The position numbers and the translations under genes are program-made. A DNA stretch of 40,631 nucleotides from Fibrobacter sp. (GTDB lineage Bacteria > Fibrobacterota > Chitinivibrionia > Chitinivibrionales > Chitinispirillaceae), in assembly GCA_012523595.1 (NCBI GenBank), contig JAAYIG010000241.1, positions 1-40,631 of the forward strand. The letters run 5' to 3'. A model generated the notes under the pieces. The model was not told the origin of the DNA. It saw only the letters and a program-made list of their open reading frames with translations, and did not search any database. Of this stretch, positions 1 to 40,631 are shown piece by piece (positions within the stretch are counted from its first letter, which is position 1; every line of letters begins with the position of its first letter).

Positions 1-2
1 AT

Positions 3-326
3 GAGTTCGAAGCTTTTTGGGAATATGCATATACGCAGTCGGCAGAATCGTTCTTTAATGGTTGGATAACTGCCGCTTTGAAAAGCAGGCTTCAAGCGAT
101 CAAAAATTTCGCTTTAATGCTTCGTCGCCATGCAGTTCATATATTGCCGTTTGTTAAAACTAAACTTACTAATGCCATGTCTGAAGGCATCAATCGGATC
201 ATTAAAATTGTCAAGAATAGAGCAAGTGGTTTTGCGAATTTAGGGGCGTTTACCGATATGATTTTTCTGACTGTTGGAGATGTAGATATTCCTGCGCAAA
301 TTCCTGATCAATTTCGTATGGTATAA
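3..326 (+). CDS. ISL3-family transposase, C-terminal fragment (cut by window start)
   Basis: The reading frame is open from the left edge to a TAA at 324-326. The start lies outside the window, so the TTG at 78 is not a real start. The visible 107 residues look like the end of a DDE ISL3-type transposase: an aromatic-rich FWEYAYT stretch, a helix with HAVHILPF, then the conserved TNAMSEGIN segment, in which the Glu is probably the last acidic residue of the DDE triad, followed by a basic IKIVKNRASGF motif. Whether the element is intact cannot be seen. It lies upstream of, and co-oriented with, the secreted protein gene at 527. Confidence 0.8.
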   Translation, partial: EFEAFWEYAYTQSAESFFNGWITAALKSRLQAIKNFALMLRRHAVHILPFVKTKLTNAMSEGINRIIKIVKNRASGFANLGAFTDMIFLTVGDVDIPAQIPDQFRMV

Positions 327-370
327 ATATGGGCAGAAACACAATAAATACAACGAATTCAAGCCATTTT

Positions 371-396
371 CATATTGGGAGTTCCGGATATAGCCC
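371..396. repeat. Candidate right terminal inverted repeat of the ISL3-like element
   Basis: About 45 bp after the transposase stop the sequence runs GAGTTCCGGATATAGCCC. Read on the other strand it begins GGGCTATATCCGGAAC, which has the look of an IS end. The left end is outside the window, so the pairing cannot be tested. This is a guess from position and composition. Confidence 0.3.
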
Positions 397-428
397 ATTT
401 TTTTGATGGAGATGCCAGAGGCATAGAG

Positions 429-447
429 TCGGCATTTATGCTGCCGA
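429..447. repeat. Small GGCAT/TGCC hairpin, dispersed type
   Basis: The arms TCGGCA and TGCCGA flank a 7-nt loop. It resembles the GGCGGCAT-type hairpins at 1892-1915 and 4871-4892. It lies in the 200-bp gap between the transposase remnant and the gene at 527; the rest of that gap is AT-rich and shows no clear promoter palindrome. Confidence 0.4.
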
Positions 448-526
448 ATTGTGCCGTTGAACTATTTGATACCTGGAAGAAATATATTTTGAAAGTATAC
501 AGTGAAAAACCTGATGGGAAAAAATC

Positions 527-1837
527 ATGAAAGAAAATGGAAATTCCTTCGCTTGTCTGGTATTACTGACATCTGTACTGAAACTCTTCGCGCAGAGTAT
601 CACTGTGACCTTTTGCGGCTATTCAAGTTCAGATAATCTGCCTGTAGAACTTGACAGCGTTTATATATACAATTGCGATACCGGGGAAGATACGACGATT
701 TATGGCCCGATGGAACTTGCCTTTGTTATCCCGTCATCCGGAGCATCCCAACCCCGTCTTTTTCCCTCATTTAAAGCTGCACTTGAAACTCCGGGCGTGT
801 TTTACAATCTTCAGGGATGCAGAGTCCCTGGCATTAGATCAGATAAAAGAATTGAACCATTCACAGTTCAGGTTTTAATTGAAAAGAGAGATGGGTTTCA
901 AAGGAGAATAGTGGCAGTTGATAAGAATCAATTCACTGTGCCCGGACAATTGGAAAAAATCAGCCGGGAATTCAGAGATCCGGTGGGTAAAAGAGCCGAA
1001 TTTTCAGCCAGTGATTCTTTTTTGTTTGTCGGATTCGCAGATGGTTATGAAAACGATACTATAGCGAGAAGATCTGTTTACGATGGTGAACTTCTGGAAT
1101 TCAAATTTACCGCTCAGACAAATGGCCGTATATGGTACGACTGGGTGTATTATTCCAGGGATAGCCTGGTTACATGGGGATTTGGTAATACAGAACAGGC
1201 ATACAGAAGCAATGACAGGAAATATAACTGGTATGTTGATCAGGCAAATACCGGGACTCACTCCAACAGTAACTGCGGTCCGTCATCAGCAGAAATGGCC
1301 TCCAGATGGGCGGATAGTTTGTATACCGGCTCTGCTGAAGAAGCAAGAAGCCTGTTCAGGCCTGAAGGCGGGTGGTGGTATACAAGTGATGTTATCAGCT
1401 ATCTGACTCTGCATAATATCCCGAATCACACGGTACGTTTTGACAATACTTCCAATATCCGGGAGTTGATCGACCAGGGAAACATTCTTATTTCATGTCT
1501 AACCACCGCGGAATTGCGTCGAAATACAAACAATGCTCATCGTGTTGACCGGTTTTACAGTTACGGGGACGGGCATTTTCTTGTCATTAAAGGATATAGA
1601 ATTGTAAATGATTCCGCTCTTTTTGAGGTCTATGATCCCAATAACTGGAATGCAAAATATTCAGACAATTCTCAAAAAGGCAAAAACCGTCATTACCGCG
1701 AATCTGATATGTCAAATGCGATCTCCAAATGGTGGAATTATCTGATTGTTGTGAGTGAAAAAGGTACTGCAGCCAAGAGAATGCCGTTTAAAAATGTGGT
1801 CGACCCGGACACAATAGAGCATGCGCGGGGACGGTGA
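527..1837 (+). CDS. Secreted protein with C39-like (papain-fold) cysteine peptidase domain
   Basis: 436 residues. The N-terminus has a short hydrophobic export signal (about residues 8-23, ending FAQS). Residues 25-235 are not recognised and look beta-rich. The C-terminal part has the hallmarks of a C39-like peptidase: NCGPSS with Cys250 at a helix start, GHFLVIKGY with His350, and a following YDPNN with Asp370, in the Cys-His-Asp order of the family. Gln239 lies 11 residues before the Cys and might form the oxyanion hole. The substrate is unknown; no bacteriocin or ABC transporter gene is adjacent, so a free extracellular peptidase is likelier than a leader-cleaving exporter. It has no C-terminal sorting domain, unlike the hydrolases downstream. 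The SD is weak (TGGGAAAA). A hairpin terminator follows directly. Confidence 0.72.
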   Translation: MKENGNSFACLVLLTSVLKLFAQSITVTFCGYSSSDNLPVELDSVYIYNCDTGEDTTIYGPMELAFVIPSSGASQPRLFPSFKAALETPGVFYNLQGCRVPGIRSDKRIEPFTVQVLIEKRDGFQRRIVAVDKNQFTVPGQLEKISREFRDPVGKRAEFSASDSFLFVGFADGYENDTIARRSVYDGELLEFKFTAQTNGRIWYDWVYYSRDSLVTWGFGNTEQAYRSNDRKYNWYVDQANTGTHSNSNCGPSSAEMASRWADSLYTGSAEEARSLFRPEGGWWYTSDVISYLTLHNIPNHTVRFDNTSNIRELIDQGNILISCLTTAELRRNTNNAHRVDRFYSYGDGHFLVIKGYRIVNDSALFEVYDPNNWNAKYSDNSQKGKNRHYRESDMSNAISKWWNYLIVVSEKGTAAKRMPFKNVVDPDTIEHARGR

Positions 1838-1863
1838 ATGTAAACAATATGATCCGGTTTTCT

Positions 1864-1884
1864 AGCCCGGTTTACCGGGCTTTA
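1864..1884 (+). terminator. Rho-independent terminator of the C39-like gene
   Basis: A perfect 7-bp stem AGCCCGG/CCGGGCT with a TTTA loop is followed by a short T-rich tract. It lies 26 bp after the stop at 1837. Confidence 0.7.
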
Positions 1885-1891
1885 TTTGGTT

Positions 1892-1915
1892 AGAGGTGGC
1901 ATTTATGCCGCCTCT
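1892..1915. repeat. GGCGGCAT-type palindromic repeat
   Basis: Arms AGAGGTGGC and GCCGCCTCT (one G-T pair) surround a 6-nt loop. Further partial copies (ATGCCGCCG, ATACCGCCG) run on to about 1936. Its close relative is at 4871-4892. It lies between convergent genes and may act as a bidirectional transcription stop. Confidence 0.5.
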
Positions 1916-1943
1916 TATGCCGCCGTTTATACCGCCGAAAAAA

Positions 1944-2408
1944 TTAAACCTGTGTTGTCAGAAAAACCTGTAAAGTCATCTGTTCAATCTGACTCTGAAG
2001 TCCTTCGATATCATCCATGTGAGCGTCTTCGTCATTCAAAATCTCCTGAAGAAGATCACGTGTGGCAAAGTCTTTCACTTCACCCGCAAGAGCAATTGCA
2101 TTGTTGTAGGCTGCGATAGCATCGGTTTCCGCAACACGGTCGTTTTCCAACTGCTTCGCGACATCGGACCCGATATGAATCTTGTTGAGCGATGAGACAA
2201 CCGGAACACCTTCCAGAAAAAGAATCCGTCCGATCAGCTTTTCTGCATGCTTCATTTCATCGATGGCTCTTTTTTCGAAATGTTTATGCAGCTTTTCATA
2301 TCCCCAGTCTTCGCACATTTCTGAGTGAACCATATACTGGTTGATAGCTGTGAGTTCGTCGGCCAGAAGCGCATTCAGCGCACTAACAAGCTTTTCATTA
2401 CCTTTCAT
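1944..2408 (-). CDS. bfr: Bacterioferritin
   Basis: 154 residues, the normal length of the family. It stores iron as a ferric mineral inside a 24-subunit cytoplasmic shell, oxidising Fe(II) at a di-iron centre. All ferroxidase ligands are present at the standard positions: Glu18, Glu51, His54, Glu94, Glu127 and His130. Met52, the axial haem ligand that separates Bfr from plain ferritins, is also present, so haem binding is predicted. An SD (GAAAGG) sits about 9 nt before the ATG. It has its own sigma70-like promoter and is transcribed away from the CAZyme locus, so it looks like an unrelated housekeeping neighbour. Confidence 0.96.
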   Translation of the reverse strand: MKGNEKLVSALNALLADELTAINQYMVHSEMCEDWGYEKLHKHFEKRAIDEMKHAEKLIGRILFLEGVPVVSSLNKIHIGSDVAKQLENDRVAETDAIAAYNNAIALAGEVKDFATRDLLQEILNDEDAHMDDIEGLQSQIEQMTLQVFLTTQV

Positions 2409-2471
2409 AAGAGGTTACCTTTCAATGAAAGTGGTTAAAGGTGATTTATAAGCAATAAATGAAGTTAAATC

Positions 2472-2501
2472 ATTATACAGTAAATTCACTCATTTATACA
2501 A
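2472..2501 (-). promoter_or_regulatory. Predicted sigma70-type promoter of bfr
   Basis: On the minus strand TTGTAT (2501-2496) and TATAAT (2477-2472) are 18 nt apart and sit about 65 nt before the start codon. The surrounding 2430-2560 stretch is very AT-rich and contains no other gene. Confidence 0.55.
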
Positions 2502-2608
2502 TGAATAATGTACAATTTATAAATTAATATACGAAAAGAACACTGGAAATATTCCGGGTAAAGATCGCAAACCCGGTGAAGTTTACCAGGGTCAGTATGG
2601 TTCCTGTC

Positions 2609-2642
2609 AAAAAAAAAGCCGAAGGCTGAATGCCTTCGGCTT
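2609..2642 (-). terminator. Rho-independent terminator of the GH10 xylanase gene
   Basis: On the minus strand an 11-bp perfect stem (AAGCCGAAGGC with its complement) with an ATTCA loop is followed by a run of about nine T. It begins about 25 bp after the stop codon at 2668. Confidence 0.9.
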
Positions 2643-2667
2643 ACTGACACAAATAAGACCTGTCCCT

Positions 2668-4722
2668 TTATTTTAATACAAATCCTGATTTGTGAACCAG
2701 ATCGGAACTGTTAACCTTAACAACATAATAGCCTTTTGGCAGCCCTGCAGTGTTGATACTGCAGTTTTTATTGAATGTCGCCGAACGCACAACATTACCT
2801 CTCAGATCATAAACATTCAGAACTGATCTGCTGTTTTGTGAATTGTTAAGACTGATATTTACAGCGTTTCCGTTCTGACGGACAGTTATGTTGTTTGCTT
2901 TTGATGCTTTTACCGGTAAAGAAGCGTTAACTGCCTCAATTTCATAAAGTGAGACGTTGTCGACAAATACTGTCGGGGTGCTCAATCCCACACTGAACTC
3001 CACTCTTGAATCCTCATACGTAGGATCTCTCATGATAAAATCAAGTGTGAAAGTCTGCTTTGTAGTTGTGAGATTAACCTCTCGTGATCCATTCAAAATA
3101 TTCTCACCTTCTTCTCCAAAAAAAGAAGTATAGGGGCTGACCGGCATACCGACATTAACAAAAAGGGTTCTGTTAGAAGCTGCACGAGCATCGTAAATCA
3201 GACGGTAGGCCTTACCCTGTTCAAGCCGAATACCCGGCTGGACCACCTGCAGGTCGTAGTAGTTATTAGCTGTAGTAGTAACTGTCAGACGATACTCTCC
3301 GTTAACCACATCGCCTGAACCGGATCCGCTCCAATTGTTGAATGTCCAGTTTTTTGTTCCTGCTGAAAAAGATCCATTCACAACAAGATCCTGCTTGCCA
3401 TCCGTAGTAGTAAAATTAGCCGTGATTTCTTTCGTGGCATCCATCTTGACTGTCAGAGGGTTCTGATTCCCGGTAGCACTTCCGGTCCAGCCACTGAATA
3501 CCCAGCCTTCAGATGGCGTAGCAGTGAGTATAACCTGGGCGTCTTTCTCATAAGTGGTATTATCCGGGTTGCGTGTCACAGAGCCTCTTCCTCTTGTGCT
3601 GACTGTGAGGCTGTAGCTTGAGCCGCCACCCTTAAGAAAATTCGGGTAATCGTTTGGTGGATTGGGGTTGTTTTTGATGAACTCCCTGAGCCAGGTCATG
3701 GCCGGACGATCTTGCCCGTTGGTTCTTATTATACCCGTGTTTTCAACCCATGTAGAACCAAGAATGTAACCCCAGATCGTGATACCAACAACCTTGGGGT
3801 GATTCCACATCTCTGTGATATGATTTTTGTAGTTATTAAGCTGAGCCTGATCATCTCCTTCGCCTATATCATATTCTGAGATAAGCATCGGAACCTTTAT
3901 TGAATTCCAGATATCATCCAGGCGTGATTTGAGAGTACTTGCAGAAGTATTTTTCAGACCATGTGCCTGGAAACCCACAGCGTCAATCGGCGCTCCGGCT
4001 TGTATAAGCTTGGGTATGATCTGCTTTATCCATTGGATTTCATTATTCCACTCAAGAGTGTTGTAGTCGTTGTAAATAAGAATAGCATTGGGCCAGCGCT
4101 CCCGGGCCATTTTGAAGGATTGAACAATCCACTCATATCCGGTGGAACCTGTTCCTCCAAGAGCCTCACGGAAAGGAATAGGAGCATGTTTACCGGCATT
4201 CCAGTTGTTGGGATCTGACATGTACGCTTCATTTACCACGTCGATCATTTGAACATCAGGATATCTTGCCGCTGCGGCGTCAAACCATTCGATAATTTCT
4301 GCCTTCTGCTCTGAAGTAGAGAGATTGTTCATCCAATCGGGGTACTGGCTTCCCCATATAAGAGTGTGGAATTTCCAGGGGATACCATGCTGTTTTGCAT
4401 AGTTGGCAATATTGTCTCCACCACTCCAGTTCATCTGGTCACGGGTTCTTTCCACAGACCCCCATTTGTGCTCGTTTTCACCAGTGATCTGGTTCCACAT
4501 AGAGATGAAATCGTCCCGTACCCGGCCGTTTGTAGTGATATTCCCCAAAAACTTATTGGCTCCTTTGGCAAGCTGGGCTTCTGAGATACCCGTAAAAAGG
4601 AACACAAACGTGAAAACAAAGCAGGCGATCGGAACCGCTAACGCTTTGACTGGCATAGAATTGGATCTTCCCACTGCCAGTGTGGGTTTAATGAATTTTT
4701 GTTTAACTCGATTTGGTTTCAT
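2668..4722 (-). CDS. Secreted GH10 endo-1,4-beta-xylanase with InlB-type repeat, CBM4/9-like module and C-terminal sorting domain
   Basis: 684 residues. It hydrolyses internal beta-1,4 bonds of xylan outside the cell. A hydrophobic export signal lies at about 28-48, cleaved after SEA; the 22-residue N-terminal extension is unusual, and Met23 is an alternative start, but the first ATG has a strong GGGGGCGGA SD. The GH10 barrel (about 52-350) shows ITGENEHKW, HTLIWG, DVVNEAY with acid/base Glu165, GFQAHG, and ISEYDIG with nucleophile Glu283. An InlB B-type repeat (371-438, GWVFSGWTG), a CBM4/9-like jelly roll (445-595) and a sorting domain (about 610-684, LNVYDLRGNVVRS and GLPKGYYVVKV) follow. 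It has its own palindrome promoter and terminator. Confidence 0.95.
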   Translation of the reverse strand: MKPNRVKQKFIKPTLAVGRSNSMPVKALAVPIACFVFTFVFLFTGISEAQLAKGANKFLGNITTNGRVRDDFISMWNQITGENEHKWGSVERTRDQMNWSGGDNIANYAKQHGIPWKFHTLIWGSQYPDWMNNLSTSEQKAEIIEWFDAAAARYPDVQMIDVVNEAYMSDPNNWNAGKHAPIPFREALGGTGSTGYEWIVQSFKMARERWPNAILIYNDYNTLEWNNEIQWIKQIIPKLIQAGAPIDAVGFQAHGLKNTSASTLKSRLDDIWNSIKVPMLISEYDIGEGDDQAQLNNYKNHITEMWNHPKVVGITIWGYILGSTWVENTGIIRTNGQDRPAMTWLREFIKNNPNPPNDYPNFLKGGGSSYSLTVSTRGRGSVTRNPDNTTYEKDAQVILTATPSEGWVFSGWTGSATGNQNPLTVKMDATKEITANFTTTDGKQDLVVNGSFSAGTKNWTFNNWSGSGSGDVVNGEYRLTVTTTANNYYDLQVVQPGIRLEQGKAYRLIYDARAASNRTLFVNVGMPVSPYTSFFGEEGENILNGSREVNLTTTKQTFTLDFIMRDPTYEDSRVEFSVGLSTPTVFVDNVSLYEIEAVNASLPVKASKANNITVRQNGNAVNISLNNSQNSRSVLNVYDLRGNVVRSATFNKNCSINTAGLPKGYYVVKVNSSDLVHKSGFVLK

Positions 4723-4785
4723 TCCGCCCCCCTTTTTTACCTTTCGATCGGAACGATGGTGTTGAACAAAAAGTTGATTAATTCT

Positions 4786-4861
4786 AATATAAGGAGAGTA
4801 ATCACCGGAATCCTGTTAATTTTGCCGGTCTTGTGCATTTTCTGTTGAACTTTAGTTCAAC
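4786..4861 (-). promoter_or_regulatory. Promoter of GH10 xylanase: class A palindrome plus -10 box
   Basis: The palindrome GTTGAA-N6-TTCAAC (4844-4861) is extended to TGTTGAA/TTCAACA. On the minus strand it is followed after 52 nt by TATATT (4791-4786), giving a predicted leader of about 57 nt. No TTGACA-like -35 box is seen, which suggests an activator-dependent promoter. The flank GAAAATGCA after the palindrome recurs at the GH27 promoter (10613-10640). Confidence 0.65.
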
Positions 4862-4870
4862 ATTTTTTCT

Positions 4871-4892
4871 GAGGCGGCATAAGTGCCGCCTC
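4871..4892. repeat. GGCGGCAT-type palindromic repeat, second clear copy
   Basis: GAGGCGGCA and TGCCGCCTC form a perfect 9-bp stem around a 4-nt loop. It sits between the terminator of the GH127 gene and the promoter palindrome of the xylanase gene. It is related to 1892-1915. Confidence 0.55.
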
Positions 4893-4897
4893 TAGCG

Positions 4898-4923
4898 AAA
4901 AAAAAGCCCGGTGAACCGGGCTT
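4898..4923 (-). terminator. Rho-independent terminator of the GH127 gene
   Basis: On the minus strand an 8-bp stem AAGCCCGG/CCGGGCTT with a TTCA loop is followed by eight T. It lies about 40 bp after the stop codon at 4964. Confidence 0.9.
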
Positions 4924-4963
4924 AGGAAACAAAACCGGCTTGCGATACCGGTTCTGATCAGGC

Positions 4964-7603
4964 TCAATAGACCTGGAAGAGTTTCTTCGAAATCGTCTGA
5001 TTTCTGGACTTGATCTGTATGGTGTAAACACCCTTTTGTGTTATTGCAGGTATGTTGTTAATAACCAGGTTTTCAGAAACTGCCTTCATCTCCGTTATCC
5101 GTTTTCCTGACAACGAATATATTGCAATTCTGCGTGAGGGATCTTTTGCCCCGAATGACAATTTCAGGATACCATTTTGGCTGTTTATGGAAAAACCGGC
5201 AGGTAGTTTTTTCTGCACACTTTCAGGCGTATTCACCGCGTCTTTTCTCAATAACCGCACATAGAAGACTCCTCCTACCATACCGGTAGATGCCTGGAAT
5301 TTGACAGTGATCTCATCTTTACCGGATACCATGCTGTTGGGAATGGGATACTCCTGATTGATGAACTGATCTTTGTTCCATTTACCGACAATGTTTTCGG
5401 TGACAAGCTTCTCTCCATCGATAAGGATATCGAATGTACGGGTACATCCCTCATTTCCCCAGTACCTTACCATAAGAGAGAGATCTTTTTCTCCATTTGT
5501 AAGCAGGTTATAACTGAAAAATCCGCCGTTTCCACCGCTGCAACTCCCGGCATCACGGTAAAATTCACCATTGTGGCTGCCGGTCTGGGAGTTTTCAGAT
5601 TGCAAATTGTGATCTACTTCAGGCTGCTGCTCACCTGGAGCGACCTTATCTATTGTTCGCCTGTCAAGTATGAGTAACTCTTCTTCGTCTTCAACGCTGC
5701 CACCCTCCGTTAGCCAGTAAATCATATAGCGGGAATCGTGAATGCGGAAAAACGGCTCAAGAACAAGCTGAGAGCCGGTCCAGTTTCCGATCAGTCCCTG
5801 AGAGGTAAAGGTCATCTGCTGACCGTTACCGCGAACAAGTTTGGATGGAATTGATGTCCGGCTGCCGAGAAGTTTAGGTGCTGAGTTCAGAGAGTAAAGA
5901 GCTCCGCTGGCAATGTGTCCCCATCTGCCTGCATCTGCTATAAGGCCATTGAGGTCCCGGTTTTCGGTTTTTGCTCCCAGAAGAATCGGACCGTGCATCA
6001 AAGCCACATAAGAGGGGACATTGGGCATCTCCTCAATTCTGGTGTGCATTGGTAGAATCACAGTTACGACCTCACCATTGCTCCATGTCCTGTCGATTTC
6101 ATAATAGGATGAAGGCTGTGAAGTTGAAGGGAGTGTGTCTGTTCCTATGATAATTTTCAGGGAACCTGCAGGAACCCAGAAGGGATGACGGATAAGCAGC
6201 TTGAACCTGGATGAAGAAGCAGTGCTTATGGTCAACTGGGTGCGTTCCTCATCGGGAAAACGGGTCTCCTGCCTGATCTTTACCCCTTTATCTTTCCAGT
6301 TAAGCTCGGATGCGACAAACAGATTAACAAAAAGAGAGTCGCTCTTGCGGGAATAGATAAGCTGGCTGTACTTGCCGTGATTTTCCATTCCTGTACCCAC
6401 ACAGCACCACATCGCTACATCTGGAGCAGAATAGACTCTGTAATGACGCGGACGGGCTGGAGTAAAATAAACGTATCCTCCATGGGTGGGGTGCTGAGAT
6501 GAGAGAATATGGTTGAACATCGTGCGTTCATAGAAATCGACGTATCTCGCATCATTTGTCATGCGAAAGAGCCCTTCCGAGAGCTTGAGCATGTTATGAG
6601 AATTACAGGTTTCCGGCCCCTCCCGTTCTGTTGTGTAATCGATGCAGTCTGCAGCTGGGGGAAAATGCTCTCTTCTGCTGTTGCCGCCGAAGGCAAGGCT
6701 TCTTTTTCCCGTCACTGTTTCCCAGAAAAATCTTGCAGCTTTGAAGTATGTGTTATCGTTATCCATTTCAGCTATGCGCTGAAATCCAACAGCCTTTGGT
6801 ACCTGGGTGTTTGCATGCAGGTTGTCAAGATTGTCGGTTCCCGATGACATAGGGGTGAGAATTGTCCTGTGAGAGAGCTTTTTTGCCATGGTGAGATATT
6901 TGGTATCCTTGGTCATCTGGTATGCATCGGCGTAGACCTCATTGATGCCACCGTGTTCATTCCCGAGCATCCCCTGAATCTGGTTATCGGATAGCCCGGA
7001 GAGGATTTTGATCCCCCAGTCACAGAGCTTTAAAAACACCTGCCTTGCAGTTTCGCTGCCACCGTAAAGCCAGGCATCCCTGAGCCCTGCATAGGTTTTG
7101 TGGATATTATACCAGGGTACCCAGTAATCCCAGACCTTCCCTGTATTACCTTTTTTTATCTCCCGCCACAGTGGTTTTCCGTTGGGGATGCCGCTGACAT
7201 ATCCCACAAAATCGGCATCTTTACCATTTGCATCCTGACACTTCTTAAGTTCATCAATCATATAATCCATACGCTCTTTACATTGTGCATCACCTGTCGC
7301 AGCATAATGTATCGCAAGAGCGGAGAGATAATGTCCCCCGACATGCCCGTCCAGACCGGCCCAGTTGGAATAGTTTGACACTCCTTTGGTCGAAAGACCG
7401 GCATCAGCACGATAACAGTAAAGCAGACGGTCGACATTGTATTTCATTAAATGGCTTATGTTGAGATCCATGGAGTGTTTAAACGGGCCATCCAGAAGCG
7501 TGACATCACCGAGCGGAAACTCATTGGTATAAAGTTTGTCCTGTGCAGACGCGTTGATTGTCAAGAGCATCACAGCAGTCAAGTAAAGAAAAAACCTGTT
7601 CAT
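4964..7603 (-). CDS. Secreted GH127 beta-L-arabinofuranosidase-type enzyme with sorting domain
   Basis: 879 residues. GH127 enzymes release beta-L-arabinofuranose with a cysteine nucleophile held by a zinc site. The signal peptide is at 1-20, cleaved ASA/Q. The (alpha/alpha)6 domain starts with LYTNEFPLGDVTLLDGPF and carries the metal/catalytic residues Glu331 and Cys333 (GPETCNSHNM) and the Cys400-Cys401 pair (MWCCVGTGMENHG), matching the E-x-C plus CC pattern of characterised HypBA1. A beta-sandwich region follows, then at about 680-795 a DUF6805-like C-terminal domain, then a sorting domain ending in KKLFQVY. The SD AAGGAGG is excellent. It lies downstream of lipoprotein gene I on the same strand, with a 200-bp gap that holds a large palindrome. 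Family is firm; exact linkage specificity is inferred. Confidence 0.92.
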   Translation of the reverse strand: MNRFFLYLTAVMLLTINASAQDKLYTNEFPLGDVTLLDGPFKHSMDLNISHLMKYNVDRLLYCYRADAGLSTKGVSNYSNWAGLDGHVGGHYLSALAIHYAATGDAQCKERMDYMIDELKKCQDANGKDADFVGYVSGIPNGKPLWREIKKGNTGKVWDYWVPWYNIHKTYAGLRDAWLYGGSETARQVFLKLCDWGIKILSGLSDNQIQGMLGNEHGGINEVYADAYQMTKDTKYLTMAKKLSHRTILTPMSSGTDNLDNLHANTQVPKAVGFQRIAEMDNDNTYFKAARFFWETVTGKRSLAFGGNSRREHFPPAADCIDYTTEREGPETCNSHNMLKLSEGLFRMTNDARYVDFYERTMFNHILSSQHPTHGGYVYFTPARPRHYRVYSAPDVAMWCCVGTGMENHGKYSQLIYSRKSDSLFVNLFVASELNWKDKGVKIRQETRFPDEERTQLTISTASSSRFKLLIRHPFWVPAGSLKIIIGTDTLPSTSQPSSYYEIDRTWSNGEVVTVILPMHTRIEEMPNVPSYVALMHGPILLGAKTENRDLNGLIADAGRWGHIASGALYSLNSAPKLLGSRTSIPSKLVRGNGQQMTFTSQGLIGNWTGSQLVLEPFFRIHDSRYMIYWLTEGGSVEDEEELLILDRRTIDKVAPGEQQPEVDHNLQSENSQTGSHNGEFYRDAGSCSGGNGGFFSYNLLTNGEKDLSLMVRYWGNEGCTRTFDILIDGEKLVTENIVGKWNKDQFINQEYPIPNSMVSGKDEITVKFQASTGMVGGVFYVRLLRKDAVNTPESVQKKLPAGFSINSQNGILKLSFGAKDPSRRIAIYSLSGKRITEMKAVSENLVINNIPAITQKGVYTIQIKSRNQTISKKLFQVY

Positions 7604-7682
7604 AATGCCTGTCCTCCTTTTTTAAGACGATGTATCTTTCGGTTAATGATTTATGTCCTTGTAACAGTTTTCTCACTCTTCT

Positions 7683-7768
7683 TTTCGGTATCGGTATCTG
7701 TATCGAAAATTCAAGGATCGGTTGTAAATATGTGATTACAAAATATCGATTCCGATACCGACCCCGAA
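7683..7768. repeat. About 86-bp quasi-palindrome upstream of GH127
   Basis: The left part runs TTTTCGG, CGGTATC, GATCGG, TTGTAA. The right part mirrors it as TTACAA, CGATTCCGATACCG, CCGAAAA. The core is TTGTAA-N8-TTACAA (7722-7741), an 18-20 bp TGT..ACA palindrome like the promoter operators, but a -10-like TAAATC on the minus strand (7653-7648) is 68 nt away, so the standard spacing does not hold. The arms consist of GATNCC hexamers also seen at 19036-19053. It could be a terminator for the lipoprotein gene, an operator cluster, or both. Confidence 0.6.
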
Positions 7769-7804
7769 AACAAAAGGTATCGGTTTGATATATGAGGCAG
7801 ATAT

Positions 7805-9538
7805 CTACTTTCTGAACTCCACCAGTGCATCATCCGCCTTCTGATTCATAAAGCACAGTTTTACCCAGTCCTCACTATGGGCAATGCTTGACACCCGAAC
7901 TTCATCGATCAACCCGTTAAAAATCGACCATCCCTGAATGAATGGGATTTCCACAGATCTGCCATGGCTGCCGATGGTGAAATTGTCAGTTGAATTTCTT
8001 TCATACTCACCCGGCATCAATGCAGCTTTGTCAACTACCAGTCTCCCGTTTATGTACAGACTTTGATTCGTGCCATTCCGCACACCTGTCAAGTACACCC
8101 ATTCTTTTGCTCCGGGCGCAGGCGGAACTGAATCTTCGGAATACTCCCAGCCCAACTGGTTCTGGAACTCTACAAATTCCCAGGTTGCCCGGTTATTCTT
8201 AAGACATTTGAATTGCAGGTAGTACTGTTCGTGGCCTTTACTCGCGATAGCGCGGAAAATGGAGTCGATAGTGTCAGCCTTCACCCAGCAGGATATCGAG
8301 TAGAATCCATCCTCAGAAAAATTCAAGCGGCTGTCTGCTGTATTGGGCATTGTGATATAGGAAGAGGTTCCGTCAAATGACCTCGCCCCGCCTATTGCTC
8401 CGTCAACTCTGGATTCTTCTGATGTGCCCACAGGTAATCCGTGGTAGTGGTTTGGTGTTGCATCGAGGGCTGGATCGGTCCCTTTACCTGAGAGATGCCA
8501 TACTCCCTGAAAAGCATATGCCGTATCAAACACAGCGCAACCATCGGATTCACTTTCCGCATCGGGATTTCCCCAGTACATGATGATAACCTGTAAATTG
8601 TCATTTCCATATACAGTGTCAACTTTGACCCAGATCTCCGCTTTCCGGCCTTTTGCATCCCACTTTTCAATTTCGTAAGGAAGCGGTTTACCATTTTCTT
8701 TTACAAATCTCAAATCTCCACCATCCAGTCTCGACTGGCTGAAATCGAAATTATCCCCGTGCAAGCGGATAAGTACCGGGAAATCAGTGATGTCGCTGTC
8801 TACACCGGCCCCTGATTCAGTTGTATTCAGGTAGATTCGCCTGGAGTAATTAAAACTGGCAAGATGGTAAAAATCGATTGTACCGGCTTTTGTCGTTTCA
8901 CCGGACTTTACGGTAATGCTATCGATTCCAACGGAGGATGAAGTGTCCGCGGATGACACTGCACGTAAAGTGTAAGTTCCATGCGGGAGATCATCGATAA
9001 CAAATTCCCCTGTCGCCGTATCACAAGTCACTGTTCGTTCCAAGCCATAGATCTGGATAAACACGTTTCTGTCAGATGAAGCGAGAGATCCCTTAATGGC
9101 TCCTGAAGGACGAAGAGTATCTGACGGGAGATAAACTGTGGAGTCCTCGGCATTGATTGTACAGTTCAGAAGAACTGCGTTCCTTGAACCATCATTGACC
9201 TCGATAGAATAGGCGCCAGGCTCGAGTGAATCGATAGAAAAGATTCCAAGGGAATCAGTTCTGGTGTCAACACGTGTGATTGTTGATTTTCTGAGAGCAG
9301 AACCTGAGAGAGAGGGTGTGTAATTGCTGGGACGCAGATAAACTGCAGCCTCAGAGGCAAAACTGCCGTCACTGTTGTAGAGTGTACATACAATACGCCC
9401 GTTCCCGGCATGCGATCCGGTCCCTGCGATATTATTTGAGGCGCACTGCAGAAAAAGAAGCGCTGCAGAAATACAGCAGAGATTTGCCAGAAAGGATACT
9501 CCCGATGAATTCTTCCGCAGCGCAAGAATCTTTATCAT
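7805..9538 (-). CDS. Lipoprotein I of the TIGR02147 cassette: DUF2341 plus LamG-fold surface protein
   Basis: 577 residues from the ATG at 9538. The start was chosen because AGAGGAG lies 6 nt before it and because the ATGA overlaps the stop of the upstream TIGR02147 gene. The hydrophobic N-terminus ends LLFLQC with Cys32 as likely lipidated residue (the -1 Gln is not canonical). Residues 45-220 hold two carboxypeptidase-regulatory-like beta-sandwich repeats. DUF2341 spans about 230-330 (YSRRIYLNTT, EIEKWD, YWGNPDA), and a LamG/concanavalin-type domain spans about 345-575. The family has no catalytic site that I can see; glycan or surface binding is inferred from the LamG fold. No sorting domain. 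It is more like lipoprotein III than II in the LamG part. Confidence 0.8.
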   Translation of the reverse strand: MIKILALRKNSSGVSFLANLCCISAALLFLQCASNNIAGTGSHAGNGRIVCTLYNSDGSFASEAAVYLRPSNYTPSLSGSALRKSTITRVDTRTDSLGIFSIDSLEPGAYSIEVNDGSRNAVLLNCTINAEDSTVYLPSDTLRPSGAIKGSLASSDRNVFIQIYGLERTVTCDTATGEFVIDDLPHGTYTLRAVSSADTSSSVGIDSITVKSGETTKAGTIDFYHLASFNYSRRIYLNTTESGAGVDSDITDFPVLIRLHGDNFDFSQSRLDGGDLRFVKENGKPLPYEIEKWDAKGRKAEIWVKVDTVYGNDNLQVIIMYWGNPDAESESDGCAVFDTAYAFQGVWHLSGKGTDPALDATPNHYHGLPVGTSEESRVDGAIGGARSFDGTSSYITMPNTADSRLNFSEDGFYSISCWVKADTIDSIFRAIASKGHEQYYLQFKCLKNNRATWEFVEFQNQLGWEYSEDSVPPAPGAKEWVYLTGVRNGTNQSLYINGRLVVDKAALMPGEYERNSTDNFTIGSHGRSVEIPFIQGWSIFNGLIDEVRVSSIAHSEDWVKLCFMNQKADDALVEFRK

Positions 9539-10389
9539 TGAGTCTCCTCTTTTTCTTCTGTTTTCTCTGTCAAAGGAAAGAGCTGAAAGTTGCATTGACA
9601 AACCATTTCAGAAATGTCGGTATCCTCCAGGACCATAGCCATCAATTCCTCTTTAAACGATCTGATCCGCTCCTTTATGCGTTCATAACACTTATGTGAT
9701 AAGCCAAATGTAAGAGAGCTGATTTCTCTTTGCCGGGGTTCAAAACGCTCCAGTGCATCTTTCGCAAGAGAGAGCATCTCGGAGTGGAAATTCCTCAGGA
9801 TAAGAGATCTCATTTCATATTCAGAGGAGATCATCGGGTCGGCAGGCTGAAGTTTCCTGTCAGGATCGCGGCGCAGGATTCCCAGTCTCAGCATCGTTTC
9901 AATCGATTTTCTGGCCTGTGAGGCAGTTATACCCGGGATACATTTTTTGGCGATCCAGTCATAATCTTCCCTGAAATCCGGCAGTGTCACAAGTTCCCGT
10001 ATCGCGCTGTGATACCAGTTCCGGAAAAACTCATACCGGCTCTCATCCAGAATTTTTATATCGCAATCCCGCCGCAGACGCTGCATACGGGTGAAATGCA
10101 GGTTTTTTTCGTAGTTTGTTTTACAATTGACAAACTGTACGATGGCGCCGAAGTATTCCGTTTCCCTTTGTGTCAGATTCATGGCTGCAGCATACTTTTT
10201 CATCACTGCCAGGCTGAGCCGTCGTCTGCCGGAAATGATGTCTTTGAACATGCTTTGAGAAACACCGGCTTTTGCGGCAAAGGAACGGAAGGAGAATGAT
10301 TTAGATGATTTTTTCTGAAAAGAGTAGTAGTCTTTCAGAAGAGAGTGATAATCGGTGTATAGGAAGATGTTGAATTTTCCGGTTTTCAT
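9535..10389 (-). CDS. TIGR02147/DUF4423 family putative transcriptional regulator I
   Basis: 284 residues from the ATG at 10389. The longer frame to 10479 only adds a hydrophobic stretch that the paralogs lack. The N-terminus FNIFLYTDYHSLLKDYY matches the paralogs. Residues 34-60 look like an Xre-type helix-turn-helix with recognition helix VSQSMFKDII. The rest is the DUF4423 region, with an EFFRNWYHSAIREL segment and a winged-helix-like part, ending CQCNFQLFPLT. Cytoplasmic. Its stop overlaps the start of the lipoprotein gene (ATGA). The family was defined as a large paralogous group in Fibrobacter succinogenes; I know of no assigned function. Regulation of class A promoters is my inference. 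No SD is visible, and TATTAT ends 7 nt before the ATG, so the mRNA may be leaderless. Confidence 0.85.
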   Translation of the reverse strand: MKTGKFNIFLYTDYHSLLKDYYSFQKKSSKSFSFRSFAAKAGVSQSMFKDIISGRRRLSLAVMKKYAAAMNLTQRETEYFGAIVQFVNCKTNYEKNLHFTRMQRLRRDCDIKILDESRYEFFRNWYHSAIRELVTLPDFREDYDWIAKKCIPGITASQARKSIETMLRLGILRRDPDRKLQPADPMISSEYEMRSLILRNFHSEMLSLAKDALERFEPRQREISSLTFGLSHKCYERIKERIRSFKEELMAMVLEDTDISEMVCQCNFQLFPLTEKTEEKEETQ

Positions 10390-10396
10390 ATATGGG

Positions 10397-10537
10397 ATAA
10401 TATAAGCAAAAAAGTGCTGTGCTGGGAGGAAAAATGCTGGTAAGATTATAAATATTGCGAACAAAAAAAATACTAACACGATGATTTAAAAGGAGATAAA
10501 AGAAACAGCTATGAGCGAACAAAAAAATTTGCGAACA
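10397..10537 (-). promoter_or_regulatory. Promoter region of TIGR02147 gene I with TGTTCGC direct repeats
   Basis: On the minus strand the -10-like TATATTAT (10404-10397) directly precedes the ATG. Upstream are two pairs of TGTT half-sites in direct orientation: TGTTCGC at 10537-10531 and 10521-10515, and TGTTAG at 10477-10472 with TGTTCGC at 10462-10456. The last half-site ends 51 nt before the -10, the same distance as at other promoters in the locus, but the arrangement is direct rather than inverted. Confidence 0.45.
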
Positions 10538-10612
10538 GTTGAGCTGCAGGAAAAACCATTGAAACAGCCACAGAGAACACGCAGAGGAGAGGGGAATGGG
10601 AAAGAGAAGAAT

Positions 10613-10688
10613 GTTGAAGTAATGTTCAACGGAAAATGCATAGAATCCCTTCTAAATAAGCAAAATCTTCTATAATGCGCTTTATATT
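10613..10688 (+). promoter_or_regulatory. Promoter of the GH27 gene: class A palindrome plus -10 box
   Basis: GTTGAA-N6-TTCAAC lies at 10613-10630. Exactly 52 nt later is TATATT (10683-10688), the same gap as at the GH10 promoter, and the predicted leader is about 59 nt. A second TATAAT at 10671-10676 is 40 nt away. The flank GGAAAATGCA after the palindrome matches the GH10 promoter. The site lies between divergent genes and might also serve cassette I. Confidence 0.65.
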
Positions 10689-10753
10689 ATAGATTTGAAA
10701 CGGAAAATGTTCAACGCTCAATATGTCTTTTCGACAATATGGGGGAGAATAGT

Positions 10754-12619
10754 ATGATGAGAAAAGTTTCGGGTATCATGAGTTTAATTGTTTTTCTGGG
10801 AGCCTGTCCTGTTTCCCTGGTATCGGCTCTGGATAACGGGCTGGCCAGGACGCCTCCGATGGGATGGAACAGTTGGAACATATTTCATGAAAATATAAAC
10901 GAGAATCTGATAAAGCAGATTGCCGATGCCATTGTTGAATCGGGAATGAAAGATGCCGGTTATATATACCTCAATCTTGACGACAACTGGATGGCTTCAT
11001 CACGGGATGCAAATGGAAAGCTGAGGGCTGATCCGAACCGTTTTCCAAGCGGAATGAAGGCGCTTGGGGATTACATTCACTCAAAAGGGCTCAAGTTTGG
11101 TATTTATGGAGATCGCGGTCTCAGAACATGCCATCACTATAATTGGGGGATAGCGGGATCACAAAGCGGAAGTTACATGAAAGAGGAACTGGACGCCAGG
11201 ACTTTTGCAGAATGGGGTGTTGACTATTTAAAGTATGATAATTGTGAGCCTGCCCCCGGTTCAGATCAGCAGCAGGATTACGAAAGGATGAGAGATGCTC
11301 TTGCAAAGAGCGGCAGGGATATCGTTTTCAGTATCTGTGCCTGGGGTTTTGCGTCCTGGATGCCTAAAACCGGCAATTTATGGCGTTCTACAGGTGATAT
11401 TACCGATAAATGGGACAATGGTAATGATTGGTTCAGAGGGATAATCAATGCCGTTGATGGAAATGCAGACCTTGCGCAGCATGCCGGACCGGGTGGCTGG
11501 AATGATCCGGATATGCTTGAAATTGGTAATGGCGGGTGTACTACGGAGGAATACCGGAGCCAGATGAGCATGTGGTGTATCATGGCTTCTCCGCTGATTG
11601 CCGGCCATGATGTCAGGAAAATGTCACAGGCTACAAAAGATATCCTGCTTAACAGAGAAGTGATTGCTATAAACCAGGACTCCGCGGGTATTCAGGGAAC
11701 CAGGATAAGTCGGAATGATGGCCTTGAGGTCTGGTGCAAACCGCTTGGCTCCAGAAACGGGACTACAAAGGCAGTTGCATTATTAAACAGAAACAGTAAT
11801 ACGAGGGATATTACTGTCAGGTTTGCCGATGTGGGTCTTTCAGGAGAGATAACTGTGCGTGACCTCTGGGCCAAGGCTGACAGGGGCAGTTTTACCGGTT
11901 CATATACCATGTCGGTACCTTCTCACGGAACCGGCTTGCTTAAGCTCTCAAGCGGTCCTGCGAAGCCAATATCCGCTTTTTCAAAAATAGAAGCGGAGCA
12001 CTACTCTCTTCAGTCCGGGGTTCAGACGGAAACCTGTTCTGAGGGCGGAGAAAATATTGGTTTTATTGAGAATGGCGATTATGTGGCATTCAACAATGTC
12101 GATTTTGAAGAGGGCGCAGACGTCTTTGTTGCCAGAGTGGCAAGCGCCAACGATAATGGCGGTACCATCGAAATACGGCTTGACAAACCTGATGGCACAC
12201 TTGCTGGTTCCTGCACTGTTGAAGGCACGGGCGGGTGGCAGACATGGACCGAAGTCAGTTGTAATCTGACGGAAATAAGCGGAAAGCACAATCTGTACCT
12301 GCGATTTACCGGAGGAGAATCGTACCTGTTGAATCTCAACTGGTTCCAGTTTACTGTAAGTACCGGAGAAAGGAATCTTGTCAGACAGCCGGAAATCAAC
12401 AGGTTTAAAGCAGAGATGTCAAACGGCAATATAGCGATCAGCCCATCTGCAAGCCGCGTCAGATTCAATGCATCTGTATACATGCCGGATGGACGGCTGG
12501 TTACCAGCAGAAACAATATCAACGGCGTCATCACAATTCCTGTAAAAAGCAAGGGAATTTATCTGGTTAATATCGAATGTAACGGGCAGGTTGAAAAGAA
12601 AATGCTTTCATACTTTTAA
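10754..12619 (+). CDS. Secreted GH27 alpha-galactosidase-type enzyme with CBM6 and sorting domain
   Basis: 621 residues from the ATG at 10754, preferred over 10739 because GGGGGAG precedes it at good distance. It removes alpha-linked galactose (or beta-L-arabinopyranose, which some GH27 enzymes accept) from side chains. Signal peptide at about 1-25. The barrel shows RTPPMGWNSWN, NLDDNW, nucleophile Asp162 in YLKYDNC and acid/base Asp215 in RSTGDITDKW, followed by GGWNDPDMLE. A beta-sandwich ends the catalytic part, then CBM6 (about 410-535: KIEAEHYSLQSG, ENGDYVAF, LNLNWFQF), then a sorting domain (about 550-621). First gene after a class A promoter; the GH95, CE1 and GH43 genes follow on the same strand. 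Confidence 0.94.
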   Translation: MMRKVSGIMSLIVFLGACPVSLVSALDNGLARTPPMGWNSWNIFHENINENLIKQIADAIVESGMKDAGYIYLNLDDNWMASSRDANGKLRADPNRFPSGMKALGDYIHSKGLKFGIYGDRGLRTCHHYNWGIAGSQSGSYMKEELDARTFAEWGVDYLKYDNCEPAPGSDQQQDYERMRDALAKSGRDIVFSICAWGFASWMPKTGNLWRSTGDITDKWDNGNDWFRGIINAVDGNADLAQHAGPGGWNDPDMLEIGNGGCTTEEYRSQMSMWCIMASPLIAGHDVRKMSQATKDILLNREVIAINQDSAGIQGTRISRNDGLEVWCKPLGSRNGTTKAVALLNRNSNTRDITVRFADVGLSGEITVRDLWAKADRGSFTGSYTMSVPSHGTGLLKLSSGPAKPISAFSKIEAEHYSLQSGVQTETCSEGGENIGFIENGDYVAFNNVDFEEGADVFVARVASANDNGGTIEIRLDKPDGTLAGSCTVEGTGGWQTWTEVSCNLTEISGKHNLYLRFTGGESYLLNLNWFQFTVSTGERNLVRQPEINRFKAEMSNGNIAISPSASRVRFNASVYMPDGRLVTSRNNINGVITIPVKSKGIYLVNIECNGQVEKKMLSYF

Positions 12620-12675
12620 ACCGTTAAGAGTAAAATCAGAAAGCAATTATTCTGATTCAAACCAGAAAGTTCTTA

Positions 12676-12722
12676 TCTGTATCTGAATTATCCGGGGTGA
12701 TAATTCAGATACAGAGTTTTTA
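12676..12722 (+). terminator. Rho-independent terminator after GH27
   Basis: A perfect 17-bp stem (12676-12692 with 12699-12715), loop CGGGGT, followed by GTTTTTAT. Its position only 64 bp before the next start suggests it may be leaky, or that the GH95 gene has its own promoter, for which I see no clear palindrome. Confidence 0.8.
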
Positions 12723-12785
12723 TCTCCAAATCTGAATAGCGGTTGCGATTGAACTGAAATGTAGTCACAATGGGAGAGTGTGTGC

Positions 12786-15371
12786 ATGATGATTGTTAAA
12801 GGAATAATACTGGCTTTGCTCCTGTCTGTGGCTGCTTTTTCTGACTTGACGCTCTGGTATGACGAGGCTGCGTCAAAATTCGAGGAAGCTCTGCCGATTG
12901 GAAACGGCCGCCTTGGTGGCATGGTATATGGAAACGTAGCAAAAGACAGGATCAGTTTGAATGAATCGACTGTCTGGAATATGTCTCCCGGAAACAATAA
13001 CAAGAGTGGTGCCGCCAATCGTCTTGCTGAAGCACGGCAGAAGATTTTTTCCAATGATGCTACCGGAGCATGTAACGCGGTAAACGCGATGATCGGAGGC
13101 GGACAGGCTGCGTTTCAACCGGTTGGGAATCTTTATCTGGAGTTTTCCGGACACACCGCGTCAAATTATCGCCGTGAACTGGATTTGAAGACTGCGATAG
13201 CTAAAACTACGTATTCATCGGGAGGGGTAACCTATACCCGGGAGTATTTTGCCAGTTTTACTGATCAGGTAATAGTCATCAGATTATCGGCAAATCAGCC
13301 TGGTAAGATTTCCTGTGCGGTTTCCATGGACAGCCCTCATGGCAACAAGAATTTTTCCACATCCGGCAATGATTTACTGTTGCTGAATGTGACTGTCAAT
13401 TCCAGCGGTATCAGATTCCAGACCCGTGTAAAAGTCAAAACTGACGGGGGTACAGTTTCAGCGGCAAACAATAAAATAAACATCAACGGGGCAAACAGCG
13501 CTACAGTTCTTGTCGCTGTAGGTACCAACTTTAAAAGCTATAATGATGTAACTGCAAATCAGGTAACCCGTGCTGAGTCGTACATAAATAATGTCAACCA
13601 GAAAACATACAATAATATTCTTGAGGACCACCTCCGCTCTTACAAGGAGCTGTTTGACAGAGCAGATGTAAACCTGGGTACACCGACAAATGATTCCACG
13701 CTTACAACTGACGAGCAGATCAGGAGATTTTCGGTATCCAATGATCCTCAACTGGTCCGTCTGCATTATCAGTTCGGACGTTATCTGATGATTTCCTCAT
13801 CGAGAGGAGAATCACAGCCTGCAAATCTGCAGGGAGTATGGAATGAGTCGACAAATCCTCCCTGGGGAAGCAAATACACCATAAATATCAATACAGAGAT
13901 GAACTACTGGATGGTGGAATCTGCTAATCTTCAGGAGTGTCTGGAACCGCTTGTGAGGAAGATAAAGCAGATGGCAGCACCCGGGAAGGAGACTGCCAGA
14001 GAGCACTGGGGTACTGACAAAGGCTGGGTGGCTCATCATAATACAGATTTGTGGAACCGGACTGCTCCGATCGATGGTGCATGGGGCTTTTGGCCCACTG
14101 GCGGCGCATGGCTCGCTACTCATCTCTGGGAACACTATCTTTTTACTCTTGATAAGGATTTTCTGGCTGATGTTTATCCGACTATAAAGGGAGCAGCGGA
14201 GTTTTTACTTGCCACTTTGGTTGAAGAGCCCTTTTCCGGTAAGAAATACCTGGGTACCTGCCCCAGTGCATCACCGGAAAACAAGCCCGGAGCATGGAAC
14301 TGTGATGTGAGTTTTGCTCCAACGATGGATATACAGATCACTCGTGATATCCTGAACTATACAATCGAAGCATCGAGAATTCTTGGGCTCGATTCAGATT
14401 TCCGGGTGCAGGCTGAAACTGCATTGAACAGATTGCCTCCCAGCATGATTGGCAAGCATGGTCAGTTGCAGGAGTGGTTCAAGGACTGGGATAATCCAAA
14501 TGATCAGCACAGGCATGTATCACATTTATACGGGCTGTTTCCTTCTGCGCAGATCAGTGTCCGCGGGACTCCGGAGCTGGCTAATGCCGCAAAAACCTCA
14601 TTGAATCAGCGGGGAGATATGGCTACCGGCTGGTCACTGGCGTGGAAGATGAATCTGTGGGCCAGGCTTGAAGATGGAAATCATGCTTACAAACTGATCC
14701 AGATGCTTCTTACACCCGACCGTACCTACCCAAATCTCTTTGATGCTCATCCGCCGTTTCAGATCGACGGTAATTTCGGCGCGGTTTCAGGTGTAAATGA
14801 GATGCTGCTGCAGAGTCATAATAATGAGATCAATTTCCTGCCGGCTCTTCCGGACAGATGGAGCAGCGGATCATTCAGAGGATTGCTTGCGAGGGGAGGA
14901 TTCCTGATTGACACTGTAACATGGAGTAACAAGGCAGTGACCAGGGCGGTTATCACATCAAATGCCGGTGGTGACTGTAACCTGCGGCATAAGAACATCA
15001 CCAGTTCATTTGAGACAGAACCGGGGATGACCTATGTGCTTGATGGGTCACTGAAGGTTACAGACAGTTACAGAAAGGGTGTGACTGGTGTGAGGCGGGC
15101 TGTGCAGGACAGCAGGACTGGTCTTGAAGGAAAAACTTTTTCTGATCTACGTATTGTCAATAATAGTGGAAAAATTTATATAAAAGCATATGGAGAAGTA
15201 CCGGATCTGTCTATGCAGGTGTACAACCTTTCCGGAAGAGTGGTTTACAGCCTTGAAAAAGCATCTGGATCGGAGCTAAATGTGCATACTCCACAACTGA
15301 AAAGAGGAATATATCTGGTAAGAATCAATTGTGGAAAGATCAGGCAATTTGAAAAAGTAATTGTAAAGTAA
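12786..15371 (+). CDS. Secreted GH95 alpha-L-fucosidase / alpha-L-galactosidase-type enzyme with sorting domain
   Basis: 861 residues from the ATG at 12786, 8 nt after GGGAG; an in-frame GTG at 12780 is a less likely start. GH95 enzymes remove terminal alpha-1,2-L-fucose, and some act on L-galactose of grass xylans. A short signal peptide ends near AFSD. The family block WYDEAASKFEEALPIGNGRLGG opens the N-terminal beta-domain. The (alpha/alpha)6 domain has the Asn pair Asn367 and Asn369 in the NINTEMNYW motif, SASPEN, GQLQEW, and DGNFG with the conserved Asp. A sorting domain (about 785-861) ends FEKVIVK. The esterase gene 70 bp downstream probably shares its transcript. In a xylan locus, action on an L-galactosyl or fucosyl side chain is a reasonable inference. 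Confidence 0.93.
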   Translation: MMIVKGIILALLLSVAAFSDLTLWYDEAASKFEEALPIGNGRLGGMVYGNVAKDRISLNESTVWNMSPGNNNKSGAANRLAEARQKIFSNDATGACNAVNAMIGGGQAAFQPVGNLYLEFSGHTASNYRRELDLKTAIAKTTYSSGGVTYTREYFASFTDQVIVIRLSANQPGKISCAVSMDSPHGNKNFSTSGNDLLLLNVTVNSSGIRFQTRVKVKTDGGTVSAANNKININGANSATVLVAVGTNFKSYNDVTANQVTRAESYINNVNQKTYNNILEDHLRSYKELFDRADVNLGTPTNDSTLTTDEQIRRFSVSNDPQLVRLHYQFGRYLMISSSRGESQPANLQGVWNESTNPPWGSKYTININTEMNYWMVESANLQECLEPLVRKIKQMAAPGKETAREHWGTDKGWVAHHNTDLWNRTAPIDGAWGFWPTGGAWLATHLWEHYLFTLDKDFLADVYPTIKGAAEFLLATLVEEPFSGKKYLGTCPSASPENKPGAWNCDVSFAPTMDIQITRDILNYTIEASRILGLDSDFRVQAETALNRLPPSMIGKHGQLQEWFKDWDNPNDQHRHVSHLYGLFPSAQISVRGTPELANAAKTSLNQRGDMATGWSLAWKMNLWARLEDGNHAYKLIQMLLTPDRTYPNLFDAHPPFQIDGNFGAVSGVNEMLLQSHNNEINFLPALPDRWSSGSFRGLLARGGFLIDTVTWSNKAVTRAVITSNAGGDCNLRHKNITSSFETEPGMTYVLDGSLKVTDSYRKGVTGVRRAVQDSRTGLEGKTFSDLRIVNNSGKIYIKAYGEVPDLSMQVYNLSGRVVYSLEKASGSELNVHTPQLKRGIYLVRINCGKIRQFEKVIVK

Positions 15372-15440
15372 AGTTTTTTTTCTCTTATCAGAATCCGGAT
15401 TAGATTCGGGAAATATTCTAAACCTTAAGAAGGAGGACCT

Positions 15441-16886
15441 ATGTCGGGTCGATTAGTATTGTGTTTCTGTATGCTGGTCGCCTTTGTGGTGAATGGTCAG
15501 ACCATCAATTTACGCGGTAAAGTGACTGACAACAGCAACGCGCCTGTGACCGGGGCAACTGTAACCCTTATTGGCCAGAATTTAAATGCTACTACTTCGC
15601 AGGATGGTTCCTGGGAGATCAAGCGTGCCGATGTGGCGGTTTTCAGGGAACTGCAGCCTCAGTTCAAAAATGTCTTTGTGGACAGGGGTTATCTGGTGTT
15701 AAGCCTTCCTCAGGCATCGCCGCTTAATATCGAGATGTTTGATGTCAAGGGAAAGCTGCTTAAGCGGGAATCAAAGCCCAGTGTAAAGGCAGGGTTCTAC
15801 AGGTTCAATATTGCAGAAAATTCCATGGCGGCAAAGGTACTTATTATCCGGGCAGCAATCGGTGGTGATGTCACAACATTCCGTTATGTTCCACTGCAGA
15901 ATGGCAGCTATACTATCAATCAGCTATCATCATACGGGACACCTGCAGAAGTAAATGGTTTGCAGAAGATAGCGGCTGTTGATGATACACTTAAAGTCGC
16001 AGCTGATGGCTATAAGGAGAAAAAAGTACCGATCACATCGTATGATCAGGAAGTCAATATCAAACTCGAATCGGATGTTTCCGGGCCTGAAAACGGCAGT
16101 ATCGGATGTGGAAAAGCGCTCAGTGATCTCAAGAGCGGTACCTACAAGATTTCAAGTGCCGGTCTGGAAAGGGAATACATTATAAGCATTCCTGACAATT
16201 ATAATCCAAACAAGCCATACAGGCTGCTTTTTGGAATACACTGTATGGGTGCCAGTGCACAGGCAGTCAGCAATGATAAGTTTTACCGTATGAAAGACTT
16301 TGATACAGAGAAAAACTACATCTGGGTTGCACCCCAGGGTTACACTGATGGAATGCCATGGAGAACAAGGGATAACAAGGATCACACATTCTTCGATGAT
16401 ATGCTCAAGATTTTCAAAGAAAAACTCTGTATTGACACTACAAGAATCTTTGCCTGCGGGTTCAGCTTCGGTGCCATGGAGTCCTACTCTCTTTCTTTGA
16501 ATCATCAGAATGTTTTCCGGGCGATAGCCACCTATGCTCCGGCCAACTACAATATTTATCTCCCGCAAAATACCCATGGAAAGATTGCCTATCTGCAGAC
16601 ACATGGTTTGTCTGACGGTACCTGTCCCTGGGACCGGAATGGCCAGGGCGGGAAATACTGTGTAATCACTCATGCACAGGATAACCAGTGTAATAATCCC
16701 ACCAATGTCCCGACGATACAGCAAGGCGCCTCAGGCCATTATTGCTATGAATTCCAGGGGTGCAGTGAGGGATATCCGGTCAGGATTTGTACCTTTAACG
16801 ATGGACATACTGACGTGCACAAAGACCCTAACCAATGGAATTCCTGGATTCCAAAAGAGACATGGGATTTCTTTAACCGGTTCTGA
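15441..16886 (+). CDS. Secreted CE1/feruloyl-esterase-like enzyme with N-terminal regulatory-like domain and internal sorting-like domain
   Basis: 481 residues with an excellent SD (AAGGAGG). Signal peptide at 1-19 (VNGQ). Residues 23-62 are a carboxypeptidase-regulatory-like domain (GKVTDNSNAPVTGATVTL). Residues 65-150 resemble the C-terminal sorting domain of the neighbouring enzymes (LNIEMFDVKGKLLKRES, KAGFYRFNI) but here it is internal. The alpha/beta-hydrolase domain (about 225-481) has Ser342 in CGFSFGAMES, Asp392 in GLSDGTCPWD and His456 in NDGHTDVH, the triad order of the PHB-depolymerase/LpqC/feruloyl-esterase group in CE1. It probably cleaves feruloyl or acetyl esters on arabinoxylan; the substrate is not certain. 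It has several Cys pairs, suiting an exported protein. It ends without a C-terminal sorting domain. Confidence 0.82.
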   Translation: MSGRLVLCFCMLVAFVVNGQTINLRGKVTDNSNAPVTGATVTLIGQNLNATTSQDGSWEIKRADVAVFRELQPQFKNVFVDRGYLVLSLPQASPLNIEMFDVKGKLLKRESKPSVKAGFYRFNIAENSMAAKVLIIRAAIGGDVTTFRYVPLQNGSYTINQLSSYGTPAEVNGLQKIAAVDDTLKVAADGYKEKKVPITSYDQEVNIKLESDVSGPENGSIGCGKALSDLKSGTYKISSAGLEREYIISIPDNYNPNKPYRLLFGIHCMGASAQAVSNDKFYRMKDFDTEKNYIWVAPQGYTDGMPWRTRDNKDHTFFDDMLKIFKEKLCIDTTRIFACGFSFGAMESYSLSLNHQNVFRAIATYAPANYNIYLPQNTHGKIAYLQTHGLSDGTCPWDRNGQGGKYCVITHAQDNQCNNPTNVPTIQQGASGHYCYEFQGCSEGYPVRICTFNDGHTDVHKDPNQWNSWIPKETWDFFNRF

Positions 16887-16941
16887 TTCTGACCCGGTTA
16901 AATGTGTAAACAGAGTCGTTTTTATAGCTTTTTGATTTGAC

Positions 16942-16985
16942 CAAACGCCGGGATCTCCTTTACGGGGATAACGGCGTTTGATTTA
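16942..16985 (+). terminator. Terminator after the GH95-esterase pair
   Basis: CAAACGCCG (16942-16950) pairs with CGGCGTTTG (16972-16980), and an inner ATCTCC/GGGGAT extends the stem. A short T-rich tail follows. Confidence 0.65.
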
Positions 16986-17037
16986 TCTGTGGATAAGAGG
17001 GTTTTTGTCCTGATAATGTAGACAGGAAAAGAAAAGT

Positions 17038-17043
17038 ATAATG
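17038..17043 (+). promoter_or_regulatory. -10 box of the GH43 gene at 17097
   Basis: TATAAT is followed by a predicted leader of about 47 nt. A weak 19-bp TGTCCT...TAGACA palindrome (17006-17024) lies directly upstream, overlapping the -35 position rather than about 50 nt away, so it does not fit the locus rule. Confidence 0.4.
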
Positions 17044-17096
17044 ATAGTGGGTGTCTTGCAGCCAGGGCACCGGATATGGAAAGGCAGGGTCTAAAT

Positions 17097-18770
17097 ATGA
17101 AAAATGTGATGCGCTTAATATTCTGCTTGCTGGTATTATACATCTGCATTCTGCCGTGTTTTGCGGAAAACCCAGTCGTACAGACATGTTATACTGCCGA
17201 TCCGGCTCCGCTGGTACATGATGGTGTTGTATATCTGTATGTCGGCCATGATTCATCGGCTGCTCCCAATAACAGCTATTTGATGCGCTATTACAAGTGT
17301 TATTCCTCAAAGGACATGGTGAACTGGACAGATCATGGGATCGTTCTCAACATGAAGTCAGTATCCTGGTCCGGAGGGGAGGCAAATGCAGCTCAAGTCG
17401 CTTACCGCAACGGCAGTTTTTATTTCTATACGTCAACTAATGCCACAGGTGGAATTGCAATAGGTGTCGCAGTATCCAAAAGTCCTCTGGGGCCGTTTAC
17501 CGACATCGGACATCCGCTGATTACTGCCAGTCAGATGAACGGGTGCAATGCTACCCACAGTTGGCGCGGCCTCGATCCGGCTGTATTTATTGATGATGAC
17601 GGGCAGGCTTATCTTTACTGGGGAAACAATGTCCTTTACTGGGTAAAACTCAATGAGAATATGGTATCTACAAGCGGTACGATAAGTTGTCTGGATGCGA
17701 AGAATGCGGCTTTTGGTCCTGATTTCGAGGAAGCACCATGGGTTTACAAGCGGTATGGTAAATACTACCTGGTTTATGCATCGGGATTTCCGGAAAGCAT
17801 TCATTATTCGATGAGTTCAAGTCCAACAGGGCCCTGGACTTACAAAGGGCAGATAATGAAAACTCAACCCGGTGGGGTAAGCAACACTATTCACCCGGGG
17901 GTGGTCGATTTCCAGGGGAACTCCTATTTCTTTTTCCATAATGCCGGTCTGCCGGGAGGAAGTAGTTACAGACGTTCGGTATGCATAGAGCAATTTGTTT
18001 ACAATGAAGACGGTACGATACCTCTTATCAGTGAAACAAGTGAAGGGGTGATAAATGGGGTCGGTAATCTTGATTCTTATGATACAATTCAGGCTGAAAC
18101 GATCTGCTGGGGATCGGGTATCGAAACAAAGCCCTGCAGTGATGGCGGAATAATGGTCACCTCGATTTCAGATGGTGATTATATCAAGGTAAAGGGTGTC
18201 GATTTCGGTATCGGCGTATCAGGATTTGAAGTCCGTGCAGCAAGCGGTTCCTCAGGCGGAACTATTGAACTTCGTACCGGAAGCCAGACAGGAACACTTG
18301 TCGGCACCTGTACTATCACCGGTACCGGCGGATGGAATACATGGAAGACTTTTCAGTGCGATATTACCAACTGTATCGGTATAAAAGATTTTTTTCTGGT
18401 TTTCAGAGGTTACGGTGAGCCATATCGTCTTAACTGGTACAGATTCAGAAGGGAAGCAACCTCCGTATCTCAGGATGGAAATGACCCCTGGAAACATGTA
18501 TCAGGAAACCTGAACTTTTCATCCGGTGTGGAATTGAACGTGAAAGGCACAACATTATTTGTAAAATTTGCGGCATCGGAAGGGAAACCAGTGACTCTGA
18601 AGTTTTATAATATGATGGGTGAAGTTGTGCGATCAGAAGTTTTACAAACCGGTTCCAATAACCGCATCTACAGGTGTGATATTTCAGGAATTCCCAGTGG
18701 TTTTTACATCGTTAAAATCGGTGACAGGGAGAGTGTTTTTAACTCTTCGAAGGTGCTTGTAAGTCATTGA
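17097..18770 (+). CDS. Secreted GH43 (arabinoxylan-type) with CBM6 and sorting domain
   Basis: 557 residues from Met at 17097; the upstream ATG at 17076 would only add seven residues before the signal peptide. Five-bladed propeller enzyme removing arabinose or xylose side groups. Signal peptide at about 1-23 (PCFA/E). Catalytic acids by motif: Asp35 in YTADPAP, Asp160 in RGLDPAVFIDDDG, and Glu212 in FEEAPWVYKR (the paralogs have EGPW). CBM6 (about 330-455) opens with DTIQAETICWGSG and ends with LNWYRF. The sorting domain lies at about 480-557. It is the shortest and most diverged of three paralogous GH43-CBM6 genes in the window (with 27948 and 35913). An odd octamer repeat array begins 5 bp after its stop. 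Confidence 0.93.
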   Translation: MKNVMRLIFCLLVLYICILPCFAENPVVQTCYTADPAPLVHDGVVYLYVGHDSSAAPNNSYLMRYYKCYSSKDMVNWTDHGIVLNMKSVSWSGGEANAAQVAYRNGSFYFYTSTNATGGIAIGVAVSKSPLGPFTDIGHPLITASQMNGCNATHSWRGLDPAVFIDDDGQAYLYWGNNVLYWVKLNENMVSTSGTISCLDAKNAAFGPDFEEAPWVYKRYGKYYLVYASGFPESIHYSMSSSPTGPWTYKGQIMKTQPGGVSNTIHPGVVDFQGNSYFFFHNAGLPGGSSYRRSVCIEQFVYNEDGTIPLISETSEGVINGVGNLDSYDTIQAETICWGSGIETKPCSDGGIMVTSISDGDYIKVKGVDFGIGVSGFEVRAASGSSGGTIELRTGSQTGTLVGTCTITGTGGWNTWKTFQCDITNCIGIKDFFLVFRGYGEPYRLNWYRFRREATSVSQDGNDPWKHVSGNLNFSSGVELNVKGTTLFVKFAASEGKPVTLKFYNMMGEVVRSEVLQTGSNNRIYRCDISGIPSGFYIVKIGDRESVFNSSKVLVSH

Positions 18771-18775
18771 AGAAA

Positions 18776-18879
18776 TACGATAACACGACATTACGAGTGT
18801 ACGAGGGCGCGACGGAACGACAACACGACGACACGAGGATGCGACTGTATGACAGAACGACAATACGACAGTACGATGG
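18776..18879. repeat. Degenerate 8-bp tandem array, 13 units with invariant CGA core
   Basis: Thirteen uninterrupted octamers fit the pattern NRCGANNN (most often NACGACNN). Every unit has CGA at positions 3-5 except unit 10, which has TGA. Examples are TACGATAA, CACGACAT, AACGACAA and TACGACAG. It lies at the 3' end of the GH43 gene, in a convergent intergenic region. It is not coding, because the period of 8 changes frame at every unit. Confidence 0.85.
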
Positions 18880-18967
18880 GATTTGCTTTGTCAACTTATG
18901 ATTATCTGACGGTTTTTTTTAATTTGCGATTGCGAGTACTGCTTCGCTGAACGCGAAAGGAGTCATT

Positions 18968-18995
18968 AAGACTTTTGTTCAGAAACAAAAGTCTT
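18968..18995. terminator. Perfect 12-bp hairpin, possible bidirectional terminator
   Basis: AAGACTTTTGTT pairs with AACAAAAGTCTT around a 4-nt loop. There is no T-run on either side. It lies in the roughly 345-bp convergent gap between the GH43 genes, which otherwise holds the octamer array, a GATNCC iteron and the terminator at 19087. Confidence 0.5.
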
Positions 18996-19035
18996 GTTGG
19001 ATCACTTTGTAGAGAAAAATGGACAGAGAACAATC

Positions 19036-19053
19036 GATGCCGATTCCGATACC
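19036..19053. repeat. GATNCC hexamer iteron
   Basis: Three hexamers in a row: GATGCC, GATTCC, GATACC. The same hexamers build the arms of the quasi-palindrome at 7683-7768. Confidence 0.4.
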
Positions 19054-19086
19054 GGCTCTGATTTGAAGAACATATAGTGGTGCTTA

Positions 19087-19109
19087 AAATCCCCCTGACA
19101 GGGGGATTT
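19087..19109 (-). terminator. Terminator of the GH43 gene at 19117-21621
   Basis: On the minus strand a 9-bp perfect stem AAATCCCCC/GGGGGATTT with a 5-nt loop is followed by TTAAG. It begins 8 bp after the stop codon. Confidence 0.75.
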
Positions 19110-19116
19110 GATGCTG

Positions 19117-21621
19117 TTATTTTGTCAAAATGACACTGGATGTCTTAATAATGCTGTTTCCGCTTGTGATATTGAGAATATAAGAACCATCGGGCAGATT
19201 CGAAAGGTTCTGGACACAGACCCCGGCACCACCGATTATGTGGGTTACTGAACGGACAAGGTTTCCTTTCATGTCGTAAAGATCGATCCTTACAGACTTG
19301 TTTTTATATGCGGGTAACCTGATCTGCAACACTGAGTTTTTGCATTTAATATCCGCGACAGAAGAGTTGAAACTCTTTATTTTTGCGGTGCTGTTTGTGG
19401 GATCGTACTCCTTTACCGAGATATTGTCCAGAGTTACTGCCGGAGAAGAGGTCCCGAAATTGAAACCCAGCCGACCATTGGCATCTGTTGGAGCCTCCAT
19501 GGTAAACACAAAGGAGAATGTCTGTTTTGTGGTAGTAAGAGAAAAACGTTTCAGCTCATCCAGGTAGCTTGTCCATGGATTAACCGCCATCTCAACATTT
19601 ACCTCCAGGTCACGGTCTGCTGACGCGAATGCGTCAAATGACACCCGATATGATTTCCCTTGTTCAAGGAACAGTCCAGGCTGAACGAGCTGAATCTGAT
19701 AGTTGATCTCAGAGGTTTCTGTGATATTTATGCGGCATTCTCCGCTAACCACGCTTGCTGTCGCAGCTCCGTCCCAGACATTCAGTGTCCACTCTTCAGT
19801 TCCGGAACTGAAATCCCCGTTCAGCACCAGATTACCGTCAGCAGTACTACGGGCAAAGAGTGCATTCACTGTCTTATCACTGTTCATGGTGATAGTGAGC
19901 GGATTTTCACTGCTGCTTATACCATCTCCGCTCCAACCTTTAAACACGTATCCATCTTCAGCCTGAGCAGTGAGAGTAACAGGAGTATTTTCCTCATAGC
20001 CGGATTTATCAGGAGAACGGCTGACAGTTCCTTTACCTGTAATATTGACACTGAGCCTGTATCCGCTCTCAAGGCTGATTTCATCAGTATATGAACTTCC
20101 GACCTTGTACCAGTCAAAATCTGCTATACCGCCGGTGCTTTTGGTCGCGTAGATGAAAAGAGCAAAACGATAACCCATGAAATGAGGCATATCGTAGCTC
20201 ATCTGAAGTGTGTTGCCGATCTGGGTCCAGGAGGTACCGTTGAGGCTGTAGAAGAAAGTGGCCTTATCGGTTCTGTTTGTAAAGTCCATATCGATCCGCA
20301 GGTAGACAGTGTTCTGATTGAGTGCGGCAGTTGCAACCTGTGTCGCTCCATTGTGCATGACTATTGTATTTGTAGTACCGTTTTTCTTTACTCCTACAAA
20401 GCCGTATTTTGCCTGCAAGGCTCCCAGACCCGCGCAATCACCATCCTTGAGCCCGCTGACATCGAGGCAGGTCCTGGCTGAACTCTTAGGTCCAAATGTC
20501 CTTTGAGTCAGGAGGTTACGTGCGGAAACGAAATTGTCACTGGCACGGCTGGTTTTGATCCTGAAAAAGCCGGGTCGCTCCGTAAGGGACCAGTGGGTGT
20601 TAACCGGATTATGGTTCCACTGCCATTCCAGTTTGAGTGTGCTTCCCGAGAAATCATCGGATGTCACAACGCCTGTTCCTGCAGCGGAGGAGACATAAGG
20701 CATGTTGAAGCTGCTTGGCGCGACACCGTTATTGAAAACAGGCCAGTTGTCCTGCCATGTTACTGGAACAAGCCAGGGGCAGCGTCCAACTGATCCATTA
20801 TCCTGAAACAGATAACCCATCCAGTTGTTATCCTTCATCTGCAGGATAGATCCCTGAGCCACTCCGCTGCTTCGCAGAACAACTTTTTTCTCAAATGATC
20901 CGTTAAGTGACTGGCCTCTGGAGCATATTTGTGTTCTCATACTTCCGCTTGGCCAGCAGATATTGAATATGTAGTAATAGCCGTTATGTTTGTAAACCTG
21001 TGTGCCCTCGGCCCTGAGCCCGCCTGAACCGGCAACTGAAGCAGGATCTGTGAGCAGGACTTTATTTAATCCGCCGTTCTTTACACCGGTAAGATCTGAG
21101 TTAAGTTCGATGATACGTATATCACCGCCGCCGTGGAGAACATAATTACGTCCGTCATCATCGAGCAGCAGTGACGGGTCATGCCATTGCGGCAGTTTGG
21201 TTTCTGTCCAGGGGCCGGCTGGACTGGTGCTTCTGTAAAGATGGGAGCTTCCGGATGTCGATGAGAATGTCAAAACATAAAAGGTTCCATCCTTGTACCT
21301 TATGCTGCTTGCCCATGATCCGGCACCGTAGGCGTTCTGCCCGTTGTTGAGATTCATCTTGTCGTTATTTACAAGTGTAGAATAGCAATAGGAGACGGTT
21401 TTCCAGTGTACCATGTCATCTGATTCCATAATCGGTACACCGGGATTCATGTGCATTGTTGTACTGCTCATGTAGTATTTGTCGCCAACCCGGATCATCG
21501 ATACATCGGGAACATCAGCCCAGATAATGGGGTTTGTCACAGTGGCGGCATAAACGGTGGAGATAAGGAAGAGTCCGAAGAACAGGGTAAAAACAGCCTT
21601 TTTTGCTAAATCTTTTTTCAT
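19117..21621 (-). CDS. Secreted GH43 (subfamily-12-like) beta-xylosidase/arabinofuranosidase with C-terminal concanavalin-like domain, InlB repeat, CBM4/9-like module and sorting domain
   Basis: 834 residues from the ATG at 21621. This start was chosen because AGGAAG precedes it and a normal signal peptide (ending YAA) follows; the frame to 21684 has no such support. The GH43 propeller (about 25-315) has Asp39 in ADVPDVSMIRVG, Asp148 in QWHDPSLLLDDDG and Glu205 in RAEGTQVYK. A DUF1349/concanavalin-like beta-sandwich (about 320-515, DDFSGSTLKLEWQWNHNP) is the usual C-terminal partner in this subfamily. Then come an InlB-type repeat (about 525-590), a CBM4/9-like module (about 595-745) closely similar to those of 27948 and 30314, and a sorting domain. 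It releases xylose or arabinose from xylan fragments. Confidence 0.92.
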   Translation of the reverse strand: MKKDLAKKAVFTLFFGLFLISTVYAATVTNPIIWADVPDVSMIRVGDKYYMSSTTMHMNPGVPIMESDDMVHWKTVSYCYSTLVNNDKMNLNNGQNAYGAGSWASSIRYKDGTFYVLTFSSTSGSSHLYRSTSPAGPWTETKLPQWHDPSLLLDDDGRNYVLHGGGDIRIIELNSDLTGVKNGGLNKVLLTDPASVAGSGGLRAEGTQVYKHNGYYYIFNICWPSGSMRTQICSRGQSLNGSFEKKVVLRSSGVAQGSILQMKDNNWMGYLFQDNGSVGRCPWLVPVTWQDNWPVFNNGVAPSSFNMPYVSSAAGTGVVTSDDFSGSTLKLEWQWNHNPVNTHWSLTERPGFFRIKTSRASDNFVSARNLLTQRTFGPKSSARTCLDVSGLKDGDCAGLGALQAKYGFVGVKKNGTTNTIVMHNGATQVATAALNQNTVYLRIDMDFTNRTDKATFFYSLNGTSWTQIGNTLQMSYDMPHFMGYRFALFIYATKSTGGIADFDWYKVGSSYTDEISLESGYRLSVNITGKGTVSRSPDKSGYEENTPVTLTAQAEDGYVFKGWSGDGISSSENPLTITMNSDKTVNALFARSTADGNLVLNGDFSSGTEEWTLNVWDGAATASVVSGECRINITETSEINYQIQLVQPGLFLEQGKSYRVSFDAFASADRDLEVNVEMAVNPWTSYLDELKRFSLTTTKQTFSFVFTMEAPTDANGRLGFNFGTSSPAVTLDNISVKEYDPTNSTAKIKSFNSSVADIKCKNSVLQIRLPAYKNKSVRIDLYDMKGNLVRSVTHIIGGAGVCVQNLSNLPDGSYILNITSGNSIIKTSSVILTK

Positions 21622-21687
21622 GATATTCTTCCTGTAGTTGATTTGGAATTGTATCAATGCATGATTACGAATGCGTTTCTGCATAAT

Positions 21688-21753
21688 AATATAGACTTAA
21701 AGAAGGTTTTTTACTATAGTGGGTGTGAAGAAAATGTTGAATATCTGTTCAAC
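21688..21753 (-). promoter_or_regulatory. Promoter of the GH43 gene at 21621: class A palindrome plus -10 box
   Basis: GTTGAA-N6-TTCAAC lies at 21736-21753. On the minus strand TATATT (21693-21688) begins 42 nt later, one helical turn less than at the GH10 and GH27 promoters. The leader is about 60 nt, as in those genes. The flank CATTTTCTTC after the palindrome resembles that of class B sites. Confidence 0.6.
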
Positions 21754-21874
21754 AAAAAGTGTGAGAGAATCCATTTTTTATCACAGTTTTTATGGATGAA
21801 GGGGTGGAATATTATTCCAAAATCTATGGTATTTATAAATATGGAATTGAATTTGCCTGATATTGCTCTTTCAA

Positions 21875-21893
21875 CCCAGGCCTTCAGCCTGGG
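21875..21893. repeat. Perfect 7-bp hairpin
   Basis: CCCAGGC pairs with GCCTGGG around CTTCA. It lies in the 307-bp gap between the GH30 3' end and the GH43 promoter. No U-tract follows. Confidence 0.45.
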
Positions 21894-21920
21894 ATCATGG
21901 TTGCGATTACGGTTGCATTT

Positions 21921-21971
21921 AAAAACAAAGGCCGGAAGTCGATTGTGGAACAAATCGGACTCCCGGTCTTT
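21921..21971 (-). terminator. Terminator of the GH30 gene
   Basis: On the minus strand a long imperfect stem (AAAGACCGGGAGTCCGATTT with its near-complement at 21927-21946) is followed by TTTTT. It begins about 20 bp after the stop at 21992. Confidence 0.75.
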
Positions 21972-21991
21972 TTCAGAGGGGTGTTTCTTTT

Positions 21992-23992
21992 TCAGTACTG
22001 TTTCAGGATTCTTTTGGCAAAATTACCGTTTCTGTTCTTTACAGAGATCAAGTATATGCCGGGGACAAGGTTTTTGCCCGCTAAATATTCATCAACACCT
22101 TTCCCCGCTTCCATAACAGAGCCTTTCATATCTGTAATGCGGTAACTGAATTGCCCGTCAAGCTTAATCCTGAAACCATCGATGATGCATGGACTCAGAC
22201 TGCCATCCGCCAGTCTGCTCCCATTAATGCTGGTCGGAACTTTAAACTCGACATAGTTCAGGTTCATGTAGTCAGAATCAAAGGCAATCCGCATTACGTG
22301 CTTACCCTCTGTGAGGTTGACATTTTTGACTGTCATAGTTTCCCATGTCTGCCATCCTCCGGTGTTGGGGAGATTGACGGGACCGGTTACATCTGTACCG
22401 TCCATCTCTATATGAAGTGTCTTCCCGTTACCATCAGCGGCTACACGCAGGTCAATATCGTATGCGCCAGTGGCAGCAACGTTAACCGTGTATTCCAGCC
22501 ATTCACCATTACGAATGTAGCAGATATTGTACTGCCCGGAGTTGTCGGATGTGTTTTCAATATCGACCTCATCATTTCGGAAAGTGGCATCACCCTGATT
22601 CCCATTGGCATCTGCCTCATGGAAAGCCTGCCCTTCACCACCATTATCATACTCTTCTGCCTCGATACGTCCCGGAATCTGATGAGGATTTTCTTTATAA
22701 GGGGTTTGAGGCGGCGGAGGAGTGGTTGAGCCTGTGCCGGCCAGTGTGGTTACACTCTGTGCATCCAGAGTCACACTGCATGAGCCGTTGTTGACAGTAA
22801 CTGTACCGTCATTGCTGATGTTCTTGCTTGCTGTTGTCGATATTTTTGAGAAAGATTTAACGGTTGTATTGGGAATGGAGATGTTTATTGTCTTGGAAGA
22901 TGTATTGGAATTAACCAGTACAATGACAACACTGTCTTTACCTTTATATGCTGAAACATATACATTGGTGGTTGGGTTCTTTGTGGCATCAACCCTTATG
23001 TAACCGTTTCGTATATACTTGGAGAATTGTGCCATCACATAACCGCGTTTTGTAGCTGTTCCTGCTGCTGCAACAGTGCTGCTTCCATGCCCGCCCTCTC
23101 CATCATGGATCAGAGCATAATAACGGCGCAGCGGCCAATAGACGTAAGTCTGGAATCTTCCTTCAACGAGTGCGTTGTGGATATGCACTCCCATTTCAAC
23201 GGCTTGACTCCATATATTAGCATCATTATTACTGTTTGGATAATACACCTCAGTCATCCATAGTTCTTTTCCCGCACCCTTTTGCTGGAAGAGAGGATAG
23301 GGGAAATCCCTGACTTGAGTTCCGTAAAGATGTGCTCCGAAAACTTTGACATTAGCAAGTGCCTGCGGGTCATTTAAAATCGGATCGTAAACATTTTTCC
23401 GGTACTGAAAAGACTCAGGTGTCATCAGTGGACATGAGATAAGCTTTGCATAACCCTTGATGAAATTTACTGATTCAGTTGGAGACCATTCTGTCCAATC
23501 GTGGGCGTAATCGGGTTCGTTCTGTGTAGAGATGGCATAGAGTTCAATGCCGTTATTTCTCATGTGCACTACGTAATCATTAAGGTGTTTTGCATAAGCC
23601 TCGAAGGAATTGGGATTGATTCTTTTCACACCATTGACAGTTGTAGTCATGCTGGCAGGTGGATTCCATGGTGAGGCGAACACTAAAGCCCCCAGCGCGA
23701 CGGCTCTTTTAGCTGTTTCCAAACCCTGAGACCATTCGTTTTTATTGTCTGACACATAGGTACGCAGAACTGTAAGTCCCAGTTGTCCGGGGCCATTTCC
23801 AAAGGCTAATTCCCGTTCAGAGGCATTGAGATCTTTGTACCAGTTGGGATGGTTTATCCCCCCAAATCCCCGCATCAACTGCTGTTCGCTGTTGAGGTTA
23901 ACAGTGACATTCTGTGCGGTGGTGTTGCTGGTGGTGAAAAACAGGATGCCAATGAAGAATAGAACTGCTGCTTTAAAACCAGGTGACTTCAT
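21992..23992 (-). CDS. Secreted GH30 (glucuronoxylanase-like) with CBM6 and sorting domain
   Basis: 666 residues from the ATG at 23992, 7 nt after GAGGGG; the ATG at 24007 would add five residues. The signal peptide ends TTAQ. The GH30 barrel plus beta side domain (about 30-400) starts with QLMRGFGGINHPNW and has acid/base Glu159 in STQNEPDY and nucleophile Glu248 in LWMTEVYYP. PLRRYYALI and KRGYVMAQFSKYIRNGY resemble subfamily 8, where an Arg in the first stretch binds the glucuronate branch; endo-cleavage of glucuronoxylan is therefore likely. A Pro-rich linker (GSTTPPPPQTP) leads to CBM6 (about 415-580, GRIEAEEYDNGGEG, MNLNYVEF) and a sorting domain ending KRILKQY. Its promoter carries a different palindrome, TGTACA-N7-TGTACA. 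Confidence 0.92.
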   Translation of the reverse strand: MKSPGFKAAVLFFIGILFFTTSNTTAQNVTVNLNSEQQLMRGFGGINHPNWYKDLNASERELAFGNGPGQLGLTVLRTYVSDNKNEWSQGLETAKRAVALGALVFASPWNPPASMTTTVNGVKRINPNSFEAYAKHLNDYVVHMRNNGIELYAISTQNEPDYAHDWTEWSPTESVNFIKGYAKLISCPLMTPESFQYRKNVYDPILNDPQALANVKVFGAHLYGTQVRDFPYPLFQQKGAGKELWMTEVYYPNSNNDANIWSQAVEMGVHIHNALVEGRFQTYVYWPLRRYYALIHDGEGGHGSSTVAAAGTATKRGYVMAQFSKYIRNGYIRVDATKNPTTNVYVSAYKGKDSVVIVLVNSNTSSKTINISIPNTTVKSFSKISTTASKNISNDGTVTVNNGSCSVTLDAQSVTTLAGTGSTTPPPPQTPYKENPHQIPGRIEAEEYDNGGEGQAFHEADANGNQGDATFRNDEVDIENTSDNSGQYNICYIRNGEWLEYTVNVAATGAYDIDLRVAADGNGKTLHIEMDGTDVTGPVNLPNTGGWQTWETMTVKNVNLTEGKHVMRIAFDSDYMNLNYVEFKVPTSINGSRLADGSLSPCIIDGFRIKLDGQFSYRITDMKGSVMEAGKGVDEYLAGKNLVPGIYLISVKNRNGNFAKRILKQY

Positions 23993-24040
23993 ACACTTAC
24001 CCCTCATAGATGAAAACAGGCATTAAAGATATATCAACTA

Positions 24041-24116
24041 ATTATAAAGTTTTTTTCGGGTTGTCTGTTGAAAAACCCCTTTTAAGGGGACAATTTCTGT
24101 ACATATTCTGTGTACA
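24041..24116 (-). promoter_or_regulatory. Proximal promoter of GH30: TGTACA-N7-TGTACA palindrome plus -10 box
   Basis: Two TGTACA hexamers (24098-24103 and 24111-24116), each self-complementary, form a 19-bp palindrome of the locus-wide TGT...ACA type. On the minus strand TATAAT (24046-24041) follows after 51 nt, the same gap as at class B promoters. The leader is about 42 nt. Confidence 0.55.
24071..24089 (-). terminator. Terminator-like hairpin inside the GH30 promoter region
   Basis: On the minus strand CCCCTTAAAAGGGG is followed by TTTTT. It lies between the palindrome and -10 of the proximal GH30 promoter, and downstream of the distal class A promoter, so it could stop transcripts from the distal one. 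Confidence 0.45.
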
Positions 24117-24192
24117 CGGAATATCCGGCACTTGAAATTTATCCGGAGCCCTGAGGAACTCCATTCTTATATCCCGCAGCATCTATTGATCA

Positions 24193-24257
24193 AATATAAG
24201 GAAAAGCTGAAGGAAGTACTTTGAATGGAAATAAAAAGTGTTGAAGGGATGTTCAAC
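24193..24257 (-). promoter_or_regulatory. Distal class A palindrome and -10 box upstream of GH30
   Basis: GTTGAA-N6-TTCAAC lies at 24240-24257. On the minus strand TATATT (24198-24193) follows after 41 nt, as at the GH43 gene (42 nt). The start codon would be about 195 nt away, so this could be a second, distal GH30 promoter. It is the rightmost class A site. Confidence 0.45.
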
Positions 24258-24348
24258 GAAGTACTGTTAACCAAATGATGAGTAAATTGAGGAGAAGTCT
24301 CCCGTTATGTCCAGGCCCGTTCGAAGACTCCGGTTTATCCCGCCGTAA

Positions 24349-24626
24349 CTCTCAGGAACAGTCATCGATTCAGAGTGTGGAGATCCTGTTTCCGGTGCGA
24401 CAGTTGTGTTATCATCGGGACTGGCAGAACTGCTGTACTGACACTGTTAAAACCGGGGCTGACGGAACCTTTTTAGGTCGGGCAATTGCAGACTGGTAAT
24501 TACAGGGTTACAATCAGTGCAGAGTGATACCGCACGTTTACACAACGCAATGTAAATGTGGAAGGTAATGAAGTAACAGTTGATGCAGAACTGAGGCTGT
24601 CCCAGGCGACGCCGCATAGGTTTTAA
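24349..24626 (+). pseudogene. Decayed carboxypeptidase-regulatory-like domain gene
   Basis: Joining frames gives a readable domain broken by several frameshifts: SGTVIDSECGDPVSGATVVL, then GTGRTAVLT, then TGADGTF, then LQTGNYRVTISAE, then VNVEGNEVTVDAEL to a stop at 24624-24626. This is the typical pattern of the domain (GTV.D, PVSGATV.L, DGTF, G.Y.V.ISA, V). No intact frame remains. It is the main content of the gene-poor 24.26-24.79 kb stretch that separates class A from class B promoters. The 24630-24780 part shows nothing I recognise. Confidence 0.65.
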
Positions 24627-24792
24627 ATCAGCAGCAGCGCAGGTACTTTCCTGTACATACACCATTTTCCCGGTATGAATGATGATCCGTCAGCATCACA
24701 GGGGTTTCAGTCGCTCACTGAATGCAGTCGAAGTGCATACTGAATATTACAGCAGTGAGATCTGATTTTCCTGTTTAGTTAATCCTGGGATT

Positions 24793-24867
24793 CGTTCCAA
24801 TTCCCGGAACACTTTCTTTGGCCTCAACTCTGAAAACTGAATCAATTATACGATTTTCCTATATAAT
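24793..24867 (+). promoter_or_regulatory. Promoter of cassette II: class B palindrome plus -10 box
   Basis: CGTTCC-N7-GGAACA lies at 24793-24811 and is followed by CTTTC. TATAAT (24862-24867) begins 50 nt later. The leader to the start at 25050 would be about 175 nt, the longest among the class B genes, and contains a tiny reading frame. Confidence 0.6.
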
Positions 24868-24920
24868 TATGGATGGGAGTGTTTGTTAACGGCAGTCTGT
24901 ATTCGGGTAAAGGGGTAACG

Positions 24921-24974
24921 ATGTCTGTTCGGTTATGGTCCCGAAAAAGACCGGCAGGGGGGAGTAGTGGATAA
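24921..24974 (+). CDS. Possible 17-codon leader peptide upstream of regulator II
   Basis: ATG to TAA encodes MSVRLWSRKRPAGGSSG, with a good SD (AAAGGGG) 5 nt before the ATG. It lies inside the long predicted leader of cassette II. It is very short and could be chance; it is listed because of the ribosome-binding site and position. Confidence 0.25.
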   Translation: MSVRLWSRKRPAGGSSG

Positions 24975-25049
24975 TTCAGATAAGTTTAACCTGATTCTTC
25001 TGATAAATAATTAATTTTTACTTACATTAAGATAAGGACGAGAAACACG

Positions 25050-25913
25050 ATGGCTCGACCTAAGTCACAAATCAGGATCTTCGATTATACCGATTACCGG
25101 GCCTACCTTGGTGATTACTACAAGGAGCAGAAGGAGCGCTATTCCTACTTTTCTTACCGCTATTTTGCGAATAAAGCAGGAATAAGATCGATTGGTCTTT
25201 ACAAAGATGTTGTCGATGGAAAGCAGTCGCTCTCCCGTCGGGCCATTGCAAAGTTTTCTGAAGCGATCGGTCATGGAAAACGTGAGGCGGAATACTTTGA
25301 GGCAATGGTATTTTATACAGATGCGGAGACTGTCGAGGAACGCAAATGCTATTTCGAGAGGATGATGGAGTGCCATGAATCAAAAGCACGCGTAATCGAG
25401 GCATCAAGATATGAGTACTATTCCCAGTGGTATTACAGTGCGATCCGGGCACTTCTTTCATTTTACTCTTTCGATGGAGTAGATTATAATTCATTAGCGA
25501 AACAGCTCTCTCCTCGGATCACTGCTGAGCAGGCAAAAAAAGCAGTTGAAACTCTGGAGCGGCTTGGTATGATAAAGAGGAAGGAAAACGGCTTCTTTGA
25601 GCCCTGCGACCAGATTATCACTACAGGGCAGTTGAATAACAACAGGCAGGCTCATACGATGAATATTGTTAATTTTCAGAAAAATCTCTTATCCCTTGCA
25701 TCTGAGGCTTATGACCGGTATTCGGAACGTCAGATGGACATGTCGACCATAACGCTGAGCATTTCGAAGAAAACCAGGCAGATGATCAAGGAGGAAGCGG
25801 CTGTTTTCCGGAAGAGGGTTTTAAGTCTTGCAGAAAAAGACACTAATCCTGAATGTCTGTATCAGCTTAATTGTCAATTCTTTCCTCTGACAGACCCCGG
25901 GAAGGATGATTAA
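25050..25913 (+). CDS. TIGR02147/DUF4423 family putative transcriptional regulator II
   Basis: 287 residues. The N-terminal block IRIFDYTDYRAYLGDYYKEQ is shared by all three copies. The predicted helix-turn-helix (about 36-62) has recognition helix IRSIGLYKDVV, almost the same as copy III (INSVGLYKDVV) and unlike copy I. The middle part has YEYYSQWYYSAIRALLS, then a winged-helix-like stretch with EQAKKAVETLERLGMIKRKE, and the conserved end LYQLNCQFFPLTD. Cytoplasmic. The start has AAGGACGAG as SD. The lipoprotein gene begins 3 bp after its stop. It stands behind a class B palindrome, as does copy III, suggesting self-regulation. DNA binding is inferred, not known. Confidence 0.87.
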   Translation: MARPKSQIRIFDYTDYRAYLGDYYKEQKERYSYFSYRYFANKAGIRSIGLYKDVVDGKQSLSRRAIAKFSEAIGHGKREAEYFEAMVFYTDAETVEERKCYFERMMECHESKARVIEASRYEYYSQWYYSAIRALLSFYSFDGVDYNSLAKQLSPRITAEQAKKAVETLERLGMIKRKENGFFEPCDQIITTGQLNNNRQAHTMNIVNFQKNLLSLASEAYDRYSERQMDMSTITLSISKKTRQMIKEEAAVFRKRVLSLAEKDTNPECLYQLNCQFFPLTDPGKDD

Positions 25914-25916
25914 AAG

Positions 25917-27578
25917 ATGTACGAACTTTTCAGAGGAATCTCGGTTTCTCTCCTTACCTGTATAATCTTTACTGTCCTGCATTGCGGACCTCAGCAGGTT
26001 ACTGGTGTAGGTACCGGATCTGAGACAGTCATTGGCCGGGTGGTGCATACTGATGGGACACCGGCATCCGGTACTATTGTTACCCTGTATCCGGCGGATT
26101 ATGATCCGGTCTCTGGAGGTAAAAAATCTGTTATTGCAACAGATACTACAGATAAGAATGGCTCGTATGAGATAACTCTCAATTCACCAAAAGCAGATGT
26201 GTACACATTGCAGGCAAATAACCTTTCCAAGCGTACCCGGGCGATTATTTCAGATATTGATATCTCTGCACCGGGAGATTCGACTCTGGTTGATGTGACC
26301 TCGCTTAACAAAACCGGAAGTATCCGGGTGATCCTTTCCGACAGCCTGGCTGGAAACGGGTATGTGTTTATACCGGGCACGGGTTACTATTCTTATGTGG
26401 AAAACGGATACGCTGTATTGGATTCGGTACCGGCCCAGATTATTCCAAGTATCTATTATAAGGATACAAGCAATGAGGATAAGTCCGGCAGAATGGCTGA
26501 AAATATCGATGTTCAGCCGGAAATCACAACCATCATAACATCATCGGGACCTTCATTTTCCCGTAAAATCTATCTTAACACCACTTCAAGCGGAGCAGGT
26601 GTCAGCGGTACAGTGACTGACTTTCCTGTACTTATCCGGCTTAATGCAGACAATTTCAACTTTATCCAGGCTAAAACCGACGGCAGTGATCTGAGCTTCA
26701 GGGGAGCTGACGAAAAGGTAATTCCGCATGAAATCGAGAGGTGGGATCCAAAAGGACAGAAAGCGGAGATCTGGGTGTTGGTAGATACGGTGTATGGAAA
26801 TAACAGTACGCAGTATATCTCGATGTATTGGGGAGATCCTGATGCTGCAGGGAGCTCAAACAGTTCGGCAGTGTTCGATACTGCTGCAGGTTACAGGGGT
26901 GTGTGGCATCTTGCGGATGACGGGAAAACGATTCTTGATGCAACTGCAAATAAGTATAATGGTTCGAAAAATGGTGATCAGGCAGTTGCAGATGGAAATA
27001 TCGGTTTTGGGCAGTCACTTGACGGGGATGGAGACTTTACGGAGATTGGTGATGTTTGCAATCCCGAAATGTCCAGCTTTACAGTGAGTGCCTGGATCAA
27101 AAAGCGTGGTTCCGGAAAGATTCAGAATATTGTTTCCAAAAGCACAGGTGCTCTCCCCAAAAAGGGATACGGCTGGCTCTTCCAGCTCGATGGGGATGGT
27201 GCATTGGCAATTTTCCTGGCATCGGATTCTGGAGTATGGGGTGATCCGGGGTCATTTGTCCTTACATCAAAAGACTCGATAAAAGATTCATCATGGCATC
27301 ATGTAGCAGCAGTGGTTGACCGCTCCAGCAGGGATAATTGCCGTATTTACATTGACGGAGAGGATACTGGTACGTATCCAACCGGTGGGGATATCGCAAA
27401 AGTCGGCAACATAGTGAATTCTTTGCCTCTGAGATTTGGAGCTGAGGGAGATGATGACTGCCAGTGGGAAGGTGTATTGGATGAGATTTCAATAATATTC
27501 AGGGTAAAATCGCAGGATTATATCAAATTGTGCTATATGAATCAGAAGAGAGATGACGCGCTGGTGGTTTTTAAGTGA
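25917..27578 (+). CDS. Lipoprotein II of the TIGR02147 cassette: DUF2341 plus LamG-fold protein
   Basis: 553 residues. The hydrophobic N-terminus ends TVLHCGPQ with Cys23 as likely lipid-attachment residue (His at -1 is atypical). A carboxypeptidase-regulatory-like domain (about 36-110, VIGRVVHTDGTPASGTIVTLY) is followed by a second beta-domain, DUF2341 (about 212-315, FSRKIYLNTTSSGAGV, EIERWDPKGQKAEIWV, MYWGDPDA) and LamG (about 325-553, GVWHLADDG, SSFTVSAWIKK, WHHVAAVVDRS, CRIYIDGEDTG). This LamG is a different subtype from those of lipoproteins I and III. Coupled to the regulator gene with a 3-bp gap. No sorting domain, so it is probably anchored by lipid in the cell envelope. Confidence 0.8.
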   Translation: MYELFRGISVSLLTCIIFTVLHCGPQQVTGVGTGSETVIGRVVHTDGTPASGTIVTLYPADYDPVSGGKKSVIATDTTDKNGSYEITLNSPKADVYTLQANNLSKRTRAIISDIDISAPGDSTLVDVTSLNKTGSIRVILSDSLAGNGYVFIPGTGYYSYVENGYAVLDSVPAQIIPSIYYKDTSNEDKSGRMAENIDVQPEITTIITSSGPSFSRKIYLNTTSSGAGVSGTVTDFPVLIRLNADNFNFIQAKTDGSDLSFRGADEKVIPHEIERWDPKGQKAEIWVLVDTVYGNNSTQYISMYWGDPDAAGSSNSSAVFDTAAGYRGVWHLADDGKTILDATANKYNGSKNGDQAVADGNIGFGQSLDGDGDFTEIGDVCNPEMSSFTVSAWIKKRGSGKIQNIVSKSTGALPKKGYGWLFQLDGDGALAIFLASDSGVWGDPGSFVLTSKDSIKDSSWHHVAAVVDRSSRDNCRIYIDGEDTGTYPTGGDIAKVGNIVNSLPLRFGAEGDDDCQWEGVLDEISIIFRVKSQDYIKLCYMNQKRDDALVVFK

Positions 27579-27642
27579 GATGCGGGAATGTTTTGACATT
27601 GATCTTAATAATTGATTAGGATAAAGATTTCTCTTTGATGAC

Positions 27643-27698
27643 TCATCGAGATGACAAACCAGACTGTAATTTGTCCTTGAAGATCCATCGAAATGACA
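27643..27698. repeat. Short direct repeat CATCGARATGACA
   Basis: Two copies, at about 27643-27655 and 27685-27698, are about 42 bp apart. They lie in the 369-bp gap after lipoprotein gene II. The same gap also has a palindromic CCTGAAAGCCTTTCAGG at about 27762-27778 and the class B promoter of the next gene. Confidence 0.4.
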
Positions 27699-27814
27699 AG
27701 ACTCCTTTCTTCCTGTGCCAGATTCTATTCCTCTCCTTTTCACACTCCCGGAAAAAAACACCCTGAAAGCCTTTCAGGTTTGATGTCAGATGGCTTTTCA
27801 ATCTCACCTCGTCC

Positions 27815-27889
27815 TGTTCCAGAATATGGAACACTTTTTCCCTGTTTTCTCCGAAATTCGCGACAATCCGATATTCTGCGCCTTAAATT
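27815..27889 (+). promoter_or_regulatory. Promoter of the GH43-esterase-esterase unit: class B palindrome plus -10 box
   Basis: TGTTCC-N7-GGAACA lies at 27815-27833 and is followed by CTTTTT. The -10-like TAAATT (27884-27889) begins 50 nt later inside CCTTAAATTATT, which resembles CCTTATATTAATT at the promoters of 35913 and 37846. The leader is about 52 nt. Confidence 0.65.
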
Positions 27890-27947
27890 ATTGATGAATG
27901 TATATAAAGGTCGTTGAGTGCTGCAGACTTTCTGAAAGGATGCTGTA

Positions 27948-30248
27948 ATGAAAAGAGCTAAAATGATGATAACATTTCTGGGTATGATTACTCTGTTCAC
28001 AATGGTTGAGGCGGATAACCCCATCATACAGACTATTTATACCGCAGATCCGGCTCCAATGGTGCATAATGACCGGGTTTACCTTTACACCAGTCATGAT
28101 GAGGACGTATTAGAAAACAATTTTTTTACGATGAAGGAGTGGCAATGCTATTCATCGACGGATATGGTGAACTGGACCGATCATGGAGTTGCTGCATCGT
28201 TGAAGTCTTTTTCCTGGACAGGGGATAATGGCGCCTGGGCTCCTCAGGGTATCTACCGTAATGGGAAGTTTTACCTTTATTGTCCCATACACATGAAAGG
28301 GATAGGTGTCCTGGTTTCAGATTACCCCTGGGGACCATTTACAGATCCTATAGGAAGGCCTCTTATCAGTGGTGGCGGAGGTGATATAGATCCTACTGTC
28401 TTTATTGATGATGACGGACAGGCATACCTTTACTGGGGAAATCCGTATCTTAAATATGTCAAGCTCAATGCGAATATGACCTCCTATTCCGGTGGAGTAC
28501 AGGAGATAAATCTTACTGTCGCGAGTTTTGGAAAGCGTTCCAATACCGAGAGGGCTACATCATATGAGGAAGGCCCCTGGTTTTACAAGAGAAATGACTT
28601 GTACTACATGGTCTTTGCCGGTGGTCCCATATCGGAACACATTGCATATTCAACAAGCAGCAGTCCTACCGGACCCTGGACCTACAGAGGTGTTATCATG
28701 CCCACTCAGGGGGGGAGCTTTACAAACCATCCCGGAGTGATTGATTTCAAGGGAAACTCTTATCTGTTCTATCATAATGCGGCTCTGCCGGGAGGCGGTG
28801 GTTTTAAACGCTCTGTGTGTATAGAGCAGTTCAAATACAATGCGGATGGTACAATCCCAACCATAAACATGTCTAAAAATGGTCCTGCACCGGTTGCAAA
28901 TCTGGATCCCTATGATACGGTTCAGGCAGAGACAATCTGCTGGGAATCCGGTGTTGAAACCGCTGTCTGCAGTGAGGGCGGGATGATGGTTACTGATATC
29001 TCCAACGGAGATTACATAAAGGTAAAGAGTGTAGATTTTGGAGATGGAGCCTCATCTTTCAAGGTGCGGGCTGCCAGTGGATCGTCAGGCGGATCGATAG
29101 AACTGCGTCTGGGCAGCCAGACAGGGTCTCTTGTGGGTACCTGTAACATATCCAATACCGGTGGATGGACTACGTGGAAGACCTTTGAGTGTGAAGTAAA
29201 TAACTGCAGTGGTGTAAAAGATCTTTTCCTGGTTTTCAAAGGATCGGGTGAACCGTTCCGTCTTAACTGGTATATCTTTGATGGTGGAACGGGTTATCGC
29301 TTGTCAGTGCAGACCTCAGGGCTGGGTTCTGTTACCCGTTCGCCCTCTGGTTCGCGTTATGCAGAGGGAACTACGGTAGCTCTGACTGCGGTGCCTGAGA
29401 ATGGATGGGAGTTTGTCGGATGGAGCGGAGATGGAATAAGCGGCAGTGAGAATCCAATATCAATTGTCATGAATGCGGACAAGGCTGTCACCGCTCGCTT
29501 TACCCGTGCTACAATTGATGGAAACATGGTGATTAACAGTGATTTCAGTTCAGGGACGGAAAACTGGACTCTTAATACCTGGAGCGGAAGTGCGACCGGA
29601 AGTGTAACAGATGGAGAATACAGGATTTCAATCTCGAGCATCGCTAATAACAGTTATGATATCCAGCTTGTTCAGCCTGGGTTATTTCTGGAGAAGGGGA
29701 TGAGTTACAAGGTGACATTCGATGCTTATGCTTCTTCAGACAGGGATCTGGAGGTAAATGTGGAGATGGCGGATGATCCATGGACAAGTTACCTCGATGA
29801 ACTGAAACATTTTTCACTTACAACAACAAAACAGACATTTTCATTTGTGTTCACAATGGAGGAGCCCACTGATGTCAATGGCCGGCTGGGCTTCAATGTG
29901 GGCACCAGCACTTCTTCGGTCTTTATCGATAATGTTTCAGTAAAGTTTTTTGATCCGACGGATGCCGTTTCCAGAAAAGCACAGAGAAAACAGGCGTCAC
30001 CTGTAAAAGTAAACTGCAGCAATTCATCTCTGCACATAAGCTTTACTCCTGACAGGAGTGGGACGGCGGCGCTGGAGATCTATGATTTAAGAGGGAAGAT
30101 AGTAAAAACCGAAAGACTGCATATCAGGGCAGGGGAGATAAATACCGGTAGTATCAATATGTCAAGGTTTTCCAGAGGCTTTTATCTGATAAAAATCGTG
30201 AGTGAAGGGGAAGTGATCAATACTTCGGAAGTGATTCTCACAAGATAA
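27948..30248 (+). CDS. Secreted GH43 (arabinoxylan-type) with CBM6, InlB repeat, CBM4/9-like module and sorting domain
   Basis: 766 residues; SD AAAGGA. Signal peptide at 1-22 (EADN). The GH43 propeller (about 24-310) has Asp34 in YTADPAPMV, Asp148 in GDIDPTVFIDDDG and Glu208 in YEEGPWFYKR. CBM6 (about 325-450) starts YDTVQAETICWESG and ends FRLNWYIF. An InlB-type repeat (about 455-520, GWEFVGWSGDG), a CBM4/9-like module (about 525-680) and a sorting domain (about 695-766) follow. It is the largest of the three GH43-CBM6 paralogs. The InlB plus CBM4/9 block is nearly identical at DNA level to that of the next gene, 30314, which begins 65 bp downstream in the same unit. Confidence 0.94.
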   Translation: MKRAKMMITFLGMITLFTMVEADNPIIQTIYTADPAPMVHNDRVYLYTSHDEDVLENNFFTMKEWQCYSSTDMVNWTDHGVAASLKSFSWTGDNGAWAPQGIYRNGKFYLYCPIHMKGIGVLVSDYPWGPFTDPIGRPLISGGGGDIDPTVFIDDDGQAYLYWGNPYLKYVKLNANMTSYSGGVQEINLTVASFGKRSNTERATSYEEGPWFYKRNDLYYMVFAGGPISEHIAYSTSSSPTGPWTYRGVIMPTQGGSFTNHPGVIDFKGNSYLFYHNAALPGGGGFKRSVCIEQFKYNADGTIPTINMSKNGPAPVANLDPYDTVQAETICWESGVETAVCSEGGMMVTDISNGDYIKVKSVDFGDGASSFKVRAASGSSGGSIELRLGSQTGSLVGTCNISNTGGWTTWKTFECEVNNCSGVKDLFLVFKGSGEPFRLNWYIFDGGTGYRLSVQTSGLGSVTRSPSGSRYAEGTTVALTAVPENGWEFVGWSGDGISGSENPISIVMNADKAVTARFTRATIDGNMVINSDFSSGTENWTLNTWSGSATGSVTDGEYRISISSIANNSYDIQLVQPGLFLEKGMSYKVTFDAYASSDRDLEVNVEMADDPWTSYLDELKHFSLTTTKQTFSFVFTMEEPTDVNGRLGFNVGTSTSSVFIDNVSVKFFDPTDAVSRKAQRKQASPVKVNCSNSSLHISFTPDRSGTAALEIYDLRGKIVKTERLHIRAGEINTGSINMSRFSRGFYLIKIVSEGEVINTSEVILTR

Positions 30249-30313
30249 GCGATCTGCTGAATCTTCTGACAACCAGTTCTGAGTTTGAATGTATCCTGGA
30301 TAAGGGGGGCGGT

Positions 30314-32071
30314 ATGCGTATCCTGTTGTTACTGACCATCATACTGTTTTCTTTTCAGCAAACTGTCAATGCATCGCAGGACTGGAAGATCAATTCCGGC
30401 GGTGTTAATCGTGACATTGTTGTGACTGCTCCGTCAGGGCTTAACAAACCGGCTCTTGTAATTGCGATGCACGGGATGAATGGCTGGCACAAAGGGTACC
30501 AGAACGACACCAAATTTGATGCAATAGCGGAACGCGAAAAGTTCGTGGTCGTTTATCCTATGGGTATCGATGGTGCATGGGATATAAGCGGTGACAGAGA
30601 CATCAGGTTTATTGAGGCAATTATTGACACAATGGTGAAACGGTATGATGTAGACCCTGGCAGGGTTTATCCTACCGGATGGTCTATGGGTGGTATGATG
30701 AGTTATCATCTGGCGTGTAAAATTCCCGAGAAAATTGCTGCTATCGGCCCAACTTCCGGGTACCCTTTATGGGGTACTCCGACATGCAATAATGCGCGTC
30801 CGGTGCCGATTATTCATATTCATGGCAGCTCAGATGGGGTTGTCACCTATCCCGGGCTTCATCCGTTTCTTGAGAGTAAGGTTAAAGCGTATGGATGTCC
30901 GTCAAATCCGGTGAAAACACAACCTTACCCTTCGACACGGACCGGTTCAAAGACATCTCTGGAACACTGGGGACCATGTGAGGTCAATGGAATGACATCT
31001 GAAATAAAGCTGATAACGATCGATGGAATGGACCACTGGTATACGACTTCGAACACAGGATCTCATATCAACGAGAGTGAAGAGATCTGGGCTTTTGTAA
31101 GCAGGTATTCAATCAGCGGGATGTCTGGTTTCAGGTTGACAGTAAACACTACTGGAGAGGGTTCAGTAACCCGCAGTCCCAATAGTTACGGTTACGAGGA
31201 GAACACAGAGGTTACATTGACCGCGGTGCCCTCACAGGGATGGGAGTTTAATGGCTGGAGCGGAGATGGGATAAGCGGGAAGGCAAATCCACTGAAAATA
31301 GTTATGAATTCAGACAAAACGGTGTCGGCACTTTTTATCCGCAGTCCCGACAGTGAGGGTAATTATGTGGTTAATGGGGATTTCAGTTCAGGAACGGCGA
31401 ACTGGACTCTTAATACATGGAGCGGAAGTGCGACCGGAGGTGTAACAGGCGGGGAATACAGGATATCGATCTCAAGCACAGCTACCAATAATCATGATAT
31501 TCAGATTGTTCAGCCGGGTATTTATCTGGAAAAAGGAAAAAGCTACAAGGTGACATTTGATGCTTATGCTTCATCGGAAAGGAGCATTGAAGTTAATGTG
31601 GAAATGGCGAACAGTCCATGGACCAGCTACCTTCCGGAACTCAAGCAGTTTAATCTCACAACTGAAAAACAGACATTCTCCTTCACGTTTACCATGGAGA
31701 ATACAACCGATGTCAATGGGCGACTGGGCTTTAATATGGGCAACAGTACTCCCACGGTCTATATCGACAATGTTTCTGTAAAGCTGTTTGACATGACCGG
31801 AACAGTTTTCCAGAAGACTCAGGTAAAACGTTCCTCAATGGTAAAAGTGAATCTCAGTGGTTCTGTCCTTAGTATAGAATCTCCTGTTTCTTTACAGGGC
31901 AGACATTTTCTTAAGGTCTACAGCATGAAAGGACAGCTTGTTAAAACTGCAGTTTTGGAAAGAGCGTCAGGAACTGTCGATTTATCAGGTATTCCTCACG
32001 GGTATTACATTGTCAGAATCGGCAATGGAAAAGATTTACAGTATTCGTCAAATATAATGATTGCACAATAG
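30314..32071 (+). CDS. Secreted CE1/feruloyl-esterase-like enzyme with InlB repeat, CBM4/9-like module and sorting domain
   Basis: 585 residues; SD AAGGGGGGCGG. The signal peptide ends VNAS. The alpha/beta-hydrolase domain (about 24-262) belongs to the PHB-depolymerase/LpqC/feruloyl-esterase group: oxyanion loop AMHGMNGW, Ser124 in PTGWSMGGMM, Asp174 in HGSSDGVV and His241 in DGMDHWYT. An InlB-type repeat (about 270-340), a CBM4/9-like jelly roll (about 345-500, VVNGDFSSGTANW) and a sorting domain (about 510-585, FLKVYSMKGQLVKT, GIPHGYYIVRI) follow. It likely removes ester-linked groups such as ferulate or acetate from xylan; the exact ester is not readable from the sequence. Confidence 0.88.
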   Translation: MRILLLLTIILFSFQQTVNASQDWKINSGGVNRDIVVTAPSGLNKPALVIAMHGMNGWHKGYQNDTKFDAIAEREKFVVVYPMGIDGAWDISGDRDIRFIEAIIDTMVKRYDVDPGRVYPTGWSMGGMMSYHLACKIPEKIAAIGPTSGYPLWGTPTCNNARPVPIIHIHGSSDGVVTYPGLHPFLESKVKAYGCPSNPVKTQPYPSTRTGSKTSLEHWGPCEVNGMTSEIKLITIDGMDHWYTTSNTGSHINESEEIWAFVSRYSISGMSGFRLTVNTTGEGSVTRSPNSYGYEENTEVTLTAVPSQGWEFNGWSGDGISGKANPLKIVMNSDKTVSALFIRSPDSEGNYVVNGDFSSGTANWTLNTWSGSATGGVTGGEYRISISSTATNNHDIQIVQPGIYLEKGKSYKVTFDAYASSERSIEVNVEMANSPWTSYLPELKQFNLTTEKQTFSFTFTMENTTDVNGRLGFNMGNSTPTVYIDNVSVKLFDMTGTVFQKTQVKRSSMVKVNLSGSVLSIESPVSLQGRHFLKVYSMKGQLVKTAVLERASGTVDLSGIPHGYYIVRIGNGKDLQYSSNIMIAQ

Positions 32072-32132
32072 TTTAATAAGTGCCTTGAAAACAACCCCTC
32101 AGGGATGACGGCACAATCCCGGAGCTTCCGAT

Positions 32133-32156
32133 TGAGGAGGTGAAATACCCTCCTCA
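32133..32156 (+). terminator. Hairpin between the two esterase genes
   Basis: TGAGGAGG and CCTCCTCA form a perfect 8-bp stem around an 8-nt loop, without a T-run. It may be an mRNA processing or stability element rather than a full terminator, as no promoter palindrome is seen before 32253. Confidence 0.45.
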
Positions 32157-32252
32157 GCGGAGTTCTTAAGTGTGAAATCTAATCACTGCTGCACTGAATT
32201 GATCTGTTTTACACATTGAAGGTTTCCTGAATACGTATCTCAAGGACTGAAT

Positions 32253-33362
32253 ATGAAAAATCTCACATGTATATTACTTTTATCTGTTGTGGTTCTGTCT
32301 TCGGCACAGCAAACCCGTGACAGTGACCTGATGAAGAGCCTCTCCTTTCGCACCTCCTTTGGAGTTACTCTTAATTACCTTCTGTTCGTTCCTGAAAACT
32401 ACAATGCATCAGTGAAGTATCCGCTGGTAGTTACTTTACATGGCAGTGGCTCCACCAATGTTTATCAGGTGGATAATAATGATCAGGCTCATCCCTGGAT
32501 TGAAGATGATGTCCAGGCGCAATGGCCTCATTTTATCATGGCTCCTCAGTGCCCATCGGGCACATGGGGTGGAATGGGTGCTTCTACGGGAAAAATCTCT
32601 GATGCAGCAAAAGCAGTGCTGGAGGCTATCGAGGATCTGAAGAAACAGTATTCTCTCGATACCAATCGTTTTATAATAGGTGGTTTTTCTCTTGGAGGGT
32701 CTGGCACTTATCATATGATAGAAATGAAACCGGATTTCTGGGCTGCGGCAGTGCCTTGCGCAGCCGGGGGTGACAGCAGCAAGATCGAATTAATGGCCCG
32801 GACCCCTATATGGCATCATCATGGGTCTAACGATATGGATGGAGCAGCACTCAAGAGGATGTCCGCCGCACTGGAAAATCATGGCTACCCGGTGCTTCGG
32901 GTGACAGTTGATCAGGTAGTAAACTCACCGGCGGGCTGGCGAAATGAGATCCGGAAAGGTACAAAACCAGAGGATATTATATTCAAGAATGCCAGACCAT
33001 CCTATGATTCTCTGGTCAGAGCGATTGAATCCGGTGAACGCTTTATTTTTCAGATGTTCAACGGTGGAGATCATGAATCCGCCCGCTTAAATGCAAATCA
33101 CAACCCGTTATTGCCAAAATGGGCATTTTCCAAGGTCAAGGGAGGCGGCAGCACAAAGATAGTTATGAATCTAAGGAGCAGAGATCAGGCAGTTGGAAAC
33201 CGGAGTATCACCAGAGTGTATGATCTGAGAGGGAATCTTATAAGGAATTCAGCTTTCAGTAATCGTGGTTTACATGATCTTACCAATGGATATTATATTG
33301 TGAACAGTGGTTCCATAAAGGGCATCGATTCTCGATGGTCAATATTATTATTAACAAAATAG
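32253..33362 (+). CDS. Secreted alpha/beta-hydrolase esterase (CE1/phospholipase-carboxylesterase-like) with degenerate sorting domain
   Basis: 369 residues; SD AAGGA. Signal peptide at 1-18 (SSAQ). Hydrolase domain at about 25-300: LHGSGSTN, Ser146 in IGGFSLGGSG, Asp194 in HHHGSNDMDG and His274 in NGGDHESA give a complete triad. It resembles single-domain esterases with a PHB-depolymerase-type fold found beside xylanases. The C-terminal 50 residues still show ITRVYDLRGNLIRN and GYYIVNSG but are shortened and lack the usual spacing, so this looks like a worn sorting domain. A 36-bp part of its signal-peptide coding region (32282-32317) recurs almost exactly at 35851-35886. Confidence 0.8.
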   Translation: MKNLTCILLLSVVVLSSAQQTRDSDLMKSLSFRTSFGVTLNYLLFVPENYNASVKYPLVVTLHGSGSTNVYQVDNNDQAHPWIEDDVQAQWPHFIMAPQCPSGTWGGMGASTGKISDAAKAVLEAIEDLKKQYSLDTNRFIIGGFSLGGSGTYHMIEMKPDFWAAAVPCAAGGDSSKIELMARTPIWHHHGSNDMDGAALKRMSAALENHGYPVLRVTVDQVVNSPAGWRNEIRKGTKPEDIIFKNARPSYDSLVRAIESGERFIFQMFNGGDHESARLNANHNPLLPKWAFSKVKGGGSTKIVMNLRSRDQAVGNRSITRVYDLRGNLIRNSAFSNRGLHDLTNGYYIVNSGSIKGIDSRWSILLLTK

Positions 33363-33438
33363 AATGTGGTGAAAATACCTGTATTGATAGTGCTCAATTC
33401 TTAAAAAAAATTAAACCGGAAATTGTGCTGTTCGAAAT

Positions 33439-33523
33439 TGTTCTGAGTTTTTGGAACACTTTTTCTGCCATCATCCTCTAATACAACAGATAATACAACC
33501 GATTAAACTTTTCAAGTTATATA
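33439..33523 (+). promoter_or_regulatory. Promoter of the GH44-like gene: class B palindrome plus -10 box
   Basis: TGTTCT-N8-GGAACA lies at 33439-33458 and is followed by CTTTTTC. The best -10, TATATA (33518-33523), is 59 nt away, about one helical turn more than at the other class B promoters. The leader is about 69 nt. Confidence 0.5.
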
Positions 33524-33598
33524 TATACCAATACAGGCAGTTCTCAGTCTATGGAATTGCCTCGTACAGGTGCAGAAACAATATAAAAGGATTGAAGA

Positions 33599-35482
33599 AT
33601 GAGATGTAATTGGTTTTGGGTGGTATTGCTCTGTATCTTCGGAATAAATTCCCTGTTTGCTCAGAATGTCACTGTAACAGTCAATGCCGCAAAAGATAAA
33701 AAGCCCATATCGCCATATCTTTACGGCCGTAACAACACTTTTGATAAGCCTGCATCATTTTATAACGACGCCGGCTTGCGTTTTGTGCGGATGAATGGTG
33801 GTAATAATGCAACTAAATATAACTGGCGGAAAAAGATCTCATCGCACCCTGACTGGTACAACAATGTTTACGAAAATGACTGGGATCAGATTTCGCAGAA
33901 AATCGCTGCTGATCATCCTGAGATGCAGGTGATGTGGGCTTTTCAACTGCTCGGTAGAGTCGCTTCCACTACAGAATACAACTTTAATGACTGGGAGTTT
34001 AATCAGTCCCAATACTGGGAAGGTTATAATCAGAACCTAGCAGGAGGCGGTGTCCCGAATACAGAAAATCCAAAGGAAGGGGCGCTGGTGGAGGGCGATG
34101 CCAATCTTTACACTCAACCCTGGCCGGCCGATTCATCTGTTGCCATTTTAGATCACTGGTTTGGTTCCGATGGCTTTGGGCTCAATAAGAATCAATTTCT
34201 ATACTGGAGCATGGATAATGAACCGGATATCTGGAATGGAACCCATGATGATGTGATGAAGTCGTTGATACCTGTCAGTGAATTCATGGACAGGTACATC
34301 GATCTGGCAAAAAAAGCCCGTGCCAAATTCCCGGAGATCAAAATTTGCGGACCGGTAACGACCAGTGAATGGCAATGGTTCAGATGGGGAGATGAAAACA
34401 TAACTGTAAATGGAAGATATTACTGTTTCCTTGAGTATTTTATCAAGCGATGTGCTGATGAGGAAAAAGCAACAGGTATCCGCGTGCTGGATGTTGTTGA
34501 CCTTCACAATTATCCTTATTATCCCTCGGATGAGGCGGCACTGCAGCTCCATCGGGTCTATTACGATGAAACGTACGATTATCCGGGTGCTAACGGTCTG
34601 AAGACTATTAATGGCGGCTGGGATAATACACAAACAAAAGAGTACATTTTCAAGAGGATCAACAATTGGCTCGATCAGTATTTCGGTGCAGATCATGGTA
34701 TTAAGTTAGGGCTCAGTGAATGGAGTCCGGGCCCTTCAGATCCGAATCTTGCCTCAGTAATATATGCATCACATCTGGGCCTCTTCGGCAATAACGGAGT
34801 AGACTTTTTTACTCCATGGAATTGGTTCACAGGCATGTGGGAAACTCTGCACCTGTTCAGCCGGTATGCAAAGGGTTACAGCGTTGCAAGTACTTCTTCG
34901 CTTGAAAACACGGTATCTGCTTACACTACTGTAAATCAGTCAGCCGATTCGATGACTGTGATTATTGTAAATCGCGACATGAATTCTGCGCGGAATGTGA
35001 CTGTTAACCTTGACAACTTTTCGGCTGCTGATGGAAATTACAGGACTTTGCAGTTGTCATCGCTTCCCGGAACTGAAACCTTTGTGTCACACACGCAAAA
35101 TGCACTGAAGGAGAACCAGATTTCATTAAACTCAAATTCTTTTACCATATCCGTGCCTGCGCTTTCTACAACTGCAGTTCTGTTGGCCGGGCCAACCGCG
35201 AGATCTGTGTCCTCGTATGCTGCACGGACTTCCAAAGTGAAAGTCAACTGCAGCAAATCTTTGCTGAAAGTGGAATTCACAGTGGCCGGGAGCGGATCCG
35301 CCACTCTTAACCTCTACAGCTTGAGCGGCAGTATTGTGAAGACAAATGTAATCCAGACCCGTGCGGGCGGAGTTTATTCGAGGTCTTATGATCTGTCTGA
35401 TATACCGACTGGATTTTACATTCTGAAAGTTGACAAAGACGGAGACATTATCCTCAGGTCAAAGGTGCTGGTAACCAGATAG
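33599..35482 (+). CDS. Secreted GH44-like endo-beta-glucanase/xyloglucanase with sorting domain
   Basis: 627 residues; SD AAAGGA. The signal peptide ends LFAQ. The start of the mature part, KPISPYLYGRN, and the block RMNGGNNATKYNW are typical of GH44. Proposed acid/base is Glu208 in YWSMDNEPDIW; proposed nucleophile is Glu374 in GLSEWSPGP; DVVDLHNYPYYP and FFTPWNWFTG fit the barrel. An all-beta side domain (about 430-545) closes the catalytic part. The sorting domain (about 550-627) has LNLYSLSGSIVKT and DIPTGFYILKV. GH44 enzymes cut beta-1,4-glucans including xyloglucan, sometimes xylan or mannan, so the exact substrate is open. No CBM was recognised. Single gene behind its own class B promoter. 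Confidence 0.78.
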   Translation: MRCNWFWVVLLCIFGINSLFAQNVTVTVNAAKDKKPISPYLYGRNNTFDKPASFYNDAGLRFVRMNGGNNATKYNWRKKISSHPDWYNNVYENDWDQISQKIAADHPEMQVMWAFQLLGRVASTTEYNFNDWEFNQSQYWEGYNQNLAGGGVPNTENPKEGALVEGDANLYTQPWPADSSVAILDHWFGSDGFGLNKNQFLYWSMDNEPDIWNGTHDDVMKSLIPVSEFMDRYIDLAKKARAKFPEIKICGPVTTSEWQWFRWGDENITVNGRYYCFLEYFIKRCADEEKATGIRVLDVVDLHNYPYYPSDEAALQLHRVYYDETYDYPGANGLKTINGGWDNTQTKEYIFKRINNWLDQYFGADHGIKLGLSEWSPGPSDPNLASVIYASHLGLFGNNGVDFFTPWNWFTGMWETLHLFSRYAKGYSVASTSSLENTVSAYTTVNQSADSMTVIIVNRDMNSARNVTVNLDNFSAADGNYRTLQLSSLPGTETFVSHTQNALKENQISLNSNSFTISVPALSTTAVLLAGPTARSVSSYAARTSKVKVNCSKSLLKVEFTVAGSGSATLNLYSLSGSIVKTNVIQTRAGGVYSRSYDLSDIPTGFYILKVDKDGDIILRSKVLVTR

Positions 35483-35547
35483 TGGAATTCTGCCCTTAAC
35501 TTTTGACATATCCGGAAATTATTTTACGGGTTCCTGCATTCAATAAT

Positions 35548-35577
35548 TGATCAGGTGAATTTTATTTTGCCTGATCA
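35548..35577 (+). terminator. Hairpin after the GH44-like gene
   Basis: TGATCAGG and CCTGATCA form a perfect 8-bp stem with a 14-nt T-rich loop. No strong T-run follows. It lies 65 bp after the stop. Confidence 0.45.
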
Positions 35578-35662
35578 TTACAGTTGTTTTCTCCATCTGT
35601 CTTTGAGTTCTTCTGATAAGTACGTATGTTATGATCTGCTCTGCGCATATTCAGGAGACCAG

Positions 35663-35850
35663 CACTGTTCCGTAAAAGACCAGTCAATACTGGCATATCT
35701 GTCAATAGAGGAAAATATGCGAAATACTGAAAATCAATGAGTTAACGCTTTAATTCGGCAGATAAAGTGTTCCATAAAATGGAACACTTTTATAGTAACA
35801 CCGCACTTTTTGTTCAGGTTTTTCCCGGATTCACCTTATATTAATTCTCA
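35663..35850 (+). repeat. Promoter-region repeat, copy 1 (matches 37659-37846)
   Basis: About 188 bp align without large gaps to the region in front of regulator III. Shared words include CACTGTTCCGTA, GAAAAT.GCG, AATCAATGAGTTAA, CCGCACTTTTTGTTC and CACCTTATATTAATTCTCA. Identity is roughly 70 percent by eye and highest at the right end. It contains the class B palindrome and -10 box. Confidence 0.8.
35764..35842 (+). promoter_or_regulatory. Promoter of the GH43 gene at 35913: class B palindrome plus -10 box
   Basis: This is the longest perfect class B site: AAAGTGTTCCA and TGGAACACTTT, 11-bp arms (35764-35774 and 35780-35790). TATATT (35837-35842) starts 50 nt after the GGAACA core. The leader is about 64 nt. 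Confidence 0.7.
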
Positions 35851-35886
35851 ATCTGCTGTGGTTCTGTCTTTGGCACAGCAAACCCG
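35851..35886 (+). repeat. Relic of an esterase signal-peptide coding segment
   Basis: 34 of 36 bases match 32282-32317, which encodes part of the signal peptide of the esterase at 32253. Here it is untranslated leader sequence of the GH43 gene and abuts the end of the promoter repeat exactly. Confidence 0.8.
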
Positions 35887-35912
35887 CGCTTTAACTGAAT
35901 GGAGGTTAAAGA

Positions 35913-37553
35913 ATGAACAGGAAGGTGTCTGACCTGCTGATTCTTGTGCTGAATTTAATATTCTTTTTTGCATCATCTGTCTGTTTTGCCGAAAATCCGA
36001 TCATACAGACAAAGTTTACCGCTGATCCGGCTCCGATGGTTCACAATGATACTGTGTTTCTTTACACGAGTCATGATGAAGATGATGCCACCAGTTTCAA
36101 GATGCTTAACTGGATGCTTTATACATCAACTGATATGGTTAACTGGAGAGATCATGGTGTTGTGGCATCACTGGAAAATTTCAAATGGGCCGGCAACAAT
36201 GGCGCCTGGGCTGCTCAATGTATTTATCGTAATGGAAAGTTTTATTTCTACTGTACCGTGCAGCTCAAAGGAATCGGTGTACTTGTTTCAGACAGTCCGT
36301 ATGGTCCCTTTACTGATCCCATCGGGAGACCATTGATCAATAATAGTATTGCTGATATCGATCCTTCACCGTTTATCGATGATGACGGGCAGGCTTACCT
36401 CTACTGGGGAAATCCTGATTGCTACTATGTGAAACTGAATAATGACATGATTTCATATTCAGGCAGCATTGTCAAATTCCCCAAGATCCAGACCTACCAG
36501 GAGGGTCCCTGGGCTTACAAACGCAATAATATTTACTACATGGCATTTGCGTCAACCTGCTGCCCTGAGGGCATAGGATATGCAACCAGCAGCAGTCCCA
36601 CCGGTCCATGGACTTACAAGGGATCAATTATGGATGGAAATCCGGGCTCCTCAGGAAATCATCCGGGAATAATTGATTACAAGGGAAAAACATACTGCTT
36701 CGGTTTCAATTATGCTATCAATTTTTCCGAGACAACGGTTCATCGCGAGAGGCGCTCGATTTGTGTTGCAGAAATCACTTTCAAGGAGGATGGTACAATT
36801 CCTAAGCTTCCATGGTGGGGAGGGAAAATGCCCTCCTCTGCAGGAGTTGAGCAGGTGGGAAGCCTCAACCCGTATGACACAGTTCAGGCAGAAACGATCT
36901 GCTGGTCACAGGGGGTCGAAACAGAGGCCTGTACAGAAGGCGGACTCAATGTGGGGTTCATAGAAAACGGGGATTTTATAAAGGTGAAAGGGGTGGATTT
37001 CGGTACGGGTGCAACATCATTTGATGCCAGAGTGGCTTCAAATACAAATGGCGGGAAAATAGAACTGCACCTTGACAGTCTGACAGGAACACTGGCTGGT
37101 ACCTGTGATGTTACGGGGACCGGGGGCTGGCAGAACTGGGTTACCAGTACCTGCGAGGTCAGTGGGGCAACTGGAAAGCGTGATCTGTTCCTGAAGTTTA
37201 CAGGAGAAAGCGGGTTTTTGTTCAATTTTAACTGGTGGAAATTTAATCAGCCGACTGCAGCGGGTGAAACGGAACGTAAGGGGCTCACAAATAAAAACAC
37301 AATCAATGTGTCCGATATTTTCATCAGGGACCGGGCTCTGCATTTGTCCTTCTCCGGACAGCCTCCGCATGATCGCCTGAATGTTTGTTTGTATGGCATG
37401 AATGGACAGTTGATGATGAATCTGTTCCAGGGCTATCCTTCTGCTCAACATCTGACAGTCCCCCTCAATAATCAGATAAAACCGGGTATATACATACTAA
37501 AGGTTATATCAGGAGAAAAGCTGTTTTCGACAAGGGTTAATTTGATTCAATGA
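35913..37553 (+). CDS. Secreted GH43 (arabinoxylan-type) with CBM6 and sorting domain
   Basis: 546 residues; SD GGAGG. Signal peptide at 1-26 (CFAE). The GH43 propeller (about 28-320) has Asp38 in FTADPAPMV, Asp150 in ADIDPSPFIDDDG and Glu197 in YQEGPWAYKR. CBM6 (about 330-450) begins YDTVQAETICWSQG and ends FNFNWWKF; its NVGFIENGDFIKV part is closer to the CBM6 of GH27 (10754) than to that of the other GH43 genes. The sorting domain (about 468-546) has LNVCLYGMNGQL and KPGIYILKV. It probably removes arabinose from arabinoxylan. Single gene with its own class B promoter, whose leader carries foreign sequence. Confidence 0.93.
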   Translation: MNRKVSDLLILVLNLIFFFASSVCFAENPIIQTKFTADPAPMVHNDTVFLYTSHDEDDATSFKMLNWMLYTSTDMVNWRDHGVVASLENFKWAGNNGAWAAQCIYRNGKFYFYCTVQLKGIGVLVSDSPYGPFTDPIGRPLINNSIADIDPSPFIDDDGQAYLYWGNPDCYYVKLNNDMISYSGSIVKFPKIQTYQEGPWAYKRNNIYYMAFASTCCPEGIGYATSSSPTGPWTYKGSIMDGNPGSSGNHPGIIDYKGKTYCFGFNYAINFSETTVHRERRSICVAEITFKEDGTIPKLPWWGGKMPSSAGVEQVGSLNPYDTVQAETICWSQGVETEACTEGGLNVGFIENGDFIKVKGVDFGTGATSFDARVASNTNGGKIELHLDSLTGTLAGTCDVTGTGGWQNWVTSTCEVSGATGKRDLFLKFTGESGFLFNFNWWKFNQPTAAGETERKGLTNKNTINVSDIFIRDRALHLSFSGQPPHDRLNVCLYGMNGQLMMNLFQGYPSAQHLTVPLNNQIKPGIYILKVISGEKLFSTRVNLIQ

Positions 37554-37658
37554 TCTGTAATTCTTTCTCAACCCGGGAGCGGGTCCATTATTATTAAAAC
37601 CTCCGGACAGAAAGGCTGCGTGCCAGCAGCCTGTTCTGTCCATATTCATTAGATCGGT

Positions 37659-37846
37659 ACTGTTCCGTATAATACCAACCATTACTGGTATATATGCGAT
37701 TCAGGAAAATGCGTAACAGGCTATAAATCAATGAGTTAAAGCTATTATACAGCAAATCAGGTGTTCCGTTATAATGGAACATTTTCTTAGCGGGTACCGC
37801 ACTTTTTGTTCCGGTTTTTCTTAGATTCACCTTATATTAATTCTCA
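37659..37846 (+). repeat. Promoter-region repeat, copy 2
   Basis: Partner of 35663-35850. The match stops at the first base of the ATG of regulator III (37846), so the shared unit is precisely an upstream control region. Confidence 0.8.
37762..37838 (+). promoter_or_regulatory. Promoter of cassette III: class B palindrome plus -10 box
   Basis: TGTTCC-N8-GGAACA lies at 37762-37781 and is followed by TTTTC. TATATT (37833-37838) begins 51 nt later. Only 7 nt separate the -10 box from the ATG, so the mRNA would be leaderless. Confidence 0.65.
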
Positions 37847-38745
37847 TGAATAAAAAGGGAGATATGCAGAGTTCTTCTGTCTCTGTTTTTAACTATACCG
37901 ATTACCGTAGGTATCTCTCTGATTATTACAAGGCGCGTAAGCGTGAAAGCAAAGCGTTTTCCTACCGTTTTTTTGCGAGAAAAGCCGGAATTAATTCCGT
38001 CGGGCTTTACAAAGATGTGGTCGAGGGGCGCCAGAGCCTCGGAAGAGCACTGATTTTTAAATTCTCCGCTGCCATAGGGCATACAAAAAAAGAGGCAGAG
38101 TACTTTGAAAACATGGTTTTCTTCAATGAAGCAAATACTGTTGAAGAGCGGACTCTGTATTTTGAACGGATGATAAATTGCCAAAAAGTAAAAGCATCCA
38201 TAATTGACAGCACCAAATATGAGTATTATCAGAAATGGTACTACAGTGCAGTTCGGTCACTGATCTCTCTGGGAAAGTTCAGGGATACTGAGAGTGATTA
38301 CCGGAGAATCGCGTCAATTCTGAATCCCGGCATACGTTCAGATGAGGCCAGGCGGGCACTTTCAGTTCTCCAGCGATTGGGCTTTATTCATAAGAATAAT
38401 GAGGGTGTTTTTGTGCTGACTGATCAGGCAGTTACCACCGGTGTGCTGAAGCCGGATACCAGAATAGCTGCTTTGAATGTGATAAATTTTCAGAAAGAAG
38501 TAACTGCTCTGGCCAATGAATCTCTCGACAGGTTTGGCACCGAACTGATTAATCTTTCAACCCTTACGCTCGGGATTTCCGAGGCTTCTGTAAAGGTGAT
38601 CAAAGAGGAACTGGCAGTTCTCAGGGATAAAATAGCTGCGCTTGCGGAAAAAGACGCAGCGGCAGACCGCGTTTTTCAACTCAATATGCAATTCTTTCCT
38701 CTGTCAGAGAGATGCCCTGGCAAGGAGGCTGAGGGTGAAAAATAG
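37846..38745 (+). CDS. TIGR02147/DUF4423 family putative transcriptional regulator III
   Basis: 299 residues. The block VSVFNYTDYRRYLSDYYKAR matches copies I and II. The helix-turn-helix has INSVGLYKDVVEGRQSLG, nearly that of copy II. Then come a winged-helix-like stretch with DEARRALSVLQRLGFIHKNN and the end VFQLNMQFFPLSE. The first ATG (37846) has no SD and follows the -10 box by 7 nt, indicating a leaderless start; the ATG at 37864 has GGGAG only 2 nt before it and is the alternative. The gene ends inside the start of the lipoprotein gene (11-bp overlap). The position behind a class B palindrome suggests self-control. Its DNA-binding role is inferred. Confidence 0.87.
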   Translation: MNKKGDMQSSSVSVFNYTDYRRYLSDYYKARKRESKAFSYRFFARKAGINSVGLYKDVVEGRQSLGRALIFKFSAAIGHTKKEAEYFENMVFFNEANTVEERTLYFERMINCQKVKASIIDSTKYEYYQKWYYSAVRSLISLGKFRDTESDYRRIASILNPGIRSDEARRALSVLQRLGFIHKNNEGVFVLTDQAVTTGVLKPDTRIAALNVINFQKEVTALANESLDRFGTELINLSTLTLGISEASVKVIKEELAVLRDKIAALAEKDAAADRVFQLNMQFFPLSERCPGKEAEGEK

Positions 38746-40390
38746 AGTTTGCCTTTTGGTTTCCCTGATGGGTTCATTGTTTTTGACGTTTATGTTCTGC
38801 ATGGCGCCTGTTCAATTAACAGAAGGTAACAGCTCGGAAACAGTGATAGGCCGTGTCGTCAATAGCGACGGGTCTCCGGCCTGTTCTGCAATAGTGGCGT
38901 TGTATCCGGCAGATTATGATCCCATAGCTGTCAGCTCACTGTTGAGAATACCTGCGGATACTACCGACTCCAGCGGATATTACCGGATAGCTGCACCTGA
39001 TACTGCAAAGGAATTATCCATTGTCGCGACAAGCCAGCAATCCGGGGACCTGGCAATGCTCAGCGGTATTGTTGTCAGTGGAGATACCACAAGTGTTCCG
39101 GATGCGGTACTTTCAGTACCGGGGGCAATCATGGTAGTGGTACCGGAATCAGCGGCTGGCGGTTATGTTTACATTCCGGGTACCGGTATTGCTGCAGAAG
39201 TAAACAGTAGCGGAATGATACTTCTCAATAATGTTCCTGCGGGTGTTTTACCTTCGGTTAATTACAACACCGGAACTGTTTCCGGAGTTCTTATCTCGGG
39301 TGTTGAGGTTACATCAGCGGATACCACAATTATTCCTTATCCTCAATTGCGGTATTCAAAAAAGATTTATCTCAACACTACCGCATCGGGTGCTGGTGTA
39401 ACGGAGGATGTTAAAGATTTTCCGGTTTTGGTAAGACTGTCGGGGAGCACATTTGATTTTGCGCAGGCACGGGCTGATGGTAAAGATCTGGGTTTTTCCG
39501 TAAAAGACGGTACCCGCATTGCCCATGAAATTGAACAGTGGGATGCGGTAAAGAAAAGAGCTGCTGTATGGGTTCGGGTGCCGGTGGTTTTGGGTGATAA
39601 TGACAGTCAATATATAGTCATGCACTGGGGCGCATCGGTTCCTGATGTCTCAGTTACAGATGGATCTCCGGTGTTTGATACTCTGTCTGGATTTCAGTCA
39701 GTATGGCATCTCTCCGGAACTGACACTGCTTTCGATGCAACTGAAAACTGTTATCATGGTATCCCTTTCAATATGAATCCCGATACGGAGATTGAAGGTG
39801 TAATTGGCAGTGCGAGGTATTTTGATGGGGGTTCAAGTTATATCACAGTACCAAACAGTGCATCGGGTAAACTTGATATGCCGCAAAACAGTGATTACTC
39901 AATCTCGCTCTGGGCATACGCAGATACAATTGATACGCTCTGGCATGCAATAGCAGGTAAAGGACATGAACAATACTATCTGAAGATGAAATGTTTTGCC
40001 AATGGGAAAGGGACCTGGGAATTTGTGGAGTTTCAGGATCAGTTGGGATGGGAGTATTCCGAGGATTCTATTCCGCCTTCACCTGGAGCAAAAGAATGGG
40101 TGTATCTGACAGGGGTAAGATCGGGAACCAGGCAGTATCTCTATATAAATGGCGTATTGGTTAACGATTCGACTTCGCTGATGGCCGGCAGTTACCCCAG
40201 GGTCAGCAGCGATGACTTCACAATAGGAAAACATGCGCGCCAGGTGACAATCCCTGGAAACGAGGGATGGTGTCATTTCTGGGGGAAAATCGATGAGGTA
40301 CGGGTAATGAGTAACGCTTTAAGCCCCGATTGGATACGACTCTGTTATATGAACCAGAAAGAAGAGGACAGGCTGGTGGAGTTCAGGTAG
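38735..40390 (+). CDS. Lipoprotein III of the TIGR02147 cassette: DUF2341 plus LamG-fold protein
   Basis: 551 residues from a GTG at 38735, chosen because AAGGAGG lies exactly 6 nt before it and a hydrophobic signal follows directly; an upstream ATG at 38642 lies deep in the regulator gene and adds a polar stretch. The signal ends LTFMFCMAP with Cys22 as possible lipidated residue (non-canonical box). Carboxypeptidase-regulatory-like domain at about 35-105 (VIGRVVNSDGSPACSAIVALY), a second beta-domain, DUF2341 (about 203-305, YSKKIYLNTTASGAGV, EIEQWD), and LamG (about 318-551). The LamG part (GKGHEQYYLK, WEFVEFQDQLGWEYSEDS) is very close to lipoprotein I, while the N-terminal half is closer to II. 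Confidence 0.8.
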   Translation: MKNRVCLLVSLMGSLFLTFMFCMAPVQLTEGNSSETVIGRVVNSDGSPACSAIVALYPADYDPIAVSSLLRIPADTTDSSGYYRIAAPDTAKELSIVATSQQSGDLAMLSGIVVSGDTTSVPDAVLSVPGAIMVVVPESAAGGYVYIPGTGIAAEVNSSGMILLNNVPAGVLPSVNYNTGTVSGVLISGVEVTSADTTIIPYPQLRYSKKIYLNTTASGAGVTEDVKDFPVLVRLSGSTFDFAQARADGKDLGFSVKDGTRIAHEIEQWDAVKKRAAVWVRVPVVLGDNDSQYIVMHWGASVPDVSVTDGSPVFDTLSGFQSVWHLSGTDTAFDATENCYHGIPFNMNPDTEIEGVIGSARYFDGGSSYITVPNSASGKLDMPQNSDYSISLWAYADTIDTLWHAIAGKGHEQYYLKMKCFANGKGTWEFVEFQDQLGWEYSEDSIPPSPGAKEWVYLTGVRSGTRQYLYINGVLVNDSTSLMAGSYPRVSSDDFTIGKHARQVTIPGNEGWCHFWGKIDEVRVMSNALSPDWIRLCYMNQKEEDRLVEFR

Positions 40391-40430
40391 AGCAGGAATG
40401 TGATGGTCGTTTTGGATTTGTGAAAAAGAG

Positions 40431-40466
40431 CTGCCGGTTGCGTTCCCGGCAAGGAGGAACCGGCAG
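40431..40466. terminator. Hairpin after cassette III
   Basis: CTGCCGGTT and AACCGGCAG form a perfect 9-bp stem around an 18-nt loop. No T-run. It lies 40 bp after the lipoprotein stop; the remaining gap to 40569 holds nothing else that I recognise. Confidence 0.45.
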
Positions 40467-40568
40467 TCAGAGAATAACGGCTCAGGTCAGGCCATTGCCG
40501 TCTCCATGCTTTAAAATACAATATCAGGCGACGGCAAGTCACTTTTAACATTAAGGAACAGGTGTTAT

Positions 40569-40631
40569 ATGAAGAAAAAAAAGATTTCTTGCCGGAGCCT
40601 GTCATGTGTAATTGCTCTGACAGGTGTGTTG
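40569..40631 (+). CDS. Start of an exported protein, truncated by the window end
   Basis: 21 codons are visible: a lysine-rich start MKKKKISCRS followed by the hydrophobic LSCVIALTGVL, typical of a signal peptide. AAGGA lies about 10 nt before the ATG. The product cannot be identified from this fragment. A further secreted protein would fit the neighbourhood. Confidence 0.6.
   Translation, partial: MKKKKISCRSLSCVIALTGVL

Follow-up and report, generated by a model that had tools for sequence, protein, structure and literature searches.

Class I activators such as CRP bind at sites centred at -61.5, -72.5 and so on, a repressor site would usually overlie the promoter, and SinR-type proteins are mostly repressors. 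In the polysaccharide utilization systems (PUL) of Bacteroidota, regulation is exerted by SusR, HTCS and anti-sigma/ECF proteins. The locus described here shares features with each of these systems, and its most likely regulator is an unlinked protein, hereafter X, of the TIGR02147 ('Fsuc_second')/DUF4423 (PF14394) family, to which three regulators encoded in the locus (A at 9535-10389, B at 25050-25913 and a third at 37846-38745) also belong. Like the CRP-type class I activators, the system has a palindromic, putatively dimer-binding site near -62 or -73, whole-turn steps in its position and no -35 element; unlike the cAMP-binding CRP/FNR proteins, X-type regulators pair an XRE-type HTH with an unrelated DUF4423 domain. 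The HTH fold is shared with XRE/SinR regulators (3zkc), but the second domain differs from that of SinR-type proteins and the geometry points to activation. As with the PUL regulators, genes for polysaccharide degradation appear to be controlled and the regulator gene is paired with one for a surface glycan-binding protein, but X would be a soluble one-component transcription factor acting in trans on dispersed genes, without a hybrid kinase, a sigma factor or a TonB partner. The Fibrobacter literature names the regulation of CAZyme genes as an open question. Our literature search met DUF4423 only as the label of one Bdellovibrio protein and TIGR02147 nowhere, with no functional description of the family and no role, operator or target assigned to it.

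The window, that is, the whole stretch of 40,631 nucleotides analysed, is contig C241 of a 4.1-Mb Fibrobacterota genome (G000), with close relatives that were submitted as MAGs of 'Fibrobacter sp.'. An earlier note on this DNA had described four perfect copies of GTTGAA-N6-TTCAAC (class A), which we recovered at 4844-4861, 10613-10630, 21736-21753 and 24240-24257, and its view that these are not expected by chance is supported by the lack of any match in 100 dinucleotide shuffles. No further site with 1 mismatch was found within the window, and the two window sites with 2 mismatches are at chance level. In an unbiased enumeration of all perfect 6-bp gapped palindromes of the window, class A ranked first, followed mainly by terminator-like repeats and by TGTTCCA-N5-TGGAACA (class B), located in the right half. 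Pattern searches of the whole genome yielded nine exact class A sites in 4.1 Mb, against about 0.34 predicted from base composition and none for the reversed control motif. All nine sites are intergenic (the four in the window, of which about 87% is coding, judged from their coordinates, the other five examined separately). The placement of all copies in the left block holds inside the window but not genome-wide, as the other five sites are spread over four further contigs. The earlier note would have taken a similar density of matches inside coding regions as evidence against an operator; in-gene matches do exist in some genomes, but mainly in those without the regulator or in frame 0, the latter as expected for chance V-E-x-x-F-N codons. 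The full operator is a 20-bp palindrome, TGTTGAA-N6-TTCAACA, and relaxing the outer G/C of its arms revealed no additional, degenerate class A promoter in the genome. The flanks that pairs of sites had been noted to share are real, and they reflect a promoter-proximal A/T tract that emerges once all sites are turned to face their target gene: over bp 3-7 beyond the site, each position is 82-100% A/T, versus 68-74% on the distal side.

All four window sites precede CAZyme genes, as had been proposed. On the minus strand, the operator TGTTGAACTAAAGTTCAACA (4843-4862), with its axis 61 bp from a TATATT (4786-4791, minus), lies upstream of a GH10 xylanase gene (2668-4722, minus; InlB repeat, CBM4_9 and Por secretion tail) and is conserved in G001 (L065:15365), G015 (L104:3124 and 2888) and G004 (L098:2262). 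On the plus strand, TGTTGAAGTAATGTTCAACG (10612-10631), again with its axis 61 bp from TATATT (10683-10688, plus), lies upstream of a GH27 alpha-galactosidase gene with CBM6 (10739-12619, plus) and also of the divergent gene of regulator A, and is conserved at an unlinked GH27 ortholog of G001 (L070:5364). The remaining two sites are on the minus strand: 21735-21754, with its axis 51 bp from TATATT (21688-21693, minus), precedes a GH43 gene with GH43_C2, CBM4_9 and Por tail (19117-21684, minus) and is conserved in G015 (L103:2866), while 24239-24258, with its axis 50 bp from TATATT (24193-24198, minus), precedes a gene for a GH30-like glycoside hydrolase with CBM6/CBM35 (21992-24007, minus) and is conserved in G001 (L065:7845) upstream of a 79% identical GH30. 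These four genes are putative class A targets. The five sites outside the window precede an alpha-L-arabinofuranosidase-type gene, a TIGR02147 regulator gene with its LamG lipoprotein gene, an esterase-like gene, a DUF362 gene and a GH62 gene. Conservation upstream of orthologs in related genomes was found for GH10, GH27, GH30, GH43-GH43_C2, GH62 and DUF362, with orthologs keeping the site in G001 (GH10, 72% identical; GH27, 66%, at the unlinked locus; GH30; DUF362, 78%) and in G015 (GH10, 56%; GH43-GH43_C2, 62%; GH62, 65%). We also observed a run of imperfect ACGACA/ACACGA-like repeats at 18769-18880, in the intergenic stretch that follows the GH43 gene.

Of 49 non-coding class A sites, 36 have a dyad axis that is 49-51 or 60-62 bp away from a TATATT, compared with 0 or 1 sites in control windows shifted by 5-45 bp; this hexamer was chosen after inspecting the sequences, and the spacing is replicated by the other operator classes, in which 13 of 16 TATATT distances fall at 49-50 or 59-61 bp. 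Most of the remaining class A distances are 69-71 and 80 bp, one helical turn apart. No consensus -35 element and no TTGACA were detected, positions -24 to -17 carrying at most 0.43 bit. A composite pattern (site, 38-56 bp, TATATT) found matches in 10 of 40 genomes and its reversed control found none. In those promoters of X itself whose start could be assigned, the class A axis precedes the ATG by 62-64, 73 or 85 bp. The TATATT of the X promoters stops about 7-9 bp short of the ATG, which implies that the X mRNAs are probably leaderless and that the axis is near -62 or -73. A helically phased dyad upstream of the promoter is combined with a weak or absent -35 element, and, read from the sequence, this layout is that of a class I activator, with activation itself, dimer binding and a ligand as its presumed counterparts.

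The genome encodes 23 TIGR02147/DUF4423 regulators, three of them in the window, and the distribution of the sites indicates which one is likely to recognize class A. X (G000:C16:18914-19735) is a paralog unlinked to the window, and all nine genomes with an X ortholog at at least 72% identity (G000, G001, G004, G015, G018, G019, G020, G021 and G022) have a class A site in the promoter of X itself, one side of the site being degenerate in the G001 copy. Class A promoters occur in eight of the nine genomes with X and in two of the 31 without it (Fisher p = 5e-6); of these two exceptions, the G005 site precedes that genome's 50% X homolog, and the one in G017 lies inside a gene. Throughout the phylum, class A promoters are found essentially only where X is present, and matches in the remaining genomes are at chance level. 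G022 has a second, X-like gene (66% identical) that lacks a class A site. Class A sites are also present upstream of a more distant TIGR02147 gene (G018 C145, 37% identity with X), so cross-recognition by more than one TIGR02147 regulator is possible. The obvious local candidate was regulator A (9535-10389, minus), which would bind class A and act in cis on the genes around it: its gene neighbours the targets, the site at 10612-10631 is in its divergent promoter region, and G001 has kept both the regulator and class A sites at the same locus. The phylogenetic profile nevertheless speaks against it, as its presence is not associated with class A promoters (p = 0.57), six genomes have such promoters without a close regulator A ortholog, no regulator A ortholog has class A as a conserved own-promoter site, and the genomes G016 and G017 retain orthologs (79% and 69%) with no intergenic class A site, their matches being only in genes, in frame 0. 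We therefore rejected regulator A as the class A binder, a role that we consider improbable for it, and the unlinked regulator X is the most likely cognate.

Palindromes for autoregulation are a common feature of XRE-type repressors, and the HTH is similar to that of SinR, so X could be a repressor freed by an inducer; we think this doubtful, since the centres of the sites lie some 50 or 61 bp before the -10 and not over the promoter, their spacing to TATATT shifts by whole helical turns with no -35 element, and two tandem class A sites in L104 each have their own TATATT at 60 bp. In principle, the helical spacing might instead suit a different protein that bends DNA or acts as a co-activator. 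Being inverted repeats, the sites might also be RNA hairpins, terminators or mobile-element ends, a reading that we find very hard to sustain: they lie upstream of putative start sites, their weak A/T-rich arms are followed by no T-run, their spacers are unrelated with no flanking repeat family, and they track a single regulator gene. The idea that class A is a coincidence of base composition draws on the in-gene matches that read as V-E-x-x-F-N codons and has next to no credibility, being refuted by the genome-wide count and its empty reversed control, together with the phasing and the conservation.

What the computation shows is the operator, how it is conserved and phased, and its association with X; with good confidence we propose that TGTTGAA-N6-TTCAACA is the binding site of X, acting as a class I activator of its own operon and of a xylan regulon. 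An X dimer would bind the 20-bp palindrome through its N-terminal XRE/SinR-like HTH and, with its site centred near -62 or -73, recruit RNA polymerase from upstream to a promoter with a TATATT -10 and no -35, the C-terminal domain of the alpha subunit possibly sitting on the promoter-proximal A/T tract. In this way X would activate its own operon, comprising X and a co-translated LamG/DUF2341 lipoprotein, along with a dispersed regulon for the xylan backbone and side chains (GH10, GH27, GH43, GH30, alpha-L-arabinofuranosidase, GH62 and esterase). We infer the protein-DNA contact, the sign of regulation and the existence of an inducing ligand, perhaps an arabinoxylan product. The xylan function appears lineage-specific, given that the class A regulon of G018, G019, G021 and G022 differs and comprises DUF6055, M6/M12 peptidases and InlB repeats. 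Other genera (L096, L113, L119, L121-L123, L128, L134-L136) keep the X/class A pair, with DUF6055, M6/M12 peptidase-like, DUF5695 and InlB-repeat proteins as targets; there, the regulon is rewired while operator and regulator are unchanged.

X matches its family along its full length, with an NCBIfam TIGR02147 match of 270 bits (cut-off 50) over residues 1-268 of 274 and a PF14394 match of 127 bits (cut-off 30), and the family is near-universal in the phylum Fibrobacterota (156 of 168 genomes). In an AlphaFold model of regulator A, the N-terminal helices are confident and the HTH matches DNA-bound SinR (3zkc; 60-63 residues, 2.3-2.8 A); outside the HTH the model is poor (pLDDT 70, pTM 0.43), too weak to place the DUF4423 domain. 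The PF01381 match on regulator A is weak, and X aligns through the HTH. Pfam searches on regulator A gave DUF4423 and HTH_3 only, not the cNMP-binding domain and CRP-type HTH of the CRP/FNR family, and no solved structure resembling X by sequence was found. Approximately 20 of the 23 TIGR02147 genes are followed by a lipoprotein gene, usually with a 4-bp ATGA/GTGA overlap, as in the window at 7805-9538 (minus), 25917-27578 (plus) and 38642-40390 (plus), and at L010, L011 and L039-L054 of G000. Most of these lipoproteins contain DUF2341 and LamG, and a G-G-S-E-T-T-N-G-like motif is conserved just after the lipobox cysteine. The pair constitutes a regulator plus surface-lectin module.

An operator scheme of the same kind extends over the family. 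In TIGR02147 upstream regions taken from up to 40 genomes, palindromes with 7-bp arms and a 6-bp spacer numbered 20, compared with 2.7 in shuffles; even spacers were enriched, odd ones little or not at all. The pattern YGTNNNN-N6-NNNNACR is present in 28 of 88 upstream regions versus 0.48 (maximum 3) in shuffles, and only positions 4-10 from the axis take part in dyad pairing. Subgroup half-sites include TGTTGAA, TGTTGCA, TGGTGAC, TGTAGTC, TGTGGAC, TGTGGGC, TGRTGAA and CGTTGAT; half-site positions 4-7 are always common to regulators whose N-termini are at least 60% identical and rarely to more distant ones. The more similar two regulators are, the more similar are their operators (Mantel r = 0.56, 0 of 5000 permutations; 0.50 without class A). 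For 32 of the 88 regulators (e.g., L011:400-414), the start of TATATT precedes the ATG by 12-16 bp, implying leaderless mRNAs as a conserved trait of TIGR02147 genes.

The right block of the window fits this scheme with another operator. Regulators of the 25050 type have a 19-bp operator, TGTTCCN-N5-NGGAACA, which is class B, a sister class of A, with TATATT at 60 bp in the G001 and G016 orthologs of regulator B (25050-25913, plus); in the window a degenerate class B site (24793-24811, plus) lies upstream of this gene. Regulator B is the candidate class B binder, and it probably binds the class B operator TGTTCCAGAATATGGAACA (27815-27833, plus) upstream of a GH43 gene (27948-30248). Another class B operator (35768-35786, plus), with its axis 60 bp from TATATT (35837-35842), is upstream of a GH43-CBM6 gene (35913-37553), and the third local regulator (37846-38745) has its own palindrome, TGTTCCGTTATAATGGAACA (37762-37781, plus), with its axis 61 bp from TATATT (37833-37838). 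As the operator of the 25050 type is that of the right block, control is probably in cis for this block and in trans for the left one. In the DNA upstream of the GH62 gene (L014, C124, 15208-15339), a class B and a class A site are 114 bp apart, which suggests the integration of two regulators at one promoter.

For a near-universal family to which no function had been assigned, these observations together supply a specific operator along with a candidate regulator acting in trans and a list of targets, and the operator scheme lets the binding sites of other TIGR02147 paralogs be predicted. We see an even chance that the whole family in Fibrobacterota, often with 20-40 paralogs per genome, consists of parallel one-component activators, each with its own 19- or 20-bp palindrome, a variable HTH, a fixed class I geometry and a co-translated surface LamG lipoprotein, which together would form a polysaccharide-sensing switchboard that chooses the fibre-degrading enzymes.
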